This document shows positions 1 to 64,000 of a stretch of 64,000 nucleotides of DNA, piece by piece (positions within the stretch are counted from its first letter, which is position 1; every line of letters begins with the position of its first letter). Location: positions 1 through 64,000 of the IMG/VR virus record IMGVR_UViG_3300020473_000013. One strand, given 5' to 3'. The notes below the pieces were generated by a model. The model ran no database searches, was not told the origin of the DNA, and saw nothing but the letters and a program-made list of their open reading frames with translations. The position numbers and the translations under genes are program-made. Origin of the DNA: a virus.

Positions 1-9
1 GAGCGCAAG

Positions 10-258
10 ATGCGGTACGACCGCGAAGCATTTGAAGCATTGGTTGCGGACGCTATGGATACCGATCAGGGTACCGCCTCTCTGACAGACATCGTAGATG
101 AAGCTATGGAACTCGGGCTGTTCCGTATGCGGTACATGTCGGTCCTCAAGGTCCCTTACTCCTACACGGTGTGCGACGTAACGATCCAGCCTTCAGTCCC
201 AGTCGAGAACATCACACTCAATATCAAAGTCGAAAAAGGCGATGTTATTCCACAGTGA
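10..258 (+). CDS. Hypothetical protein, possibly cut by the window edge
   Basis: An 82-residue reading frame starting at an ATG. The frame stays open to base 1 (Glu-Arg-Lys before the Met), so the true start may lie outside the window. The protein is acidic in its N-terminal half and has no domain I recognise, membrane segment or cysteine cluster. Its end overlaps the next gene by 17 bases, which suggests co-transcription with the DUF4326 gene. No function is proposed. Confidence 0.6.
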   Translation: MRYDREAFEALVADAMDTDQGTASLTDIVDEAMELGLFRMRYMSVLKVPYSYTVCDVTIQPSVPVENITLNIKVEKGDVIPQ

Positions 259-610
259 GCCAGATCGGATAGAGGATCGTGTGGTCGTCGTGAACAAGTA
301 CAGGGTCCGCTACGGCTACACTGACATCATGCGCGGGAGCCCGCTCGGTAACCCTAGCACGGTACGTAAGCGCAGTAGAGCGCAAGCGTTGGAGGACTTT
401 GACGCCTACCTTAAAGCTGAGCTGAAAGACAAAGCTAGCCCTGTTCGCGCCGAGATGGAGCGTTTGCTTCAACGTATTCTGGACGGGGAGAAGGTACGGC
501 TGGGCTGTTGTTGCAAGCCCAAAGACTGCCATGGCGATGTGATCCGCGCACGCCTCATCAAGGAGGCGTATCGTCGCATAGCAAGAAAGGAGAGAAAGAA
601 TGGGAGATAG
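242..610 (+). CDS. DUF4326 family protein
   Basis: A 122-residue protein with the DUF4326 pattern: an N-terminal Val-rich strand (VVVVNKYR), a G-S-P-L-G-N-P turn near residue 32, and a C-terminal Cys cluster followed by CHGDVI (about residues 87-99). DUF4326 proteins are small, phage- and bacteria-encoded and without an established function; the conserved Cys/His residues suggest metal binding or catalysis. The ATG overlaps the previous gene and has a purine-rich stretch just upstream. It overlaps the next gene by 11 bases. The family call is good; the role is unknown. Confidence 0.75.
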   Translation: MLFHSEPDRIEDRVVVVNKYRVRYGYTDIMRGSPLGNPSTVRKRSRAQALEDFDAYLKAELKDKASPVRAEMERLLQRILDGEKVRLGCCCKPKDCHGDVIRARLIKEAYRRIARKERKNGR

Positions 611-833
611 CATGTGTCCGTTCTGCGGTATCCATCCTTATGAGTACGTGGACATCGGCGTAGGACAACAACCCGTTGCCGTGACGTGCTGCTCGTTAGG
701 GTACGGGCTTCTTGTGGAAGGCCTCAGTGACCTGCGAGAGGCCGCTAGATTGATCGAGAGCGGTAACGCGGAAGACGTGGAGAAAGGTAAGAACATCGCT
801 CGCAAGTATGATGCGGACGTGGTAGACAGGTAA
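600..833 (+). CDS. Small hypothetical protein with CxxC motif
   Basis: A 77-residue protein whose ATG follows a clear AAGGAG ribosome site and overlaps the preceding gene. It has a CPFC motif at residues 6-9 and a Cys-Cys pair near residue 31, which together could bind zinc. The C-terminal half is a charged helix. It is the last gene of this short plus-strand operon, immediately before a terminator. No family recognised. Confidence 0.65.
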   Translation: MGDSMCPFCGIHPYEYVDIGVGQQPVAVTCCSLGYGLLVEGLSDLREAARLIESGNAEDVEKGKNIARKYDADVVDR

Positions 834-838
834 AAAGA

Positions 839-872
839 AAGGGCGCCCTCAATCAAGAGGAGCGCCCTTTTT
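839..872. terminator. Bidirectional rho-independent terminator
   Basis: A GC-rich hairpin with GGGCGC pairing to GCGCCC and inner CCTC/GAGG pairs. It is followed by TTTTT on the plus strand and preceded by an A-rich run (833-840) that gives T residues on the minus strand. It lies between converging genes ending at 833 (+) and 891 (-), so it can stop both transcripts. Confidence 0.85.
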
Positions 873-890
873 GTTGCTTACGGCATGGCA

Positions 891-1418
891 TTAACCGATG
901 TGGAAAGCCTGCATACGGTTGTTGCCGTGACGGTCGAAGCTGACATGTACCCAACCTGAGCGCGGATCATCCGACTTGCGGAACTCACGGATCAGTTGGT
1001 CGAACACGAGGTTCTCCTTGATCCAGTAGTACAGGTCGTCGTTGGAAACGCCTGCGATCTCGATGTCCGCTGCCGCACCTTTCGGATGCTGCTTGCGCAC
1101 GAAGTAGTCGTGCCACGAGTCGTCGTTGATGGCGCGGCCGTTACGAGCGCACCAGTTTCGGTAACCGCTGTTAGCGATCACCTTCTCCAGCTCCTCGCTG
1201 CGGAACCAACTATTGGGGCTGATCGGTCCGAACTGTTCGCGCACCTTGTCCAACACATTGACCGCAAGCGCGATGGCATTGTCGCGGACATCCTGGTCGT
1301 ATACTTGGTTGTCGATGCCGCGTGCTCGGGCGGTGTTGGACGCGATCACCTCGTACTCGCGAAAGTAGTTGGAAATGCTGTGACGGTTGTTGCCGATCAT
1401 GGGTGTCGTCTGAGACAT
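891..1418 (-). CDS. Endolysin, M15-family peptidase
   Basis: A 175-residue protein with the zinc peptidase signature of the M15 family: HPKGAAADIEI with His111 and Asp118, and a C-terminal WVHVSF with His158 as third ligand. M15 phage endolysins (D-Ala-D-Ala or L-Ala-D-Glu endopeptidases) cut peptide bonds in peptidoglycan. A S-x-x-S-W-F-R-S segment near residue 70 fits the substrate-cleft strand of this fold. There is no signal peptide or SAR segment, so release through a holin is expected. AGGAG precedes the ATG. It is the last gene of the lysis cassette and is followed by a terminator. Confidence 0.9.
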   Translation of the reverse strand: MSQTTPMIGNNRHSISNYFREYEVIASNTARARGIDNQVYDQDVRDNAIALAVNVLDKVREQFGPISPNSWFRSEELEKVIANSGYRNWCARNGRAINDDSWHDYFVRKQHPKGAAADIEIAGVSNDDLYYWIKENLVFDQLIREFRKSDDPRSGWVHVSFDRHGNNRMQAFHIG

Positions 1419-1427
1419 GGTATTCTC

Positions 1428-1895
1428 CTAGAGTGCTACGGCTGCGCCCAGCAAGAGCAGGATAGTGGATAGAGCCCGCTCCATAGAGCGCAGGTCTTCT
1501 GCCTTGCGCTTGTCATTCTCCGCCTGTGCCCATTCTCCGCCGATGCGGTTGATCTCCTCTTCGAGTTCATAGGCTAGACGGAGAATCTGCTCTCGCTCCT
1601 CGATCAGGCTGGCGTTAGCCTTCACCATCTCCCGGAGCGCTTGCGTGTTGGTGTGTGCCACCGCCCTCATTTCGAGAAGCGCGTCCATCCCCTGTTTATC
1701 GAATGCTGCCCACGACTGTCCGTCTGCGGTAATGCGATGAGCTGTGGGCGATTCCGGGACGTCCTGTACCTCGATCTGAGGCACCTCTAGAGGCTCGATC
1801 TGGCTAACGAAATCGGCCTCGGGTGGTTTCACGTTATACCGTCCGCAACCCGAGAGCACGAACAGCGACACGATAGCTACGATCAAGAGCCTCAT
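1428..1895 (-). CDS. Unimolecular spanin (u-spanin) candidate
   Basis: A 155-residue protein with an N-terminal lipoprotein signal ending in a lipobox (LSGC, acylated Cys17), a charged central region predicted as coiled coil (about residues 75-135), and a hydrophobic segment ending at the last residue (about 140-155). Lipoprotein anchor plus C-terminal inner-membrane anchor is the known layout of u-spanins such as T1 gp11, which fuse inner and outer membranes at the end of lysis. The position next to the endolysin supports this. A stand-alone o-spanin lipoprotein is less likely because of the C-terminal hydrophobic segment. TAGGAGGA precedes the ATG. Confidence 0.75.
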   Translation of the reverse strand: MRLLIVAIVSLFVLSGCGRYNVKPPEADFVSQIEPLEVPQIEVQDVPESPTAHRITADGQSWAAFDKQGMDALLEMRAVAHTNTQALREMVKANASLIEEREQILRLAYELEEEINRIGGEWAQAENDKRKAEDLRSMERALSTILLLLGAAVAL

Positions 1896-1905
1896 ACACT
1901 TCCTC

Positions 1906-2205
1906 CTACTTCATAGCACGGGTGGCCTTACGAATCTCCACTTCCTGCTGGGTAGGAGATCGGTTGAACACGCTATCACCTACGTAACCGATGGCGAAGT
2001 ATTCCATGGGTGAGGCATCAGGGCGCGTTGCTAGCAGTGTTGCGTAGGCGGTGACGATGGACCCTAAAGAAGCGTAGGTGCGATTAGGGTGAACCCGCAC
2101 ATACTCTACAGGGTTGATTTTCTCCGCCACGGCTTTTTTCAGAATGTGGGAAACAAGACCCAGCACTGCGAACAGCGCATTCATCAGTAGTTGTTCAGGA
2201 CTCAT
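1906..2205 (-). CDS. Holin candidate (small membrane protein)
   Basis: A 99-residue protein with hydrophobic segments at about residues 6-22 and 44-60 and a weaker one at 67-80, with basic loops and a charged C-terminal tail (RKATRAMK). Size, topology and location between a membrane protein and the u-spanin/endolysin pair fit a phage holin that permeabilises the inner membrane. I cannot assign a named holin family. The call rests on position and topology. Confidence 0.6.
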   Translation of the reverse strand: MSPEQLLMNALFAVLGLVSHILKKAVAEKINPVEYVRVHPNRTYASLGSIVTAYATLLATRPDASPMEYFAIGYVGDSVFNRSPTQQEVEIRKATRAMK

Positions 2206-2214
2206 TGGTTACTC

Positions 2215-2499
2215 CTATAGTTTTTCGTCGTTCCATTTCAGCACCGATTCGTCCAGAGAGTCGGTTGCTACTTGTTCCCGCCGCGCCGTTATCTCCTTAG
2301 CCTTCTTGATGTGACGCTTGGCCTCCTTGAAGGCTTCGTTGGACGCTTTGCGGTGCATCTTGATCTTGCCTTCATCTACGGCATCCCGAACTTGCTGAGC
2401 CTTGTTGCTATCGGATGCTGAGCGCATGACGAACGCACCCAAGAAGGCAGAGACTACAGCTAGGATCAGGGCCCCAAAGGCATACAGTTTACCTTTCAT
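2215..2499 (-). CDS. Single-span membrane protein of the lysis cassette
   Basis: A 94-residue protein with one N-terminal transmembrane segment (about residues 5-25) and a long, highly charged helical tail rich in Lys and Glu. This type II layout resembles inner-membrane spanin subunits and some antiholins. Because a u-spanin is already predicted two genes downstream, it may instead regulate the holin or be a second lysis factor. GAGGAGC lies before the ATG. Confidence 0.55.
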   Translation of the reverse strand: MKGKLYAFGALILAVVSAFLGAFVMRSASDSNKAQQVRDAVDEGKIKMHRKASNEAFKEAKRHIKKAKEITARREQVATDSLDESVLKWNDEKL

Positions 2500-2514
2500 G
2501 GTGCGCTCCTCGTG

Positions 2515-3147
2515 CTAATAATCGAACTTGTTGCCGAAGTTATCCTTGCGCTTGCGTTTCACCTTCCGCAGCTTTCGGACAACCCCTTTGTCCTTGACTT
2601 GTGCTCCGAACCTGATGTCCTCATCGTTTCCATCGTCGTTTTCAGACGCCGTCACAGTTTGATGTGCGGACAGAATCTCCACTTCGATGACACCTAGCAG
2701 TACAGCCGAGGCCGACGTTGTGCGGTAAGATGATGACCTTGCCGCCACTGGTCCTGCTCCCACGTTGATGACAGACGGACTCCTGGCCTGTTTCGCGCCT
2801 CTGTCGTTTACCATGCAGATGTACCCGCGATCTCCATTCTTAGGATTGGAGCGGTGGCCGTTGATAAACAGCATTGCGGTTCTGGGCGACAGGGCGCAAA
2901 ACTCATTAGCCGGAAACGAGTCCGTCTTCAACATGTGATCTGCGATATGCTGGCGTGAGGAATTCAAGGCCGAGAAGTACGTGCGATGGCCCATACCCCG
3001 AATGATATTCGAGTGCTCGACACCTTCAGGAGCATAGGCACCCACAACGGAGTACTGGATAGCAGGGTCGAAGTCTTTGGCGAACTTCGACTCCCAGACG
3101 TTCTTCACGGCCTGTAGCTGGTTCGGCATCAGTTCCAGCTTACGCAT
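2515..3147 (-). CDS. Hypothetical protein
   Basis: A 210-residue soluble protein. The middle part has short beta-type segments, including a run of the form AMLFINGHRS; the C-terminal 30 residues are strongly basic (KVKRKRK). No catalytic motif or known family recognised. It sits at the start of the lysis gene block, 4 bases after the upstream gene, so it is either the first lysis-operon gene or the last virion gene of the preceding block. Confidence 0.6.
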   Translation of the reverse strand: MRKLELMPNQLQAVKNVWESKFAKDFDPAIQYSVVGAYAPEGVEHSNIIRGMGHRTYFSALNSSRQHIADHMLKTDSFPANEFCALSPRTAMLFINGHRSNPKNGDRGYICMVNDRGAKQARSPSVINVGAGPVAARSSSYRTTSASAVLLGVIEVEILSAHQTVTASENDDGNDEDIRFGAQVKDKGVVRKLRKVKRKRKDNFGNKFDY

Positions 3148-3150
3148 AGA

Positions 3151-3357
3151 TCAGTCCTTGGTTTCGATGCCTTGATCCTGCTTGTGCTTCTCCCAGTCCT
3201 CGGAGATTTCAGCCAGGAACTCGGCGATCTCCTCGTCGGTACCCTCGAAAGGATGCTCCTTGCCGCGCTCCTTGAGGCGACCCGCGACGAACTTGCGGTA
3301 CTCCTTCTGGGCTTTGGAGAGTTCTTGCTTCTTGGCGAGTGCGATCTGAATTTCCAT
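3151..3357 (-). CDS. Small acidic hypothetical protein
   Basis: A 68-residue charged protein, predicted mostly helical, with no cysteines or hydrophobic segment. The ATG at 3357 is chosen because a TAGGAGC ribosome site precedes it and because a longer frame would run into the upstream gene. A TAATTTC promoter-like motif lies 31 bases upstream. Function unknown. Confidence 0.6.
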   Translation of the reverse strand: MEIQIALAKKQELSKAQKEYRKFVAGRLKERGKEHPFEGTDEEIAEFLAEISEDWEKHKQDQGIETKD

Positions 3358-3387
3358 TGTTGGTGCTCCTATGTGGGTTAGCGTAAT

Positions 3388-3395
3388 GAAATTAT
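3388..3395 (-). promoter_or_regulatory. Candidate phage promoter motif (ATAATTTC)
   Basis: A minus-strand ATAATTTC in the 46-base gap between the genes starting at 3357 and ending at 3404, 31 bases before the start codon. It is a one-base variant of the TAATTTA motif found upstream of several other units here. Confidence 0.35.
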
Positions 3396-3403
3396 CGTTT
3401 TCT

Positions 3404-4381
3404 CTACGGCGTAAATTCACCGGGAAGCTGAGGGGTGTACCCGGGATCATAAACGTCGATGATCTGGCCTCGGCGCCACCAGTCGTCCCCGTACAGCGTG
3501 CGCACGTCAGCCTCTAGCGATTCCTGTGCTGACCATTCGGCACGATAGCGCCAATCCCAACGGTAGGACGTGAAGTAGTGCTTGTACGCTATGGTGCGGG
3601 TGCGGCGCAAGGATACCTCGATAGACACAGGCCACGGGCCGGCGGGCTGCTGGTACGTCAGACCTGTTAGCTCGTCGATTGCCCCGACTAGCTTGGGGTC
3701 AGGCCACGAAGACTCTAGGAAACTACCATCATTCGGCCACGTCCAGTTCTTCTCCCTGTACTGGAAGCCTGTCGAGTACCGCACGTCCTGAGTCACGGAC
3801 GTTGACTGCACAAGCTCCCTGCTCTGGCGCACGTAGGTCACACCGTCGCGAATATACCGAATCGGCTTGTGAACATACCAATTGACGATAGCGCGATGGT
3901 AACTGCCGATGTCCACTAGCGGATACCACTGGGCGATGTAACGGAACGCGCGTTTGCCTTTCTCCCGTTTCGATGTGTCCTCCTCTATCAGGATGCGAGC
4001 CTCGCCGTAGTCTTCGACGTTGACGATGATCTTGCCCGGCAAGCTGTTCTGCGTGCCGTTGTTCATGATATAGGTGAAACAGTCCTTACCTACGAACCAC
4101 GGTGCGGACGTATATCGAAATCCGTTACCTGTTAGCGAGCGCGACACTCGGCCTTTGGTAGGACGAGACGTGTTGAAGAATTGGCACATCCACCCGCGCT
4201 GCGCTCCGTGCTCGTCTATCTCGTCCTGATCCTTAGCGCCGTCGATCAGGTCACGCGCTCCCTGTACCATGTACTCCGTCAGAGGTATCTCCAGAGGGAC
4301 GCCTTTCTTGGCGTCCACTTCCAGATCAGGAGCTACAGGTTTGAAGTTACGCCAATTACTCTCGGTGATAGCTCTCGACAT
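3404..4381 (-). CDS. Hypothetical virion protein
   Basis: A 325-residue protein rich in Trp, Tyr and Arg with many alternating hydrophobic stretches, as expected for a beta-rich structural protein. No recognised domain. It follows the 1373-residue adhesin-like gene by one base, so the two are translated from one message and probably belong to the same appendage. Alternatives such as a fibre-assembly factor cannot be excluded. Confidence 0.6.
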   Translation of the reverse strand: MSRAITESNWRNFKPVAPDLEVDAKKGVPLEIPLTEYMVQGARDLIDGAKDQDEIDEHGAQRGWMCQFFNTSRPTKGRVSRSLTGNGFRYTSAPWFVGKDCFTYIMNNGTQNSLPGKIIVNVEDYGEARILIEEDTSKREKGKRAFRYIAQWYPLVDIGSYHRAIVNWYVHKPIRYIRDGVTYVRQSRELVQSTSVTQDVRYSTGFQYREKNWTWPNDGSFLESSWPDPKLVGAIDELTGLTYQQPAGPWPVSIEVSLRRTRTIAYKHYFTSYRWDWRYRAEWSAQESLEADVRTLYGDDWWRRGQIIDVYDPGYTPQLPGEFTP

Positions 4382-4382
4382 A

Positions 4383-7300
4383 TCATCCTCCCTTTATCCA
4401 GCCCGCATCCACGGAGGGCGGCGTAGGTTCGCAGAGATTGGGTTGATCCAGCACCTCAGCCCACACCCAGCAGTCCGGGTAAAGCTCATGTGTCTGGATT
4501 CGTTCCTCCTCAACACCGTCGTCGATAGCTGCCTGCCTTGCTGCGTCTGCGCTCGGGAAGTATCCCAACAGGTCAGGCGTGAGAATGCTGTGGTCCGGGT
4601 CCTCGTAAGTCTCGTTGGACGAGCGCTCGAACTCAGCGCTTTTCGGCACCACGGAGGACACGGTGAACGAAGATGCTGCAGGTGCTTTAGCCTCGAACAG
4701 GTGACGCTTCTCTCCTTCCGGTTCAGGTGACATGCCGTCGAACATGGCACGAACTGTTAGGTCGACATCGGGCGTGTACTCGAACAGGTACCGCACAAGG
4801 CTGATCGTTGTGGGAGACATCGGGTCCTCATACGCCGACTGCGGAGCGTGCTTCGCGCTGTACCCGATCGGAACATCACCGCTTCGAATAGGACCCGTCC
4901 TGTCGGGTTCGCGTGCGATATGCAATTCCGTAGGCTTAACGGATACCTCGCTCTCAGGGGCTGCCGTGTCGCGCACATGGTTTGTCGAACGCTTGTAGGG
5001 TACGTCCTCGCCTACTTGCTCGATATGGGCGCGAGCAAGGTCGATCTCCATGTTCATGCTGTGCAGCTTGTGGTGGTTGGACGAGTGGAACGGGTTGTAA
5101 TCCGTTATCACAACCTCCGTGTGGTTATCCACGTACAAGCCAAACGCAGGAGCGGCAGTGTAAGCATACGCCAGGTGCGGGTAATACACGGCCTCCTGCT
5201 GAACATAGCTCGGGCTGGTGGCCTTCAACTGATCGAATCCGGTTGCGCTCTCAATGAACGGACGACCGTAACGCGGATCAAAGCCGATGTCATTCCAGTA
5301 CAAGGACCCACGCCGCTGCTTACCGAATTCCGTACCATGTCGGGCGAACTGGATCGGCAGTTGCTTGTCGAACGCAGCAGATTCGCTGAGTCGCCGTCTT
5401 GTCTTCACGCGCTCCGCTTGGAACGTCTGATCGAACGTTCGGATACGTCCTGACACTGACTTCGTTCCTGGTCCTTCCTTAAACACGCGCTTGATCAAGG
5501 TTACGTCCGCAGCAGGTTGAGCTAGGCCTATCCTACGAGTCCGAACCAGATCAACCTCAGGTCGGTCAAACGTATCCATGGAATTCGAGCGGCGTTCCAC
5601 GCTAGGGCGATCAAACGTATCCATGGAGTTTGGATACCGCTCTACTCCTGGAGCGTCAAAGACATCCTTTGAATTCGGGTACCTCTCAATCCCGGGCGCA
5701 TCAAAGACATCCTTTGAATTCGGGTACCTCTCAATCCCAGGAGCATCGAACAGGTCGCGCTGGTGAGCGTAACGTTCCACTCCGGGCATGTCAAACCCTT
5801 CCGTGTGAAATACTCGTGCCTCAGCACCCGGCCTATCCAATAGCAAGGACTTCACGCTAACATGCTCGACGTTCAGCGTTTGCGCTGTTACGTGAGACGA
5901 CTTTCCTCGCGCCTCTGATCCTGTGAGGCTAACAGGCTCCGCTGCCGAACCGATACCCTGCTTGATACCTGTGATAGGTACGTCCACCAGATACAGGTTC
6001 TTCGGGTCTTCGACCGCTCCATCCACAGGGCGAGAGTATGCCGTATAGGATGCCGTCATTCGTCCTATAGATAGGTAGTGTGTGCGTCCAGTGCCGAATG
6101 GCGAGCCTGCACGACCGGCGATCTGCACGGTATCTCCGTTCTGTACCTCAAACGAAAACACCTCGTCCTCAGCGTAGTTGTCCTTGACGTTCATTTCCAC
6201 GCCGTTGACCAACACGCGGCATTCAGGCGCAATCTCGGCTGTAGCTACCACTCCCTCGCCGAGTCCGTCGATGGTGCGCACCTCAGACAGCATTTCCTCG
6301 TTGGCGTCTCCGTTACGACTCGAAGGAAACTCGATCAGGTAAGGCGTAACATCGGGCTCGGTGGTGACCTCCCATGTAAAGATGTCATCGTTCATGCGCA
6401 CAGGCACCAAATGCCGTATGCTGTATGCGCTGACCGTTGTTATCTCGATCTGGAATGTATCGCCCGGCTGTATCGAGGCTCCTAGGGGCGCTTCCTCCTC
6501 GTTGATGTACAGCTTAGCCCCGTATACGTCTGGAACGGAGATAGTGACCGACACAGGGAAGTTGGACGAATAGCGGTTTGTCCGCACAGGCTCGCCAAGA
6601 GGAGCATCCGTGACAGCATCATACGACATGGACAGAGGATCGTTGCCCGTCGGGACCAAGATGCGGAACGCAGCTTCGATAGGCCCTGCTCGCAGTACAC
6701 CTGTGCTCAGGCTACCTGCGGCGCCCGATGTCAGCACCAGAGCCACAGTGTCTCCGTTCTGCACGTCGCCCGAACTGGCGAGTTCTCCATTTATCAGCAC
6801 CATAGCATTCTCGACGTACACCGGAATCGTGGTGCCGTCCTTCATGCCGCTGATCGTTACGGTGTTGGAAGTATACTCGGTCTGGGCGTTCCCGTCCTTA
6901 ATCGGATAGAACTCGATGGAGTCGGGAATGATGTCTTGATCCAGAGTGCTAACGACGAACTGCGTGGTCGATGCGCCCAGTGACGCCGTAATGTATTCGA
7001 TGTCCCCGTAGTTGGAGCTGGTGACAAGGCTGATAGCGACAGTATCTCCGCTTTCGACCATAGCCTCCTGCCCCGCGTCGGACCCGTTAACGACCAGAGA
7101 CGCGCCTGACGGATCGACCGAGGCATACACGTAGTCGTTAACGCCTTGCACGGTATACGACTCCGACTGGACGAGCAAGTTCCGATCGCGGCCCAGTATC
7201 GGACTGAACTCGAACTCCAGAGGCGTGTAATCGACAGGAGCCAGTCGTGTATGTGCGTTCGGTACGCCGACAAACAGGTAGTTGGAATCCGCTGTTTCCA

Positions 7301-8504
7301 GAAACGCCAGAGGGCACGAAGCAGAGAACTGGGCGACCGTGTTGAAGTCCCCGTCATGTTCGATGATCTTGCGCCCTTCGATGTACGTGACAAAGAAGCC
7401 TGAGCCAGATGCGTAGATAAGAGCGGGGACCGATGCAGGAAGGTCCGCAACCTTCGATGTACCTTGTGCGTCGGTAGAGTAAACGTCGTCGCTTCCACTA
7501 CACACGCAGAACACGGAGGCTCCGTTGAGAGCGAGCCCGTAAGGCCGCTTGCCTACCTCGCGCTTCTCCGCCATGCGTGTCTCAGTGTCGAACACCGCCA
7601 CGCTATCCTCGAGGTGGAGTGAACAGAACAGCTCGGAGCCTGATAACAACAGTCGCGCAGGGCCCAAGCCTACGGCGTATTTCTCGACCGTGACGGCACC
7701 TGTGACCTGATCGACCGTGATCTCCGCGATTTCACCTGTGTCGTAGACTGACACATACAGGACGTTGTTCGCCTCGTCGGTCACCATGTCTTCCACAGTG
7801 CCGCCTACGTCAACGACGACATTCGGAGTATACTGATCGTAAGGGTCCAAATGGACGATACGCCCATCTCGAAGCGCGACATAGAAGTGGAACGCTGACG
7901 GGTCCTCAGAGGACGGCTGAATAGCTGCTTTCCCGATAGACACAGGACGATCGAGGCCGATGCGCTGCTCCAGCACCATGTCGCCCATGCTTACCCGATA
8001 CACGACACCGTGAGTCTCGTCCGCTATAAACCCGTAGTCCTTCTCCGCGAAACCTAAAGCAGGTTCCACAGTCAGGTCTAGCGCTTCTCGCCATGCGAGC
8101 CCTTCCAAGCGATGCAGTGTCGGAGAGCCTCCAGGCGTCCACGCATCGTCTCCCACGAACTGTTGGGTTCCTAGGAAGTTGAGAACGGTATTCTTATTGG
8201 TTTTATCGAATACCTTGCTGTTGCCTATGTCCGATGTGACAGTGAAGACAGCGCTCTCGTCTCCTACTGTCAGGATGGAGTACACGGTACGACCATAAGC
8301 AGACGCGCTTCGCAGCTTGACCGCAACGGAGGAGCCTGCCGAGATTGTGGACGATTGCTCTCCCGTGTCTTCGCCTCCGATCACCAGACTACCGGCGGAC
8401 ACGGACACTTCTACAAAATCACGGCTGCTTATGGCCGCAACCGATTCCGATACGTAGTCAGTGTTGGTGTCACCTATCACTTTGCTGAGTGAGAATGGTA
8501 CCAT
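4383..8504 (-). CDS. Giant virion adhesin: beta-propeller, Ig-like and 15-residue repeats
   Basis: A 1373-residue protein built of modules. Five Ig-like repeats share a pattern of the form V-x-N-G-D-x-V-x-I-x-L; one is at the N terminus (about 15-95) and four at about 440-860. A YVTN/NHL-type beta-propeller (about 100-435) sits between the first and second repeat. A stretch of seven or so 15-residue repeats starting with F-D-x-P-G-x-E-R covers about 890-980. A long C-terminal region follows that I do not recognise. There is no signal peptide, so it should be assembled in the cytoplasm as a tail appendage. AAGGTG precedes the ATG. It begins just after a terminator hairpin, with no obvious promoter of its own. 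Confidence 0.75.
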   Translation of the reverse strand: MVPFSLSKVIGDTNTDYVSESVAAISSRDFVEVSVSAGSLVIGGEDTGEQSSTISAGSSVAVKLRSASAYGRTVYSILTVGDESAVFTVTSDIGNSKVFDKTNKNTVLNFLGTQQFVGDDAWTPGGSPTLHRLEGLAWREALDLTVEPALGFAEKDYGFIADETHGVVYRVSMGDMVLEQRIGLDRPVSIGKAAIQPSSEDPSAFHFYVALRDGRIVHLDPYDQYTPNVVVDVGGTVEDMVTDEANNVLYVSVYDTGEIAEITVDQVTGAVTVEKYAVGLGPARLLLSGSELFCSLHLEDSVAVFDTETRMAEKREVGKRPYGLALNGASVFCVCSGSDDVYSTDAQGTSKVADLPASVPALIYASGSGFFVTYIEGRKIIEHDGDFNTVAQFSASCPLAFLETADSNYLFVGVPNAHTRLAPVDYTPLEFEFSPILGRDRNLLVQSESYTVQGVNDYVYASVDPSGASLVVNGSDAGQEAMVESGDTVAISLVTSSNYGDIEYITASLGASTTQFVVSTLDQDIIPDSIEFYPIKDGNAQTEYTSNTVTISGMKDGTTIPVYVENAMVLINGELASSGDVQNGDTVALVLTSGAAGSLSTGVLRAGPIEAAFRILVPTGNDPLSMSYDAVTDAPLGEPVRTNRYSSNFPVSVTISVPDVYGAKLYINEEEAPLGASIQPGDTFQIEITTVSAYSIRHLVPVRMNDDIFTWEVTTEPDVTPYLIEFPSSRNGDANEEMLSEVRTIDGLGEGVVATAEIAPECRVLVNGVEMNVKDNYAEDEVFSFEVQNGDTVQIAGRAGSPFGTGRTHYLSIGRMTASYTAYSRPVDGAVEDPKNLYLVDVPITGIKQGIGSAAEPVSLTGSEARGKSSHVTAQTLNVEHVSVKSLLLDRPGAEARVFHTEGFDMPGVERYAHQRDLFDAPGIERYPNSKDVFDAPGIERYPNSKDVFDAPGVERYPNSMDTFDRPSVERRSNSMDTFDRPEVDLVRTRRIGLAQPAADVTLIKRVFKEGPGTKSVSGRIRTFDQTFQAERVKTRRRLSESAAFDKQLPIQFARHGTEFGKQRRGSLYWNDIGFDPRYGRPFIESATGFDQLKATSPSYVQQEAVYYPHLAYAYTAAPAFGLYVDNHTEVVITDYNPFHSSNHHKLHSMNMEIDLARAHIEQVGEDVPYKRSTNHVRDTAAPESEVSVKPTELHIAREPDRTGPIRSGDVPIGYSAKHAPQSAYEDPMSPTTISLVRYLFEYTPDVDLTVRAMFDGMSPEPEGEKRHLFEAKAPAASSFTVSSVVPKSAEFERSSNETYEDPDHSILTPDLLGYFPSADAARQAAIDDGVEEERIQTHELYPDCWVWAEVLDQPNLCEPTPPSVDAGWIKGG
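5566..5835 (-). repeat. Tandem 45-bp coding repeat
   Basis: Six consecutive 45-base units. The copies at 5656-5700 and 5701-5745 are nearly identical; 5566-5610, 5611-5655, 5746-5790 and 5791-5835 are progressively diverged. Each encodes a 15-residue unit of the type F-D-A-P-G-I-E-R-Y-P-N-S-K-D-V. Diverged copies continue on both sides at protein level. The exact 45-base period points to recent tandem duplication. Confidence 0.9.
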
Positions 8505-8516
8505 AGGTCTGCACCT

Positions 8517-8545
8517 TAAAAGAAAAGGGGGTGATAGACACCCCC
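8517..8545 (-). terminator. Rho-independent terminator
   Basis: A perfect 7-bp stem (GGGGGTG pairing with CACCCCC, loop of 5) followed on the minus strand by TTTTCTTTT. It lies between the virion gene ending at 8576 and the start of the giant adhesin at 8504, so it should stop or attenuate transcripts entering the adhesin. Confidence 0.8.
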
Positions 8546-8575
8546 TTGTGGATCGTACGGCTTATCGGATGCTGC

Positions 8576-9652
8576 TTACGGAGTGGGAGCGGGGATGCCA
8601 GCGCCCTGGGTCAGCAGCAGGATGCGCATACCGGTGTTGTACTCACCGTTGGCCTGCATGGCCTTGTAGGTGCGCGGGGTGTCCTCGCCGAACACGGTCA
8701 CGTTCACGTCGGAGTCCTGCGCGATGACGTCCGCGCTAGTGTAGGCGATCATGTCCAGTTCGTGCTTGTACGCACGGCGCTGGGTGTTCAGACCGCTCGG
8801 GAACGTGATCATGTACTTGTTGTCGACCGAGATGGACACCTGCTTGGTCGGGTTGATGATCGGGTTGGAGTCCTCAACCGCCACGGAAGCAGGCACGCTC
8901 GGGGTCGGCGCGAACACGTCGGATTCACGGGCCACGAACTTCTTGATACCGTCCGGCTGGGCGATCTCGTAGTAGGTACCGCCAATGCGAAGGCGTTCCG
9001 TCACACCTCCGCCTCCGGTGGAGTACACGACGAACACGGGGCTGTAGTGATCGGCCAGGACGCTGCCATCGGCAGGATCGACAGGACGCTGCGCCACGAA
9101 CCACGCGAACATGTTACCCGCGAAGTCGTAGGCGTTGCGCCAGCAGCAGAACGCCACACCATGATCGCTGACACTCAGACGATAGGACATGGGTGACGCG
9201 CCGATGTCGGCGTAGTTGTCGCTGTAGAAGAAGTCCTGGGAAATGAACGGAGGTTGCGTGCTGTCGCCTGCGCCGAAACGATCCGTGTAACGACCGCTCA
9301 GGTGACCGGAAGTCTCGTTCTCTCCGCTCTTGGTGACAGCGGAACCATCGCTCGGAATCTGGAACTCGGTACCGATGTTGATGCGGATGTACTTTGTGGT
9401 CGAGGCTGCGCCGGCTTCGATACGCAGACGCCACTTCTGACCCTGGTCCGCCAGCGGGTCCATCTCCGGTGTGGATTCGAGTACGGCCACGGCAGTGGAT
9501 GAGCTGATGGTGCCGTTCGACGGGTAGACGAGCTTCATACCGCCGGTCTGGATGAGGTCGTTCATCAGGGTCTGCGCCATGCCCATATCGCTGGTCACGG
9601 AGCCTTCGCTGGAGAACGAGACGAATTGGTGTTTCTCTACTGTGTAACCCAT
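8576..9652 (-). CDS. Virion structural protein
   Basis: A 358-residue protein. The start at 9652 is preferred to the longer frame because it has TAGGAG at the right distance and does not overlap the upstream gene. The middle contains Y-R-L-S-V-S-D-H-G followed by F-A-W-F-V-A-Q-R-P-V-D, an arrangement I recall from structural proteins of other large phages, but I cannot name a family. The C terminus is beta-rich. A strong terminator follows directly, which would fit a well-expressed virion component. Confidence 0.6.
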   Translation of the reverse strand: MGYTVEKHQFVSFSSEGSVTSDMGMAQTLMNDLIQTGGMKLVYPSNGTISSSTAVAVLESTPEMDPLADQGQKWRLRIEAGAASTTKYIRINIGTEFQIPSDGSAVTKSGENETSGHLSGRYTDRFGAGDSTQPPFISQDFFYSDNYADIGASPMSYRLSVSDHGVAFCCWRNAYDFAGNMFAWFVAQRPVDPADGSVLADHYSPVFVVYSTGGGGVTERLRIGGTYYEIAQPDGIKKFVARESDVFAPTPSVPASVAVEDSNPIINPTKQVSISVDNKYMITFPSGLNTQRRAYKHELDMIAYTSADVIAQDSDVNVTVFGEDTPRTYKAMQANGEYNTGMRILLLTQGAGIPAPTP

Positions 9653-9662
9653 TGTGATGCTC

Positions 9663-10457
9663 CTATTCAATGGCAGTGTACGTGATGGTCACGGTTGGAG
9701 TTACCGGAAGATTGCCGAAGTTGGTGATCCTCCAGTAGATGGTTTCGCTAACGGGGTCTTCCGTGTTCGCAGCAAACCCGTAGCGGCGGGTGAACTGGAT
9801 CGAGCCGTCCGACAGCAGCCGTGAGCCGTCATCAAACAACTGACCAGGTCTGGACTTGAAGGTATACGGGTTCGACTCTCCGTACGAGGGGTCGCCGTAA
9901 GCCTCTACCTGAACCTGCGGTACGTCAATCTCCACGTTCAATAGGATGTTGGTACGCCCCATCATCATGGAAAAATCGAAGCTCTCGGAGGGGCCAAGAG
10001 CTTCCGGCACCGTTTTAGATACCGTAGATCGAATACCCTGTCCCGGGTTGGCGGACATCGGGTCCCAGATTGGCATTTTGTCTGCATTCAATCTGAGAAC
10101 ATCACCCGTGTTGCCTTCCTGAGGAAGCGTGCGCCCTTCCTCAACTGTGAGGTTGCCGTCGGCGTCGATTACCAGAGGAGCACTGATATTCTTGATCTGA
10201 CTGCTAGCACCAAGAACGCCCATGTCCTCGAATACACCGTCCGACTGTAGCTGGTGCAGGTGATTGTCGCTCTGCGTAACGACGATCATGCCTGTCACTC
10301 GGGCACCCATCGGAATTGCTGACGGGTTTTCGCTGAGAGGTTGCAGGTAGGATTGGTCGGGAACCACTCGGAGGCCGCCGCGTAAATCCGTGTCTCGCAT
10401 GAGAAACGGAATTGCCGGGTTAGCTTTCACGAAGAAGCTAGTTACCGTAACAGGCAT
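9663..10457 (-). CDS. Hypothetical virion protein with docking-like segment
   Basis: A 264-residue protein, beta-rich. Residues about 35-80 resemble the P-x-x-x-G / L-x-x-L-x-x-D-G-x-F-E-D pattern seen at the N termini of the fibre genes further upstream. No enzyme motif. It forms a two-gene unit with the 358-residue structural protein, between a promoter-like motif (10496-10502) and a terminator (8517-8545). AGGAGG precedes the ATG. Confidence 0.6.
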   Translation of the reverse strand: MPVTVTSFFVKANPAIPFLMRDTDLRGGLRVVPDQSYLQPLSENPSAIPMGARVTGMIVVTQSDNHLHQLQSDGVFEDMGVLGASSQIKNISAPLVIDADGNLTVEEGRTLPQEGNTGDVLRLNADKMPIWDPMSANPGQGIRSTVSKTVPEALGPSESFDFSMMMGRTNILLNVEIDVPQVQVEAYGDPSYGESNPYTFKSRPGQLFDDGSRLLSDGSIQFTRRYGFAANTEDPVSETIYWRITNFGNLPVTPTVTITYTAIE

Positions 10458-10494
10458 GTTTCCTCCTAACGTGAGGGTGAGTTCCTCACTCGCT

Positions 10495-11586
10495 CTAAAT
10501 TAGTCTAAACTGCGACGCTACGGGAGCTGGTCGGTTCGTCGTGGAGTCGTCCCCAAGCTGACCGTAGTCGTTCTTACCTGTTGCGTAAACGCCATCCTTC
10601 TGCAGGATGAGCAGGTGATTTGTTCCGTATGTCGCTCGAACCACATCGGATAGCGGAATCTGGAACGGCGTGGAGCGATCATCCTGCGTACCGTCTCCGA
10701 TCTGGCCATACTGATTGCGGCCGACCGTCAACAAGACACCGCTCGACGTTAGGAACCCTGTGTTGTTGCCGAAGCACGTTAGGCCCGCGATGTTCGACAG
10801 TCCCGAGTCAGTAGGCTGCACGACGGAGAGGTCAGTATGGCCTAAGCCGAGCTGGCCGAAGTAGTTGTAGCCGCACACAGTAACAGTCCCGTCAGTGTGG
10901 CGGAACACGGAGTGCGAAGCACCTGCAGCAATCTCGGCTACATCGGTTACGACAGTCGGAATGATGGCGGTGGAGTTGTCGGTGAACCCAGTGGCTAGCT
11001 GGCCGAAGTAGTTGTAACCGACAGCTCTTACAGTGCTGTCATCCATCAGGAATAACGTGTGAGAACCACCTGCGGCAATATCGACCACACCGTTGATAGA
11101 GACATCGACAAGAGAAGGTCGGTTAGATACGGTGCCGTCGCCGAGTTGCCCGAAGTAGTTGTAGCCGCAAGATCGGACACGCCCGTCGGCATGGAGGAGT
11201 AGAGTATGGTTGCTTCCACAAGCAATCTTCTTTACACCTGTGGCGATCTGGACTGGTAGCGAACGGTTGTCTGTGGAGTCGTCTCCAAGCTGCCCGTAGT
11301 TGTTACGTCCGACAGACTTCACGGTACCGTCTTCGTACAGCGCGACTACATGCTCCGCGCCGCTGACGAGTTGAACCACGCCTTGCCCGAATCCGGATAC
11401 CGAATCAGGACTGAGTACGTTTGTCTGATTGCCGGTAGCTAGTTGGCCGTATTGGTTGAAGCCCGCTGCGCGAACAAGAGGAGTGGATTCACGATCCTGA
11501 TAGAACACACTGTGGTTGTTACCTGCCGCAAAGTGGCTCAGGTCAGGAGGGTTAGCGAGGAAGGATGAAACGAGAATCAGAGGCAT
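10495..11586 (-). CDS. RCC1-like seven-bladed beta-propeller protein
   Basis: A 363-residue protein made almost entirely of RCC1-type repeats. Seven copies of an N-x-Y/F-G-Q-L/I-G/A motif occur at about 50-residue spacing, each preceded by A-x-G-x-x-H-S/T and followed by a strand with D-G-x-V-x-x-x-G. RCC1 propellers bind proteins or other ligands. In a fibre region a role as a receptor-binding head or appendage cap is likely, but this is inference. A promoter-like TAATTTA sits 24 bases upstream of the ATG. Confidence 0.85.
   Translation of the reverse strand: MPLILVSSFLANPPDLSHFAAGNNHSVFYQDRESTPLVRAAGFNQYGQLATGNQTNVLSPDSVSGFGQGVVQLVSGAEHVVALYEDGTVKSVGRNNYGQLGDDSTDNRSLPVQIATGVKKIACGSNHTLLLHADGRVRSCGYNYFGQLGDGTVSNRPSLVDVSINGVVDIAAGGSHTLFLMDDSTVRAVGYNYFGQLATGFTDNSTAIIPTVVTDVAEIAAGASHSVFRHTDGTVTVCGYNYFGQLGLGHTDLSVVQPTDSGLSNIAGLTCFGNNTGFLTSSGVLLTVGRNQYGQIGDGTQDDRSTPFQIPLSDVVRATYGTNHLLILQKDGVYATGKNDYGQLGDDSTTNRPAPVASQFRLI
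10496..10502 (-). promoter_or_regulatory. Candidate phage promoter motif (TAATTTA)
   Basis: An exact minus-strand TAATTTA overlapping the stop codon of the RCC1-like gene and 39 bases upstream of the start at 10457. Between motif and ribosome site there is a short hairpin (GTGAG/CTCAC), then CCCTCAC and AGGAGG. The same order of elements occurs at 29938. Confidence 0.5.
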
Positions 11587-11609
11587 GATGGGTCTCCTTT
11601 ATGTTACGG

Positions 11610-11616
11610 TAAATTA
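11610..11616 (-). promoter_or_regulatory. Candidate phage promoter motif (TAATTTA)
   Basis: An exact minus-strand TAATTTA in the 80-base gap between the fibre gene ending at 11667 and the RCC1-like gene, 24 bases before the ATG at 11586. AAAGGAG follows in the gap. Confidence 0.5.
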
Positions 11617-11666
11617 GCTGGATACCAACTGAGGGCTGTCATACAGGAGCGGCCCAGCCGCTATCT

Positions 11667-12476
11667 TCACATGTCTTCGACGTTTTCTGTGGGGTAGTGT
11701 CTGTTAGCCCCCCATATTAAACGGACGGCTCCCGAGCGACCGGGACTGCCAGGTTCAACCCAATTGCTGCTTCCAGAATAGCCTCCGCCTCCGCGGCCAT
11801 ACCCTCCTGCATCGTATCGTCCGTAGACTCCTATCCCTGTGCCGTAAGAGTTGTTAGAACCTACGTAGTTACCCGCGCCTCCGCCGTAACCTGCTCTCGA
11901 ACTTACGTGGCTGCCATCGTTATACGTTCTTTGACCGTCCTGCCCATCTCCTCCACCAATGAGATCGACGATAAGCGGCGTACCTCCGCCTCCGCTGCCT
12001 CCGTTTCCGCCTCTGCTTGCACCTCGCTGGCCTCCGTGCGCTTCTATAATTACGAGTCCGTTATGTTCTATGCTGCTAGTGCCTCCGTCTCGCCCTACGA
12101 CAATCTTCAAACTGTCTCCTTCCGAGACCGGAAACTCCCAAATCCAACGTAGAGCACCGCCTCCTCCTCCTGCACCCTTGTACGCACTGTATCCGCTACC
12201 TCCATCACCTCCCCCTCCTATAACGACACCAGACATGAACGGAACGTCTTTCGGGACGTCCATATAATACGTCCCGGGTGCTGTGTACTTTGCCTGCCCT
12301 ATAGGAATAGGCTTAACGGGAACGTCGCTCCAGTCTCCTCGGCTCGACAGCTTGAAGATGGTGTTATTAACAACAAGCTGGTTAGGAGAAGGAGAATTTG
12401 GTAGCTCTTCCGTAGTTGGAATCCTAAATTCCTTTAGGGTCCCTCCTATTAGCTTTGTGTCTCCGTCGTGTATCAT
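11667..12476 (-). CDS. Fibre-array protein: docking module plus glycine-rich head (type B)
   Basis: A 269-residue protein, last of the fibre array. Residues 1-50 carry the array's shared N-terminal module (D-x-K-L-I-G-G, then LPNSPSPNQL and a W-S-D-V-P end). Next comes a T-A-P-G-T-Y strand and a V-P-x-x-V turn. A glycine-rich domain (about 75-245) is typical of phage fibre tips that form polyglycine sandwiches. It ends with the shared signature RLIWG-x-x-R-x-Y-P. The ATGA junction couples it to the preceding gene. It is probably a receptor-binding tip; there is no direct evidence for the ligand. Confidence 0.75.
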   Translation of the reverse strand: MIHDGDTKLIGGTLKEFRIPTTEELPNSPSPNQLVVNNTIFKLSSRGDWSDVPVKPIPIGQAKYTAPGTYYMDVPKDVPFMSGVVIGGGGDGGSGYSAYKGAGGGGGALRWIWEFPVSEGDSLKIVVGRDGGTSSIEHNGLVIIEAHGGQRGASRGGNGGSGGGGTPLIVDLIGGGDGQDGQRTYNDGSHVSSRAGYGGGAGNYVGSNNSYGTGIGVYGRYDAGGYGRGGGGYSGSSNWVEPGSPGRSGAVRLIWGANRHYPTENVEDM

Positions 12477-12805
12477 ATATCACCTGTGTTCGTCGTAGGA
12501 AACGCCCTGTCATCACCCCAGATTAAGCGAAGCCCTCCGTGTCCATATCCGCCTCCGCCGAAGTGTTGGTTTCCTACATAGGAGCTATCAGAGGGATCGG
12601 AACCTCTATACCCTTGTCTGTTGGCGCCTGCTCCACTAGGACCCTCGCCGTTCAAACCAACACCTCCACCTGTTTGACTGTATGCTCCTGAACTGCCCGA
12701 ACCTCCTCCACCTGAACCAGCACGCCCGTCGGAGTAATCGGTTCCACCGGCACCGCCATTACCTGAGTAACCTCCTGCGCCGCCTGAACCTCCGCGTCCT
12801 TTACC
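12473..12805 (-). pseudogene. In-frame continuation after a TGA stop
   Basis: This stretch continues the upstream gene in exactly the same frame after the TGA at 12806-12808. It encodes 110 more residues of glycine-rich sequence ending in the family signature (RLIWG then F-P-T-T-N). It has no credible start or ribosome site of its own; the longest separate frame begins at TTG. It is either the remnant of a gene cut by a nonsense change (GGA to TGA is the simplest path in this Gly-rich context), a read-through extension, or a sequencing error. Confidence 0.6.
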
Positions 12806-13456
12806 TCAACGGCCATTAGCTCCGCTACCTCCATCACCTCCTCCATCATTAGCCTGGAGAGCGTTCTTACCTCCCAGCCCTCCTGCGCCACTTTGTCCCG
12901 AAGAGCTGCTGTTTTTGGGAGCGCCTTTGCCTCCGCCTCCTAGTACGAGTATTTCATCCGTAGACGGACGGCGTAGAAAAGTGTCACCTCCATCCTCACT
13001 GTCTCTATTATACGTGCCAGATGCACCGTAGTCTCCGACGACAACTTCAAGTTCTTCGCCTGGCTCCACGTCTATGTAGTTACGATAACCTAGGCCACCA
13101 CCACCTGCGCCGCCTCCGTACCAGTAAAGACCGCTCCCATAAGGATTGGGACCTCCCTGCCTGTTAGGTCCTCCGCCTGCACCAACCGCTACACCGTTTA
13201 TACGTGGAACGCCATTCGGTACGATAAACGTGTATGTACCGGGCGAGGTGAACTCAATTTGACCTGGGGGTATTGGACGCGTCGGAATAATTGACCACCC
13301 TCCTTCCTCTGCATTGGACGGGTCGGCTCGGCGCAAAGCTCCGTTATACACCTTTAGCAGGTTCGGTGGAGCATCTGCAGGAAGATCGGTTGTTTCTCGA
13401 ACAGATAAGTCTTTTATTGACCCGCCTATAAGACGAGTCTCTCCTTCATTTATCAT
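12806..13456 (-). CDS. Fibre-array protein with glycine-rich head (type B), truncated by TGA
   Basis: A 216-residue product. It has the N-terminal docking module (L-I-G-G-S-I-K-D-L, LPADAPPNLL, G-W-S-I-I-P), the I-P-P-G-Q linker, a P-G-T-Y strand, then a glycine-rich domain starting near residue 88. It stops at TGA in the middle of that domain, whereas neighbours run on for another 60-110 residues. Without the TGA the product would be 327 residues and would end in the usual signature. The start ATG overlaps the previous stop as ATGA. Whether the short form folds is doubtful. Confidence 0.7.
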   Translation of the reverse strand: MINEGETRLIGGSIKDLSVRETTDLPADAPPNLLKVYNGALRRADPSNAEEGGWSIIPTRPIPPGQIEFTSPGTYTFIVPNGVPRINGVAVGAGGGPNRQGGPNPYGSGLYWYGGGAGGGGLGYRNYIDVEPGEELEVVVGDYGASGTYNRDSEDGGDTFLRRPSTDEILVLGGGGKGAPKNSSSSGQSGAGGLGGKNALQANDGGGDGGSGANGR

Positions 13457-14337
13457 ACATCACCCGTGTTAGTATTGGGAAAGTGCCTGTCCTCTCCCCA
13501 AATTATACGGACGCCGCCTTTGCCTCCGTCATTAGTGTAGTCACCCGCACCACCTCCGAAGTTGCCTGGCCTCGTGTGGCTACCTCTAGTGCCTCCGGAA
13601 CCGCCGTGGCCTCCAGCGTATGCTCCTGAGGAAGTTCCACCCGAAGCACCGCTAGTTCCCTCTCCCATTAAGCCAACACCTCCACCTCCGCCGCCCCATG
13701 TGCGGTTGTAATAGTAGGAGCCGCCGCCTCCTGCACCACCTCCCGTTCCCGGTAATCGTCCTCGGCCGCCGTCGCCGGAGTAGCCACCTGCCCCTCCGCC
13801 TGAGCCTCGATAGTACATCCCACCGTTACCTCCTCCTATATACGGGGAGAAAGTGGAGCTTCCTAAGCGACCTCCGCCCGATGCGACCAGTAGGTCGGTC
13901 GACCCTCTACGTATGAGGCTGTTGTGTCCGCTACGGCCCCCGTTGCTGCCACTCTCTTTTCCTCCTGCACCAGCAATGATTGTCAATGTTTCACCGGGCG
14001 TGACTTGAAGGAAGTTGCCGTACCTGAGATCGCCTCCTTTGCCTCCTCTCGATTCTCTTATGCCGGCAGCGCCTGCACCTACGCAGACAGCGCAGATAGA
14101 ATAAACGCCGTCTGGAACTGTCCATGAGTATACTCCAGGATCGTCCCACATCACCTGACCGGGAGGAGCTAGATAGGGCGGCAAGTCCTCAAACACGCCC
14201 TCCGACTTTGCACGACGCAACACCCCGTTTAATGCTCCGAGTTGGTTGGGTACTCCTACTTCATTTTCTGCTAAGTCTGGAAGTTTCAAGTCTGCGAGAG
14301 ACCCTCCTACGAGCTGTATCCTTCCGTCATGTATCAT
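13453..14337 (-). CDS. Fibre-array protein: docking module plus glycine-rich head (type B)
   Basis: A 294-residue protein. The N-terminal module (L-V-G-G-S-L-A-D-L, VPNQL) is followed by A-P-P-G-Q, P-G-V-Y and a V-P-D-G-V strand, then about 190 residues of glycine-rich sequence including several GGGG runs. It ends in RIIWGEDRHFPNTNTGD, very close to the ends of the genes at 12473 and 17462. It is coupled by ATGA to both neighbours and GGAGG precedes the start. Likely a fibre tip or adhesin head. Confidence 0.75.
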   Translation of the reverse strand: MIHDGRIQLVGGSLADLKLPDLAENEVGVPNQLGALNGVLRRAKSEGVFEDLPPYLAPPGQVMWDDPGVYSWTVPDGVYSICAVCVGAGAAGIRESRGGKGGDLRYGNFLQVTPGETLTIIAGAGGKESGSNGGRSGHNSLIRRGSTDLLVASGGGRLGSSTFSPYIGGGNGGMYYRGSGGGAGGYSGDGGRGRLPGTGGGAGGGGSYYYNRTWGGGGGGVGLMGEGTSGASGGTSSGAYAGGHGGSGGTRGSHTRPGNFGGGAGDYTNDGGKGGVRIIWGEDRHFPNTNTGDV

Positions 14338-15104
14338 TCTTCAACCTCCAGAATGGGTCTCCAGTCACTGCTGGCCCACGAAGTTAGGTACAGTGAGCTA
14401 TCCGTAAACGAGTTGCGTCCAAGAGCATACGGAGGATACACACCGTGCTGCCGGCCTCCCGAGAGAGTGCGCGTTATCGTGGGGCGGTGGCCGACCGCTA
14501 CTCGTGTCGTGGACGTGTCGAACGAGTCAAACTCTCCAGTATGACACCACACAATTAGGTCCCATTCATCCTTATCAATGAGCCTGACCTTGTAATCAAA
14601 ACCTTTTATGGTGATGCGCGTATCCTGGATAACTCTGGCTTCAGGCCACTGGTCTAACCCGCTGAGGGACAGATAAGAGTCGTTTCCGTATGTTAATCCA
14701 GCTTCGTATAAATCTTCCCAGGCCACTTGAGTGGATACGGGTCCTGTGGGTATGAACAGCATCTTTCCTTCGTGTTCAATTTTCCACCAGAGGTTTACTG
14801 GGGAGACGAGATTACCGAAAGGGAAGACTGCGTGGAAGTCGGAGTATGTTATTAAGTCAGACCCGCTAACGGTTCCAAAATACTTTGAACCGTTATGCCG
14901 TGTAACAGGCGATAGTGCGCCCGGCAAGTTCTTCACTAAATCTCGGATTGCGCTCCAGCCGGACTGCTCGTTAGATCGCTTGAGCTTGTTGCCATGTATC
15001 AAGAGCTGGTTTCTTGGAGGAGAATCAGGTAAGGTGTTTTGTTCCGGCACACGCAGCCGGGCAATTTCCCCTCCTAATAAGTGTGTTTTTCCGTCATGAA
15101 TCAT
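14334..15104 (-). CDS. Fibre-array protein: docking module plus WRPVLE-type head
   Basis: A 256-residue protein. The start at 15104 is chosen because AGGTGAT precedes it and the longer frame would enter the upstream gene. The docking module (L-L-G-G-E-I, LPDSPPRNQL) is followed by a head shared with four genes at 18.8-22.0 kb: a G-x-x-x-x-x-D-L-I-x-x-x-D start, W-x-x-L-Y-x-x-G-L-T-Y-G, Y-K-V-R-L-I, a D-E-W-D-L-I helix, and a final D-W-R-P-I-L-E-V-E-E. The head resembles a compact lectin-like fold but I cannot name its family. Confidence 0.7.
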   Translation of the reverse strand: MIHDGKTHLLGGEIARLRVPEQNTLPDSPPRNQLLIHGNKLKRSNEQSGWSAIRDLVKNLPGALSPVTRHNGSKYFGTVSGSDLITYSDFHAVFPFGNLVSPVNLWWKIEHEGKMLFIPTGPVSTQVAWEDLYEAGLTYGNDSYLSLSGLDQWPEARVIQDTRITIKGFDYKVRLIDKDEWDLIVWCHTGEFDSFDTSTTRVAVGHRPTITRTLSGGRQHGVYPPYALGRNSFTDSSLYLTSWASSDWRPILEVEE

Positions 15105-15108
15105 TCCA

Positions 15109-15768
15109 TCACCTGTTGTTTGTTGCAGGGTCAGCACCGAGAATCCAGTCCCCCGCGCGCAACTCTACCCTAGCACTGCCAGGATTGTTCGCGTTTCCTA
15201 AGCAGTGCTGGAGCGTATCGCCGATAGTAACATAGGGGTTGTTGGTGGCTTGCCGACGCACCCACGTTCCGCCTCCGTACTTGCCGTACTCCTCGTCGTG
15301 TGTGCGCTGCAGGAACACGGGCATCTGGTCCAAGTCGCGCGGTTTCTTGATGAGGACGTAACTGGCGCTGTCCGTGCCCCAGCTCAGGCCTCCGATGTCT
15401 AGCTCAGGCACCTCGTCGGGGCCCCAGTCCTGATCGTTGTTGCGCCAAGACTCAACGGCCGTGTAGTACGCCTCCAGTCCGATCTCCTGCACAGCGGCAC
15501 GGTAGTCCTCCTCATAGCGGATGGAGTGTGCGTTCTCCAACTGGCCTACAACGATGTCAGCCCAACCTTCCGTCTCGTGGTTGATGTGACGAAAGACGAA
15601 CATGGCGCTGGATACAGGAAGTGATACCCAATCGTTATCAGTACGGTGCTGGAGCATATCTCCATTCATCGCAATGGCGTTCTTGACATCTTCAGGAAGC
15701 TGCCCCTTACTAGGAACGGACAGCTCGTCAACGTCTCCTCCTATCAACCGCATCTGATCTATATTCAT
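15109..15768 (-). CDS. Fibre-array protein: docking module plus unique head
   Basis: A 219-residue protein. The N terminus (M-R-L-I-G-G-D-V-D-E-L, QLPEDV, W-V-S-L-P) clearly belongs to the array module. The remaining 165 residues, rich in Trp, Asp and Arg, match none of the other heads in the window. AGGTGA lies before the ATG. It separates two groups of glycine-rich genes. The head may bind a different receptor; function unknown. Confidence 0.65.
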   Translation of the reverse strand: MNIDQMRLIGGDVDELSVPSKGQLPEDVKNAIAMNGDMLQHRTDNDWVSLPVSSAMFVFRHINHETEGWADIVVGQLENAHSIRYEEDYRAAVQEIGLEAYYTAVESWRNNDQDWGPDEVPELDIGGLSWGTDSASYVLIKKPRDLDQMPVFLQRTHDEEYGKYGGGTWVRRQATNNPYVTIGDTLQHCLGNANNPGSARVELRAGDWILGADPATNNR

Positions 15769-15776
15769 GGGTTCAC

Positions 15777-16433
15777 CTAATACGCCAAAACTATTATGCC
15801 GCGGTCACCGTCGGTGTCTTCGGCCCCGCCGTTCCCTGCTTTGACAAGTCCTATTACGGGGACGTTTCCTTCTGCTCCCGCGCCGGGGGAGAATCTCGAA
15901 GGAGGAGGATTGCCGTTAGCTACATTGCCTTCACCGCCAGAAGCTACAGAGGTTGAGTTTCTGCCAGCCTGACCGCCGCCGGCTAAAGCGTGCTGTTGAC
16001 CGTTGTGCGTGACATAGGAAGAGCCTCCGCCTGAGCCCAAGTAGCTGTTCCTCCAATTTACTTCACCGCCTTTACCTACAGTCAAACTGATCTGGTCGCC
16101 AGGCTCAACGTCTAACTGTGCGTAAGACAAACCTCCGCCGGCACCTGCTACCCAGTTAGCACTACCGCTTGAGTTATAGTTGACGCCTGCACCGCCGCCT
16201 CCACCACAAGCAACGAACAGAGCGTACACGTTATCCGGCACCGTAAAGGTTGTTGAGGAAAAGAAGGATGCTTTAGCCGCAACAAAATCCCAGTCGTCGT
16301 TGCGTCCGACCATGAGCATTCCGTTGCTGCGACCTATAAACCCTAGAACTGGAGTCTCAGGCATGGAAGCTACATCCGGAATTCGGATGTAACCCATCGA
16401 GCCTCCTATCAGATTGGCATTCTCAATATTCAT
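15777..16433 (-). CDS. Fibre-array protein: docking module plus glycine-rich head (type B)
   Basis: A 218-residue protein. The ATG at 16433 is preferred to an upstream TTG since the docking module starts there (N-L-I-G-G-S-M) with GGAG ten bases before. After the module, an F-T-V-P-D-N-V strand leads to a glycine-rich domain of about 140 residues with a V-E-P-G-D-Q-I and V-G-K-G-G core. It ends in GIIVLAY rather than the LIWG signature of its neighbours, so it is a divergent member. Confidence 0.7.
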   Translation of the reverse strand: MNIENANLIGGSMGYIRIPDVASMPETPVLGFIGRSNGMLMVGRNDDWDFVAAKASFFSSTTFTVPDNVYALFVACGGGGGAGVNYNSSGSANWVAGAGGGLSYAQLDVEPGDQISLTVGKGGEVNWRNSYLGSGGGSSYVTHNGQQHALAGGGQAGRNSTSVASGGEGNVANGNPPPSRFSPGAGAEGNVPVIGLVKAGNGGAEDTDGDRGIIVLAY

Positions 16434-16440
16434 AATTATA

Positions 16441-17460
16441 TCACTCCGCAATTTTGGTCACAGAAACCGTTCCGTGACTCGTGCCAACGCGGTTCTGTCT
16501 GATAACATTCGTTGCGCTCTCGCCAATAAAAGAAGTGCTGTACGATGTTCTTCCTCTGTACTGAGCTGCACCCGTAGACTCGGAACCTCCAGAGAAGCCT
16601 CCTCCGCCGGAACAGTACTGGTTGTGTACGTTGGAGCCGCGACCTCCGCCTCCTCCAAAGCCTCCGTCTCGTGTTCCAGTTCCACCCCATGCTAATTCCG
16701 ACAGACTGAGCCCTCCATTGTCCTGCGGCGCATTAGAGAACCAGCTACCTCCTGGTCCTCCTATATCGACCCTACCGCCGGCCACATAGTAAGGGTCTCC
16801 GGCGGTAAAGGCGGTAGCGTCCACGATGTTTGGCGCTCCACCGTCGCTGTAGTTGCCTCCTCCTGCACCCCCTCCTGCTAGGATCAACGGGAACGTCTGA
16901 CCTTGTATCTGTGCAAAGGAGGCGCCTCCTCCTGCACCTCCTCCTCCTTGACTGCCTGTTCCGATTCCTCCGTTGTCTGCACCTGCTTGACCTACGACGA
17001 TACGCAATTTGTCACCTTTACTGAGCAGGAACACTCCTTCCAGCATGGCTCCGTGCCCGAAATGATTGTACGCTGCAGGTCGCCCTCCTCTAGCTCCGAC
17101 TGCACGGATTCGATATGCACCGTCTGCAGGGATGGTCCAAATTTGGGAGCCGTTCTGAACGTCGAAAAAGAGAGAGTCGTTAGCCCAGACAGATGCTTCA
17201 TCACTGGTATAGCTTGTCACGCACTGAGTCAGTGTTGGTCCGTATCTTCCGGTCGATCCTGCCGTTGTAAATGTGTGTGATGAGAACTCGAACAGTCCTG
17301 CTGTTGTAGGTAGAAGAACTACCTCTCCGCTTTGTCCGTTCTTAAAGCCTATTGAACCTTGCGATGCGACGATTGCTCCCGGCAATTCGTCTCCCTTATA
17401 CGCTGGGATGGAGATACGTCCTATGTCTCCTCCAACCAGTTTAACATCATCAAAATACAT
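16441..17460 (-). CDS. Fibre-array protein: docking module plus ALK/LTK-type glycine-rich head
   Basis: A 339-residue protein starting at the ATG at 17460 after an AGGA site. After the docking module (K-L-V-G-G-D-I-G-R-I) comes F-E-F-S-S-H-T-F-T-T-A-G, G-P-T-L-T-Q-C, Q-I-W-T-I-P-A-D-G-A-Y-R-I, G-A-R-G-G, then L-R-I-V-V-G-Q and P-L-I-L-A-G-G-G-A-G-G-G. This order of motifs matches the glycine-rich domain of the animal receptors ALK/LTK (Pfam ALK_LTK_GRD), known also in bacteria and phages. It is probably a polyglycine-helix head for receptor binding. Confidence 0.75.
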   Translation of the reverse strand: MYFDDVKLVGGDIGRISIPAYKGDELPGAIVASQGSIGFKNGQSGEVVLLPTTAGLFEFSSHTFTTAGSTGRYGPTLTQCVTSYTSDEASVWANDSLFFDVQNGSQIWTIPADGAYRIRAVGARGGRPAAYNHFGHGAMLEGVFLLSKGDKLRIVVGQAGADNGGIGTGSQGGGGAGGGASFAQIQGQTFPLILAGGGAGGGNYSDGGAPNIVDATAFTAGDPYYVAGGRVDIGGPGGSWFSNAPQDNGGLSLSELAWGGTGTRDGGFGGGGGRGSNVHNQYCSGGGGFSGGSESTGAAQYRGRTSYSTSFIGESATNVIRQNRVGTSHGTVSVTKIAE

Positions 17461-17461
17461 A

Positions 17462-18244
17462 TCACACGTCCTGTACGTTAGTGGTTGGAAAGGAACGACC
17501 CTCGCCCCAGATAATGCGGATACCGCCGTCATCCCCTGGACTGCCTCCGGATTGAGGCCAACCGCCGTTGCCTCCGCCTCCTGCGATTATGCCGACTTGT
17601 GAGCCTCCACCGGAGCTACCGCCGTAGGATAGGCCGTTGTGATGGCTAGATTCACCTCTATCTCCCGCGTCCCCTGTTTTGTACGTACCCGTACCTCCAG
17701 GACCTCCATCGCCTATCGCGAACATGCCTAAGGAGTCTTCGCCTGCGGTTCCCCCTGAGGCTTGAGTGACGACAGTGTTGTCGGCGTCGCGACGGAAAAT
17801 CGTGTTTCCTCCGTCTGCGTCGGATGAACCGCCGTGACCAACAATAGCAGTGAACGTCTCCCCAGGTTCTACGACAAGGAAGTTCTCGTAGGATTCGCCT
17901 CCGGCTCCGCCGGCTCCGCCTACCTGATCGTAGTAACTGCTCCCTCTATTCGATCCTCCACGGCCGCCTCCGCCGCCTGCTCCTATAACGAACACGCTAA
18001 TCTGCGTGACGCCGTCAGGAACCGTAAATGTAAACGAACCTCCGTTTGCGTAATTGATTTGGCCTGGAGGAATAGGCTTCGTAGGAACGACATCCCACAC
18101 GTTGTCAGGTTTGGCTCTACGTATGGAGCCGTTTTTTACCATAAGCAGATTCTCCTGCGCCACAGAAGGAAGCTCTGGTGTGTTTGGTATAGAGAAGGAA
18201 CGTATTGATCCTCCGGACAGTTTGATACCGCCATCCATATTCAT
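17462..18244 (-). CDS. Fibre-array protein: docking module plus glycine-rich head (type B)
   Basis: A 260-residue protein with the docking module (K-L-S-G-G-S-I-R-S-F, LPSVAQENLL), a P-T-K-P-I-P-P-G-Q linker almost identical to the gene at 12.8 kb, F-T-V-P-D-G-V, then a glycine-rich head. It ends in RIIWGEGRSFPTTN. AAGGTGA precedes the ATG. Close similarity to the 12.8 and 13.5 kb genes suggests duplication within the array. Confidence 0.75.
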   Translation of the reverse strand: MNMDGGIKLSGGSIRSFSIPNTPELPSVAQENLLMVKNGSIRRAKPDNVWDVVPTKPIPPGQINYANGGSFTFTVPDGVTQISVFVIGAGGGGGRGGSNRGSSYYDQVGGAGGAGGESYENFLVVEPGETFTAIVGHGGSSDADGGNTIFRRDADNTVVTQASGGTAGEDSLGMFAIGDGGPGGTGTYKTGDAGDRGESSHHNGLSYGGSSGGGSQVGIIAGGGGNGGWPQSGGSPGDDGGIRIIWGEGRSFPTTNVQDV

Positions 18245-18255
18245 GAGTTCACCTT

Positions 18256-18837
18256 CTAAGTTTCGTAGACCGCTCCGTCCACAGCGCTTATCTGCATGTG
18301 ATCTAAATTAGGTCCGCTACTTCCGGTGGCCTGTAAGCGAATCGTGTTGGTTCCTATCTCCAGATTGACCCTATGTGTTTCGGTCGTCCACTGTAGCGCC
18401 GAACTGCTATAGTTGCTCAGCGGAACCCGTTTCACTTTCACGCCGTTGATATACAGGTCCTGAGCACGATTGTCGATGGCGTAGCGGAACGTCAAGTCAA
18501 ACGGACCCGCGGCCAGCGACGGAACCTGCCATTCTACGTAGGCATCACGAGTTGCGGTGTAGTCGAAGAAGCCGCTGCCTGTGTACCCCGAATGGTTGTT
18601 CGTTACGTTTCCGCCTTCCAGTCTGTGCGCGTCCTCTGCCTCGTACACTCCGACCGGAGCATCGCTTTCTGGATCGAACCCCAAAACGACAGGAATAGGT
18701 TCCCACCCCTGGGAATCTCGAAACGCTTGAATGTTTCCGTACTCGACCCTCAGCGCGCCAGGGTCTGTCGGGCTCGTGGAAGGCAATGCTAGTGCTTCGA
18801 TGTCTCCTCCGCTGAGCGTCAACTTGTCCAGTTTCAT
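18256..18837 (-). CDS. Fibre-array protein: docking module plus CBM6/35-like lectin head
   Basis: A 193-residue protein. The docking module (L-S-G-G-D-I-E-A-L, W-E-P-I-P) precedes a compact beta-sandwich. That domain begins YEAEDA, continues with G-S-G-F-F-D-Y and Y-V-E-W-Q-V, then L-Y-I-N-G-V-K-V and T-I-R-L-Q-A-T-G, and ends N-L-D-H-M-Q-I. This series is the hallmark of carbohydrate-binding modules of families 6/35. The head should therefore bind a surface glycan, which supports a host-recognition role for the whole array. Confidence 0.8.
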   Translation of the reverse strand: MKLDKLTLSGGDIEALALPSTSPTDPGALRVEYGNIQAFRDSQGWEPIPVVLGFDPESDAPVGVYEAEDAHRLEGGNVTNNHSGYTGSGFFDYTATRDAYVEWQVPSLAAGPFDLTFRYAIDNRAQDLYINGVKVKRVPLSNYSSSALQWTTETHRVNLEIGTNTIRLQATGSSGPNLDHMQISAVDGAVYET

Positions 18838-19688
18838 GACATCAACTCCAGGACTGGTCTCCAGCCGTTGTAGGTAGTTCGACCAGAGCCGGTGAATCCG
18901 CTACCTGTAGCCCACGCCGAAGTGATTCCGTATCCTCCGCGCTTCAACCAAGCGTTGTCGCGCATCCTATACGACTCCATGCAGTAAGCCCACTGGCCGA
19001 CTAATCCGGCGTTATCGGCGACGCCTAGATCGACTTGGGAGTAATCTGCTAGGTTGCCCAAAGACTGGGAGGCTGGAACTGAGGCACACAGCCGGTATAG
19101 CAGTCGATTCCATTCAGACCCAAGAGACTCGTCGGTATCGTACCCTGTACTAGCGTTAAAGGAGTCGGAACTCGATCCCCTTAGGAGGCGCACCCTGTAG
19201 AGATCACCGTTTATCTCAACGGTAGCATCCTGTAGCACAGGAGAAGAAGGTGGGTAAGGTCCGTAAGTGTTGTCTCCGTGGACAGCTCCAACATTGTATA
19301 TGTCAAGCCACGACACATCGTTGCGTAGAGCACGCTGAGGAAGGAACACCACCTTACCATCTAATGCACATTTGAGCCAAGGGTAGCTGTCATAAATGGA
19401 ATTACCCTGAGTAAGACCTATGGACTGGGCCAAAGAGCTGCCTGAGATAAATTCTGTTGGAGCAACCTCGCCAAAGAAACCGGCGGCCATGTCTCCAGCG
19501 ATCAGTTCGGCAGGACCTACACCTAGGGACGCGGACGGAAGCGAGGACCATGCCTGGTTACGCTTTACCTTAACATTGCCCCCGTTAATGCAGATTCGAC
19601 CCAATGAAGGACTCTCGGGCAGCGCAGGTTCTTCGGGCACGGAAACGTTCATATCGCCTCCCACCAGTTTTGTTCTGTCTATGATCAT
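18834..19688 (-). CDS. Fibre-array protein: docking module plus WRPVLE-type head
   Basis: A 284-residue protein; the ATG at 19688 forms an ATGA overlap with the previous stop and is preceded by GGAG. Docking module: K-L-V-G-G-D-M, LPESPSLG, W-S-S-L-P. Head: A-G-F-F-G-E-V, W-L-K-C, V-S-W-L-D-I-Y, Y-R-V-R-L-L, S-E-W-N-R-L-L-Y and a final W-R-P-V-L-E-L. It is one of four adjacent paralogues; the strongest differences are in loops between these motifs, as expected for variable binding surfaces. Confidence 0.72.
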   Translation of the reverse strand: MIIDRTKLVGGDMNVSVPEEPALPESPSLGRICINGGNVKVKRNQAWSSLPSASLGVGPAELIAGDMAAGFFGEVAPTEFISGSSLAQSIGLTQGNSIYDSYPWLKCALDGKVVFLPQRALRNDVSWLDIYNVGAVHGDNTYGPYPPSSPVLQDATVEINGDLYRVRLLRGSSSDSFNASTGYDTDESLGSEWNRLLYRLCASVPASQSLGNLADYSQVDLGVADNAGLVGQWAYCMESYRMRDNAWLKRGGYGITSAWATGSGFTGSGRTTYNGWRPVLELMS

Positions 19689-20389
19689 TCTACTAGCTCC
19701 AAGACGGGTCTCCAACGTAGGTATTGGTACCCGTTGGAACTTGCGACATTCGGATTACCGCGGTTGGCGTAGTTGTTATCTCCTAGCAAACAGGTGCTAT
19801 ACAGGTTGTCTCCAACGTCAATCTCGGCAGGGTCGTAGGACGCCCAGCGCTGGTCAACAGATACCGGGCTGTCGCTGCTGATCATATACATTAGGTCGTC
19901 CCATTCCTGGTCAGTTAGGAGGCGTACCTTGTATGTATCCGAACCTATAGCCAGTGTGGTGTTACCGTACACCAAATCCTTGTTCTTGAGAGTGCTCCAC
20001 CCTATATTGTTTCCTGCGTGACTAGCTCGAATAATCATCTTCGAGTAGAACAGGACCTTATCGCTGTGTGCGAACTTCAACCAATCTGTGTCTCCTCCGA
20101 ATAACTTGCCGGCATACATGCCTAGCTCGCCGCAAAGCGTAGAACCGTCGATCAAGTCCAAGTTACTCACTACACCGAAGAAGCCTGCAGACATGGTACC
20201 GCCTATCAGCTCCGAAGCTCCGGGACCTACGAAACCTAGATTAGTCGGCAGGGAGACCCAGGCTTGACCGTGGGCAACTGCTATACGGCCATTGGTAACT
20301 CCTAGTTTATAAGGTTCAGCCTCGCTTACATCGGGAAGCGACATCCTTCCTATATCACCTCCAACCAACCTTGTCTTGTCGAGTATCAT
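19685..20389 (-). CDS. Fibre-array protein: docking module plus WRPVLE-type head
   Basis: A 234-residue protein with its start inside an ATGA overlap after GGTGGAGGA. Docking module: R-L-V-G-G-D-I-G-R-M-S-L-P. The head has S-A-G-F-F-G-V-V, W-L-K-F, Y-K-V-R-L-L, Q-E-W-D-D-L-M-Y and C-terminal L-R-W-R-P-V-L-E-L. It is the shortest of the four adjacent WRPVLE paralogues, missing one of the longer loops. Confidence 0.72.
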   Translation of the reverse strand: MILDKTRLVGGDIGRMSLPDVSEAEPYKLGVTNGRIAVAHGQAWVSLPTNLGFVGPGASELIGGTMSAGFFGVVSNLDLIDGSTLCGELGMYAGKLFGGDTDWLKFAHSDKVLFYSKMIIRASHAGNNIGWSTLKNKDLVYGNTTLAIGSDTYKVRLLTDQEWDDLMYMISSDSPVSVDQRWASYDPAEIDVGDNLYSTCLLGDNNYANRGNPNVASSNGYQYLRWRPVLELVE

Positions 20390-21195
20390 TCCTCCACCTC
20401 CAGTACAGGGCGCCACCCTCTATAGCTGCTTGCATCATCGGCACTTCGGAAGTAAGTATCATACGCAGAATTGACACCATGAAGTAGTCTGTCAGGACCT
20501 TTGGACTCCTGGCACCATGTTTGGCCACTGTTGATAAATCCCATGTCTCTATCTGAGAATGAGGCCCATGTGCCGTCTGTCGTAGGAACGATCAGCTTTG
20601 TCCATTCAGAATCGCTCAAGGATGAATGCCGCGTATCCGTCTCGTCTTGAGCATTTGAAGGATCATCGGACGAACCCGTCAGCAAACGTACCTTATACGT
20701 TATGTTCCCGATTGTCACGCGCCCGCTCTGCCTTCTCTGCGTTCCCGAGGGAAAGCGACCGTACGTGTCGTCGCCGTACACTAGACCTAGCAGGTAAAGC
20801 TGTTCCCAAGATACTCCGGTCTTGATGCCCCGCTGAGCCACGAATAAGGTGCGCCCGTTGTGAGCGTACTTGAACCACATTCCTACTGTATGGTCTTCTA
20901 CGAAGGCACCAGGCACACCCAGCTGGGAAGACAAATCTGAGTAGCTAATTAGATCGCTTTGCGGTATGTGTCCGAAATACCCAACGTCGCTATCACCGAA
21001 CGCTATCTTGGACGGGCCAGGACCTGCACCTAAGAGGGAAGCGGACGGTATGTTGCTCCAATTCAAGTCTTCTGTCGCTACGCCTAGGCTTCCTCCCGCC
21101 ACACCCAATTCGTTGGTACTGGGGTTAGTCGATCTTTCTGGCAAGGATAAAAAATCAACGTCTCCGCCGACCAGTTTCATACGTTCGAGTTTCAT
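20386..21195 (-). CDS. Fibre-array protein: docking module plus WRPVLE-type head
   Basis: A 269-residue protein beginning at 21195 (GGAG upstream, ATGA overlap). Docking module: K-L-V-G-G-D-V-D-F-L-S-L-P. The head shows V-G-Y-F-G-H-I, W-F-K-Y, V-S-W-E-Q-L-Y-L-L-G-L-V-Y-G-D-D-T-Y-G, Y-K-V-R-L-L, S-E-W-T-K-L and Y-R-G-W-R-P-V-L-E-V. The W-x-x-L-Y / Y-G-D-x-T-Y-G stretch is shared with the 14.3 and 18.8 kb paralogues. Confidence 0.72.
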   Translation of the reverse strand: MKLERMKLVGGDVDFLSLPERSTNPSTNELGVAGGSLGVATEDLNWSNIPSASLLGAGPGPSKIAFGDSDVGYFGHIPQSDLISYSDLSSQLGVPGAFVEDHTVGMWFKYAHNGRTLFVAQRGIKTGVSWEQLYLLGLVYGDDTYGRFPSGTQRRQSGRVTIGNITYKVRLLTGSSDDPSNAQDETDTRHSSLSDSEWTKLIVPTTDGTWASFSDRDMGFINSGQTWCQESKGPDRLLHGVNSAYDTYFRSADDASSYRGWRPVLEVEE

Positions 21196-22022
21196 TGTAC
21201 CAACTCCAGAACGGGTCTCCATCCGCAAATATCTGTGTGTGTAGTTGATGACCTGCGCGTCATATCCGACACTCCGTTACATCCTCTGGATATGTAGGCT
21301 CCAGTCCCAGCGCCTTGTTCCTCTTGGCACCAACTATACGTGCCGTGTCCTAATGAAGTGTGGACGTGTAAGTCTCTATCTGAGTATCGTGCCCAATCAC
21401 CGTCAGTAATTCCTTCGGACTCTAAAGTATCGCTTGAACTGATAGATACTCCACTGGCGATATGGTACATCAGACTATTCCATTCCGACCCGTGTGTCGT
21501 GGGCAGATCGTACCCCCAAGGAGGAGATGTTAGGGCAGGATTATAGCGCGATCCACTAGGCAAGCGAACTTTGAACGTTACCCCGTCGATAACCACTTCG
21601 GCCTCTCCGAATACGGCACCTACCGCATCTATGCTGTCCCAACTAAGACCGTAACGCAAAGGTTTTTTAGCGTAGTAAAGGACTTTATTTTTGTAGGAAA
21701 ACTTTAACCACCCTGCATTTGAAAACTGCGAGGTTCCTGAATATAGTCCTATAGCGTCAGACAGGGAGTTTCCGCTAATCAATTCGTCCGCGGCCACCTC
21801 TCCGAAGAACCCAGCCGACGCATCTCCTCCTATGAGTTGTTGGGGACCAACACCGTTACGCTTAGTGTGGATTGTGGTCCAATTGTCGTTCTTGCCCAAT
21901 CTAAGGCCACCTTGGTGTCCGAGTAGTTCGTTCTCTGACACATCGACAGGAAGCGTACTCACATTAGGTACAGATATGTCGGCAATGTCTCCTCCAACCA
22001 ACTTCATTCTATCTAGTTTCAT
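21192..22022 (-). CDS. Fibre-array protein: docking module plus WRPVLE-type head
   Basis: A 276-residue protein and the first of the four adjacent WRPVLE paralogues in transcription order. Docking module: K-L-V-G-G-D-I-A-D-I-S-V-P, with W-T-T-I at its end. Head: S-A-G-F-F-G-E-V-A, W-L-K-F, L-S-W-D-S-I, F-K-V-R-L-P, S-E-W-N-S-L-M-Y, C-G-W-R-P-V-L-E-L. AAAAGGTGA precedes the ATG. It is coupled to the next gene by ATGA. Confidence 0.72.
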   Translation of the reverse strand: MKLDRMKLVGGDIADISVPNVSTLPVDVSENELLGHQGGLRLGKNDNWTTIHTKRNGVGPQQLIGGDASAGFFGEVAADELISGNSLSDAIGLYSGTSQFSNAGWLKFSYKNKVLYYAKKPLRYGLSWDSIDAVGAVFGEAEVVIDGVTFKVRLPSGSRYNPALTSPPWGYDLPTTHGSEWNSLMYHIASGVSISSSDTLESEGITDGDWARYSDRDLHVHTSLGHGTYSWCQEEQGAGTGAYISRGCNGVSDMTRRSSTTHTDICGWRPVLELVQ

Positions 22023-22033
22023 ATCTCACCTTT

Positions 22034-23068
22034 TCAATCCAAACGGGTAACTGATACCCAACCGTTACCGCTATTAGAATTGGCTACGTTATGTTGGTTG
22101 GAGCCAGAATTGTAGGAGCCTCCACCGCCTCCTCCGTTACGTCCGTCGGGATTCCCACCAAAATTAGAGTCGTAGTCGCCTCCGCCTCCTCCGGAATAAC
22201 CTCCACCTCCTCCGGCGCCGTGAGAGTCCACGCCTAAGCCTCCTCCTCCGAATCCTGCTTGTTGCTTATAACCGGAGTTGGTAAATCTTCCTGTGAAAGA
22301 TAGCGACTGGCGCATGGACGTCCAGCCTAGAGCACCGTCCGCGTATAAGGCATTTCCGCCGTTTCGTCCTCGGTTGAACAACGACGTAGCCCGAGAAGTG
22401 GTTCCGTCTACAGACGTTGTGCCTCCAACACCTATCAGATTTGCCGTAGAGTAACTGGTGTTGATTATAGCGGAGCCGCCTCCACCGCCTGCTACGATCA
22501 AAGGATTCGAGGCACCTTGCAACCATACGAACGAACCTCCGCCGCCAGGACCGCCTCCATTCGCACGATTACCCTCAATGTTTTCGAGCCCTTCTTGGCC
22601 CACTACAATGCGTAGTTGTTGCCCCTTGACCAGGTCGAAGGTGCCTTCCATGATAGCGCCTTTACCTCGATACGAGTCCGGGACGACTCCGCTAGAGGAG
22701 TTAGGTTTGCCTCCTCTAGCGCCTGCGACTTCTAACTTATACGATCCTGTAGCTGGAACTGTCCACGTCTGAATCCCAGAAGTTACCTCAAAAAGAGTAG
22801 GGTCGTCAGACCAGTCAGAGCTATATGCCGTTCGCAAAGCCTGAGCGCTGGGAGGAAGAGGTCCTGATCTACCTGCTGAGGTGAACACATGGGATGAAAA
22901 AGCGAACAGAGTAGCACCAGGAATGATTGATACTTCGCCTGAATCGTTCACGAACCCTGGGGTCCCTTCTCGAAGGGCGATTTGGTTTTTCTCATTGGAG
23001 TTCGTCTCACGCAATGACAAACCTCTAATAGAGCTGCCTACTAAATTGACCCCGCCTTCAAACTTCAT
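22034..23068 (-). CDS. Fibre-array protein: docking module plus ALK/LTK-type glycine-rich head
   Basis: A 344-residue protein starting at the ATG at 23068 after GGAGG. The short docking module (N-L-V-G-S-S-I-R-G-L) is followed by F-A-F-S-S-H-V-F-T-S-A-G, G-I-Q-T-W-T-V-P-A-T-G-S-Y, G-A-R-G-G, L-R-I-V-V-G-Q, G-G-G-S-F-V and P-L-I-V-A-G-G-G-G-G, then a long Gly-rich tail. The motif order is that of the ALK/LTK glycine-rich domain. The gene follows a terminator, so it may head its own transcript or depend on read-through. Confidence 0.75.
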   Translation of the reverse strand: MKFEGGVNLVGSSIRGLSLRETNSNEKNQIALREGTPGFVNDSGEVSIIPGATLFAFSSHVFTSAGRSGPLPPSAQALRTAYSSDWSDDPTLFEVTSGIQTWTVPATGSYKLEVAGARGGKPNSSSGVVPDSYRGKGAIMEGTFDLVKGQQLRIVVGQEGLENIEGNRANGGGPGGGGSFVWLQGASNPLIVAGGGGGSAIINTSYSTANLIGVGGTTSVDGTTSRATSLFNRGRNGGNALYADGALGWTSMRQSLSFTGRFTNSGYKQQAGFGGGGLGVDSHGAGGGGGYSGGGGGDYDSNFGGNPDGRNGGGGGGSYNSGSNQHNVANSNSGNGWVSVTRLD

Positions 23069-23082
23069 ACGGCCTCCAAACG

Positions 23083-23114
23083 AAAAAGGGCGCAGATCAC
23101 GAAGACCCACGCCC
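23083..23114 (-). terminator. Strand-specific rho-independent terminator
   Basis: An 11-bp stem (arms 23088-23098 and 23104-23114, 5-base loop) followed by TTTTT in the minus-strand RNA. Three pairs are G-U in that RNA and would be A-C mismatches in plus-strand RNA, so it works only for leftward transcripts. It lies after the miniprotein gene ending at 23122. Confidence 0.8.
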
Positions 23115-23121
23115 TAGACTA

Positions 23122-23313
23122 TTAGACCACAGGGTCGCTGTCGGTCAACCACTTCCATGTAGACTCGCTGTACATGTACAGGCCAGGAGCGTTGTCGCCA
23201 TCCTGTTGCAACAGGTACACCAGAGCGTTCGCGTCAGGATCAGACGGGAGCTTATCTACGTTATCAGCCACCAGCGTGCTGGGGCCGTCGAACAGTGCGT
23301 TATCTACCAGCAT
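23122..23313 (-). CDS. Miniprotein: stand-alone docking-like module
   Basis: A 63-residue protein; the ATG at 23313 is chosen because AAAGGAG precedes it and the longer frame overlaps the preceding small gene. It has a K-L-P-S-D-P core, then L-V-Y-L and P-G-L-Y-M-Y followed by W-K-W-L. This matches the docking module at the start of the larger fibre proteins, but here no head follows. It is a paralogue of the 65-residue gene at 26658. It could be a spacer subunit, a cap or a chaperone. Confidence 0.65.
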   Translation of the reverse strand: MLVDNALFDGPSTLVADNVDKLPSDPDANALVYLLQQDGDNAPGLYMYSESTWKWLTDSDPVV

Positions 23314-23326
23314 GTCTTGGTCTCCT

Positions 23327-23503
23327 TTACGCAGGCATTTGAAGTAAGCGCCATGCAGAATCATGGCAATAGACACACAGACCGTGCTCGTCATGAACAA
23401 ACAACTGGCCCACGAGTGCGCTTTCAGGGAAGGTGGGACCTCCTTCCGAAATCAGTTTAGAATACCGATTGTCCCCTAGATCGGTTACACCGTCGAAGTT
23501 CAT
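23327..23503 (-). CDS. Miniprotein: docking-like module with GLCVYCHDSAW motif
   Basis: A 58-residue gene with a strong ribosome site (TAGGAGGT) and a promoter-like TAATTTA 29 bases upstream. It starts M-N-F-D-G-V and has V-G-Q-L-F-V-H then G-L-C-V-Y-C-H-D-S-A-W-R. The gene at 26865 has the same motif with Ile for Val, so the two are paralogues. The C-x-x-C pair could bind metal or form a disulfide. Its N-terminal pattern again looks like the array's docking module alone. Confidence 0.7.
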   Translation of the reverse strand: MNFDGVTDLGDNRYSKLISEGGPTFPESALVGQLFVHDEHGLCVYCHDSAWRLLQMPA

Positions 23504-23531
23504 GGTTGTGACCTCCTATGTTGAGTCGAGT

Positions 23532-23538
23532 TAAATTA
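23532..23538 (-). promoter_or_regulatory. Candidate phage promoter motif (TAATTTA)
   Basis: An exact minus-strand TAATTTA (in context GATAATTTAAC) in the 45-base gap after the gene ending at 23549, 29 bases before the miniprotein start at 23503. Confidence 0.5.
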
Positions 23539-23548
23539 TCCTGAATTG

Positions 23549-24595
23549 CTAGAGACGGACCACGGATATATAGCCTTCTCCACTGTTTGCTCCGGCTGAG
23601 TTCGATTGGACTTCACCGGCGTTGAAGCTGCCCCCTCCGGTAGGAACAACACCGTTGAGGCGGCCCGACTGTCCGAGCGTTCCGCCTATTCCTCCGCTGT
23701 ATCCTCCTCCGCCTCCTGCACCTGAGTTATCCGTGAAGGCCGCACCTCCTCCGAAACCTCCGTAACCTCTGCCGTAGTTAGGATGGTGTTCAACGCCTCC
23801 GGCAGCTCCGTTCCTCGGAGCGGAGCCCGGGTCACCAGGAGGGTTTCTAATGTGATGCCCTCGCTTTCCGTCCGTTAACCACCCTCCTCCTCCAGAACCA
23901 GTAGAGTATCTACCTATATTAGCTCCGCTGTTCCCTCCGTGTCCAGCAGTTGCCTTAGGTCCTGAACCACCACCGATGCTATTTGTAGGCTCCTCTGTAG
24001 CTGATCCTGGGCCTCCCGCTGATCTTTCGGCATGTCCACCTCCTCCGCCTGCGACAATCAGAGGTTGGACATCTGAGGCGTCAAAGAATACGTATGACCC
24101 GCCTCCGCCTCCTGCACCAAAGTCGGAATTCTGAGACGTTACGGCGCCTCTCTTGCCTACCAAGATTCGTACAGTATCGCCCTTTGACAGCCAAAAGTCT
24201 CCTCGAATGATAGCTCCAGCACCACCTCGATCTCCGCCTCCTTTCGCGCCCGCTGTTTCGATTCTGTACATTCCGGTTTTAGGAACTGTCCATATTTGAA
24301 CACCGTTCTCTACGCGGAACAGCGAAATGTCGGTCGTCCAAATCAAATTCGAGTAAAGCGCCTCGAATACCGAAGGCAAGCTAGCAGTTCTACCTTCACT
24401 GTGCCCTGCGGCAAACACATGAGAGGAAAATTCGTATATGATGGCCGGAGGTAAAGGCAGGTTTTCATTGCCGCGGCGAACAGCAAATTTACCTTGGCTA
24501 AACCCAAGCTCTCCGTTTAAAGCGGGCTCTGTGACAGGTACAGACAGTTTTTGTATGGAGCCTCCACTCAGTCTAATCCCTCCTTCCAGTTCCAT
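23549..24595 (-). CDS. Fibre-array protein: docking module plus ALK/LTK-type glycine-rich head
   Basis: A 348-residue protein. Docking module: R-L-S-G-G-S-I-Q-K-L-S-V-P, then P-L-P-P. Head: Y-E-F-S-S-H-V-F-A-A-G, V-Q-I-W-T-V-P-K-T-G-M-Y-R-I-E, G-A-K-G-G, V-R-I-L-V-G-K, G-G-G-G-S-Y-V and P-L-I-V-A-G-G-G-G-G, then a Gly-rich tail ending Y-I-S-V-V-R-L. The head matches the ALK/LTK glycine-rich domain in motif order. AGAGGT precedes the ATG. A TAATTTA motif follows the gene, so a new unit probably starts downstream. Confidence 0.75.
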   Translation of the reverse strand: MELEGGIRLSGGSIQKLSVPVTEPALNGELGFSQGKFAVRRGNENLPLPPAIIYEFSSHVFAAGHSEGRTASLPSVFEALYSNLIWTTDISLFRVENGVQIWTVPKTGMYRIETAGAKGGGDRGGAGAIIRGDFWLSKGDTVRILVGKRGAVTSQNSDFGAGGGGGSYVFFDASDVQPLIVAGGGGGHAERSAGGPGSATEEPTNSIGGGSGPKATAGHGGNSGANIGRYSTGSGGGGWLTDGKRGHHIRNPPGDPGSAPRNGAAGGVEHHPNYGRGYGGFGGGAAFTDNSGAGGGGGYSGGIGGTLGQSGRLNGVVPTGGGSFNAGEVQSNSAGANSGEGYISVVRL

Positions 24596-24604
24596 ATTAT
24601 ACCT

Positions 24605-25669
24605 CTATAGTCGCGTGATTATCACCTTACCGTGGCCAGGGTTGGCTCCCGTCTGGTTCGTTTGATTACTGCCGGAGTTATAACTACCACCACCTCCACC
24701 TAACTGGTGGTTCGCTCCTGCACCTCCAGAGTACCCGCCACCTCCTGCTCCGCCTCCGGAACTACCGTGCGTAGCTCCGCCTCCTCCAAAGCCTCCATCC
24801 GCAGGACCTTGATAGCTGAGGCCGTAACTCCTATAGATTGTCTGTCCTCCTAGTCCGCCATATCGGAAGGCTCTGGGGCCAGGAGATTTTGTATAGTTGC
24901 TGTGAGAGGAATTTCCGTAAAATCCAGCCCCTGGCTCACCACCCTTGGTATCGTTTAGCGATCCTGCAGCGCCTCCAGACCCTCCTCGACCAAAACCCGA
25001 CGGGCTAGAGTCCCCACCCTTGGTTGAGTTCAATCCGTGCTGTCCGTTTCTAGCTGACCGGCTGGAGTTATCCATACCTCCGCCCCCTCCAGCTATAATC
25101 AAAGGCGAAGAATTGCCGGGGCTTGACCCTATCGCAACGAACGTGCCTCCTCCGCCCGCTGCGGAGTTGTGGTCAGACCGTTCGTAGTCTCCGTCCCCTC
25201 CTCTTTGTCCTACGAGAAGAAGCAATGTGTCTCCTTCCTCTAGCTGAAAATCGCCGGCCATCTTGGCGCCAAGTCCCCCTGTTCGGAGTCCGGACCCTGT
25301 CATCCCTGCTCCACCTTGAGCTCCGCAAACTTCTATCCTATACATGCCTGTGATAGGCACTGTCCAGTATTGGATGCCTCCTTCTACCTTAAAAAGCGAA
25401 GTGTCGTCTACCCAATCCACGCCCGCGTAAGCATTCCTACATTGAGTAAGAGAGGGTCCTGTGCGACCTGAGGCCCCAGCAGCAGTGAACATGTGGTAAT
25501 CGAAGTTGTACAGACCGCGTAAAGGAAGCGGTACCCACGCGTCACCGCGCCCCACACCCAGACCATTCTGCCCGACGCCGAGTTGGTTGTTTTTCACACT
25601 GACCGTCTTACTCGGAATGGTTAAACTTCTCAGGCTCCCTCCTACCAACTTTACCCTATCGTGTTCCAT
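24605..25669 (-). CDS. Fibre-array protein: docking module plus ALK/LTK-type glycine-rich head
   Basis: A 354-residue protein. The start at 25669 is chosen because the docking module begins there (K-L-V-G-G-S-L-R-S-L). Head: F-D-Y-H-M-F-T-A-A-G, G-P-S-L-T-Q-C-R-N-A-Y, G-I-Q-Y-W-T-V-P, Y-R-I-E-V-C-G-A-Q-G-G, L-L-L-L-V-G-Q and P-L-I-I-A-G-G-G-G-G. Of the four such proteins this is the closest to the animal ALK/LTK domain pattern, including G-P-S-L-T-Q-C. The ribosome site is weak. Confidence 0.75.
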   Translation of the reverse strand: MEHDRVKLVGGSLRSLTIPSKTVSVKNNQLGVGQNGLGVGRGDAWVPLPLRGLYNFDYHMFTAAGASGRTGPSLTQCRNAYAGVDWVDDTSLFKVEGGIQYWTVPITGMYRIEVCGAQGGAGMTGSGLRTGGLGAKMAGDFQLEEGDTLLLLVGQRGGDGDYERSDHNSAAGGGGTFVAIGSSPGNSSPLIIAGGGGGMDNSSRSARNGQHGLNSTKGGDSSPSGFGRGGSGGAAGSLNDTKGGEPGAGFYGNSSHSNYTKSPGPRAFRYGGLGGQTIYRSYGLSYQGPADGGFGGGGATHGSSGGGAGGGGYSGGAGANHQLGGGGGSYNSGSNQTNQTGANPGHGKVIITRL

Positions 25670-25680
25670 AGTAACGATCT

Positions 25681-26661
25681 CTACATATTTTCGTGAACGA
25701 AAAACACCTTTCCTGTCAAGGGGTTGCGTACTAACGCGGGCCATCCTATGCGTTCACTCAGTTTATCAGAGGATTCGCCCCATTGTCCGTTGGCTCCACT
25801 AACCAGCCTGTTACTCTCCATACTAAAGAGGCGCTGGGCCGAGTCAGGTTGTTGTACATTCAAGTAGGTCGATCCGCTCTGACTGTACGTATAAAATCCG
25901 TAGCGAGCCTTTCCTGCGAACATAGATAGCTCGGGATGCTCGCCCAAATCCAATGTCAGAGGACCTAATTCAGCACTCGTATTGTACTGAGTGGCGGTCA
26001 CGGTGAAAAGGTTGCCTTGTCGAACAATACGAACGTCAGACCACCTTCCAGACCATCTGGAATATGTGGAAGCATTGATGCCTGCAAGCTCAGTACGCCC
26101 GCTGCTCACCGCCGGATTATAATACGATAGAGCGAACGAACTTCCAGGGATACCTCCTTGGTGCCGAGTAACTAGCAGCATGTGCGGGTTACCGTCAACG
26201 ATGACGGCAGCCATTACCAGGCCTATCATGTCGTCGTCGCTGTTATTCGACGTGAGGCGCGCGGAGAACTCATAGGCTTCGTACTGGTACAGGCTTAGGA
26301 TGGCGTTCGGGGTACCTACGTTTGTCGGCATGACAAAAGACCCGATTCCTTCATCGTAATACCAATCGTCCGCGTACCCTCCGTAGTTCGATCCCGCCTC
26401 ATAGAAGGTAGAACCGTGAGTACGCGGCCATGTATCAAACACGGTTTTCAGACCCGGCGCCGGATTATCCGCCATATACTGGTCTAGTTCGGCATCTGAC
26501 TCAAAAACAAACTCATCGAATTGAGGAAGTTCTTGCAAGGGAAAGGAAGCCAAGCGACCGTTGCTAAACGCCAACTTGTTGCCCGCTTGTACGTCGGGAG
26601 GGCTTTGAACAGTGGGCACTTCCATGTTCTCCATTTTTGTACGCGCCTGCTCGATTATCAT
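25681..26661 (-). CDS. Fibre protein: divergent docking module plus concanavalin-like head
   Basis: A 326-residue protein starting at 26661 (GGAGGG upstream, ATGA overlap). The N terminus is a distant version of the array module (M-E-V-P, L-A-F-S-N-G-R-L). The remaining 265 residues, from F-E-S-D-A-E-L-D-Q-Y-M, are homologous to the C-terminal third of the 1096-residue adhesin at 34898: D-D-W-Y-Y-D-E-G-I-G-S-F-V-M-P-T-N, a D-D-M-I-G-L-V strand, Y-T-Y-S-Q-S and a W-P-x-x-V/I-x-N-P end. It resembles a LamG/concanavalin-like sandwich. Confidence 0.7.
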   Translation of the reverse strand: MIIEQARTKMENMEVPTVQSPPDVQAGNKLAFSNGRLASFPLQELPQFDEFVFESDAELDQYMADNPAPGLKTVFDTWPRTHGSTFYEAGSNYGGYADDWYYDEGIGSFVMPTNVGTPNAILSLYQYEAYEFSARLTSNNSDDDMIGLVMAAVIVDGNPHMLLVTRHQGGIPGSSFALSYYNPAVSSGRTELAGINASTYSRWSGRWSDVRIVRQGNLFTVTATQYNTSAELGPLTLDLGEHPELSMFAGKARYGFYTYSQSGSTYLNVQQPDSAQRLFSMESNRLVSGANGQWGESSDKLSERIGWPALVRNPLTGKVFFVHENM

Positions 26662-26855
26662 GTTCCCTCCGGAAGCGGATTGGAGTACATGGACAGTAAC
26701 CACTGCTGGCCGTCATGGACATAGAATCCAGGAGGGTTACCATTCCACTCAACGATCATATAGACCGAGTCGCCCTCCTGTGAACTCTGCGGCAGCGATA
26801 TAACGTTCTTCGCTATCACAGGTCGCGACTGAACTTCTGGAGTATCCACCAACAT
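26658..26855 (-). CDS. Miniprotein: stand-alone docking-like module
   Basis: A 65-residue protein with GAGGAGG before the ATG. It has I-S-L-P, D-S-V-Y-M-I-V and P-P-G-F-Y-V-H-D-G-Q-Q-W-L-L, matching the miniprotein at 23122 and the docking modules of the fibre genes. It is coupled by ATGA to the concanavalin-like fibre gene. It may be a small structural subunit or assembly partner of that fibre. Confidence 0.65.
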   Translation of the reverse strand: MLVDTPEVQSRPVIAKNVISLPQSSQEGDSVYMIVEWNGNPPGFYVHDGQQWLLSMYSNPLPEGT

Positions 26856-26864
26856 ACGGCCTCC

Positions 26865-27035
26865 TCATTGTTCGATGACTTTACGCCACGCGCTATCGTG
26901 ACAGTAGATGCACAGTCCGTAAGAAGCGTGCCGGAATAGTTGACCTATCTCAGGCACGTTAGGGAATAAGTTGCCTTCTTCCACGTCCTCGCGCGGCGCG
27001 TCCGGATTCACGTTATCTAGTCCGTCAAATTGCAT
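26865..27035 (-). CDS. Miniprotein: docking-like module with GLCIYCHDSAW motif
   Basis: A 56-residue gene: M-Q-F-D-G-L at the start, I-G-Q-L-F-R-H, then G-L-C-I-Y-C-H-D-S-A-W-R. It is a clear paralogue of the 58-residue gene at 23327. Both are followed by a second miniprotein and then sit next to a fibre gene, so a two-gene cassette has been duplicated. It overlaps the upstream Cys-rich gene by 19 bases. A GAGG stretch precedes the ATG. Confidence 0.68.
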   Translation of the reverse strand: MQFDGLDNVNPDAPREDVEEGNLFPNVPEIGQLFRHASYGLCIYCHDSAWRKVIEQ

Positions 27036-27193
27036 GCCTCAATCCTCTTACGCTTATACTTGATGCCTGCCCACCTATTACAGCCGCGTCCGCGGTCAGT
27101 TCCTGTTCTGCAATCCAAGGCTGCACACAGCCCGCCCGAAATCATATCGTTCCGCAGCTTAATGAAGTGTCGGCACGAACCGCAATCTTTCAT
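27017..27193 (-). CDS. Small Cys-rich putative zinc-binding protein
   Basis: A 58-residue protein; the ATG at 27193 is chosen since GGGAG precedes it and the longer frame would cross a terminator. Cysteines occur as C-G-S-C-R-H-F at the start, G-L-C and C-R in the middle and G-C-N-R-W near the end, a pattern typical of small zinc-binding folds. A basic stretch (KYKRKRK) follows. It may be regulatory or structural. Confidence 0.6.
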   Translation of the reverse strand: MKDCGSCRHFIKLRNDMISGGLCAALDCRTGTDRGRGCNRWAGIKYKRKRIEACNLTD

Positions 27194-27211
27194 GCTAGGC
27201 TCCCAGAAACT

Positions 27212-27244
27212 AAAAAGGGCACGAGGAGCAAGGCCCCCGCGCCC
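27212..27244 (-). terminator. Strand-specific rho-independent terminator
   Basis: A stem of about 11 pairs (arms near 27217-27227 and 27234-27244) with three G-U pairs in the minus-strand RNA, followed by TTTTT. It lies downstream of the gene ending at 27277 and should end that transcript. Confidence 0.75.
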
Positions 27245-27276
27245 ATAGTCACAGGTTTGGGCCCTGTGCAATCGTC

Positions 27277-27498
27277 TTAGCGCACGGCAGCGACGCCTGT
27301 ACGCGGGGACGAGAAAACGACCTTTACCTGCGTGTTGCTCATCACGATCACGTCCTGAGGAATGATCTTGCGAACCGCACCCTCATAGTCGATATATACA
27401 TCGACAGCAGGAGCATTGGTCCCCAGGTTGTGATTGATGATCCACTCCGCTGCCGCGATGGCCTGCGTGTGGTTGTGGGTGTATACTCCGATAGGCAT
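27277..27498 (-). CDS. Single HNLG beta-module fibre protein
   Basis: A 73-residue protein consisting of one copy of a beta-sandwich module found in many phage tail fibres: W-I-I-N-H-N-L-G, then V-D-V-Y-I-D, I-I-P-Q-D-V and V-V-F-S-S-P-R-T-G-V-A. The same module occurs twice in the next gene upstream and once at the C termini of the proteins at 28185 and 32543. It is probably a small fibre component or cap. Confidence 0.65.
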   Translation of the reverse strand: MPIGVYTHNHTQAIAAAEWIINHNLGTNAPAVDVYIDYEGAVRKIIPQDVIVMSNTQVKVVFSSPRTGVAAVR

Positions 27499-27510
27499 AT
27501 CAGGCCCTCC

Positions 27511-28110
27511 TTATACGGCGCGGACGTAGCCGGTGCGGGCGGCGCTGAACGTGACCTCGGCAGTGTTGGCGTCCAGATGAGTGATGGACTGCGGCTGGAC
27601 TTCCTGGTTGCCGATGAACACGCGGAGCAACGGCTCGTAACCCAGCATGTGACTCACGGTCCAGGTAGTAGACGCTTCGGTGAACTCCTGCTCGAAAGCA
27701 TAGTCTGCACGCGGCGAGCCATCCTGGTTACCGATCATCAGAACGGCGCGGCCGGCCTGCTGCTCGGAGAACGTGATGATGGTCTGGTTGTGCAGGTACT
27801 CCACATCATCCGGGATGACGTGCTTGCCGTCCGCACCCACAACCTGCACGATCACAGCGGAAGCATTGAGGTTGTGGTCGATGGTCCACGTCATCTGAGC
27901 GACGGGTTGGTCGTGGATGAAAGTGTTGAGAGGTGCTGTCAGCGGGGCCCAGATGGGAAGGCCTGCGTCGAGCTCCAGACACACCATGACGCGCTGTGCC
28001 TTGAAGATCAGTTGGCCCACCTTCGGGCTCTCGGGGAATTGCTCCACCTGATCCAGCACAGGGTTGAGAAGCAGGTTGCTCCCCAAGTCGAGATTGCCTT
28101 TGAGTTTCAT
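27511..28110 (-). CDS. Fibre protein with two HNLG modules
   Basis: A 199-residue protein. The start at 28110 follows GGAGATAA. N terminus: an array-like module (G-N-L-D-L, F-P-E-S-P-K-V-G-Q-L-I-F, I-W-A-P-L). Then there are two HNLG beta-modules: W-T-I-D-H-N-L ... V-I-P-D-D-V and W-T-V-S-H-M-L-G ... V-T-F-S-A-A-R-T-G. It shows how the docking module can be joined to yet another fold, linking this gene to the array at 11.7-26.7 kb. Confidence 0.68.
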   Translation of the reverse strand: MKLKGNLDLGSNLLLNPVLDQVEQFPESPKVGQLIFKAQRVMVCLELDAGLPIWAPLTAPLNTFIHDQPVAQMTWTIDHNLNASAVIVQVVGADGKHVIPDDVEYLHNQTIITFSEQQAGRAVLMIGNQDGSPRADYAFEQEFTEASTTWTVSHMLGYEPLLRVFIGNQEVQPQSITHLDANTAEVTFSAARTGYVRAV

Positions 28111-28139
28111 CGTTATCTCCGATCTGTTGGAAGTGCGCG

Positions 28140-28165
28140 AAAGCGGCCCCGTCAAGGACCGCCTT
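28140..28165 (-). terminator. Possible weak terminator hairpin
   Basis: A 10-bp stem (28140-28149 with 28156-28165), two G-U pairs in minus-strand RNA, but only three T residues after it. It lies between the large fibre gene and the double-HNLG gene, so it may reduce rather than stop transcription. Confidence 0.35.
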
Positions 28166-28184
28166 CTGTTAGATCAGCCTGCCA

Positions 28185-29894
28185 TTACGCGGCGGCTTTC
28201 AGACCGGTGACGATGACGCGGCACAGCTCCGACTGAGTGAAGGTCACGGCCAGGCTGTTGGCGTCGGTGTAGGTGATGCTCTCAGGGATGATCACCTCAT
28301 CGTTCTCGTCCACGACCTGCACCTGCACGTACTTGTTACCCATGTTGTGAGTAACGGTGTGAGAAGCGGCCGCGGCGCCGGTACCGTCGTACACGAAGTA
28401 GCCGTCCTGCAGGCGAGTCTCCACATCGGAAACGGCCTGATCGCGAGTGGCCAGAGCACCATCGAGGTGACCCTTGGACACAGCCACGGTAGCGGCAGAT
28501 GCGGACTGGTCGCTGCTGCTCAGGCGCAGCTCGCCGGTCATAGCCTCAGCGCCGTCACGGCCCAGGAAGGTATTGCGCAGCTCTGCGAGGTCAGCGCTCA
28601 CGCCGGTGCCGTCGACCACGATGCCGCTGTTAGCCGGAGTCTGAACAGACAGCGCAGTGCCGTCACCGCCCAGTAGACCGTTACCTGCAACGCTGCCGTT
28701 CAGTTGAGCTTCGGTGATACCGGAAGCCTTGACGCGAACGCCGGACGCTGAGGTCTCGACGGTGCTGTCGTCGGCCTTGACGTGGAGCTGGGCAGCGGTG
28801 CCGGTGCTCGGAGTCACGCCGTCTTCGGACAGCATCAGGCCGCCTTCGGTACGCAGGTCGACGCCGACTTCGTTGGTCGGGAGCTGACCGATACCTGCAC
28901 CCAGCAGGACGCTGACGACGTTGGACTCAGTGTCCTTCTCCAGACCGACACCAGCAGAGAAGCCGCTCAGGCCGCCGAAGTCATCCCAGGATACACCAGT
29001 CCAGTACTGGAAGTTGGCGATTGCCACGTTCCACGCCAGCACGCCCTGACCCTGAACGGACACGTCGTAGGCGACCACGAACTCGGCACCGTCATATTCC
29101 ACGATGTCGTTGTTCTCGACACCAGCGATGGTACCGAAGTTGGCGTGCAGGGCAGCCGCGTCTTCGATGATGTAGCGATCACCTTCAGACGGGGCAGCGC
29201 CCGGGTCCAGAGAAGCATCGACCTGCTTGTCGAGTACGTCCGGCTGGAAGTCGAGACCGGCCAGAGCGTTATCCAGGTCGATCTTACGCGCGGCGTCGTT
29301 AGCATTGACCGGGCTGCCCAGACCAGTGACGACATTGCCGCCCATGGCCAGGTTGCCGCCCATGGAATCGCCGGCCTTGTTCACCGGAGTGTATCCAAGA
29401 TCGGACTGCTTGGCATCGAGCTGTTCTTGGATGTTTGAGGTTGTACCGATCAGGTACTCAGCCTCGGCAGCAGTGGCGCTGGTGGTGGCAGTGATCTTGC
29501 CGCTGGCGTCAGTCACGACGATACGCTGGGTATCGAGGTCAGAAGAAGCGACAGTAGAGGCAGCACCTGTGATGGTGTCCTGCTTGCTGCCGAGCGCCGT
29601 TTCCAGATGACCCTTGGAAATAGCGGCTGTCTGGGCGCTAGCGCTCTGATCAGTACCGCTCAGCTCCAGGTCACCAGTCATCGGAGTAGAGCCGTCGAGC
29701 TTCAAGAACTCGGACAGGTCACCGCCACCAGAAGCCACGTTCTGGATGGTGGTACCGTCGTAGTATTTCAGAGCACCTTCAGTGGTGTTGAACCACATAC
29801 GGCCGATAGTCGGGGATGCGGGGTCTTCCGCAAGCTGCTCGACCTTCAGGTTCTTGATAAGGCCGACAACATTAAGGTTACCGTTAACACGCAT
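28185..29894 (-). CDS. Tail fibre protein
   Basis: A 569-residue protein with classic tail-fibre features. The N terminus is G-L-I-K-N-L ... P-T-I-G-R-M-W-F-N-T then L-K-Y-Y-D-G. Two copies of a D-G-x-x-x-M-T-G-x-L-x-L segment follow (about residues 67-80 and 450-465), each with S-D/T-Q-S-A-S-A and a K-G-H-L helix. A central part resembles DUF2793 (E-G-D-R-Y-I-I ... Y-W-T-G-V-S-W, about 235-315), and one HNLG module lies at the C terminus. It is probably a trimeric fibre. AGGAG precedes the ATG; a promoter-like motif lies 44 bases upstream. Confidence 0.8.
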   Translation of the reverse strand: MRVNGNLNVVGLIKNLKVEQLAEDPASPTIGRMWFNTTEGALKYYDGTTIQNVASGGGDLSEFLKLDGSTPMTGDLELSGTDQSASAQTAAISKGHLETALGSKQDTITGAASTVASSDLDTQRIVVTDASGKITATTSATAAEAEYLIGTTSNIQEQLDAKQSDLGYTPVNKAGDSMGGNLAMGGNVVTGLGSPVNANDAARKIDLDNALAGLDFQPDVLDKQVDASLDPGAAPSEGDRYIIEDAAALHANFGTIAGVENNDIVEYDGAEFVVAYDVSVQGQGVLAWNVAIANFQYWTGVSWDDFGGLSGFSAGVGLEKDTESNVVSVLLGAGIGQLPTNEVGVDLRTEGGLMLSEDGVTPSTGTAAQLHVKADDSTVETSASGVRVKASGITEAQLNGSVAGNGLLGGDGTALSVQTPANSGIVVDGTGVSADLAELRNTFLGRDGAEAMTGELRLSSSDQSASAATVAVSKGHLDGALATRDQAVSDVETRLQDGYFVYDGTGAAAASHTVTHNMGNKYVQVQVVDENDEVIIPESITYTDANSLAVTFTQSELCRVIVTGLKAAA

Positions 29895-29937
29895 AGTGTT
29901 TCTCCTACATAGTGAGGGTTACTGCGAGGGCGCAGTA

Positions 29938-29944
29938 CAAATTA
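29938..29944 (-). promoter_or_regulatory. Candidate phage promoter motif (TAATTTG)
   Basis: A minus-strand TAATTTG 44 bases upstream of the tail fibre start. A hairpin (ACTGCG/CGCAGT), CCCTCAC and TAGGAG follow. The same arrangement occurs at 10496, which supports a shared promoter and leader design. Confidence 0.45.
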
Positions 29945-29955
29945 CTTTCATCTTT

Positions 29956-30750
29956 CTACGAGGTGGAGTGAGGTCGGATTTTTTCCACACTTTCCACGCA
30001 TTGGAGGCCGGCCAGATACACGCTCAACTCCTCGAACGATTCGTCCCGAGCATCCTCTATCGAAGCCTTTGAGGTGTAGTCGCGCACTACGATCTGGAAC
30101 CGTTTTCGACGGTCCAGAATGTTATCCACGTAATACTCCAGACGTTCGATCTCAGGATGTGCGTCACAGGACTGGCCATACCTGATCGTCGTGTCGTCCA
30201 TGTAGAGCGTCATCTTTTCGGGCTGTGCCCGATTGGTGGACATCTGCTCGCGAGCAATGTCCGATCCTAAAAGAGTGTCCAGCTCGTACATCTCGAACAG
30301 CGACGAGTTTAGATACTCCACCAGACACTCTGTGGCGTAAGGGAACGCGATAATCTGCGACATCCCCTCAACACTTCGGAGCGCCTCCTGCACAGACAGA
30401 GCCGCCTGCCTATGAATATGATTCCAGTGTCGAACAAATCCTGGGTCGAACACGTCGGTGTGCTCCTCCAGAATTTCGTTTATGTCCAGTGACACAGAAT
30501 CCAAGAAGCTGAGCATCTGGTCCAGATCATCCCCTGATACTTCCGACTTGTTCAAAAGCAGCGGCTCCGCGAACGACAACCAGTCCGCGTGCTTGTTGAA
30601 CATTAGGAGAATGATCTCCTTAGCCGTTTCGCTGAATCCGTTAGCAGGCAGCACCAGTTCATTGAGAATGAAAGCCTTGGAGTTATAATACCCCTCCAAG
30701 GCCTTACTGGCAGCGGACCGATAACGAATGTTGTTTCTAACAAACTCCAT
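29956..30750 (-). CDS. Hypothetical helical protein of the envelope cassette
   Basis: A 264-residue soluble-looking protein, mostly helical, acidic, with no signal peptide, membrane span or known motif. Its start overlaps the stop of the coiled-coil membrane protein as TAATG, so the two are translationally coupled. Unlike its neighbours in the fibre block it lacks beta-repeat patterns. It is possibly the cytoplasmic partner of the membrane proteins upstream. Function unknown. Confidence 0.6.
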   Translation of the reverse strand: MEFVRNNIRYRSAASKALEGYYNSKAFILNELVLPANGFSETAKEIILLMFNKHADWLSFAEPLLLNKSEVSGDDLDQMLSFLDSVSLDINEILEEHTDVFDPGFVRHWNHIHRQAALSVQEALRSVEGMSQIIAFPYATECLVEYLNSSLFEMYELDTLLGSDIAREQMSTNRAQPEKMTLYMDDTTIRYGQSCDAHPEIERLEYYVDNILDRRKRFQIVVRDYTSKASIEDARDESFEELSVYLAGLQCVESVEKIRPHSTS

Positions 30751-31316
30751 TATCCAATCCCCCGATTCCTATCCTGGAGCTGCCCCATACCAAGCAGGGC
30801 TCCAAGAATTTGGCTTTGCTTCTCATTGATGTTGCTCATAGTTCGTGTGACCTCTACCAGCACTCTGTTGATAGACTCGTCACGAGCTTTGGCCCCAGCC
30901 ACAAAAGATTGAACCCCTTCGTTCAACTTCTGCAACGAAGCACTTAGGTTTTCCATCTGATGTTGGAGGTTTTCGTTGTCTTTGCCAAAGGTGACGTGAT
31001 TAGAGCGGAATTCGGAGATAAGCTCCGCGACCTCATGGATTTTACCGTTTCGGTCGGTTGCTCCCTCCAGCATGGCTTCCTTTAGTGTGTTAATAGCCTG
31101 TTCGAGGTATTCGAGTTGCTCGGAGATACCTTCCGAATCTCCTTCGTTAAGCTCCTCGATCTTCGATTCAAGCTCCTGATTACGGGCCTTTAGCTTCCTG
31201 TGTTCTTCCATGAGAGGAATCACGAAGAAGTAGTACCCTAAAATGGCAGCCACCCCGATAACTACCGCCAAAGAAGTCGGCAACGGGTTGGCGAGTAAAG
31301 CTGCTACAATGTTCAT
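30750..31316 (-). CDS. Membrane-anchored coiled-coil protein
   Basis: A 188-residue protein with one N-terminal transmembrane segment (about residues 12-34) and a long predicted coiled coil (about 36-175) rich in Glu, Leu and Gln heptads. There is no signal cleavage site. The layout fits an inner-membrane protein with a cytoplasmic or periplasmic rod. It lies in a four-gene run with a binding-protein-like gene and a small anchored protein; no fibre-type features. Confidence 0.65.
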   Translation of the reverse strand: MNIVAALLANPLPTSLAVVIGVAAILGYYFFVIPLMEEHRKLKARNQELESKIEELNEGDSEGISEQLEYLEQAINTLKEAMLEGATDRNGKIHEVAELISEFRSNHVTFGKDNENLQHQMENLSASLQKLNEGVQSFVAGAKARDESINRVLVEVTRTMSNINEKQSQILGALLGMGQLQDRNRGIG

Positions 31317-31325
31317 TTTGGGCCC

Positions 31326-31607
31326 CTATCTGCACTCTGCGTCTGTCGGTTCCACTCGGACGATCCGCTTCTGGGTATCCGCAGGATCGACAGTGATCAA
31401 CACCTTCGATACGGAGGGGTTGATGTAGGTACATTCTTCACCTACTCTATTATCATCGACGCATACAGCGCTTACGCACTGCAAAGCCTCCTGTACCACG
31501 ATCTCCTTTTCTGCCGCGTTGTATCGCAGCACGGCTGGCACCACCGCTGCACCTACCAGAATTACTAGGAGCAGGAGTAGCATACCACGAGCGATTTTAG
31601 TGTTCAT
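31326..31607 (-). CDS. Small membrane-anchored protein with four cysteines
   Basis: A 93-residue protein with an N-terminal hydrophobic segment (about residues 8-27) and an exported-looking domain of about 60 residues containing four Cys (two in C-V-S-A-V-C, one each in E-E-C and the C-terminal E-C-R), suggesting disulfides in the periplasm. GTAGGAG precedes the ATG. It overlaps the upstream gene by 11 bases, so the two are co-expressed. Confidence 0.62.
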   Translation of the reverse strand: MNTKIARGMLLLLLVILVGAAVVPAVLRYNAAEKEIVVQEALQCVSAVCVDDNRVGEECTYINPSVSKVLITVDPADTQKRIVRVEPTDAECR

Positions 31608-32532
31608 AGGTATTTGCTCCTACGTATGAGATTCTGGTCGGATTTTGCAGGACGAATGAGTTGAGGCCTAGTTGGGAGATTCTGTCCAAGTTGACCCCAA
31701 TCTGGTCCTGCAGTAGTAACGGAGGTGAACCGCTTTCGGGATGATCGACTTCCATGAGAATTGCTTGGGCGAGGTCCGTAGCTAGGGCTCCGACACCGAC
31801 TGATTCGTTCAGCTCCGGACGCAGAATGCCCACCTCGACATGCTTGGTATTGATGTCAGCGATGATCTCCGACAAATCGTCGTTTCTCATGGGCTGCATC
31901 GTATCATCGTCGGGGACATCGAACAGGTTGTTAAGGATAACCCCTGGCGTAACGGTTCTCGCGTTTATGTCGATCAATGCTCGCCTCAGATCGGTGACCT
32001 TTCTGACGGTGATATACTCCATATCGACCGACTTATCATTCTCCACCCTAGTCTCCAGTTGCCGTAAACGATACTGGCTCAGGCTGGATGTATCACTGAG
32101 GACGTAGTACGTTGATCCAACAAACGGAACCTGTCGTCTGACCGTTTCTCCTGCTTGAAGCTGAGAGACGAGGGACGCAGGTCCAGAGGAGTGCCCCGTG
32201 TCAACAAACAACGGAATCACTAATGGCTCGCTACGAGCTAGATGGAAGTCCAGAAGATCGTAACCGAGCAAGATTAAATTATCGAAGTTCTCGGCTCGGT
32301 CAGAGATTCGGTCGGTGGTAAGCCGTTTTGACAGGGAAAACCTGTCTGTTGTGAATCCACGAAGATGAAGTACCCGAATTCCGAGGTCCGGGCGCAGACG
32401 TTTTATTTCCCTAGCGATGGAGCCTCCGTAGACACGGCTTGCTGTCTCGGATTGCACTAGGTATATATTCTCTGCCGAAGCTGGGGCCGCGAAGGCCACC
32501 AGCATCATTAGCAGTATCCCTGCGAGTCTCAT
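31597..32532 (-). CDS. Secreted periplasmic binding-protein-like protein
   Basis: A 311-residue protein with a clear signal peptide (hydrophobic residues 4-16, cleavage after A-S-A near 20). The rest looks like two alpha/beta lobes: an opening I-Y-L-V-Q-S-E strand, N-L-I-L-L-G-Y, a V-I-P-L-F-V strand, then G-V-I-L-N-N-L and V-G-V-G-A-L-A-T-D-L-A-Q-A-I near residue 250, ending I-G-V-N-L-D-R-I-S-Q-L-G-L. This order resembles the ABC substrate-binding family PF04392. No transporter genes are present. It is very unusual between tail fibre genes; it may act in the host envelope during infection. Confidence 0.6.
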   Translation of the reverse strand: MRLAGILLMMLVAFAAPASAENIYLVQSETASRVYGGSIAREIKRLRPDLGIRVLHLRGFTTDRFSLSKRLTTDRISDRAENFDNLILLGYDLLDFHLARSEPLVIPLFVDTGHSSGPASLVSQLQAGETVRRQVPFVGSTYYVLSDTSSLSQYRLRQLETRVENDKSVDMEYITVRKVTDLRRALIDINARTVTPGVILNNLFDVPDDDTMQPMRNDDLSEIIADINTKHVEVGILRPELNESVGVGALATDLAQAILMEVDHPESGSPPLLLQDQIGVNLDRISQLGLNSFVLQNPTRISYVGANTYEH

Positions 32533-32542
32533 AGGTTTTCCT

Positions 32543-33379
32543 TTAGGTTATAGGAAGAACCCGGGCGTTTCCGATAACGGGAATTGCAAAATGCAGCTTC
32601 AGGTTGTCTGCATCGACAAACTCCGTTCTGCTGGGCCAGACGATCTCATCGCCCTCCGTTACCTGAATCTGAAGGTCAGTGCTGTTCAGCGAGTGAGGAA
32701 TGACCCAAATTTCCGCGGGCTCTGTCTGAGCATGGGCGTATCCTTTAGAGCTTGAGGTCTGCTCCAGTGTTGTGGTGCGTGATCGCAAGTTGGTGAGCTG
32801 AGAATTGAAGTTGTTGAACCTCTGGTTGAGCGATACGGCGAGCTGCGCGATAGGGTTGAACAGGCTGCGCACCCACGATCCTGGTACGGCCTCATCATTC
32901 CCGTAGCTTTCACCTTCTTCGAGAATCCGTGTACGCAGCGGACCTTCCATTGTGTCGCCGGATTTATCCAAAGCCCCGATGTCACCCGGCAAGGTTCCGT
33001 GTGCGTTGCCTACCAGCGTCGCGTGGTCGTACAAGTCCTGATTGTCAGGCTCGGGAAGGTCCCAATACTGCTCGTCGAATACGCGGACCAGATTGGTCTC
33101 CTCGTACCACGAATGTTGATAGATTCCTCCTGCCGACCGCGACGAGCGGCGCATCAGCTTTCCGAAGTCGGGGCTAGACGCTTTCGATACGCGCCACAGG
33201 ACATTCAGAGGGGACGTGACATCATAAGGCTCATCATCAGACACCACCACTTGTATAGGCTCGTATGATGTCTGTGATGTCTTGAAAGTGAGGATTACCG
33301 GCTTCAGGTAGGACTGACCGCGAGCTTCCGCTGCGGCATCTACCCGAGATAGGAACTGCGTGAGTGTGTCGAATATCAT
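32543..33379 (-). CDS. Tail fibre / appendage protein with HNLG module
   Basis: A 278-residue protein. The ATG at 33379 is chosen because GAGGTG lies six bases before it. The N-terminal 125 residues look like a virion-docking domain. Next come K-S-G-D-T-M-E-G-P-L, typical of fibre shafts, a coiled coil (about 175-215), and a C-terminal HNLG-type module (W-V-I-P-H-S-L-N ... I-V-W-P-S). It probably attaches a small fibre. Confidence 0.7.
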   Translation of the reverse strand: MIFDTLTQFLSRVDAAAEARGQSYLKPVILTFKTSQTSYEPIQVVVSDDEPYDVTSPLNVLWRVSKASSPDFGKLMRRSSRSAGGIYQHSWYEETNLVRVFDEQYWDLPEPDNQDLYDHATLVGNAHGTLPGDIGALDKSGDTMEGPLRTRILEEGESYGNDEAVPGSWVRSLFNPIAQLAVSLNQRFNNFNSQLTNLRSRTTTLEQTSSSKGYAHAQTEPAEIWVIPHSLNSTDLQIQVTEGDEIVWPSRTEFVDADNLKLHFAIPVIGNARVLPIT

Positions 33380-33389
33380 GGCATTCACC

Positions 33390-33905
33390 TCAACGTTGGA
33401 CCATGGTGCGTTCGATCATCTGCGCGCTCAGGAGTTCCGACTTGGCATCAGCCCGAACCTGATTTACAGCACTAGCGACCTCTTTCAGGGTCTCGACACC
33501 GACAGAAACCATGACGATCTGACCTTCCTCCACGCACTTGACCTGGAACTCGTCCTGTACGCCCGCTAGATGTAAGGCCAAGCACTGGGTGAGGTGTGCG
33601 CTCGCCTCGTCGTCTGCACAGTAGAACGTGTCGTTTACTTGAACGCCCGAACCGATACGCTCCTCGTACTCACGCTGAGCGACGAACCCTTCGGAAGGGG
33701 CGCGGATAACGCGGGGGCGGTGTTCCAGCTCCTCGCGCTCAACGTTGACCGAGTACTCCGTAGGACGCTTGACGATCTGGGTTCGCTGCTGCTCCGTGAT
33801 AGAAACACTCGGATTCGGAATGATAGGATGCCGCCGAGAGTTGTACAGCCCGAGGATGGCGCCGGTCTCGGCATCGTAGTGGGCGAAGTGCTTTTCGTTT
33901 TTCAC
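33390..33905 (-). CDS. DUF4376-like tail fibre assembly protein
   Basis: A 171-residue protein starting at GTG, with GGAGAG upstream, one base after the stop of the collagen-like gene; the longer ATG frame would overlap that gene and has no better site. The N terminus has H-Y-D-A-E-T-G-A-I-L-G-L-Y and I-P-N-P-S-V-S-I-T as in fibre-assembly proteins. The C-terminal half (about 90-170) matches DUF4376 in layout (G-V-Q-V-N-D-T-F-Y-C-A-D-D). It likely chaperones the collagen-like fibre. Confidence 0.65.
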   Translation of the reverse strand: MKNEKHFAHYDAETGAILGLYNSRRHPIIPNPSVSITEQQRTQIVKRPTEYSVNVEREELEHRPRVIRAPSEGFVAQREYEERIGSGVQVNDTFYCADDEASAHLTQCLALHLAGVQDEFQVKCVEEGQIVMVSVGVETLKEVASAVNQVRADAKSELLSAQMIERTMVQR

Positions 33906-33906
33906 G

Positions 33907-34713
33907 TTACTCTCCGAGAAGGAACCAATAAAAATCCCAACCTGTAAGCGGCACAAGTTGGGTACCTCCAGCGCCGTCAGGCTCAAGCGCTATCATGTTC
34001 TTGTTAACTGCCAGAACCGCGTAACCCTGCTCGATCTTCTCCACCCGCACCTTGTACGCCACGTTGCCCGCAGGATTGACCCACTGCATGACGAATGACT
34101 TAGGCTTATCCAGAGCGGTGAGCGCTTCCGGGAACATCACCTGCTTGATCTCCGCAGGTTGGTTATCCGTGAATCGCCCCCACTGCATAATGCGCCCGTT
34201 GGATACACTCTCGGAGCTGCCGTCCTCGGTAGACGTAAGCTCTGGGGTCTCACCATCGAAGCCTGAGTTGCCTTGCTCGCCCGCTGGACCCGTGGGGCCG
34301 GTAGGCCCTGGAATGCCGCGAGGGCCGGTAGGTCCCTTGGGGCCTGGAGGACCCATAGGACCGATGTCCCCTTTAGGACCGGCACACCCGGGAACACCCG
34401 GGCGACCGTCACGACCATTACGCCCGCTGGGGCCAGCAGCTCCGCGAGGACCAGTAGCGCCTCGCGGGCCTACACCGATATTGTGAACGGTCATAAACCC
34501 GCTCACCTGCACGATGCTGTTATCTGCGCGGTAGAGGTTTAGCACCCCAACCTCGGGATCGAACTCCCCGCGCGTTACGAAGTTATCGTCCTCCCCGGCG
34601 GAACCGGGCGTCTGAGCTTCCACCTCGCGGCCGTTAAACACGACATCATCGTTGGGCCGGGCTTGATCACCCGGGTCCAACATCGAGAGTGGTACTTTCG
34701 TTAGGTTTCCCAT
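33907..34713 (-). CDS. Collagen-like fibre protein
   Basis: A 268-residue protein. N-terminal part (1-87): the module shared by the collagen-like genes ([26 protein letters not shown]). Then comes an uninterrupted Gly-X-Y region of about 23 triplets containing one Cys (P-G-C-A-G), which should form a collagen triple helix. A C-terminal beta domain of about 110 residues is seen only here. Start at 34713 after AGGTGA. It is probably a trimeric side fibre. Confidence 0.8.
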
Positions 34714-34722
34714 GCTAATCAC

Positions 34723-34893
34723 CTATTGAACAGGGAGCCACTGGGAGTTATCCGCGCTCCGTATTTTCGTGTTGGCTCGCGTCATCTGAATCCAACGGGA
34801 ATTGTCAGCGGAACGAACCTTCCATCCGAAGTTCGAGAAATTTTCGATCCACTTACTTGTAGGAGTCTCACGGACTCTGAGTTTGACAGCCAT
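34723..34893 (-). CDS. Miniprotein with three R-W repeats
   Basis: A 56-residue gene between the collagen-like gene and the 1096-residue adhesin, with AAGGGG before the ATG. It consists of three short repeats: R-V-R-E-T-P-T-S-K-W-I, K-V-R-S-A-D-N-S-R-W-I and K-I-R-S-A-D-N-S-Q-W-L. The N-terminal 55 residues of the large adhesin have the same three-repeat pattern, so this is that module on its own. It may cap or link the adhesin. Confidence 0.7.
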   Translation of the reverse strand: MAVKLRVRETPTSKWIENFSNFGWKVRSADNSRWIQMTRANTKIRSADNSQWLPVQ

Positions 34894-34897
34894 CAGT

Positions 34898-37800
34898 TTA
34901 CCCCTTCCTGACTACTCTGCGGTACACCAGATAGCGCGTGTCAGTCTCTGGGTTTGTGATCCTACGAGGCCACTCAAGATACTTGCTGAACCACTCCGTA
35001 TCGCCTAAGTAAACCCAGTTACCGTTTTGCGCTTCCCAAATCTTATTGGTCTCGACACTGTACACCCGACCGTCGGCCATTGGCTGAATAATACCTTTGA
35101 AGGTAGAACTAGCCTGGCTGTGAGTGTAGTATCCGTACCGCGAACTACCTGCGAACTTGGCCGTACGGCTGTCGTCGTTGAAGTTGAAATTATTAGTCTG
35201 GAAGGACCCGCCTCCGAACCGTTCACAATCAACGATCAAGCTATCGCCGGAGCGTCGCACAGACACCCTACTCGATTTACCTTCCCATGAACCGGAGGTA
35301 TCGCCTTCTCCCCAGTCCTGAATCACAACGGGAGCGTTAACCCCATCGTAGTAGATCAGCCCGAAGCCGCTTCTCGGAACTTGGCCACCTTGGCTGCGTC
35401 CTACTACCAGCAGGTGAGGAATACCGTCAACCACTTTGGCGCCAACGACAAGACCGATAGTGTCATCGTCATTATCGCTGGACGTTAGTACGGCATTGAG
35501 GCCGTAAGACTCCAGCTCGTTAGGACTGAGGATGGAGTTAGGGCTAGCCGTGTTCGTCGGCATGACAAACGATCCAATACTGTCATCGAAGTACCAGTCG
35601 TCGCCTTCGCCTGATGCGTCTCCTGCAGTCGCGTAGTAGTTAGGACCGTCAGTACGAGGCCAGGTGTTAAAGATGCCTTTGACACTAGGCGCAGGATGGT
35701 TGCTCATGTAGTTGTTGGCATCAGCATCATTATCGAACACCAGACCTTGCGCCTGAGGCATACGAACCGCATTGCCTGCACCGAGGGCATTATCCGGCTC
35801 GAAGTAGGCGCCCCGCCAGTCGTCAGACGTGATAAGAACCACTCTACCTGTTCCCGTGTCCGTGATCTTCATATTGAGCCAAGACGGAGTGTTATCTGGG
35901 ATGTTCTCCACCAACACATAGATAAAGTAGGTACCGGGTTCAACGCTCAAGGACTCCGTAACTACGTCAGGAAGCTGGAGCGTCGCAACGTGGTTAATTG
36001 GTCCTCCTTCAGGCACAATAAAGACGGAAGCAAGGTCGTCAGCTACACCTGCAATCTCGATGTTTCCACTTGTGGTGTGAAACATGTTGACAACCATGAA
36101 AGCGCGGTTCCCTGCAACGATCTTGTCGGCCTCGATACTGATTTGATACGCACCGTCTCCAACTCCGCCCGCCCCAGGAGGACCAAAGGCTGTCATCTTG
36201 CTGAGACCTTGCGTAAATCGCTCGAAGCGCATACCTGAGGAAAGGTGCTCGATAGGACAGTGAACGGTCTGGCGCCAGTAACTGGTGGAGCCAGGACTGG
36301 ACACCTCTAACTGATCCAAGCCAGTGGCAGGAACGGGGAAGCCGCCGTAACCACCTTCTTCCCAACGTAGCGTCGGAACAACGGTGTCGTCAATCAGCAA
36401 ACCATCACCCTTCACTTGAATGCGATTAGGAGCGCCATTTGGTGGAGCCACGCCTGCTGCTGCCGTGGCGTACTCGACCAGAGCGTACTCGTTATTGCCA
36501 GCCGCTCCTCCAAAGTCACTGAACACGGAACGATCTTCCTCACCGGACCACGGCTTACCACATTCAACACTGGTGGTCGGACACTCTACCAAGAACGACC
36601 ACGATGTCTCTCCCGAGCCCTCAACGCGCACTACAACCTCACGACCCGCTGCTGGGTCGTAGGAGAACTCGATTGAGCTTTCCTCTGCAACGGGGCCTTT
36701 TGTGTACGCCACCAGGTTCTCGTTCTGGTAGACGGTGATAGTGTCGGGAATGTTGTACGTCTGGTACCGCACACGAACGTTACCTGGCTCGTCGCCCAGA
36801 TCGTAGTAGGTATCGGTTCTACCGGCACCTCCGCTCTCCGTCACACCGTGCTCATCACCACACCATTTAGGGTGATTAGGACGCCCGTTACCAGGGCTGC
36901 CCGTACCAGTCTTACCTGTAGCGTCAACGCAGAACAGGTAGTAGGTGAAGGCCCCTGTAGGCAGTTTGTGGTGTATACGGAATCGAACCTCTGTATCACC
37001 TCCGGCAGAGTCGGGATCGTAGTCGAACTCTATCGGCTGACGGTAATACATAGAGACGTAACCGTCGGTCTTGTAGATGGTATTACCACCATGGATGACC
37101 TCAAGCATAACGTCTTCGTTAGAGGAGTAGTCATAGGTGATGCCGCGCATTTCAATCACGCCGGCTTCCGTACCCATGTCATGAATGCGCTCCTCTACGA
37201 GGTGATCCCCGGTAGCGCTGCCATCGAACACGCCACGGCAAGCAAACAGTTGGTCAGCGTAGTCGTCACCGGGACAGCCCAACTTGTAGTAGAAGGCACC
37301 TTCGCGATTACCTTCGACTTCTACGCGGACAATACCATCACCTTCAACGTCAGTAGACCACGGGAATGTCACGAAACCGCGGGGTTGGGGCTCTCCCGTT
37401 TTGCGGACTAGCTTAGGCGTTTCGGCAAGTAAATCACCTTTGTAGAAAACGCGAATCTGGGTGGTGCCGATAGTACCGATGTAGCGCAGATAAACATTTC
37501 CGTCGTTCTTGGGGAGGCGATGGAAGTAGCTGCGTTTCTCCTGATAGTCTGGATCGGGCATCATGCGGAACATCATGTCGGTAACGGACGTGTTACACCC
37601 GTAGGGAGAACTTCCACTGCCTGAGCCACCGCTGCCAGCAGCGTCTCCTCCTCCAACGCCTCCGTAGTTTCCTCCGCCTCCGGAGCCGCCACCACCAGAG
37701 CCACCTGAACCTCCTGAGCCTCCCCAGTTAGTTCCTCCGCCCCAACCGCCGACGCCACCATTGCCATATCCACCACCCCAGCCACCTTGGCCCCAAGGGT

Positions 37801-38188
37801 AAGTCGAACCGTGGCCCCAGCCGGAACCCCATGATATACCGCCACCCCAAGGACCGCCTGATCCCCAGTAGCCACCACCCCAGTTTCCCCACGGGTCGCT
37901 GCCACCTCCAGGACCTCCGGCGCCACCATCGGGGCCACCTAGGGACGGTCCGGACCCGTTCTCGCCTGTACCGTCGGGCGTACCTCCGTACTCATCATCG
38001 CCGCAGGGGTCCTCCGACAAACAGTCGATATTGACCCAGTAGTTATTGGTACCGTGGCGCGCCTTCATCCCGTGAGAAGGCAGCAAACGCCGCCAACCGT
38101 CGTTAGCAGCGTTACGCACGTACCACTCAGACTGGCAGATGTCGAGCCAGTCGCTATTCAATGGATTCCGTATGCGTAAGCGACCCAT
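34898..38188 (-). CDS. Large modular adhesin
   Basis: A 1096-residue protein. Residues 1-55: three R-W repeats like the neighbouring miniprotein. Residues about 65-200: a very Gly-rich linker with many W-G-G units. Residues about 200-610: four related domains with paired cysteines, each with a Y-strand, an F-x-Y-D-P turn and a V-x-C-P end. These resemble pre-peptidase C-terminal (PPC) type sandwiches. A beta domain follows, then a concanavalin-like C terminus (about 830-1096) homologous to the gene at 25681. AAGGA precedes the ATG. Likely a receptor-binding or depolymerase-type fibre, though no catalytic residues are evident. Confidence 0.72.
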   Translation of the reverse strand: MGRLRIRNPLNSDWLDICQSEWYVRNAANDGWRRLLPSHGMKARHGTNNYWVNIDCLSEDPCGDDEYGGTPDGTGENGSGPSLGGPDGGAGGPGGGSDPWGNWGGGYWGSGGPWGGGISWGSGWGHGSTYPWGQGGWGGGYGNGGVGGWGGGTNWGGSGGSGGSGGGGSGGGGNYGGVGGGDAAGSGGSGSGSSPYGCNTSVTDMMFRMMPDPDYQEKRSYFHRLPKNDGNVYLRYIGTIGTTQIRVFYKGDLLAETPKLVRKTGEPQPRGFVTFPWSTDVEGDGIVRVEVEGNREGAFYYKLGCPGDDYADQLFACRGVFDGSATGDHLVEERIHDMGTEAGVIEMRGITYDYSSNEDVMLEVIHGGNTIYKTDGYVSMYYRQPIEFDYDPDSAGGDTEVRFRIHHKLPTGAFTYYLFCVDATGKTGTGSPGNGRPNHPKWCGDEHGVTESGGAGRTDTYYDLGDEPGNVRVRYQTYNIPDTITVYQNENLVAYTKGPVAEESSIEFSYDPAAGREVVVRVEGSGETSWSFLVECPTTSVECGKPWSGEEDRSVFSDFGGAAGNNEYALVEYATAAAGVAPPNGAPNRIQVKGDGLLIDDTVVPTLRWEEGGYGGFPVPATGLDQLEVSSPGSTSYWRQTVHCPIEHLSSGMRFERFTQGLSKMTAFGPPGAGGVGDGAYQISIEADKIVAGNRAFMVVNMFHTTSGNIEIAGVADDLASVFIVPEGGPINHVATLQLPDVVTESLSVEPGTYFIYVLVENIPDNTPSWLNMKITDTGTGRVVLITSDDWRGAYFEPDNALGAGNAVRMPQAQGLVFDNDADANNYMSNHPAPSVKGIFNTWPRTDGPNYYATAGDASGEGDDWYFDDSIGSFVMPTNTASPNSILSPNELESYGLNAVLTSSDNDDDTIGLVVGAKVVDGIPHLLVVGRSQGGQVPRSGFGLIYYDGVNAPVVIQDWGEGDTSGSWEGKSSRVSVRRSGDSLIVDCERFGGGSFQTNNFNFNDDSRTAKFAGSSRYGYYTHSQASSTFKGIIQPMADGRVYSVETNKIWEAQNGNWVYLGDTEWFSKYLEWPRRITNPETDTRYLVYRRVVRKG

Positions 38189-38200
38189 AGCAGTTCCTTA

Positions 38201-38704
38201 TCACGGTCTGATCCAGAGAGCACCCGCGCCCACAGCGCCGGGGTCTTCCGTCTGAATGTAGATGTCCACCTGCCCAGTATCACCTTTGATGCCGTCTGCA
38301 CCACGGGGCCCGGGAGGCCCTTCAGGTCCTTGAGGCCCCATATCACCGCGAGGCCCTGTAGCGCCAGGGGTTCCGGGCGGGCCTTGGCAGCCAGGAGGAC
38401 CTTGAAGGCCGTCCTGCCCTAACAGACCGTCAGTACCGTCAGTACCGCCTATGCCTTGGGGACCTGCGGGACCCATACCGATGCTGCTCTGGGTCATGAA
38501 GCCGCTGATCTGTAGCTTCTGGCCGTTGACGAGAGTGATGGTGAGGATACCAGTCGTGTCGTCAAAGTGACCCGACTTCAACCCCGTGTTGTTTAGATTC
38601 TCGTCCTCTTCCGCTGTAACCTCTTCACCGTTGTACCGAATATCGGAATCAGGTCGACCGCGAGACTCCAGCATGGAAAGCGGCGTGCGTGTCAATCCAC
38701 CCAT
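38201..38704 (-). CDS. Collagen-like fibre protein
   Basis: A 167-residue protein with the shared N-terminal module ([21 protein letters not shown]), about 22 Gly-X-Y triplets including P-G-C-Q-G, and a short tail ending [14 protein letters not shown]. The tail (D-P-G-A-x-G-x-G-x-L-W) recurs in the two longer collagen-like genes upstream, where more sequence follows. It has no head domain of its own. GGAGGG precedes the ATG. Confidence 0.78.
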
Positions 38705-38877
38705 GGGTCACCCTCCAGTTTCTTATCCATCCTTTTCTTCTCCTCTCGAAGCACTCTGTCCAGCTCCGAGCGTGTTAATCGGAAGCGCTTGCATGTTAGG
38801 CAGGCTCCGTTCAGCTCGACGCAAATGGATTGTGCGGAATCGTATCGCCATTTGCGTTTGCACTCTGGGCATTGCAT
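38692..38877 (-). CDS. Small zinc-ribbon-like protein
   Basis: A 61-residue protein with C-P-E-C near the N terminus and C-L-T-C at about residue 26, a four-Cys arrangement typical of a zinc ribbon, followed by a charged helix. AGGTGA precedes the ATG. It overlaps the collagen-like gene by 13 bases. A similar C-x-x-C protein occurs at 44385 next to another fibre gene. Role unknown; perhaps an assembly or regulatory factor. Confidence 0.6.
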
Positions 38878-38899
38878 GAATCACCTCACTTTGTGGCGG

Positions 38900-39586
38900 C
38901 TAGGGCCATGGGGTCCCAATCGGAGGGTCCGTAGGAGGGTTGCTACCTCCACCACTGCCGCCGCCGTCATTTGGGTTGCCGTTAGGGTTAACCCAGAGCA
39001 CTCCGCCTCCTGCAGCGCCAGGGTCAGTGGTAGACACAATAATGCGCACTGACCCGTCGGGGCCAGGAGGACCGGCGGGACCTTTAGGCCCTCCTTCTCC
39101 CCTAGGTCCTGTGGGGCCGACAGGACCGATATCACCTGTTCTACCCTTCGGTCCTACACGCCCTCTTGGGCCTGTCATACCGCGAATACCAGGAGGGCCC
39201 TGCATGCCGCGTCTCCCATCTGGGCCCTTTGGACCCTGCATGCCGCGTTCACCTTGAGGACCCTCACAGCCTTGTTCACCTGGCGCACCGTCTTTACCCG
39301 GCTTACCTGGCTTTCCATCTTGACCTCGCGGACCTTGAGGACCTGTCGGACCTCGAGGAATCTTGTCTGCGGTGGGAAAACCCGTAACACTGACCCTCTG
39401 TCCGTTTTTCATGCGAAGAACCAGAGTGCCCAATATGGGATCGAAAAATCCGTTTTCGACTTCTGATATAGGGGCCTCGTTAGGGGGCTCCAAATTCAGC
39501 CTTTCCTCTCGAACGACCAACTCTGTATCAGGGTCTGTGTCAGGAGCGCTGATCTGGTCTATCTGGGGCCGCGTTAATCCGACCAT
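38900..39586 (-). CDS. Collagen-like fibre protein
   Basis: A 228-residue protein starting at 39586 after AGGAGGA. N-terminal module: G-L-T-R-P-Q-I, V-V-R-E-E-R-L-N-L-E, F-F-D-P-I-L-G-T-L, V-T-G-F-P-T. About 33 Gly-X-Y triplets follow, with one Cys (Q-G-C-E-G). It ends in D-P-G-A-A-G-G-G-V-L-W and a Pro/Gly tail. Closely related to the gene at 39625, indicating tandem duplication. Confidence 0.8.
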   Translation of the reverse strand: MVGLTRPQIDQISAPDTDPDTELVVREERLNLEPPNEAPISEVENGFFDPILGTLVLRMKNGQRVSVTGFPTADKIPRGPTGPQGPRGQDGKPGKPGKDGAPGEQGCEGPQGERGMQGPKGPDGRRGMQGPPGIRGMTGPRGRVGPKGRTGDIGPVGPTGPRGEGGPKGPAGPPGPDGSVRIIVSTTDPGAAGGGVLWVNPNGNPNDGGGSGGGSNPPTDPPIGTPWP

Positions 39587-39624
39587 GTGAAATTCCTCCT
39601 GTAGCCAATACCGGCACATCGCCG

Positions 39625-40695
39625 CTATTTGACTAGGGTAAGAGTAGCGGCAGTACCTCCGTTGATAAACAAGGCGTTATTTATGCGCCAGCGGGGATCG
39701 CTTCTATCCAAGGTCATGTCCCGAGCTTCACCACTTGGCACTTTCACCGATTTGTACAGTGTCTTCCCAGGCCAGTCGAAGTAGAGCTTCATGGTCAAGG
39801 TATTACCGCCTGCGGAATTGTACAACCTAAGCGTGGTGATCGGATCATCACAGCAGTCCATGGGCACGTTGAAGATCATGCCGTCTCCTTCACCTTCGCT
39901 GTACTGAGAGGTGTCGTACATGGCGTGCTGCATTTCCGAACCTGCGATCAGGAACCCCTTGCAGTTGAATGCGATCCCACCAGCAGGATTTCCTGTACTT
40001 GGCTTGTAACAATGCACAGGGGCGGGCTCCGGCTCGGGACCGGGTGTCGGATCAGGCGGAGGAACGTAATCGTCCTCAGGTTCTGGTTCCGAGGAGTCTA
40101 CCCAGAGAGCACCCGCGCCTACGGCTCCAGGGTCTGTATCAGACACTATGATGTTCGGCATACTTTCCGGACCCGCTGGACCCGCCTCCCCTGCAGGACC
40201 GGGGTCGCCACGAGGACCAGTAGGACCTTCGGGACCCGTTACGCCTTGAGCGCCTTTCGGGCCAATGGGTCCTCGAGGACCAATAAGCCCTCTCAAGCCA
40301 GGAGGTCCCTGCATACCTTTTCGCCCGTCTCGACCAGGAGGCCCTTGAGGACCTCTGTCTCCCCTAGGACCCTCACAACCCTCTTCTCCAGGAGAACCAT
40401 CGCGACCTCTATTACCGGGAAGCCCGTCTGCGCCCCGTTGACCCTGAGGGCCTGTGGCACCTGTAGGAATCTTGTCCTCTGTCGGGAATCCCGTAATGCG
40501 AAGTTGCTGTCCGCTTTGAAGCTGTAGCCGAAGCACACCCATGACAGGATCAAAGTGGCCAAACTCTATCTCGGAGATAGATGATTCGTTCGGCACCTCC
40601 AGGCTTAGCTTCTTCTCACGGACAACAATATCTGTTGCCTTGTCTTGACCTTGAGCGTGGATCAAACCGACCACAGGTCTTGTTAACCCTGCCAT
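39625..40695 (-). CDS. Collagen-like fibre protein with C-terminal head
   Basis: A 356-residue protein. N-terminal module as in the gene at 38900 (G-L-T-R-P-V-V, V-V-R-E-K-K-L). It has about 32 Gly-X-Y triplets with one Cys (E-G-C-E-G), the [11 protein letters not shown] segment, and a Pro/Glu linker ([11 protein letters not shown]). A globular C-terminal domain of about 125 residues with four Cys follows, including a Cys-Cys pair. The head probably binds a receptor while the collagen part forms the shaft. Confidence 0.8.
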
Positions 40696-40704
40696 ATCTT
40701 TCTC

Positions 40705-41460
40705 CTACTGTGGTACGGCCCACATCACGGCACTGTCACCAGGGTCGGAACGTGAGATAACAGTGGTGGCATTCACTGTCTTGCCCGCTGCGCCTTGTGC
40801 GCCTTGTCCTTCGTTGATACAGTCAGGACCTTTCTGACCGCGCGCACCCTCGTGTCCGTATCGACCTTGATCACCCTGGACACCTTGGAGACCGACTTCG
40901 CCTTCCTGACCGATAGGACCTGCAATACCATGAGGACCGTCTTCTCCAGGATCACCCATCGGGCCGATTAGGCCAAGCTCGCCGGGAGCGCCGGGGCAGC
41001 CTTTCTCGCCGTCAAGCCCGTCCTCACCGTCATCACCGTCGTGCCCATCGTAACCGCGTTCCCCTTTAGGGCCTGTCGCACCGATACCAAAGTCACTCTG
41101 TACGAAGAAGTCGTGAACCTGCACAACGTCCCCGTTACGGCGAACCAGATTGAGAGTGCCAGACTCTGCGTTGAACGCGGCCTCCACTATCAGACCGTCG
41201 TTCACAACTTCTCGGGTTGTGAACTCAACATCGTCTTCCTGGGTGTCGCGTTTGGCCGACTTTCCTTCTAGTTCCCTGCCAAAGGCATCGAACTGATCCA
41301 CGTGCAGCGAGGTCAAAGGATCGCCACTCGTCAGGGGTTTGAGGCGATCCTCGACCTTCGATGCGTCGTTCACAAGGATGTTCTGACCGATTGGAACGTT
41401 GCTGTCATTCCCCTCGTATAGATCGGATAGGAGCTTGCTCTCCTTGATTCCTATGTCCAT
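40705..41460 (-). CDS. Collagen-like fibre protein
   Basis: A 251-residue protein. Its N terminus is longer (about 130 residues) and differs from the other collagen-like proteins until E-S-G-T-L-N-L-V and V-H-D-F-F-V-Q. About 31 Gly-X-Y triplets follow, with one Cys early (K-G-C-P-G) and a second at the end of the repeat. It ends R-S-D-P-G-D-S-A-V-M-W. The distinct N terminus may attach to a different site. The start follows GGGAGGA and overlaps the upstream stop. Confidence 0.78.
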   Translation of the reverse strand: MDIGIKESKLLSDLYEGNDSNVPIGQNILVNDASKVEDRLKPLTSGDPLTSLHVDQFDAFGRELEGKSAKRDTQEDDVEFTTREVVNDGLIVEAAFNAESGTLNLVRRNGDVVQVHDFFVQSDFGIGATGPKGERGYDGHDGDDGEDGLDGEKGCPGAPGELGLIGPMGDPGEDGPHGIAGPIGQEGEVGLQGVQGDQGRYGHEGARGQKGPDCINEGQGAQGAAGKTVNATTVISRSDPGDSAVMWAVPQ

Positions 41461-42041
41461 GATTCCTCCCTCATTTGTTGCAGGGCATGTTGTTCGATAG
41501 CCCGCACCTCCTTGGAAGTCTTAGCTTCCTCCATGCGGATAAACGCTCCGGCGCGAGCAAATCGAGCGATGTTATGGACTGTCAGGACACGCTGGGCGGC
41601 GGCAGCAACCTCGTCAGGGCTGAGGAGAAGTAACTCACCTTCAGGAGACATAAGCGCAGCCGTGTCCGCACACTGAGCCGCGATACTAAGCAACGACAAG
41701 TCCCGATCCGCCAGCTTGAGCGTGAACGTCTCTCCGTGTGTCACCGTCACACAGGTTGTTACCTCGCGGAAGGCCTCATTGAGACGGGAGCAAACGGTGC
41801 GCTTCAATACCTCAACGTTCTCACCGTCACACACCAGATCGCCATGAACAAACCTGTACTGGATGCCTTCCTCCAGTCCTGCGACCACAGTGTCGTAGAG
41901 GCTTTGCGGAACAACGATGTCGCCTTCGCTTAGGTTGGGCGAGGCATCCCCGGACAGGCGTTGAGAGTCGGTGCCAATAATGACACCGTTCTCACCCGTG
42001 TGAAGGATATGAACCAGACGAGCGTTATGCGTGCCGTCCAT
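41451..42041 (-). CDS. DUF4376-like tail fibre assembly protein
   Basis: A 196-residue protein with the second DUF4376-like arrangement in the window: a G-E-E-G-I-Q-Y-R-F-V-H-G-D-L-V segment, a long helical part with D-R-D-L-S-L-L, and L-S-P-D-E-V followed by a terminal helix. It lies between the large collar fibre gene and the first collagen-like gene, the usual place for a fibre chaperone. AAGGGGA precedes the ATG. Confidence 0.6.
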   Translation of the reverse strand: MDGTHNARLVHILHTGENGVIIGTDSQRLSGDASPNLSEGDIVVPQSLYDTVVAGLEEGIQYRFVHGDLVCDGENVEVLKRTVCSRLNEAFREVTTCVTVTHGETFTLKLADRDLSLLSIAAQCADTAALMSPEGELLLLSPDEVAAAAQRVLTVHNIARFARAGAFIRMEEAKTSKEVRAIEQHALQQMREESWT

Positions 42042-42051
42042 GATAATCCCC

Positions 42052-44373
42052 TTACTTGATCAACGGAGACCCGATGATGTTGAAGTTCATGCCTAGCTTG
42101 GAGCCGTACTTGGAAATATTGGCGTGACGAACACGCATACGAGCCACGATGTCGATATAGCCTGCGGGAATGTTATCCCTCACCACGTCGAACACCTGGG
42201 TCAACGAGGCGTTGCTGAAGGCTCGTTCGTTGGTGTTACCGCTCAGGCTACTGAACCCTGCTTCGCCTGTACCTTTGATGTCACGCCCATAGTCAGGCTC
42301 TCGGCTTGAGGTCGTGCGGAAGCCGATAACATACTGCATGAGCTCCATGCCATCAGGACTGATGAAGCCAGGACCAAGAACGGCTGAGAAGTCTACCGAC
42401 ACCTGAAGCATGAGGTCGCTCGTCAGGTTGACGCGGTATGTGTAGATGATCTCCTCAGAGTCCTCTTGGCGACGAAGTGTGCTGACCTTGAAGTTGGTGG
42501 TCTCATTGAACTGTTGAGCCAGCGTGCTTTCGATCTTATAGACAGGATGCTGCCCGCTCACTTTGATGCCGTTTCCAGCTACCAAATCGACAGTTGGAAT
42601 AGGCAGGACGACAGGGTGCGTGTCATGGCGCAACAACTTGAGAGACTTGGACGTGAGTACCGCGTCCGTCACAACGCCCTTCAGGTTAGACTGAGGAGTT
42701 CCATCGCTCAAGATATTGTGGAAGACCACAACCTCGATCTCCAGACCGCCGCGCGCCGCGCTACTGAGCACCACCTTGTTGTCCACCACGGTATACAGAT
42801 CGCGATGGATGTGAGTACCACTAATGGATACGAAGGTGTGGTCCTTTGACTGCGGCTCAACGGGCAGCTCTACGAACAGCGTATCGCCTACGGTGATGAC
42901 AGTCGTGCTCAGGACGGTCGTGCTGTAACCTTCCTCCTGACGTAGCACCAAAGAGGAAAACTCAATACTCAGACCTTCCGAGGGCGGACTGACGAACACG
43001 ATCTCCTGCGTAGACGGATCGTAAGTGTACGACGTGGTAGCCTGAAGCAGGCCCCGGATATACGAGAATACGTACTCCGAGCTTTCCACAGGCTCGCTGA
43101 GCTTGAAGCGCCGCTTCTCACCATCCCCGATGTACGAGTCCGTCACGATCTCGGTGTAGGTACCCGAGCCAGGCTCCTTGGTGATGAGGCGTGCGTCGAT
43201 GGATGCGTGAGGAGGAATGGAGTCAGCGAACTCCAGTTCCGATCCTGTCACGTCATACGCCGACTTGTGCTGCGTTACACCACCTAGCGCGGTGATGCAG
43301 TGGTTGACGTCCTTGAGCACCACGTTTCCTAAGGAGTAGCGATGCGACTGGCCAGTACCAACATCGTTGAGCGTGCTGATGCGCAACTTACCCGGAGATA
43401 CGTACAGGGTATTCATGTTCTGGCCAGTGTTTCTAGGCGGAGCCCAGACAGGCAGATTGCCTACGCCACGGGTTAGCACCCAGTCAGGAGGAACGCCGGC
43501 CATCTTTGGAGGGTACTCAGCGCCACCATTGGTGCTACCCTCGATGCGACGCCAGATCGCTATGACACCTCCCTCGTCTAGCCCTGCGACGGGCACCCCG
43601 TCCTTATCGACAAAGGAGTCCGTACCCATGACGTAGTAGAACTTGCGGGATGCGCCTCGTGCAGGACCCGAGATGACATGCGCGATCACCACTTCGCCAT
43701 TACGAAAGCGCATGGCAGCGGTCAATGCTTCGACGCGAAACTCCTCGCCTGTGGCACCAGCGTCGGGATTGCCCGAGAACACACGATCAAACCCGCAGAA
43801 CCCCCAAAGCAGAGAGCCCGGCCCATAGCGAATAGCATAGCCCGGACTCGTGGTTCCATCGGAGTTGTCGATCATGTTCAGGACTGCGAGCGTGTTGCAG
43901 TACCCTGTTTCAGGATCAGGAAGGCGATCCACCGACGGAGTTGAAGGCAAGCTGGCCAGCTCGCCCATGTTCACGTTGATGACGCCGGGATCGACACGGG
44001 TGGTTACCAACACCGCGTGCAGGCGGGCTCCACGCTTCTCATGCAGGAAATAAGGCTGCTCGAATACGCACCGGCCGAACATCAGGTTATCGTCCATGAA
44101 CAGGCCGACTTCGCGAATGTAGAGACCGTCTTCGGGGATAGCGTGGTCGGGCAGCTCGAAGGTGAACCGAACCGCGTGCGTATCCAGGACCTCGATAAGG
44201 TAGATGCTTCCCTTATAGAGTGTTTCGCCTCGGATGTCCTCGTCGGTGTCCCGCGTCTGTTCGCTGGAATCGCCCAGCTTGAATGTGACGACGTTGATCA
44301 GGACCCCACCTTTCTTCGCATTGTTAGCTGCGCGAAGGCCGAGGTCCGTGATGTGGATGACGTTATCTCCCAT
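42052..44373 (-). CDS. Tail-collar fibre protein (DUF3751/P2 gpH-like N terminus)
   Basis: A 773-residue protein. The start at 44373 (GGAGCC upstream) avoids overlap with the gene before. Residues about 5-160 match the phage tail-collar fibre domain that anchors P2-type fibres to the baseplate: I-T-D-L-G-L-R-A-A-N-N-A, V-T-F-K-L-G-D-S, then I-P-E-D-G-L-Y-I-R-E-V-G-L-F. The rest is beta-rich with several repeats of a Y-x-G-D-G-E-K-R / Y-x-Y-D-P-S type and a C-terminal sandwich. It probably forms the main fibre trunk. Confidence 0.78.
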   Translation of the reverse strand: MGDNVIHITDLGLRAANNAKKGGVLINVVTFKLGDSSEQTRDTDEDIRGETLYKGSIYLIEVLDTHAVRFTFELPDHAIPEDGLYIREVGLFMDDNLMFGRCVFEQPYFLHEKRGARLHAVLVTTRVDPGVINVNMGELASLPSTPSVDRLPDPETGYCNTLAVLNMIDNSDGTTSPGYAIRYGPGSLLWGFCGFDRVFSGNPDAGATGEEFRVEALTAAMRFRNGEVVIAHVISGPARGASRKFYYVMGTDSFVDKDGVPVAGLDEGGVIAIWRRIEGSTNGGAEYPPKMAGVPPDWVLTRGVGNLPVWAPPRNTGQNMNTLYVSPGKLRISTLNDVGTGQSHRYSLGNVVLKDVNHCITALGGVTQHKSAYDVTGSELEFADSIPPHASIDARLITKEPGSGTYTEIVTDSYIGDGEKRRFKLSEPVESSEYVFSYIRGLLQATTSYTYDPSTQEIVFVSPPSEGLSIEFSSLVLRQEEGYSTTVLSTTVITVGDTLFVELPVEPQSKDHTFVSISGTHIHRDLYTVVDNKVVLSSAARGGLEIEVVVFHNILSDGTPQSNLKGVVTDAVLTSKSLKLLRHDTHPVVLPIPTVDLVAGNGIKVSGQHPVYKIESTLAQQFNETTNFKVSTLRRQEDSEEIIYTYRVNLTSDLMLQVSVDFSAVLGPGFISPDGMELMQYVIGFRTTSSREPDYGRDIKGTGEAGFSSLSGNTNERAFSNASLTQVFDVVRDNIPAGYIDIVARMRVRHANISKYGSKLGMNFNIIGSPLIK

Positions 44374-44384
44374 TTCAGGCTCCG

Positions 44385-44636
44385 TTAGTCGTTGATAGGC
44401 AGCGGAAGGGATACGCGGCACGGATCACAGTAGAAGACTTGCTCGCCGTCAGCACTAGCCAATCCCATCTGAGTGCCACACTTCGGACACTGGCCTTCAA
44501 CGTCCAAAGCCATAGCTCCGGCAGTGGCTTCCATGCTCTCATTGCTCGCTTTGCGAGTCTCGGTCTGAGAGGGCTCCGAAGAGCCCCACAGGTTGAGAAT
44601 GGTGCCGCCGGACGGAAGTTTAGATTCGTGTACCAT
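44385..44636 (-). CDS. Small zinc-ribbon protein
   Basis: An 83-residue protein; the ATG at 44636 follows AGGAGA. The first 55 residues are polar and likely unstructured; the C-terminal part has C-P-K-C-G then F-Y-C-D-P-C, a classic zinc ribbon. It lies between the giant baseplate-adhesin gene and the collar fibre gene, with a TAATTTA motif 26 bases upstream of the start. Possibly an assembly or regulatory factor. Confidence 0.65.
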   Translation of the reverse strand: MVHESKLPSGGTILNLWGSSEPSQTETRKASNESMEATAGAMALDVEGQCPKCGTQMGLASADGEQVFYCDPCRVSLPLPIND

Positions 44637-44661
44637 TTTACTTCTCCTGTGTAAGTTGGTA

Positions 44662-44668
44662 TAAATTA
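44662..44668 (-). promoter_or_regulatory. Candidate phage promoter motif (TAATTTA)
   Basis: An exact minus-strand TAATTTA (context AATAATTTATACC) 26 bases before the zinc-ribbon start, just after the end of the 1987-residue gene. It would drive the fibre part of the operon separately from the baseplate part. Confidence 0.5.
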
Positions 44669-44671
44669 TTG

Positions 44672-47600
44672 TCAATCGGAGGTCTCTGAGACTCCGTAAT
44701 CAACGCGGAACGTCACGTCACCGAGACCGGAAAAGTCTGAGCGATACAGATACCAGTCTGTCGTTACCCCGTTGACAGTACGAGTTATCGTAAGAGGGCC
44801 ATAATTAGAACCCACACCGCCGTCATCCGGCCAGGTTGCACCTTCCATACCGCCAGACAACCCTAGAACAGGGTCGGTGAATGTAGCGAGACCCATCGCA
44901 GCAGGGTGCGCGTAGTACAGGTATTCGCCCTGAGGCACCTTGGCTTCTAGCATGCCTCCGCTCTCTTTGGTATCCATCGTCTGCCCGCCATACTGCGAGA
45001 AATCCTCGAAGCTGGTCAGACCGATAGGACCTGTACCAAACATGGGCAGGCTATTATCCGTTCCGTCTTGAGACTCTCCTCCGACAGTGATCAGCTTGGA
45101 AGTGCTGATAGAGTGCAGGCCTTCCGTGAACACTGCCTTGACGACGAACTCGGTGCCTTCAGGAACGTCCCCAACGTACAGACGCCCCGAATCGCTAACG
45201 GTCACATACGGGATGGTTGTCTCGACGCTCCACTCTGCCTCAATGTTCTCCACCTCCTCGCCGGTTCCTTCAACGATAGGCTGACCCTTGCGGAACAGCT
45301 CCAGGCTCAACTGGGTGAATGTCTGAGGAAGAACTGAGGTCGAGCCGTACATGACTAGAGCTCCAAGAGTAGATTCCTCTGCCAGTAAGCGTACGGTGAT
45401 CGTCTCCTCGACGCTATGCCCTTCACATTCCCAGGAAGCAGTCACCTGCACGTCTACCGTCTCGCCGTTCTGAGAGCGCAGGAATCCATTCTGGTCGATG
45501 ATCGCGACATCCCTATCCACGTCGAGCGACCAATCATTAGACACGGCCAGCTCCTGCCCGCACCCGTTGTCAAACTCGATCAACAGGCTGTAAGACCCGA
45601 TCTGACTAACAGGTACGACAGTCGGACCGTTAATGCGGCTCGTCTTGGGAATCGCAGGACCCGGCTGGTCGAACGACCTGACCAGAATCGGATACTCAGC
45701 GATCTCACGGAAGTACCGAGCCTCGACAATCGCTATGGTATCCTGTTCGACATTACGCCCTTGGACGATACCAGGACTGACAATATCTCCTTCTGGTTCG
45801 GGCGCATTCAACGGGTCAGGACTGCGAATGCTCCACAGAGGTTCGACCGGCTCCATCGTTCCATCTTCGTATACAGCGGTAGCCTGCAGGTGTATACGCT
45901 CCCCTTCGATCACTTCCGACGGACCTGTGATAACCAAACCCGTAATCAGAGTAAGCGTCGGAATGAGGACGATAGGCTTGGTCTGCGTGAACACCTTGAC
46001 GTTGTTATCGTACTCCGCCTTGATCTCCACGATGCCGACTGGAGCCCCCGTAAATTGCATACGCCCGTCAGTGTCGATCTGCACGAACGTAGGGTTGCCT
46101 ACAACGCTCCACTTCGGAAATACCTCAACATCGCGACCATCATTGAAGTGAGCGAACGCACGATACTGGCCGATGGCCTCCTCTCGAAGGTTCTCCGGCC
46201 CAACAATGGTGATGTGTGCGATCTCCACAGGAGTATCGTATACAGACACGACCTTAGACGTTGCCATACCTTGTGTGCGTGCGACGATCTCCACAGACAC
46301 TGAGCCTCCCACGGAGCCTGCGGTGAGCACACCTTCCTCATCGATAGAGAAACGGTTGGTACTCCAGTCAGGGTGTACGCGAGTCTCAGCGCCGTTGGAC
46401 CAGCGAACGAACGCGCGGAACGAAGTATCTGACAGCTCGATAACGCGCTCAGGTCCGTCGATACGCAAGGACTCAGGCGTGATGTAATTGCGCACCACCT
46501 CAACGTCTTTGGACGCGATGTACTTCTGGCCGCGGAACTGGAGGGTAGCCTTGAGCGTCGCGGTGAAGTTATCCATCGGATTCCCTGCTGTAGCGTAACC
46601 CGATTGATCGACGTACAGACCAGGAGAGGATGACTCCCACAGCACCAGCACGTCTTTCTGTGTGCCGTCGTTGAAGAAGGCGTGAGCCCTGTAACTAACG
46701 TTTGTTCCTTCGGCTACCTCTTCGGGGCCAAGAATGTAGAGTTCATCCACCTTCTTATCGAGCACCACGCTTTTGAGGATCAGGTCCCGCACGGACGAGT
46801 GATGATTACCTCCGTAGTCCACATAGCGCGCCTCGACCCGGAGCATCTGATCCTGTGCAGGGTTGCCCGTATCAACAACGTACCCTTCTTGGCGTATCAC
46901 GTATTGCGACAGGATGCGAATCTCAGCCCTCTCGATAGGACGAGTGTGTCCGTCCTCGTAGAAGCCGTCCACTTCAACAGTAAAGCGATCCCCGCCGTCG
47001 ACCATACTAGGACATCTAAGCTGGATGTACTCCAGCGGAGACCCAGTCGCTCGAACCAGAACGGCTTTGGTATGACTCATGCCGTTGAACGAGCTGGTGA
47101 TGTGGACAGTGGTGTCGCGATACACAGGAGCGAACAGAGCGCGCCCACTCTTGGTGAACGAAACGATGTCGGGCCTGTCTGTCGTCAACACAGGAGGAAT
47201 AACGCGAACCCGGCGACTACCGAGCTGACCCTCCTGAGTCGCAGCCTTGTAGGTCACGCGGAACTTGTTATACCCAAGTCCGTCAAAGTCGGTACGATAG
47301 AGCAACCATATCTCCATCTGACCGTTGATACGGCGGTATACGGGTACAGCACCCACACCTGTACCACGTGAACCGTCTGCGGCCCAGCTTGCCCCATTCC
47401 ACTGAACGTCGCGCTTCTCCGCTTCGATAACAGCGTCACCTAGATAAGCAGGGTGGGCGAAGTAGCCGTACTCACCAGGACCGATGTCCAACTCGAACAC
47501 CTCGGTAGCAAGATCGGGCATTGCACCGGTGAGCTTGTTGTTCACCTCAGCACCTGTGTTGAGTCCTGCCACGTAGGAGCCGAATACAGGCATGTTCTGG

Positions 47601-50600
47601 GCAGGCCCGACTGCACCTCCAGCAACAGGGCGAGGCACGTAGGACGTAGTGCAGTCGATACGGTCGCCGATGTCCAGACCGTTATTCTCGAACTGAACGT
47701 CGAACGTCACTTCTCCTAGGCCTGCGAAATCGGTACGGTAGAGTAACCACTCCACATCCTCAGTACCGTTGTTGACCGTAACGCGAACCGGCCCAGTAGA
47801 AAACTCGACAGAGCCTTCGGGCCAAGTAGCACCGTCCCAACCGCCTTCAATGCTAACGTCGGCATCCACGAAGCGCGCCTCACCCAGAGCCGCAGGGTAA
47901 GCAAACCAACCGTACTCGCCTTCCGGGATAGTAAGAGAGAACGTTTGGTTACGCACCGTTGGAGAGCTGTGCGCAAGCGCTTTCACGTCTGCCTCGCCAC
48001 CTACTTTGTTACCCGATCCGTACACGGGATAGTCACTAACCAAACAGGTCCCCGCACTCGCAACAGATAAGGACATGACAGATAAGGACCTGGTTGAAGG
48101 AGACGCAGATGCAAGAGACATCAGGGGACTAACTGTACCACAGTCCTCTGCCTCGTACCCAATATCGACACCTGGGTTACTGAATGTTACGTCAAACACA
48201 AGGTCACCCAGACCCTTGAAGTCGGTCCGATACAGGAACCAGTCTGCCCGAATGTTGTTGCGTGTAACAGGCACAACAATAGGCCCGGTACCAGCCCCGA
48301 TAGAACCATCTTCAGGCCAAGATGCTCCGTCCCAACCCCCTTCAAAACCACTATTCGGATCAAAGAATCGCGCTTCACCTAAAGCAGCAGGATACGCGAA
48401 CCAGCCATACTCACCCGCGGCTACTGAAAGGGAGAACGTCTGATTGTCTGTACTACCAAGATGATTCGAAAATGCGTCCAAATTTCCGTCGAGAGAGGCC
48501 ATAGATGCGAAACGGGGAAAGTCGTTCACGTAACAAGGACGGTCCTCTACAGGACTATCTACTGGGTCCTCTTCTGGATCATCTACAGGATTCGCGGTAG
48601 GTGGGTAGGCGATATTGGTGTTCACGCACACGCCAGCACTCGGGAACGTTATCTCAAAGTCAGATGCGCCTGTACCTGATGCGCTAGTACGATGCAGGTA
48701 CCAATCGTACAGCTTGCCTGCGATCTCCCGCTGGATGACGATAGGACCATTCGTTTCGCCTTGTTCGCCCTCAGGCCAGCTAGCTCCATCCCAATCGTTG
48801 GTGGAGCTGTTGCCCATATTGCGCAACACAGCCACACCTAGCTCTACCGGGTACGCGAAGTAGGCGAACTCGTTGGGATCGAGGTCCACAGAGATGGTGG
48901 TATCGTCAGTGTCCGGCATCACCAGAGCGGAATCGCTTATCAGCGCTGCCTGAACATCCTCAGTCTCGGAACCGAGAACGAATGTCGGATAGCCGCTAAC
49001 ACACTCGTCCGTATCTGTATCACCTCCATCTACAGGAGGCTTCTCACCAGGATTGTCGAATACCACATCGAACGACCGCTCTCCGATATTAGGCATCTCG
49101 GTACGATAGACATACCACTCGGTGGCAACTCCGCACATGCTGCGAACGACCACGATCGGTCCTGTGGTGTTGCCTGGCGTGCTTCCGGCCCAGCTAGCTC
49201 CTCCCCAGCCTCCTTCGAGTCCTGTCTCCACGTCTATAAAGCGTGCTTCGCCGAGTTCGATAGGATAGGAGAAATACCCGTACTGACTTTCACCGACGCT
49301 CAGGCTGATGCGCTGGTTCTCGTCCGTGTTGGATGCGTACGGTAGGAACTCGATCTCTGCGTTGCTATTGACGCCTGCACCGTGAGAACCGTACACAGGG
49401 TTCATGTCCGCTACACAGGGCGGATCGACCTCGTTGCCGTCGTCAGGGCCATCCAGCTCAGGACCAGCAACAGGGTTGTTAGTCTCCACAGGATCACAGG
49501 AGTTCTTGCGTCCCGCGTTGGAGAAGTACACGTCGTAAAGCACAGAACCAGTTACGGCCTCATCGGTGCGATACAGGTAGTAGTCCCGCAACTTACCTTC
49601 GAGTTCTACCTGCACGACGATAGGTCCTACTGAATCGCCTTTGGCTCCGCTCGCAGGCCATCCCGCTCCATCCCATCCGCCTAACTTTCCAGTAGCGACA
49701 TGTACAAACGCCGCCCGTCCAAGAGCAACAGGATACGCAATGTAGGCGTACTTGCCTGAGGTGGATGCCACTTCCAAGCGCTGATTATCGCGGCTAGGAA
49801 GTGAGTCGGTGAGCACGCTAGCAAGCAGGCTGCCGTTCGCGAGACCGGAACTGGCGAAGCCCATCATAGGGAGCGGAATGTCGTAACACAGGTCGGAGTC
49901 GTACCGTACGTCCGTGGTGACTTGAGAACCTTCGCCGCCCACGACCTGATCAGGAAGCTTGGTGATAATCTCTTTCATCACCTCGTCGCCGCGTCCGATC
50001 GTGATGAGGTCTTTGTGTTCGATCACTACCTTCCCGGCTACGCCAATGGTGGACTGTAGCTGGATCGTGTAGTAGAACGTACGGACAACGTGGTTGATGG
50101 GAGCGAACTCGAAGTAGGCGTCCATCAACCGATCGGATAAGGTCTTACCGACGGGAAGCACCATGTTGGCGTCCGACGGCAGAATCTCCATGTTCAGGTT
50201 GATGTGGGTTGTTTTGTACCAGTCACCGCCGTCTGCGATCAGCGGACCCCACGGCTCCTCGTAGAAGTTCACGTAGTCGTTGGTGTACAGGTTGGACACG
50301 TTGACATCGCGTCCGAGCACGAAACGAATACCTTTCACGAAGTCGCTGGTGCCAGAGCGCTCGTGGAAAAGCGACAGCATGTACACGGACTTCGCTAAGC
50401 GATCGGCGTTGTGCGCCACCAGATCGGCCGGAATGTCGAAGCCGAGCTGCTTGATCGTATTAGCAACGATCTGCGGATCGGTGCCATCGACGATGTGGCG
50501 GATGTCCTCGATCTCCTTGATAGGATCGCGAATCTGCTCCTGAATGGTGTCCGCCAGTGCTTCCATAAACTCCATCCAAGTCTGATTATTGGAGTAGAGT

Positions 50601-50635
50601 TCGGGTACCAGCGATTCAAAGTCGATCTTGCTCAT
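44672..50635 (-). CDS. Tail protein I fused to giant repeat and Ig-like region
   Basis: A 1987-residue protein. Residues 1-215 look like a P2 gpI-type baseplate protein (L-V-P-E-L-Y-S, R-H-I-V-D-G-T-D, A-K-S-V-Y-M-L-S-L-F-H-E-R-S-G-T), which fits its place directly after baseplate J. About seven copies of a 110-130-residue domain follow, six between residues 230 and 1070 and one at the C terminus, each with Y-F-A-Y-P-x-x-L-G, G-G-W-D-G-A-S-W and a closing L-Y-R-T-D. Between the sixth and seventh copies are six or more Big/Ig-like domains (I-x-G-P-E-x-V pattern). P2 gpI is about 180 residues, so this is a huge fusion, probably exposing adhesive domains at the baseplate. Confidence 0.8.
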   Translation of the reverse strand: MSKIDFESLVPELYSNNQTWMEFMEALADTIQEQIRDPIKEIEDIRHIVDGTDPQIVANTIKQLGFDIPADLVAHNADRLAKSVYMLSLFHERSGTSDFVKGIRFVLGRDVNVSNLYTNDYVNFYEEPWGPLIADGGDWYKTTHINLNMEILPSDANMVLPVGKTLSDRLMDAYFEFAPINHVVRTFYYTIQLQSTIGVAGKVVIEHKDLITIGRGDEVMKEIITKLPDQVVGGEGSQVTTDVRYDSDLCYDIPLPMMGFASSGLANGSLLASVLTDSLPSRDNQRLEVASTSGKYAYIAYPVALGRAAFVHVATGKLGGWDGAGWPASGAKGDSVGPIVVQVELEGKLRDYYLYRTDEAVTGSVLYDVYFSNAGRKNSCDPVETNNPVAGPELDGPDDGNEVDPPCVADMNPVYGSHGAGVNSNAEIEFLPYASNTDENQRISLSVGESQYGYFSYPIELGEARFIDVETGLEGGWGGASWAGSTPGNTTGPIVVVRSMCGVATEWYVYRTEMPNIGERSFDVVFDNPGEKPPVDGGDTDTDECVSGYPTFVLGSETEDVQAALISDSALVMPDTDDTTISVDLDPNEFAYFAYPVELGVAVLRNMGNSSTNDWDGASWPEGEQGETNGPIVIQREIAGKLYDWYLHRTSASGTGASDFEITFPSAGVCVNTNIAYPPTANPVDDPEEDPVDSPVEDRPCYVNDFPRFASMASLDGNLDAFSNHLGSTDNQTFSLSVAAGEYGWFAYPAALGEARFFDPNSGFEGGWDGASWPEDGSIGAGTGPIVVPVTRNNIRADWFLYRTDFKGLGDLVFDVTFSNPGVDIGYEAEDCGTVSPLMSLASASPSTRSLSVMSLSVASAGTCLVSDYPVYGSGNKVGGEADVKALAHSSPTVRNQTFSLTIPEGEYGWFAYPAALGEARFVDADVSIEGGWDGATWPEGSVEFSTGPVRVTVNNGTEDVEWLLYRTDFAGLGEVTFDVQFENNGLDIGDRIDCTTSYVPRPVAGGAVGPAQNMPVFGSYVAGLNTGAEVNNKLTGAMPDLATEVFELDIGPGEYGYFAHPAYLGDAVIEAEKRDVQWNGASWAADGSRGTGVGAVPVYRRINGQMEIWLLYRTDFDGLGYNKFRVTYKAATQEGQLGSRRVRVIPPVLTTDRPDIVSFTKSGRALFAPVYRDTTVHITSSFNGMSHTKAVLVRATGSPLEYIQLRCPSMVDGGDRFTVEVDGFYEDGHTRPIERAEIRILSQYVIRQEGYVVDTGNPAQDQMLRVEARYVDYGGNHHSSVRDLILKSVVLDKKVDELYILGPEEVAEGTNVSYRAHAFFNDGTQKDVLVLWESSSPGLYVDQSGYATAGNPMDNFTATLKATLQFRGQKYIASKDVEVVRNYITPESLRIDGPERVIELSDTSFRAFVRWSNGAETRVHPDWSTNRFSIDEEGVLTAGSVGGSVSVEIVARTQGMATSKVVSVYDTPVEIAHITIVGPENLREEAIGQYRAFAHFNDGRDVEVFPKWSVVGNPTFVQIDTDGRMQFTGAPVGIVEIKAEYDNNVKVFTQTKPIVLIPTLTLITGLVITGPSEVIEGERIHLQATAVYEDGTMEPVEPLWSIRSPDPLNAPEPEGDIVSPGIVQGRNVEQDTIAIVEARYFREIAEYPILVRSFDQPGPAIPKTSRINGPTVVPVSQIGSYSLLIEFDNGCGQELAVSNDWSLDVDRDVAIIDQNGFLRSQNGETVDVQVTASWECEGHSVEETITVRLLAEESTLGALVMYGSTSVLPQTFTQLSLELFRKGQPIVEGTGEEVENIEAEWSVETTIPYVTVSDSGRLYVGDVPEGTEFVVKAVFTEGLHSISTSKLITVGGESQDGTDNSLPMFGTGPIGLTSFEDFSQYGGQTMDTKESGGMLEAKVPQGEYLYYAHPAAMGLATFTDPVLGLSGGMEGATWPDDGGVGSNYGPLTITRTVNGVTTDWYLYRSDFSGLGDVTFRVDYGVSETSD

Positions 50636-52104
50636 CAGTAAGCACCTCTAACGCCCAAGGCGCGCTCGGAGTATACAACGTCGATGACAGGCTGTCCGTC
50701 CAGCACAGCGTAATGCGTGCGATCAGGCATCAGAATGTCCTCGGCAGGGCTCTCTATCTCCACATAGTCTACGCCTTCGATCTTACGAATTGCCTCGGTG
50801 ATGTCGGACTGAGACAGGCGGCGGCCAAGAATACCAGGTTTCTTCTGGAACAGCTTGAGCACGTTCTCCATAGCGACAATACGAATCTCACCATCCTTAG
50901 CACTAGGCAGGATAGCGACTTTCACGCGAACCTTGACAAAGACCTTGGTCGGGTTCCACGTCTGAACATCGTAGGCATCGTGAAGGAAAGGCATCAGCCA
51001 TTCCCGGAACTGGGCCCACTGGCTAGACTTGGGGTTAGGGTTGGCGCCACCCATCTTATCGCGCTCCTCAGGAAGCACGCAGATGCGGACGGTATTCATC
51101 CACCGTGCATCACTCGGAGCAATGTCCCGCTGACCGAGAGCCGCACAGTCCGCGACGCCAGGATAGCTCATGATGGTCGCCCGAATGTCCGCGCTGCTGA
51201 TCGCACGGCGCTTGGTACGGAACATGTTAGGTGCAAACATCTTGTAGTACAGAGCACTCTTTTCGTCCGCACCGCCCGCAATGGAAGTAATCGACTCGCC
51301 TTTGAGTTCGGAGTCGTTGAGGACACGAACCTGGATGCCGGGCAGACCTGTGTTCCCTCCGCTTCCGTCTGTGACAACGTAGCGAATGGTCATAACGGAG
51401 CCCACGTCCAGAAGCTGACCGTATTGACCGTCGCCGAAGAAGAATGACGTATCACCGTCTCGCGAAGTGCTCTCGAAGTACACGGGGTCCGCACCGCCGT
51501 GCTCAAAGATTGCGCGATCCGTCGGGTCCCAGACTTGGACGTTACCCGTATCCTTATCCGTAGTGTAGACCAGCACGTCTTCCGCAGAGACGACAAAACC
51601 CGGCTCCTCCAGATAGAACTCACGGAGGGCCAGGTCACCGATGCCTGTCAGGTCGAAACTCTTTTCTTTGACCGTACCAGAGTACACCTGGATGTTGGAT
51701 ACAGTCTGGCCCGGTGGTACCACGTATTGCTCACGGGTGAAGAACGTTCTTCCAGACAGATCGAACATCGAGTACGGAGGAAGGAAGCGCGTGCGCGTCG
51801 AGTAGTTGGAGACCTCGACAGTACACGAGGCACACGTCTTGCGAGAAATCTGGACACCCATCATCCGAGTGCCTGCAAAGATCGAACTATCCCGCACGGC
51901 GGTGGGCAAGAAGGCTTCGCGGAACGCCATGTCGAGATAGAACTGATTGGATACACCCGCGCCTGCGAACATATCCATGACCGTCGTACCTACCGAAGTA
52001 GGCAGAATGTCCACCCAAGTCCTCTTCTTCTCCAGCTTGCGTTGTAACGCATCGAACAGGAGCTGAAAGTCTGGGGTTACCTTACTGATGGGCGTGGAAG
52101 CCAT
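50635..52104 (-). CDS. Baseplate J-like protein (gp47 family)
   Basis: A 489-residue protein matching the baseplate J/Mu gp47/T4 gp6 family: an N-terminal helical part with T-S-V-G-T-T-V-M-D-M-F, a central strand region with V-P-P-G-Q-T-V and F-G-D-G-Q-Y-G-Q, then S-A-D-I-R-A-T-I-M-S-Y-P-G-V and a C-terminal I-T-E-A-I-R-K-I-E-G-V-D-Y-V. These proteins form the baseplate wedge ring of contractile tails. It is coupled by TAATG to gp25 upstream and by ATGA to tail protein I downstream. Confidence 0.9.
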   Translation of the reverse strand: MASTPISKVTPDFQLLFDALQRKLEKKRTWVDILPTSVGTTVMDMFAGAGVSNQFYLDMAFREAFLPTAVRDSSIFAGTRMMGVQISRKTCASCTVEVSNYSTRTRFLPPYSMFDLSGRTFFTREQYVVPPGQTVSNIQVYSGTVKEKSFDLTGIGDLALREFYLEEPGFVVSAEDVLVYTTDKDTGNVQVWDPTDRAIFEHGGADPVYFESTSRDGDTSFFFGDGQYGQLLDVGSVMTIRYVVTDGSGGNTGLPGIQVRVLNDSELKGESITSIAGGADEKSALYYKMFAPNMFRTKRRAISSADIRATIMSYPGVADCAALGQRDIAPSDARWMNTVRICVLPEERDKMGGANPNPKSSQWAQFREWLMPFLHDAYDVQTWNPTKVFVKVRVKVAILPSAKDGEIRIVAMENVLKLFQKKPGILGRRLSQSDITEAIRKIEGVDYVEIESPAEDILMPDRTHYAVLDGQPVIDVVYSERALGVRGAY

Positions 52105-52493
52105 TAGCCGAATCCTCTGGAAAGATTGAATTGGAACGTAAACTGCCGCGCCTCCAGCTCGGGTGCTCGATAGGCAATGCTGACAAAATACTGTTCATTC
52201 TGCGGGTCGGGAATCACCACTACCTGCTCGAACACCAGCCGTTGTTCACCATTCTCAGCCAGGGCTTTCTCCATGTCTGTCTGGATACGCCCAGCAGTAA
52301 CAGAGTCTATAGGATCGAACAGGTAGCGCCCAACATCACTGCCGATGCGGGGTCTGAACCAGCGAGACTTCTTAGGAGTGTCGAAGATGTTAGCGATGTT
52401 TTGGTTCAGGCTATCCTGATTCCGCACCAACTCCTCGTGTGTGAGGCCCGCGTTGATGTTGATGTCGGAATATAAAACTTCGATGTTGGCCAT
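52104..52493 (-). CDS. gp25-like baseplate wedge protein
   Basis: A 129-residue protein of the gp25/W family: N-terminal Q-N-I-A-N-I-F-D-T-P helix and turn, R-P-x-I-G-S-D-V-G-R-Y-L-F-D-P-I-D core and an L-V-F-E-Q-V-V-V-I-P strand. The family joins baseplate wedges to the sheath in contractile tails. Length and order before J are standard. Confidence 0.9.
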   Translation of the reverse strand: MANIEVLYSDININAGLTHEELVRNQDSLNQNIANIFDTPKKSRWFRPRIGSDVGRYLFDPIDSVTAGRIQTDMEKALAENGEQRLVFEQVVVIPDPQNEQYFVSIAYRAPELEARQFTFQFNLSRGFG

Positions 52494-52495
52494 GT

Positions 52496-52813
52496 TTACC
52501 CCGCGTAGGTATCGAGAGAGCCTGTAGCCGCAGCATCACCGCAGCCCATCGCGTCCCCTATTCGCTGCTTGGGAAGCATGTCAGCGAAGGTGTTGGTGCT
52601 GCCTTGCACGGTCACCGGAGCGTGGCAACTACCCATACAGCAGTGCGTTACCCACGTGTCGGAAACTCGCACTTGTGCGAACTGATCGGTGAATGTGGTG
52701 ATCGACCCGCTGCTTGGCCGCGTAGGCGGAAAGCAAGGCGAGTGACCCGTCGAAGAATCTATAGGCATACGGACGCATGGAATGCCCAGCGGACCGCCCA
52801 TTTGAACTGGCAT
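52496..52813 (-). CDS. PAAR-like tail spike tip protein
   Basis: A 105-residue protein; the ATG at 52813 is chosen for its GGAGGT site. It has the features of PAAR proteins, which sharpen the tail spike: a G-x-P-C and several Cys/His residues in the first half (H-C-C-M-G-S-C-H, likely metal ligands), then T-V-Q-G-S-T-N-T and Q-R-I-G-D-A-M-G-C-G and a final T-G-S-L-D-T-Y-A-G. First gene of the leftward baseplate operon. Confidence 0.8.
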   Translation of the reverse strand: MPVQMGGPLGIPCVRMPIDSSTGHSPCFPPTRPSSGSITTFTDQFAQVRVSDTWVTHCCMGSCHAPVTVQGSTNTFADMLPKQRIGDAMGCGDAAATGSLDTYAG

Positions 52814-52837
52814 AGAGGACCTCCATTCGGTTTGAAT

Positions 52838-52846
52838 CAAATTATA
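52838..52846 (-). promoter_or_regulatory. Candidate phage promoter motif (TATAATTTG)
   Basis: A minus-strand TATAATTTG 25 bases before the PAAR gene, in the 94-base divergent gap between the baseplate operon and thymidylate synthase. It would be the promoter of the whole leftward tail operon. No convincing promoter for the rightward gene is visible in the same gap. Confidence 0.45.
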
Positions 52847-52907
52847 ACTGTAAAGACTGGTTACTGATGGTGGTTTACACAATCGGTATGTCAACCAAGG
52901 AGAAAGC

Positions 52908-54044
52908 ATGTTTCAGTACCAACGTGACCTCGCATCCCTCATCAATATCCCTGTCGTCAAGGATCGCACTGGCGTAGGCACACGAGGAACGACGTTCGGA
53001 CACGCCGCTTACAATCTGCGCATGGGAGCAGCGTTTCCTGCGGTAACAACCAAGAAGCTCGCTTTCGTTCCTGTCGTAGGTGAGCTACTGGGTTTCATTC
53101 GCGGTGCAACCTCAGCCGCAGAGTTTCGAGAGCTGGGCTGTAATGTCTGGAATGCCAACGCCAATGAGCAGACAGAGGAAGGGCTGCCGGACAACGCATG
53201 GCTCGCCAACGAGTGGCGCAAGGGCGAAGACGATCTAGGTCGTATCTACGGGGCGCAGTGGCGTGCGTGGGAAGACATCAAGATCGAGCCTTCTATTAAG
53301 GCGTCTTTCATGGAAGAGGCCGGATACTGGTGCGTCACCACGTTCGAGCAGAACGGTGCTCGGATGGGTGTATGGCGCAGGGAAATCGACCAGCTCGCTA
53401 ACGCCATATCCGCTCTGAAGGCGGATCCCAGTTCAAGGCGCGCCGTCGTCAGTACGTGGAATCCAGGCGACATGGAGCGCATGGCCCTGCCTCCGTGTCA
53501 TGTTCTGTTCCAGCTCCTGTGCAAACCGCTCGACAAGATGCAGCGCCTCGAAGCGATGATTCTGGACGCGGAAAACGGAGCTATCTGGAATAAGACTAGC
53601 CGTGATGCAGAGCGCGATGACATCATGAAGCGGGCTTCCGAGAAATTCGGCAATGACGGTCCGTCCGAAGAATGGCTCGATCAGTACGGGGCTCCTCGTT
53701 TCCGTATCGACCTCAACATCTACCAGCGTTCTTGCGACATGGTACTGGGTGCGCCCTTCAACATCGCCAGCTACGCAGCGCTGACCTGCATCGTGGCCCG
53801 TATTCTGGGTGCGGCACCTGGCACTTTGAATCACATCACAGGCGATACTCACGTCTACGCCAACCACACGAATGCAGCCCGTGAGCAGCTCCGCCGCGAA
53901 CCTACCGGCGAGACTCCGCGCCTGATCATCAACCCGGAACTCAAGACGCTGACCGACTTCGAGCAAGCCACGCCGGACGACTTCCGCCTGTTCAACTATC
54001 ACCATCGAGGCAAGCTGCGCACTCCGACACCGATGGCCATCTAA
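52908..54044 (+). CDS. thyA: Thymidylate synthase
   Basis: A 378-residue ThyA-type enzyme that methylates dUMP to dTMP using methylene-tetrahydrofolate. Visible signatures: S-S-R-R (176-177 region, phosphate binding), catalytic Cys197 in L-P-P-C-H, Q-R-S-C-D near 273-277, P-F-N-I-A-S-Y with Asn285 (the residue favouring dUMP over dCMP) and H-V-Y at 315-317. It is about 110 residues longer than the bacterial enzyme, mainly from an insertion at about 206-264, between the catalytic loop and the dUMP-binding strand. AAGGAG precedes the ATG. It supplies dTMP for phage DNA. Confidence 0.93.
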   Translation: MFQYQRDLASLINIPVVKDRTGVGTRGTTFGHAAYNLRMGAAFPAVTTKKLAFVPVVGELLGFIRGATSAAEFRELGCNVWNANANEQTEEGLPDNAWLANEWRKGEDDLGRIYGAQWRAWEDIKIEPSIKASFMEEAGYWCVTTFEQNGARMGVWRREIDQLANAISALKADPSSRRAVVSTWNPGDMERMALPPCHVLFQLLCKPLDKMQRLEAMILDAENGAIWNKTSRDAERDDIMKRASEKFGNDGPSEEWLDQYGAPRFRIDLNIYQRSCDMVLGAPFNIASYAALTCIVARILGAAPGTLNHITGDTHVYANHTNAAREQLRREPTGETPRLIINPELKTLTDFEQATPDDFRLFNYHHRGKLRTPTPMAI

Positions 54045-54060
54045 TCCAGATCAATCAACA

Positions 54061-54090
54061 GAGGCGGGTGCAGGAGCCCGCCTCATTTTA
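54061..54090 (+). terminator. Rho-independent terminator
   Basis: An 8-bp perfect stem (GAGGCGGG with CCCGCCTC, loop of 8) followed by ATTTTA, right after thymidylate synthase. The T-run is short, so some read-through into the next gene is likely. Confidence 0.75.
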
Positions 54091-54118
54091 CTATTGTATA
54101 CGCAGAGGAAAAAGAAAA

Positions 54119-54538
54119 ATGGAAGTTGAAGTAATCGACAAATTCCGCGTCCACATTAGCACATACGAAACCGATATATCGGCCTACCTGGGAGCGAACG
54201 GCGAGATTTACCTGTCGGCATGCGGGCTGTTGAAGATGGTTGCAGGATTACCCATTCCCAGAGCCCAGCAGGTGTGCCGCAACTACAAGATAGCCGAACT
54301 GTTCGACCAGATTTATATTCAAGACACGGAGATCGACGTACTCAACATTCGGAATACCAAACATCACATTCGCGTGTTCGATGTCATCGAGGAGTACCTT
54401 AAGAGTCAGAAAGGAAACAAGTGGGTGCGCCTCAATGCAGTAGAGATCGACAGAGCCAAAGCTCTATTAGGTATCGAGCAGGCGGAAAGGACTGCGGAGA
54501 AGGAAGCGGTGAAAATCTTGGAGGGAGAGGATGGTTAG
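54119..54538 (+). CDS. Hypothetical protein
   Basis: A 139-residue protein. The ATG at 54119 is chosen because AGAGGAAA precedes it and the longer frame would read through the terminator. The centre has Y-L-S-A-C-G-L-L-K-M and a helix-turn-helix-like stretch, and the C terminus is a charged helix. The arrangement may fit a small DNA-binding regulator, but I recognise no family. Confidence 0.6.
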   Translation: MEVEVIDKFRVHISTYETDISAYLGANGEIYLSACGLLKMVAGLPIPRAQQVCRNYKIAELFDQIYIQDTEIDVLNIRNTKHHIRVFDVIEEYLKSQKGNKWVRLNAVEIDRAKALLGIEQAERTAEKEAVKILEGEDG

Positions 54539-55037
54539 CCCGACCAGCAGAGATAGCTTTCAGGACAATAAGTGGTGCCTCGAAGAGGACGTCCTTAGGG
54601 ACCACGTACTCGATACGCTTGATTTAGAGGAGCGCGAGGGTCAGAACCTGCTGTTCCGCAGTTCGTACAGCTCCGACGTGTACTACGAGGTATTCGTGAG
54701 AGAGTTTAGGAATGAGGACAGGGTGGGAATTAACATCTGGTATACAGGGGGAGGGAATCGCAGGTACAACTGCGTGTACTGGAGAGGAAGGATCGTTCGG
54801 TGGGGAGTGTGGGTCGTCGAGCTAATGGATACCCTGCCTCACTTGATAAGCAAGACAGGGATCGCAATAGCCGAAAGAGAAGCCGTTAAAGTCGTACGGG
54901 AGAATCATGGCGCGATGCCGAATGGGAGCTTTCCTGCAGCCGAGCATGTCCTTGCGGAAGACATGGGCATGGATGAAAACAGTGCGGAATCTTTCAGGTC
55001 ATGGAACCGAAGCGGGGTTCCTGTACGACATCTGTAA
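54531..55037 (+). CDS. Hypothetical protein
   Basis: A 168-residue protein overlapping the previous gene by 8 bases, with GGAGAGG before its ATG. The middle has Tyr/Trp-rich strands (V-Y-Y-E-V-F-V, I-W-Y-T-G-G-G, V-Y-W-R-G-R), suggesting a small beta domain. No known motif. The last 39 bases overlap the converging gene on the minus strand. Confidence 0.6.
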   Translation: MVSPTSRDSFQDNKWCLEEDVLRDHVLDTLDLEEREGQNLLFRSSYSSDVYYEVFVREFRNEDRVGINIWYTGGGNRRYNCVYWRGRIVRWGVWVVELMDTLPHLISKTGIAIAEREAVKVVRENHGAMPNGSFPAAEHVLAEDMGMDENSAESFRSWNRSGVPVRHL

Positions 55038-55532
55038 TGTATCCAGATCAGGCCAGTCCGGAGCACGCATAGTAATCAACGCCACTTCGGACTGGGCTTC
55101 CCTATACTCAGCAATTTTGGTGTTCTTGACGCAGTTGATGTTCAAGAACATGTACTCCAGCCGCGCCCAGCTCTCAAGGTGCTCCGCTCGCAAACGACGA
55201 GCCACCCCTCCGATACTATCCCCTTGTGTATCCTTCCAAACCGCGCACATAACGGACGGGTATGATGCAATAAGCCTGTCCTCCTCTTCCTGCGCTAGTT
55301 CTTCGACAACCTTATCTCGGATGGACCCTTCGATGCTTCCGTCACTCAGAAAGGCGGAGGCTTCATGAAGACTGCGCTCCAGTTCAAATACACCACGCAC
55401 GCCGGAGTCCAACACAAGCTCTACAGCCTGCTCAATCAATCTGTCGCTATCCGTTTCCACCAAGTGAATGTACTTGGCTTTGAGGATGTCCAGCGCGGTC
55501 GAAAGAGCAGGGACCTGTACTTCCTCATCCAT
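54999..55532 (-). CDS. Hypothetical helical protein
   Basis: A 177-residue acidic protein, mostly helical, without Cys clusters or membrane segments. It overlaps the converging plus-strand gene by 39 bases at its 3' end, unusual in this compact but otherwise non-overlapping layout. It is the last gene of the leftward block beginning with topoisomerase IB or earlier. Function unknown. Confidence 0.6.
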   Translation of the reverse strand: MDEEVQVPALSTALDILKAKYIHLVETDSDRLIEQAVELVLDSGVRGVFELERSLHEASAFLSDGSIEGSIRDKVVEELAQEEEDRLIASYPSVMCAVWKDTQGDSIGGVARRLRAEHLESWARLEYMFLNINCVKNTKIAEYREAQSEVALITMRAPDWPDLDTLQMSYRNPASVP

Positions 55533-55536
55533 GGCG

Positions 55537-55878
55537 TCACCTTCTATCCGGGTTTCCCGGTATCATACGACGACGTTTGGGCGCACCGTCACGTTCATGC
55601 CGCCCTAGCCAGATGTTCTTCTTCACGGTAACCGCGCGAGGCGAGCCAGAATGCTCGTCCAGAGTTCCAGGGTAAGGAATGGCCATACCCTTTTTGCTCT
55701 TGAGCTTTCCCTTTCGCTTCTTGGCTTTGTGCTTGTATTCTTCACGGGTCTCCTTCTTCAGGTCACCATCGTAGTTCTGAATGGGGAGGCGAGCCCCTTC
55801 ATGAGGCTTGCCCGACGAGGTCTTGTCCGTGATCGTGGCTTCATCGCCCACGCTTACGCTCAGGCTGATCTCCAACAT
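55537..55878 (-). CDS. Basic hypothetical protein
   Basis: A 113-residue protein. The first 40 residues are beta-like (I-S-L-S-V-S-V-G-D); the middle is strongly basic (KHKAKKRKGKLKSKKG), suggesting nucleic-acid binding. It sits between topoisomerase IB and a helical gene and may assist the topoisomerase, but that is only positional inference. Confidence 0.55.
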   Translation of the reverse strand: MLEISLSVSVGDEATITDKTSSGKPHEGARLPIQNYDGDLKKETREEYKHKAKKRKGKLKSKKGMAIPYPGTLDEHSGSPRAVTVKKNIWLGRHERDGAPKRRRMIPGNPDRR

Positions 55879-55885
55879 GGTTCAC

Positions 55886-57571
55886 CTATGCCTTCGTGCT
55901 GTCGATGGCTTTCTGAATCTTGGCGGGAGGACGAATACCGAGCTTGGTGTAGAAGTCAGCCAGCACCTCAGGCGCGATGTAGTTCTGGATCGCGGTGTTG
56001 GACGTGTACTTCTCACCGCTCATGTGGCCGAGCTCCTTACCTATTTCAAGCATACGTGCTTCCACCCACTGATTCACGTCGCGCTCGGTCCAATCTCCGT
56101 CTTTCTTGAACGGAGACTGCTTGAGGACTTTAGTTGCCATCAGCGTGCCGCGCGCAGTACGCAGCTTGTGGATGGTGAAGCCTTTGGGGAATCCGATGGA
56201 AGCCATATAGCGGCTCACGGTCGTACTGGTGAAGCCTTTTCCATTGAACTCAAACACCGTGTCTGTACCTTTCTTGCCTTTCAACAGCGCCTTCAGGTTC
56301 TTGGCTAGCAGCTTGAGAGCGTTGGACTTGGTGTACTGAATAACGTGCTTCTGCTTCCCACCTGACTTGCCTTGATAGGTCACGGTGATCTTATGATCGT
56401 CCACGTGGAAGTGCTTGGCCTGGAGCTGGGTAGCGCCGAACGTGCGCTGGCCCTTCGACTCGGCATTCGGGTTGCCGGCTCGCGCACTGGTGTCATAGAT
56501 GAACTCCACGAGAGTGGCCAGAACGCCGCTGCGCTTGGACGTATCCCGCATATCCTGACGCCACTTCTTGGCCAGCGTGTTCATCTTCGGCATGGTGTCA
56601 CCCACCACGCTAAACTTCTTGGTCTTGGACTGCGACCGGAAGTTCTCGGTGTAGGCCCGTGCAGGCTTCTGACCTCCAGGAGGGGTGAACTCGCAGACGT
56701 AAGCGTTATCCTTCTTGGCATCATAGGCGGGATTCATCCGCACCTCGCCAGCAGGGGCTTGAACCAGCTTGCGGCCTTCAGTCGTGTAGAACTTACCCGC
56801 GTCGTCGATCATACCCACAAAGCCAGTAGGCAAGGTGTGCGGGATGCCTTCGTCCTTGAGCTTCTCAGCGACCTCGCGAACAGGAAGGTAAGGCTTACCG
56901 CTACTCCGCACAAGCGATTGGAGGCGTGTCTTGAAGGACTGGTTGAGTGCGCGACGAAGCTCCAGATAGCGCTTGTGGTCTTTCAGCTTCTCACCTCGCT
57001 TCTTGGCCACCTCTTGCCACTGCTGGAGAACAGGAATCGGGAGCTGCAGGCCCGACGAGCCTGTATACTTCTCCACGAGCGTCTCCAGCTCCGACTGCTC
57101 CTCGTTGGTATCCTCATGATCCTCGACGAACAGAGTATTGATGTCAGGGTCGCCGAAGCGGCTGACGACCTTGGATAAGCGACGGTACGCAGCGGCACTC
57201 TCCTTGGTCTGAATGAGGCGCAGGTCGTTCAGGAGCGTGATGTCCTCGCGACGAAGGTCCAGCTCCTTCTTCATGACATCCTTCTTCTCTTGGATGCCTG
57301 ACACCACAGCGTCGATATTCTCGTGGAGCCTGTCGTCCTCGTTCGGGTCCACCTCCTGCATAATCGCCTTATAAGCAGCGTCGATCGGACGCTTGGCAAG
57401 ACGAAAGCGCTTGATGAACTCCTGAGCATCGCGGTGCCAAGCAGTCAGCTTGCGGCGGTACGACGGCTTGTAGTCGAACTCGTAGGCCATAACGAAAGTC
57501 ATGACCATCTTCATGTAAGACTCGGCACTGTGTCGGTCCACGGCCGAGAGGGATTGGAAACCTAAAAGCAT
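55886..57571 (-). CDS. DNA topoisomerase IB
   Basis: A 561-residue protein. Its C-terminal half has the type IB topoisomerase core that nicks and reseals one DNA strand through a 3'-phosphotyrosine. Visible residues: Arg364 in S-A-R-A-G-N-P, the G-Q-R-T-F-G-A-T-Q-L and K-H-F-H-V strand, Lys402 in G-K-S-G-G-K, Arg471 in H-K-L-R-T-A-R-G-T, His516 in L-G-H and the nucleophile Tyr531 in N-T-A-I-Q-N-Y-I. The N-terminal 280 residues are a long charged helical region not found in short viral and bacterial enzymes. It relaxes supercoils during replication or transcription. A tyrosine recombinase is less likely given the G-x-R-T-F-G pattern. Confidence 0.82.
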   Translation of the reverse strand: MLLGFQSLSAVDRHSAESYMKMVMTFVMAYEFDYKPSYRRKLTAWHRDAQEFIKRFRLAKRPIDAAYKAIMQEVDPNEDDRLHENIDAVVSGIQEKKDVMKKELDLRREDITLLNDLRLIQTKESAAAYRRLSKVVSRFGDPDINTLFVEDHEDTNEEQSELETLVEKYTGSSGLQLPIPVLQQWQEVAKKRGEKLKDHKRYLELRRALNQSFKTRLQSLVRSSGKPYLPVREVAEKLKDEGIPHTLPTGFVGMIDDAGKFYTTEGRKLVQAPAGEVRMNPAYDAKKDNAYVCEFTPPGGQKPARAYTENFRSQSKTKKFSVVGDTMPKMNTLAKKWRQDMRDTSKRSGVLATLVEFIYDTSARAGNPNAESKGQRTFGATQLQAKHFHVDDHKITVTYQGKSGGKQKHVIQYTKSNALKLLAKNLKALLKGKKGTDTVFEFNGKGFTSTTVSRYMASIGFPKGFTIHKLRTARGTLMATKVLKQSPFKKDGDWTERDVNQWVEARMLEIGKELGHMSGEKYTSNTAIQNYIAPEVLADFYTKLGIRPPAKIQKAIDSTKA

Positions 57572-57585
57572 TACAATGACTCTCC

Positions 57586-58011
57586 CTATAGGAAAAGGCG
57601 GTTAAAATCGTTCAGGTACTTGAGATTCTTGATGTCCTTCTGGTCCACCTTACGTCCGACATAGCGGACGCTAGGCTTCCACTCGATGGACTGGGTAGGC
57701 TCGATGACCTCGTTGTTGGAGACGCAAAAGGAATGCGTCACTAGGTCAAAGCCAAAGTCACCATCAGGAAGAATCAGGTACCCGACGTACAAATCCACAC
57801 CTTGCGCCTGTGAGTAGTCAACGGCGTTCTGGTGCGGAGTGTTCTCGTTATAGAGTGCAAGGTTGCGCCCTCGCTTGATAACAGGCAATGCCCGGAGGCG
57901 TACCTCGATGTCCGGCATGTAGCTGTACTTTCGCGTCAGCTTTTCCAGCACCGTTGGAGGCAAAGGTTGCGTATTGAACTCCGGTGCCGCCTTAGCTACG
58001 GCTATTCGCAT
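57586..58011 (-). CDS. Hypothetical protein
   Basis: A 141-residue protein; the start at 58011 is preferred for its GGGAGGA site. Mixed alpha/beta, with Y-V-G-Y-L-I-L-P-D-G-D-F-G-F-D-L in the middle. It overlaps the P-loop kinase gene by 20 bases and lies before topoisomerase IB. No family recognised. Confidence 0.6.
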   Translation of the reverse strand: MRIAVAKAAPEFNTQPLPPTVLEKLTRKYSYMPDIEVRLRALPVIKRGRNLALYNENTPHQNAVDYSQAQGVDLYVGYLILPDGDFGFDLVTHSFCVSNNEVIEPTQSIEWKPSVRYVGRKVDQKDIKNLKYLNDFNRLFL

Positions 58012-58591
58012 TGTATCCTCCCTGCAGCTTGTGTAGTCCGAGGAGTTGGGCAGCCTCATCCGCACGGGCCTCAAGCGGAATCTTGCTCGACAGCACGGGA
58101 TGACCGCGCAGTGATGCCATTGTGGTCATCGTAGTGTCCAGCAGGCGCATGTGCTGAGCCTCCTTGCGGCCTTTATACGGCTCGTCCGCGAACTCCAGAT
58201 CAGGATGCGGCTGAACCACCAGGATAGAGGTGAAACGGTCGGTAAGCTCGCGTGCTCGTGCAATATATGCGTTCGAGTCCTCGTGCTCAAAGCCTCCTTC
58301 CTCTACCATCGTTGTCAACAGATAGCTAACGAGGTCGATAGGCGTACGGTCGAACACAACAGGACAACTGAGGCCTTCCCATGTCGTGATAGCGGCGTCC
58401 AAGTTGTCAAGCGCTGTGTTCTGAACGGCAAAGCGTTGCTCCCAAGTGAGTATCTGGTCGGGAAGCAAACCGTGCTGCTCAAAGCTCATACGGATGACGG
58501 AAGGTTGGAACTCCAGATCGTACTGTGCGGCTAAGGTCTCCGCCAGGTAGGTTTTACCGCAGCGGTGCACACCAGTCAGGCCGTAGATCAT
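57992..58591 (-). CDS. P-loop NTPase / nucleoside-type kinase (AAA_28-like)
   Basis: A 199-residue protein with a Walker A motif G-x-x-x-x-G-K-T at residues 7-14 (GVHRCGKT) and V-V-F-D-R-T-P-I-D-L-V-S-Y-L as the second catalytic strand, typical of AAA_28-like ATPases and phage (deoxy)nucleotide kinases. A helical lid region with basic residues follows. Its likely role is phosphorylation of a small substrate such as a nucleotide, in line with thymidylate synthase and other nucleotide enzymes nearby. The substrate cannot be read from the sequence. Confidence 0.72.
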   Translation of the reverse strand: MIYGLTGVHRCGKTYLAETLAAQYDLEFQPSVIRMSFEQHGLLPDQILTWEQRFAVQNTALDNLDAAITTWEGLSCPVVFDRTPIDLVSYLLTTMVEEGGFEHEDSNAYIARARELTDRFTSILVVQPHPDLEFADEPYKGRKEAQHMRLLDTTMTTMASLRGHPVLSSKIPLEARADEAAQLLGLHKLQGGYNANSRS

Positions 58592-58603
58592 CTTCTTTCC
58601 TTA

Positions 58604-59095
58604 TCAGTCCAAATTGTTCAGGTAGAGGCGCTTCCGACGCTTGATAGTGCGGCGAGACTCACCACCTCTCCAAGCCATACGCAGGACTAGCTCCTGCAGC
58701 ACGGTTGGGTCCACCTGCCGTTTCTTGGCATTTAGCTTGACCTGCACATAGCCGGTCTTCTCGCTCAGCATCATGATGCCTACGCCGTGCTCTTTCAGCT
58801 CGGGTCGCACCTTCTTCATAAACTTTTCGTTCTGGCAGAGTTTCTGGCTAAAAACCATGTAGAGGCGGTTTGTATATGGTAGGTAGGTCTTCCATTTCTT
58901 GTCGGTTCTGTAGTCGGCAGGGCAAGACTTCACCTCGCATCCTATCAGGTCACCTTTCGTGTTGAGCGCCAGCACGTCCAGCCGCTTCTTGCCCCAAGCC
59001 TCAACGCCGATTTCTATATGGCAGGAATAGCGCTTGTGGGACAGGTAGTGGACAGCGGCCTGCGTCAGCGTCGCGGTCGTGTGTTTTCGTGACAT
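58604..59095 (-). CDS. MmcB-like PD-(D/E)XK protein
   Basis: A 163-residue protein with a nuclease-type core: R-L-D-V-L-A with Asp40, G-C-E-V-K-S with Glu54 and Lys56, and A-D-Y-R-T-D-K-K-W-x-x-Y after it. This matches the MmcB family linked to DNA repair. The C terminus is basic (R-R-T-I-K-R-R-K-R), which would favour DNA binding. It may process or repair phage DNA or degrade host DNA. The ribosome site is weak; a promoter-like motif lies 33 bases upstream. Confidence 0.75.
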   Translation of the reverse strand: MSRKHTTATLTQAAVHYLSHKRYSCHIEIGVEAWGKKRLDVLALNTKGDLIGCEVKSCPADYRTDKKWKTYLPYTNRLYMVFSQKLCQNEKFMKKVRPELKEHGVGIMMLSEKTGYVQVKLNAKKRQVDPTVLQELVLRMAWRGGESRRTIKRRKRLYLNNLD

Positions 59096-59127
59096 GGCAA
59101 AGTTTGTGTCCTGACCTGTGATGCTCT

Positions 59128-59134
59128 AAATTAG
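59128..59134 (-). promoter_or_regulatory. Candidate phage promoter motif (TAATTTA)
   Basis: An exact minus-strand TAATTTA, 33 bases before the MmcB-like gene and just downstream (in transcription) of the terminator at 59150-59181, so it would restart transcription. Confidence 0.5.
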
Positions 59135-59149
59135 TTGGCCTAAGACACA

Positions 59150-59181
59150 AAAAAGGGCCGAGATCGTGTGATCCCAGCCCG
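59150..59181 (-). terminator. Strand-specific rho-independent terminator
   Basis: An 11-bp stem (59156-59166 with 59171-59181, loop GTGT on the plus strand) with two G-U pairs in minus-strand RNA and six Ts after it. It ends the transcript of the gene at 59269. Confidence 0.85.
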
Positions 59182-59229
59182 ATTTACACTATGCCGATTG
59201 TCAGTTGCAGTAGAGCTTGAAACTCATGA

Positions 59230-59247
59230 CGTGCAAGGCCTTGCACG
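59230..59247. repeat. 18-bp perfect palindrome
   Basis: CGTGCAAGG followed directly by its complement CCTTGCACG, within the 173-base gap between the genes at 58604-59095 and 59269. A perfect palindrome of this length fits a dimeric regulator site. Part of it can also pair with GGCCTTG further right to form a plus-strand hairpin followed by ATTTTTTT. No plus-strand gene is present, so that reading is uncertain. Confidence 0.6.
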
Positions 59248-59268
59248 CCGATCCTGGCCTTGATTTTT

Positions 59269-59637
59269 TTAAGGAGCGGCCCAGATAGTGAAGGCGTCAT
59301 CCCAAGTTTCAGCACGGAACACAGGCATATCCGAAATATCCGCGCGCCTGGGGAACTCTGGATGCGGGAACTGCAGGATGATAAAAGGCGCGTCGCCAAA
59401 CAGATCGGCGAAATCAGGAGCGCGGTCTGTCTCCATCAGTAGGCGCAGGCCTCCATCTTTGTGGTAGTAGAAACCTTCGTTCCTCGAGTCACCACCCACC
59501 ATCGCACCGTCGGTAGGTTGGCTCAAGTACGGCGAAAGTACCGCAGCGTTCAATGCCATGTCGTCCCGAACGTTGCCGTCCGCATCAACGCCTAACATTT
59601 CATACAGGCCATATTTAGTGATCGGTGCAATATTCAT
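59269..59637 (-). CDS. Hypothetical protein
   Basis: A 122-residue acidic protein with a strong AAGGAG ribosome site. The N-terminal half is polar; the C-terminal half has an F-I-I-L-Q-F-P-H-P-E-F-P segment. A sigma-70-type promoter lies about 90 bases upstream and terminators flank the gene, so it appears to be a single-gene unit, possibly expressed early. No family recognised. Confidence 0.6.
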   Translation of the reverse strand: MNIAPITKYGLYEMLGVDADGNVRDDMALNAAVLSPYLSQPTDGAMVGGDSRNEGFYYHKDGGLRLLMETDRAPDFADLFGDAPFIILQFPHPEFPRRADISDMPVFRAETWDDAFTIWAAP

Positions 59638-59727
59638 GTTGCGTCTCCTTGCTTATATGAGGTGCCTTAACTAAAGCCGTAACCGCATGACTTTGCCTAT
59701 CGTTTCGGCCACTGCTCCAGTAACTTC

Positions 59728-59756
59728 ATTATATCAAAAATCATGGCCAAGTACAA
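59728..59756 (-). promoter_or_regulatory. Sigma-70-type promoter candidate
   Basis: Minus-strand TTGTAC (-35, 59751-59756), 17 bases, then TATAAT (-10, 59728-59733) preceded by TG at the extended -10 position. It lies in the 192-base gap before the gene at 59269-59637 and would allow transcription by unmodified host RNA polymerase, as for an early gene. It differs from the TAATTTA sites. Confidence 0.6.
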
Positions 59757-59795
59757 CTCACAAGCAGACGCAAAGTTTGCGTGGTGTGGAGACAC

Positions 59796-59825
59796 AAAAA
59801 AGCCGAGACCTTTCGATCCCGGCTT
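59796..59825 (-). terminator. Strand-specific rho-independent terminator
   Basis: An 11-bp stem (59800-59810 with 59815-59825) with a GAAA tetraloop in the minus-strand RNA, two G-U pairs and TTTTTT after it. It lies 5 bases after the endonuclease-like gene ending at 59830. Confidence 0.85.
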
Positions 59826-59829
59826 ACGA

Positions 59830-60345
59830 TCAAGTCTGGAATAGCCCAACTCGTTCCTCCACAGGGTTGAGTTCAGGCATGACCTCCAGTAGTTGTTCCT
59901 TCTTCATATACGGCCAATTCTTCGGCATGCGTAGCCTTCGACCTTTCTTATCCAACAGAAGGAGCATGAACTTGTAACCCTTCTCGTGGCAAGCAATGGC
60001 CTTAGCCTTAGTCATGCTGAATCCGCGCTGCTTGTTGTGGTTCAAGCCTAAGGTGTGGACAGACTTCACCTCGACGATCAAGCGTTTGGAAATAACGTAG
60101 ATGTCGGGAAAGTAGGTCCGCATCTTGCCTCGGTACTTGTACCGTATGTCGAGCCCGTTGCCGAACTCCTCCTCGCACCGAATATCGTCAGGGCTAATAC
60201 CAAGCTCAGTAGTCAGATACTCGATTGCCTGCGGTTCGTACCCTTGAACCTTTACTTGGCGATCTCCTACTTTGGCGGCGTACTGACGATACTTGGTGTA
60301 CCGCTTTCCCTTGCGCCGTTTCTTTTTCACCGTTCCTGAAAGCAT
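59830..60345 (-). CDS. PD-(D/E)XK endonuclease-like protein
   Basis: A 171-residue protein. A basic N terminus (KKKRRKGKRYTK) precedes a core with Y-F-P-D-I-Y-V (Asp81), then L-I-V-E-V-K-S (Glu92, Lys94) and L-G-L, a G-Y-K-F-M-L-L-L strand and a final helical region. This D ... E-x-K layout is that of PD-(D/E)XK nucleases including TnsA- and Holliday-junction-type enzymes. It may act in recombination, packaging or host DNA breakdown. GGGAGG precedes the ATG. Confidence 0.7.
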   Translation of the reverse strand: MLSGTVKKKRRKGKRYTKYRQYAAKVGDRQVKVQGYEPQAIEYLTTELGISPDDIRCEEEFGNGLDIRYKYRGKMRTYFPDIYVISKRLIVEVKSVHTLGLNHNKQRGFSMTKAKAIACHEKGYKFMLLLLDKKGRRLRMPKNWPYMKKEQLLEVMPELNPVEERVGLFQT

Positions 60346-60372
60346 GGTGCCTCCCTAATGTGAAGGGAAAGC

Positions 60373-60711
60373 TCAGAAAGAAAGCGCAAGCTGTGTAGGC
60401 TTCTCATGAACAACAGGAGCACTCGGTCGCACAAGGCTAGGCTTTCGCGGCGCCTGCGGGACAGTTGCTACCTTAGCCTTAACGGCCTGCTTCTTCATGA
60501 AGGCCTTATACCCAGACATGCGCTTCCATACGCCCGCTACGTAGGCGTGAAAGTTGCTGTCCTCGCGATCAAACTTCCCAGAGTTAACGGCAGTACGATA
60601 GGCTTTAGCCCACAAGGCGTCCAGCTTCTCCGCGGCCTCCTGAGGGGAGAGACGTTTGATCTTGGCGTAGTCCTTCGCAAATTCACGTACCAGGCTTTCT
60701 TGAGTTCCCAT
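60373..60711 (-). CDS. Hypothetical protein
   Basis: A 112-residue protein: helical N-terminal two-thirds (E-A-A-E-K-L-D-A-L-W-A-K-A), then a Lys/Pro-rich tail ending Q-L-A-L-S-F. The C-terminal Q-L-A-L-S-F resembles a clamp-binding (PIP/QLxLF-type) peptide, which could tether it to a DNA polymerase clamp. This is tentative. TAGGAGGT precedes the ATG and a TAATTTA motif lies 33 bases upstream. Confidence 0.6.
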   Translation of the reverse strand: MGTQESLVREFAKDYAKIKRLSPQEAAEKLDALWAKAYRTAVNSGKFDREDSNFHAYVAGVWKRMSGYKAFMKKQAVKAKVATVPQAPRKPSLVRPSAPVVHEKPTQLALSF

Positions 60712-60743
60712 AACGTCGAACCTCCTATAAAGGTCATCGACGC

Positions 60744-60750
60744 TAAATTA
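60744..60750 (-). promoter_or_regulatory. Candidate phage promoter motif (TAATTTA)
   Basis: An exact minus-strand TAATTTA between the Nudix gene (ending 60759) and the gene starting at 60711, followed within 33 bases by TAGGAGGT and the ATG. Confidence 0.5.
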
Positions 60751-60758
60751 GAGAGGCG

Positions 60759-61232
60759 TCAAGATAAGGCGATCACCTGCACCTTGTCCAACATAGGACC
60801 GAAATGGCGAGGCAGCTTTTTCTTGGCCTGCTTGAGCGTGAACCACTTACGCTCGCGTCGATGTGATTCCATCCAATCATTAAGCTCGCGCTTTACGCGC
60901 ATGGCGTACACTACAACGTGCTGGGGTCGTCCGGTGGCACCTTTGACGTAGGTAAACTCTCCGAGCCGTTTCTTCGCTTTTCCTTTCAGGCCAGCTTCCT
61001 CGAAAGCCTCAGTTGAGGCAGACTCTCGTTTGGTCAGGTCAGGCTCTACCCCGCCTTTCGGGATACCCCACTTACCTGAGTGGGAGCTGGATACCAGAAG
61101 AATCTCCACGTAACCATTGCGAACACGGTACGGGATAACGCCAGATTGCTTGCGAGGCTTGCGCTCCGCATTGCGCTTGCGTTTCTTCTTCGACAGCTTT
61201 TTGGTTGGCTCGGAGGCCACTGCGATTTCCAT
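60759..61232 (-). CDS. Nudix hydrolase with a degenerate Nudix box
   Basis: A 157-residue protein. A basic N-terminal tail (KKLSKKKRKR) precedes a Nudix domain with W-G-I-P-K-G-G (55-61) and E-A-F-E-E-A-G-L (75-82). The metal-binding glutamates E75, E78 and E79 are present, but the usual Arg of the R-E pair is Thr74 and the first box Glu is replaced near Leu66. Nudix enzymes cleave nucleoside diphosphates linked to another group. The substrate is unknown. It could also be a mRNA-decapping-like or diphosphoinositol-type member. Confidence 0.72.
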   Translation of the reverse strand: MEIAVASEPTKKLSKKKRKRNAERKPRKQSGVIPYRVRNGYVEILLVSSSHSGKWGIPKGGVEPDLTKRESASTEAFEEAGLKGKAKKRLGEFTYVKGATGRPQHVVVYAMRVKRELNDWMESHRRERKWFTLKQAKKKLPRHFGPMLDKVQVIALS

Positions 61233-61265
61233 TTTGGTTACCTATGAATTGTGCCGGACTCTAGC

Positions 61266-61979
61266 CTACGCAGGAGATACGGCGAATGCCTTATTCTGCT
61301 CCTGCAACTCGGGGTGCTTCTCCAGCATGGAGTTGATGAACCGCTTGATGTTATCGCGGGCTGGTTGCTCCCAGTTTTCCCGCGCGTACTGCGTGCTGTA
61401 GATATGCGAGCGGCTCAGCAGATTGGTAAGGAATTTCACCTGTCCGAACTCGAAGCGCCGCGGAGAGACAGCAAACTCGTCGAACAGCAGGTTGTTGTTC
61501 CGCTCGAACAGAAAGGGATCGTGAAAGCCCAGCAAATCGAGGTCACAGATCGGCATGTGCTTCGGATTGCCCGGGGAATGATGTACGGTGGTCAGGATAG
61601 TACGCTTGGCGTCGTCAAGAACCTTTTGCGGAAGATTCTCGCACAGGTCCTGAGACAGCATACCTCCATACGGGCGGAAGATGAGGTCGAGCATGGCCGC
61701 AGAGGCGTACTCATTCTGACCATTCGCCGCCCCAGGAATGTACACGATGTCATGGAAGAGCCACGCCAGTTGCTGAGCGATGTTCAACACGAACTCATCG
61801 GATTTCTCAGCTAGGAGAAGCGCAAACTTTGCGCCTTCCTTGATATGGTTCCAACCGTGATAGGCGCGGTGGGGTTCGTTGTAGTAATGTTCAACGATCC
61901 GCACAAGCGTTCCAAAACGATGACCCTGGCTAGAATCGTTAGCCAAGGTTTCCATAAGCTCCATGTTAGCAGCTACCAT
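61266..61979 (-). CDS. HD-domain phosphohydrolase-like protein
   Basis: A 237-residue protein of the predicted metal-dependent HD phosphohydrolase type: Y-H-G-W-N-H-I near the N terminus, A-W-L-F-H-D-I-V-Y (the His-Asp pair), N-E-Y-A-S-A-A, a T-x-H-H-S helix and D-L-D-L-L-G. The ATG at 61979 with GGAG is preferred; an in-frame GTG 27 bases upstream, inside a GTGA overlap with the previous gene, is a possible alternative. It may hydrolyse nucleotides or a signalling nucleotide of the host. Confidence 0.72.
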   Translation of the reverse strand: MVAANMELMETLANDSSQGHRFGTLVRIVEHYYNEPHRAYHGWNHIKEGAKFALLLAEKSDEFVLNIAQQLAWLFHDIVYIPGAANGQNEYASAAMLDLIFRPYGGMLSQDLCENLPQKVLDDAKRTILTTVHHSPGNPKHMPICDLDLLGFHDPFLFERNNNLLFDEFAVSPRRFEFGQVKFLTNLLSRSHIYSTQYARENWEQPARDNIKRFINSMLEKHPELQEQNKAFAVSPA

Positions 61980-62002
61980 TTCAAACTCCGTAGTTAAATG
62001 AA

Positions 62003-62500
62003 TCACCGGTTGTAGGCGATTGTGGCTAGGCTCCGAGAAACGTCAGGACCTTTAAGGAATACGTGATTGTCGATGCGACCGACAACATCGTATGCGTAGT
62101 ACCAATTCGGAAGCGTGTTTAGCTTGTCCGGATTCAGGTAATGGGTAGAACCGGCGACGGGAGTCGAAGGCAGACCGTTGTACAAATAGGAATACACAAC
62201 CTGCGCAGCTTCGAGGATTTCCTGTTCGGTGGGAGGGTCAATGAAGTCCATAGCACCGGGGTTTGTCCAAGAGAACTGCGCGGGGTCATGCACCACACCG
62301 CACACCGTATCAGGGTAATCGGAGCGCGATACTCGCTCCATAGTGACCTCTATGACAGCCAGCTTTCCTTCAGGAGATTCGCCGCGAGCCTCGTACACCA
62401 CGTTGTCGATAAGACAGTCGTGGGCTCGATACTGCATCGGTGATTCGTACAGGTCTACTACAACGGCCATCGGGATCAAAAGGCTAGCAATCGCGCTCAT
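62003..62500 (-). CDS. SleB-like cell wall hydrolase
   Basis: A 165-residue protein with the Hydrolase_2/SleB pattern: V-V-Y-E-A-R-G-E with catalytic Glu37, then G-K-L-A-V-I-E-V-T-M-E-R-V and Y-P-D-T-V-C-G-V-V then Q-F-S-W-T. SleB-type enzymes cut peptidoglycan glycan strands as lytic transglycosylases. The N-terminal 16 residues are hydrophobic and weakly charged, like a short signal-anchor. It sits far from the lysis cassette, among early-type genes. It may help infection or be a second lysin. Confidence 0.72.
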   Translation of the reverse strand: MSAIASLLIPMAVVVDLYESPMQYRAHDCLIDNVVYEARGESPEGKLAVIEVTMERVSRSDYPDTVCGVVHDPAQFSWTNPGAMDFIDPPTEQEILEAAQVVYSYLYNGLPSTPVAGSTHYLNPDKLNTLPNWYYAYDVVGRIDNHVFLKGPDVSRSLATIAYNR

Positions 62501-62529
62501 ACAATGTACTCCAGTTAAACATCATCTAT

Positions 62530-62555
62530 GACCGTTACCAACTTTAGTAACGGTC
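62530..62555. repeat. Perfect 9-bp inverted repeat
   Basis: GACCGTTAC and GTAACGGTC separated by 8 bases, in the 92-base gap between the SprT-like gene and the SleB-like gene. There is no T-run on either side, so it is more likely an operator or RNA element than a terminator. A TGATATACT stretch on the minus strand (near 62573-62578) could be an extended -10 promoter, without a good -35. Confidence 0.5.
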
Positions 62556-62592
62556 GCTCTGCTCTTACGACCAGTATATCACATCTTGGCGC

Positions 62593-64000
62593 CTAGTGCA
62601 TGTCGCTTAGGGCTTCGATGAGGCTGCGCTTGAACTCGTCGTCTGGCACTGTGATGATGTCACCGAAGGAGGCGACAACAATGTTGGCGTATCGGTCGAA
62701 GTCGATTCGACCTTGAAAGGACTCCTTGTCATACCCGTGAGCAATGTATCGGACAGCACGTTCTCCGTCCAACCTCTCCTTCAACATCACCTTACGCATA
62801 CGTTTGAAGGTAGGGCTAGTTATCAGGTGTCGGTCTTGAATGTCGGACCAATAGTCGTGTGCGAACTTGCGCTCATCCGCAGTCAGCAAGGTCTCCGACT
62901 GCCTTACGGAATCCCGAATCGCGGCATGGTCCTTGTCGGATAGTAGGCCAGCAAGCACCAGTATTGCGCCCATAAACCTATCGTAAGGTTGGTCAATGAT
63001 AGTTGTGCTAGTGTGGACAGCGGATTCCACCGAGCTGCGCACATCACCGTGAACTTGGCGCAGGTCCTCCTGCTTTGCGATCTTGATGTCTGACAGTATA
63101 GAATTTACAACTTTGTCATTCTTCGGGAACGCAAACAGGCGTTTGGATTTAGGTAGGGACTTTTTGGCCGTCAACCGATTGCCACGATATGCGTAAGAGC
63201 TGGTCGTCTTTCCGTAGGTATACCCCTGAACGGAAATGCGGTACCTGACTCGTATACTCTCCAGAAGCTCAGGGACCTGAGGCTTGAACGGGTGCGCCGA
63301 ATGAAGTATCACGTACCGATCCTGCGGCATTTCGACAAGGAGGACATACTCAGGTTGAGCGAGTGTCGCCTCCTTAATGTCGTTCTCCGTTACGTCAATG
63401 TTGTATCCAAACTTGTTAAGGCGGTGCATGTCTTCCAAGAACAGAGGACCGTGATCCGCGTTCGCGTACCTGCGGTCCTGATCCTCAAAGAGACGCTTGT
63501 GGTGCTTAATGTGGATCATTTCGTGGAGCACGATGGAACAGATGCGCGGTATATCCGTCAATGCTCGCTTGCTAATCCGCAGCTTGTATTCCACATTGAC
63601 GGGCGAATGAGCGCGAGTGACGGCTTGTCCAGAAAGACGAGTAGATTCCGACAACTGGACGGTGAGTTTTGACGGAAGCTCATTATCGAAATGGAGCTTG
63701 TTGAAGTAGTGATACAGGCGAAGGATGTCAGCCTTCTTAGGAGGCATCGGTATGCTTGGAAAGTATTTGGAAGGCTTAGCCTGAGGCTGTCCTTCGGGTA
63801 CGTGCGTGCGTGTCTTGCGCGCAGGCTTTTTCTTGTCCAAACCACCGACCCCAGGAGTCAGCTTCACACCACGAATGGTTGCCTTGTAGCCCGTCGAGCG
63901 ACGAACGACTTTAGCGACTTCCTTCTCCGTGAGGGTGAAGTTGACCTTGGGGTTGGTAATGTCGATCAGTTTGTACTGACCTCGATACTTCCGAATGCCG
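62593..64000 (-). CDS. SprT-like zinc metalloprotease (5' end outside window)
   Basis: The frame is open through the right edge, with no ATG and no ribosome site at the in-frame GTG near 63867, so the start is outside. Counting from that GTG, the protein has H-E-M-I-H (115-119, zinc and catalytic Glu) in a context V-L-H-E-M-I-H-I-K-H-H, and a third ligand His139 in D-H-G-P-L-F. This is the SprT-like pattern. The C-terminal 270 residues contain further beta/helical parts that I do not recognise. SprT-like proteins act on DNA-protein crosslinks in cells; here the role is unknown. Confidence 0.72.
   Translation of the reverse strand, partial: GIRKYRGQYKLIDITNPKVNFTLTEKEVAKVVRRSTGYKATIRGVKLTPGVGGLDKKKPARKTRTHVPEGQPQAKPSKYFPSIPMPPKKADILRLYHYFNKLHFDNELPSKLTVQLSESTRLSGQAVTRAHSPVNVEYKLRISKRALTDIPRICSIVLHEMIHIKHHKRLFEDQDRRYANADHGPLFLEDMHRLNKFGYNIDVTENDIKEATLAQPEYVLLVEMPQDRYVILHSAHPFKPQVPELLESIRVRYRISVQGYTYGKTTSSYAYRGNRLTAKKSLPKSKRLFAFPKNDKVVNSILSDIKIAKQEDLRQVHGDVRSSVESAVHTSTTIIDQPYDRFMGAILVLAGLLSDKDHAAIRDSVRQSETLLTADERKFAHDYWSDIQDRHLITSPTFKRMRKVMLKERLDGERAVRYIAHGYDKESFQGRIDFDRYANIVVASFGDIITVPDDEFKRSLIEALSDMH

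Follow-up and report, generated by a model that had tools for sequence, protein, structure and literature searches.

Phages that carry several receptor-binding proteins on one virion are known, and the closest described systems are the branched complexes of CBA120 (TSP1-4, Ackermannviridae) and of the Klebsiella jumbo phages RaK2/phiK64-1 and phiKp24, in which conserved N-terminal modules hold the proteins together and the heads can be exchanged (PMC10253068, PMC9700779, PMC11414711). RaK2 has at least ten tail-fibre proteins (PMC10253068), and for phiKp24 fourteen putative depolymerase fibres have been described (PMC9700779). In complexes of this type, the proteins are long trimeric depolymerases that have a beta-helix body and branch through gp10-like XD domains.

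Here we describe 16 to 17 module-bearing genes that together occupy 15 kb in the genome of an uncultured jumbo phage. At the gene level, this array resembles the complexes above in its conserved N-terminal modules and exchangeable heads but differs from them in its single modules of ~50 residues, its short proteins, the lack of a depolymerase family, and a copy number of 16-19. The multi-adhesin principle is already known from CBA120, RaK2, and phiKp24; the implementation found here is new. The initial annotation of this DNA knew of no phage with so many heads, a statement too broad in view of phiKp24, RaK2, and other uncultured jumbo phages with 6-11 matches to one head family, but this plug, number, and head mix were not found elsewhere.

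Results

Sixteen consecutive genes share an N-terminal module

The window analyzed was the 64,000-nucleotide stretch at positions 1 to 64,000 of the 224,853-base IMG/VR record IMGVR_UViG_3300020473_000013. The array itself spans positions 11667-26661, as first proposed, and its genes, encoding products of 193-354 aa, are present at the annotated starts. All of them lie on the minus strand, including the gene starting at 26661, which had been called divergent. When delimited by synteny, the full variable region runs from ~27.0 kb down to ~3.5 kb. The array sits between tail genes and lysis genes (endolysin at 891-1418), and its end adjoins a gene for an RCC1-repeat protein (10495-11586, minus strand; PF00415 E 1e-57) that is without the array module and was absent among the module-search matches. 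Farther on beyond the array is a conserved phrog_12249 protein (8576-9652, minus strand), whose homolog adjoins the core genes described below in PaBG and the relative L026. GC3 is lower in the array genes than in the rest of the window (0.52 versus 0.64, p 6e-5, Gly, Met, and Trp codons excluded), which fits a separate history. A chimeric assembly is unlikely, since both flanks carry clade-syntenic genes.

The module is common to 16 consecutive genes (starts 12476 to 25669) and comprises ~50-55 residues, with M1, L8, and G10 invariant and G11 nearly invariant. The initial annotation had proposed significant alignment of the N-termini as one test of its claim, and all 16 aligned in leave-one-out HMM searches with E-values, computed for a search space of 1000, of 6e-7 to 7e-18; they scored 26-61 bits, whereas the top score among 200 shuffled versions of each sequence never exceeded 8.5 bits. 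Seventeen such genes had been counted, but the match of the gene at 26661 is weak (10.3 bits, E 0.036). No array protein matched Mtd_N (PF18454) at E 0.1. The array module was found in 0 of the records of 20 relatives, gave no match in IMG/VR by pattern search, and was found in none of the named phages, where the sole match fell in the head part.

The locus also contains four headless, stand-alone module genes on the minus strand, each of which aligns to the N-termini of a conserved 192-aa protein of the relatives. Pair A consists of open reading frames at 26865-27035 (56 aa) and 26658-26855 (65 aa), the latter having a 4-nt overlap with gene 26661. Pair B is located at 23327-23503 (58 aa, with 44% identity to the 56-aa member of pair A) and 23122-23313 (63 aa; phrog_22757 E 8e-7). 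Comparison of the two pairs at the DNA level revealed nothing.

The heads are of at least five kinds

Pfam and PHROG profile matches distinguish at least five kinds of head, which bears out the earlier description of at least five unrelated folds: five Gly_rich_2 heads, four ALK-type glycine-rich heads, five phrog_1062 heads, one CBM6/35-like head, one orphan, and one virion/tail-fibre-type head. No array protein matched the beta-helix depolymerase families of Pfam or PHROGs.

The Gly_rich_2 heads are encoded at 17462-18244 (PF21722 E 5e-11), 15777-16433 (E 3e-9), 13453-14337 (E 8e-9; phrog_4474 E 5e-59), 12473-13456, and 11667-12476 (E 1e-5), the last gene of the array. All five exceed the curated PF21722 cut-off, one of them being truncated by an in-frame TGA at 12806-12808 that leaves a 216-aa product from gene 13456; past this codon, the same frame continues to a normal end at 12473. 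Phrog_1062 heads are encoded at 21192-22022 (phrog_1062 E 1e-46), 20386-21195 (E 1e-40), 19685-20389 (E 7e-25), 18834-19688 (E 4e-46), and, in divergent form, 14334-15104 (E 8e-19). The AlphaFold model of the first of these (pLDDT 90.9) matches a PhiPA3 virion structural protein in Foldseek at E 6e-22, and the best match of a phrog_1062 head in the PDB, to FGE of the C-type-lectin/formylglycine-generating-enzyme fold, is weak (E 0.06, TM-score 0.21). By both sequence and predicted fold, this head belongs to the same family as PhiPA3 gp79-82 and the related virion structural proteins of phiKZ (gp083), 201phi2-1, and Noxifer. Like the array proteins, these phiKZ-like proteins occur several to a genome, but they have other N-terminal parts and no LVGG-type module.

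The ALK/LTK-type heads are encoded at 24605-25669 (PF12810 E 1.4e-8), 23549-24595 (phrog_22713 E 5e-34; PF12810 E 0.031, under the cut-off), 22034-23068 (PF12810 E 2.2e-11; its module, at E 6e-7, is the weakest of the 16), and 16441-17460 (E 1e-5), so that three of the four exceed the curated cut-off of PF12810 (ALK_LTK_GRD). Residues 58-160 of the 24605-25669 product match human ALK extracellular structures in phmmer (E 3.4e-14). The likeness is to the TNF-like and glycine-rich extracellular domains of human ALK/LTK, whereas the phage proteins are without a kinase or transmembrane part. Elsewhere, ALK-type heads were found in only three phages (four records); a search of the relatives gave no ALK-family match, but its controls gave none either, which makes this absence uninformative. 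The head at 18256-18837 (PF03422 E 2.6e-6) resembles carbohydrate-binding modules without reaching the curated cut-offs (CBM_6, 28.2 versus 28.9 bits; CBM_35, 23.7 versus 28), and the orphan head at 15109-15768 has no match in Pfam, PHROGs, phage records, or IMG/VR. Finally, the head joined to the weak module at 25681-26661 (phrog_21285) is 38% identical (E 6e-65) to the C-terminus of a 1096-aa protein at 34898-38188.

These assignments bear on whether the products belong to the particle at all. They could instead be non-virion products, e.g., released decoys or lysis-phase or host-surface proteins sharing a domain, and both the position of the locus between tail and lysis genes and the fact that most head families are without a tested function would suit this explanation. 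We consider it very improbable, given that several phiKZ-like phages have homologs of the phrog_1062 heads annotated as structural proteins of the virion and that tail-fibre and minor-tail families are among the matches of the Gly_rich_2 heads.

A neighboring core protein has an N-terminus homologous to the module

The structural-gene cluster upstream of the array includes baseplate wedge and tail-fibre-type genes. Its last three genes, all on the minus strand, encode a conserved virion structural protein (28185-29894; phrog_16122 E 1.4e-135; homologs in 72 phage records), a core protein (27511-28110; phrog_21918 E 1.6e-62), and a conserved 73-aa protein with one H-N-L-G type domain (27277-27498), whose gene is the final core gene ahead of the variable locus. 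Their order and homologs are common to PaBG, NCTB, Y3, and Yoloswag, and by sequence the source phage is assigned to the PaBG/Y3/Yoloswag (Lupandier) jumbo myovirus group. In NCTB, PaBG, L018, L025, and L026, the core gene is immediately followed by a homolog of the 73-aa protein gene.

The 27511-28110 protein is conserved across the PaBG/Y3/Yoloswag ("Lupandier", hairy-myovirus) jumbo phages, and its homology to the array module lies in the first ~50 residues. Compared with a profile of this N-terminus from 20 phages, the module scored 35.4, whereas 200 column shuffles reached 21.5 at most and unrelated profiles 6-10, and AlphaFold models of module and core protein have the same three-strand pattern (E33-36/39-44/47-51 and E34-37/40-47/51-56). 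In the remainder of the core protein, a W-x-x-x-H-N-L/M-G type domain occurs twice (repeat 1 versus repeat 2, score 74.9). Profile comparison of the array module with the N-terminal module of the 28185-29894 protein was not significant. The core protein fold gave recurrent weak, non-significant matches to CBA120 TSP4 (E 0.02), and a kinship of the module or core protein with the N-terminal anchor of TSP4 did not rise above shuffles in profile comparison.

A second site in the record has to be weighed against this location. Two further module genes lie at 187056-188233, 160 kb from the array, with the gene for the head maturation protease ~3 kb away, and both of their products score above the curated PF21722 (Gly_rich_2) cut-off. 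Their place in the head-gene region makes a head-surface location possible, and the modules might then decorate the capsid or the whole virion by binding the head or tail-surface "hairs", their heads adhering weakly and generally, without host-receptor specificity, to mucus, biofilm, particles, or cells. CBM and Gly-rich domains are common decoration and adhesion domains. In addition, the relatives Y3 and AD1 have been described as hairy myoviruses (PMC6143709). We nonetheless regard decoration as unlikely, since the main array follows the baseplate/tail-fibre cluster and the module resembles the core protein of that very cluster.

Relatives carry other genes at the same site, and the heads recur on other N-termini

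At the homologous site, some relatives have no genes of this kind, and others have different arrays or giant adhesins. In NCTB, L017, and L047 the site is nearly empty and holds no array; it is occupied by different genes in Y3, L018, and PaBG; and several relatives hold 10-16 variable genes there. The tail/adhesin loci of PaBG, Y3, Yoloswag, AD1, and NCTB occupy the same place as our array, after the homologs of the three core genes, but differ in having other protein families, with only some members alike at the N-terminus. That the relatives' arrays would each have one shared N-terminal module was mostly not significant in leave-one-out searches. Published gel-band proteomics of PaBG identified 14 proteins (PMC7412058), which could not be mapped onto the array locus.

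The heads themselves are more widely distributed. Other jumbo phages carry the same heads on Mtd_N-like or other N-termini, and in 6 of 9 uncultured jumbo phage records there were 6-11 matches to one head family per genome. Close parallels are the Mtd_N-type receptor proteins of the uncultured jumbo phage contigs 3300037502_002993 and 3300035492_000331, which resemble our array in that several genes of a genome combine one head family, the same as here, with a common N-terminal module of ~50 residues; they differ in that the module is Mtd_N-like, the genes are mostly dispersed, and one main head type is seen. An Mtd_N match is also present in L139. At the homologous locus of L025 and L126, Gly_rich_2 and phrog_1062 domains occur within one chain.

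Gene junctions, and terminator-like sites that argue against a single transcript

The genes had been described as nearly all joined by ATGA overlaps and made together. Only 6 of the 16 junctions are 4-nt overlaps; the others are mostly gaps of 1-11 nt, and three are longer or interrupted by extra small genes. Strong terminator-like hairpins, recognized by consensus match only, lie on the minus strand at the boundary between core genes and array (27244-27217, 11-bp stem then TTTTT) and within the array (23115-23087, 12-bp stem then TTTT). Both argue against one single transcript, so joint production was overstated, and together with the nonsense mutation in gene 13456 they suggest that the array genes are not all always co-expressed.

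The array could accordingly be read as a cassette reservoir in which display is limited to one or a few heads at a time and the rest form a silent or low-expressed store used via recombination between module copies. The terminator-like sites, the nonsense codon, and the headless modules would all be compatible with such a store. On the other hand, most array genes have a ribosome-binding-like sequence of their own and intact frames. A direct-repeat search gave only short matches of 60-75% at the module starts, and the module DNA is therefore too diverged for easy homologous recombination. Moreover, module identity tracks head class (0.35 versus 0.29, permutation p 0.0005) with no neighbor effect, which speaks against module shuffling between adjacent genes. 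On balance, a reservoir seems quite unlikely. A search for a diversity-generating retroelement found no RVT_1 (reverse transcriptase) match in the whole record, which may be incomplete, while the controls were positive.

Discussion

In this phage, one homologous module is carried on unrelated heads, is akin to a core protein, and stands at a fixed syntenic position, and heads have been exchanged between phages. We consider it probable that this hypervariable locus encodes tail adhesins and that it arose when a docking module of the core type was duplicated and fused to exchangeable heads. Docking via the module is the best reading of the sequences, because the module is homologous to the N-terminus of a structural-cluster protein and the phrog_1062 and Gly_rich_2 heads match virion structural and tail-fibre/minor-tail proteins, respectively; we infer that the array products are virion proteins.

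In the mechanism that we propose, the ~50-residue module, of the kind that opens the core protein at 27511-28110, would have been duplicated, and its copies would have been fused to ALK-type, Gly_rich_2, phrog_1062, CBM-like, and orphan heads. On the assumption that the module functions identically in core and array proteins, each copy would plug into the type of tail or baseplate site used by the core protein's own N-terminus. The heads would bind bacterial surface components, and the headless modules may fill or tune unused sockets. A bolder version, which we hold to be doubtful though conceivable, is a mixed-display particle: the module, copied 18 or more times from a core tail protein, would bring unrelated heads, four of them ALK-ectodomain-like, into competition for one set of sockets, the random choice of heads would differ from particle to particle, and the headless forms would act as dose-setting plugs.

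If the tail-adhesin reading is true, the locus is a very compact natural plug-and-play adhesin system, with at least five kinds of head mounted on a module of ~50 residues. The core protein beside the array shows a possible origin of the plug, and the headless forms offer built-in controls. The module is a short candidate tag for protein display on phage, and the four proteins of this one phage that are built like the ligand-binding region of human ALK, with its TNF-like/glycine-rich domain pair, bear on the origin of that pair. The array would thus provide a testable model of how jumbo phages widen, or gamble on, their host range.

Sixteen array genes share an N-terminal module

We aligned the first 60 residues of the array proteins and ran leave-one-out tests, each protein being scored with a profile of all the others. 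Genes were found at all the starts listed in the initial annotation, which had given 17 of them a common N-terminal module. The 16 genes starting from 12476 to 25669 do carry homologous segments (E 6e-7 to 7e-18, search space 1000; consensus MxxDxxxLVGGxIxxLSxPxxxxxPxxxxxNxLxxxxGxLxxxxxxxxWxxxP), whereas gene 26661 matches only weakly (10.3 bits, E 0.036); shuffled controls reached at most 8.5 bits (best of 200 shuffles per sequence). Gene 26661 had been described as divergent but has the orientation of all the others, and the ATGA overlaps said to join nearly all genes reduce to 4-nt overlaps at 6 of 16 junctions, the remainder being mostly short gaps. Because strong terminator-like hairpins are present at two places, 27244-27217 and 23115-23087, a single array transcript, and with it the proposal that the genes are made together, should not be assumed. 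Gene 13456, with a Gly_rich_2 head, has an in-frame TGA (12806-12808), beyond which the reading frame stays open up to a normal end that overlaps the start of the following gene; this may be a nonsense mutation, a strain variant or a sequencing error.

Head classes

The heads comprise five Gly_rich_2, four ALK/LTK-type glycine-rich, five phrog_1062, one CBM6/35-like (slightly below curated cut-offs) and one, of about 165 residues (15109-15768), for which no relative was detected in Pfam, PHROGs, phage records or IMG/VR. The head of 26661 is of a virion/tail-fibre type that recurs at the C-terminus of 34898-38188, a protein of 1096 residues (38% identity, E 6e-65). Four proteins (24605-25669, 23549-24595, 22034-23068 and 16441-17460) are built like the ligand-binding region of ALK/LTK, with a TNF-like plus a glycine-rich part. 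In a single-sequence search, residues 58-160 of 24605-25669, spanning the TNF-like part and the start of the glycine-rich part, matched human ALK extracellular structures (E 3.4e-14), so the likeness exceeds glycine composition alone. Among named phages, ALK-type heads were detected in four records from three phages. Directly after the array, an RCC1-repeat (beta-propeller type) protein with strong Pfam matches (10495-11586) lacks the module and is possibly a further head.

The module is related to a conserved segment of the phage group

The array follows a minus-strand tail/baseplate cluster: a baseplate wedge gene (50635-52104, phrog_219), a large tail protein gene (44672-50635, phrog_14098), several genes with tail-fibre-type family matches, 28185-29894 (phrog_16122) and the core protein gene 27511-28110 (phrog_21918). 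Among named phages, the nearest relatives of 28185-29894 come from Phage NCTB, at 53% protein identity, and Pseudomonas phage PaBG, at 43%; next are those of Erwinia phages Y3 and Yoloswag and of Dickeya phage AD1. This set was named the Lupandier group by the PaBG authors (PMC7412058).

A profile of the 16 modules scored 35.4 against the phrog_21918 N-terminus (window plus 19 relatives), compared with at most 21.5 for 200 column-shuffled versions and 6 and 10 for two unrelated profiles. AlphaFold models (mean pLDDT 90.9 for an array protein, 83.1 for the core protein) predict three strands whose positions nearly coincide (33-36, 39-44 and 47-51; 34-37, 40-47 and 51-56). The locus also includes two pairs of headless module genes of 56-65 residues each (27035-26865 with 26855-26658, and 23503-23327 with 23313-23122), which can be aligned to the N-terminal part of a protein of 182-203 residues kept here by almost all syntenic relatives; against this family the module profile scored 26.5 (controls at most 13.3). 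The match to the N-terminus of 28185 was not significant. Given these profile matches and strand positions, the module is related to a segment conserved across the phage group. Its LVGG form had no acceptable match in the records of 20 relatives and none in a pattern scan of IMG/VR; among the collections searched, this record alone showed this form and the multiplication of the module.

Modules are more alike within a head class (identity 0.35 vs 0.29, p 0.0005), and no neighbor effect was seen. This pattern suggests that, once the first fusions had formed, modules were mostly duplicated along with their heads. Third-position GC (Gly, Met and Trp codons excluded) is 0.52 in array genes and 0.64 in other window genes (p 6e-5).

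Heads are exchanged at a syntenic site

Synteny holds across the clade, and heads are exchanged between phages. In NCTB and two further phage sequences (L017, L047), homologs of 28185, 27511 and 27277 precede a single 191-192-residue gene; after it come the endolysin and small genes located beyond the array in the window. Y3, Yoloswag, AD1, pEa_SNUABM_5 and L018 have about 10-16 different genes there; PaBG, L021, L025 and L026 have very large adhesin-like genes. N-terminal similarity within the arrays of Y3, Yoloswag, AD1 and L018 is only partial in leave-one-out tests. Arrays of 10-15 unannotated genes occupy this site in the relatives L018 (13230-20518) and L011 (22140-34560), several with an LFSGTMPT-like motif near residues 30-40 that was not significant as a common module.

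In L025/L126, a single chain at the array site joins a Gly_rich_2 domain to a phrog_1062 head behind it; the window has these two head types on separate proteins. Other phages carry phrog_1062 heads on Mtd_N-like or other N-termini, with 6-11 matches in six of nine jumbo-phage records tested, some being pieces of one gene. Two IMG/VR contigs, 3300037502_002993 (L013, L097, L101, L118, L133, L147) and 3300035492_000331 (L096, L139, L140, L143), have about ten phrog_1062 matches each, and several of their genes have a common Mtd_N-like N-terminus; they are a parallel multi-adhesin design among other jumbo phages.

A second module site and the location of the products

Across the whole 224,853-base IMG/VR virus record (the window being bases 1-64000), the profile found the 16 array genes and two more at 187056-188233 (E 5e-10 and 1e-3), on the plus strand, opposite to the array. 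Both bear Gly_rich_2 heads. They are flanked by genes for an NAD-dependent DNA ligase and a beta-1,4-glycosyltransferase, and the head maturation protease gene follows about 3 kb further on. Y3 and AD1 have been described as 'hairy Myoviridae' (PMC6143709). Because of this second site and these hairy relatives, the main rival to a tail or baseplate location is that the module products sit on the head surface or whiskers.

Conserved N-terminal modules are known to join several receptor-binding proteins in CBA120 (four; PMC11414711), RaK2 (at least 10 tail-fiber proteins; PMC10253068) and phiKp24 (14 putative fibers; PMC9700779). The earlier statement that no described phage has so many heads therefore holds only in part: we rate the principle as already known, while the module and head set appear to differ from known systems, the heads falling outside depolymerase families. 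Profile comparison did not support identity with the CBA120 TSP4 anchor.

We take the array products to be virion adhesins with one type of docking site in common. Homologs in phiKZ-like phages annotated as structural suggest that they are present in the virion, where the modules would dock at the tail or baseplate and the heads would bind bacterial surfaces. Several heads may be displayed together, and the headless genes may cap unoccupied sites.
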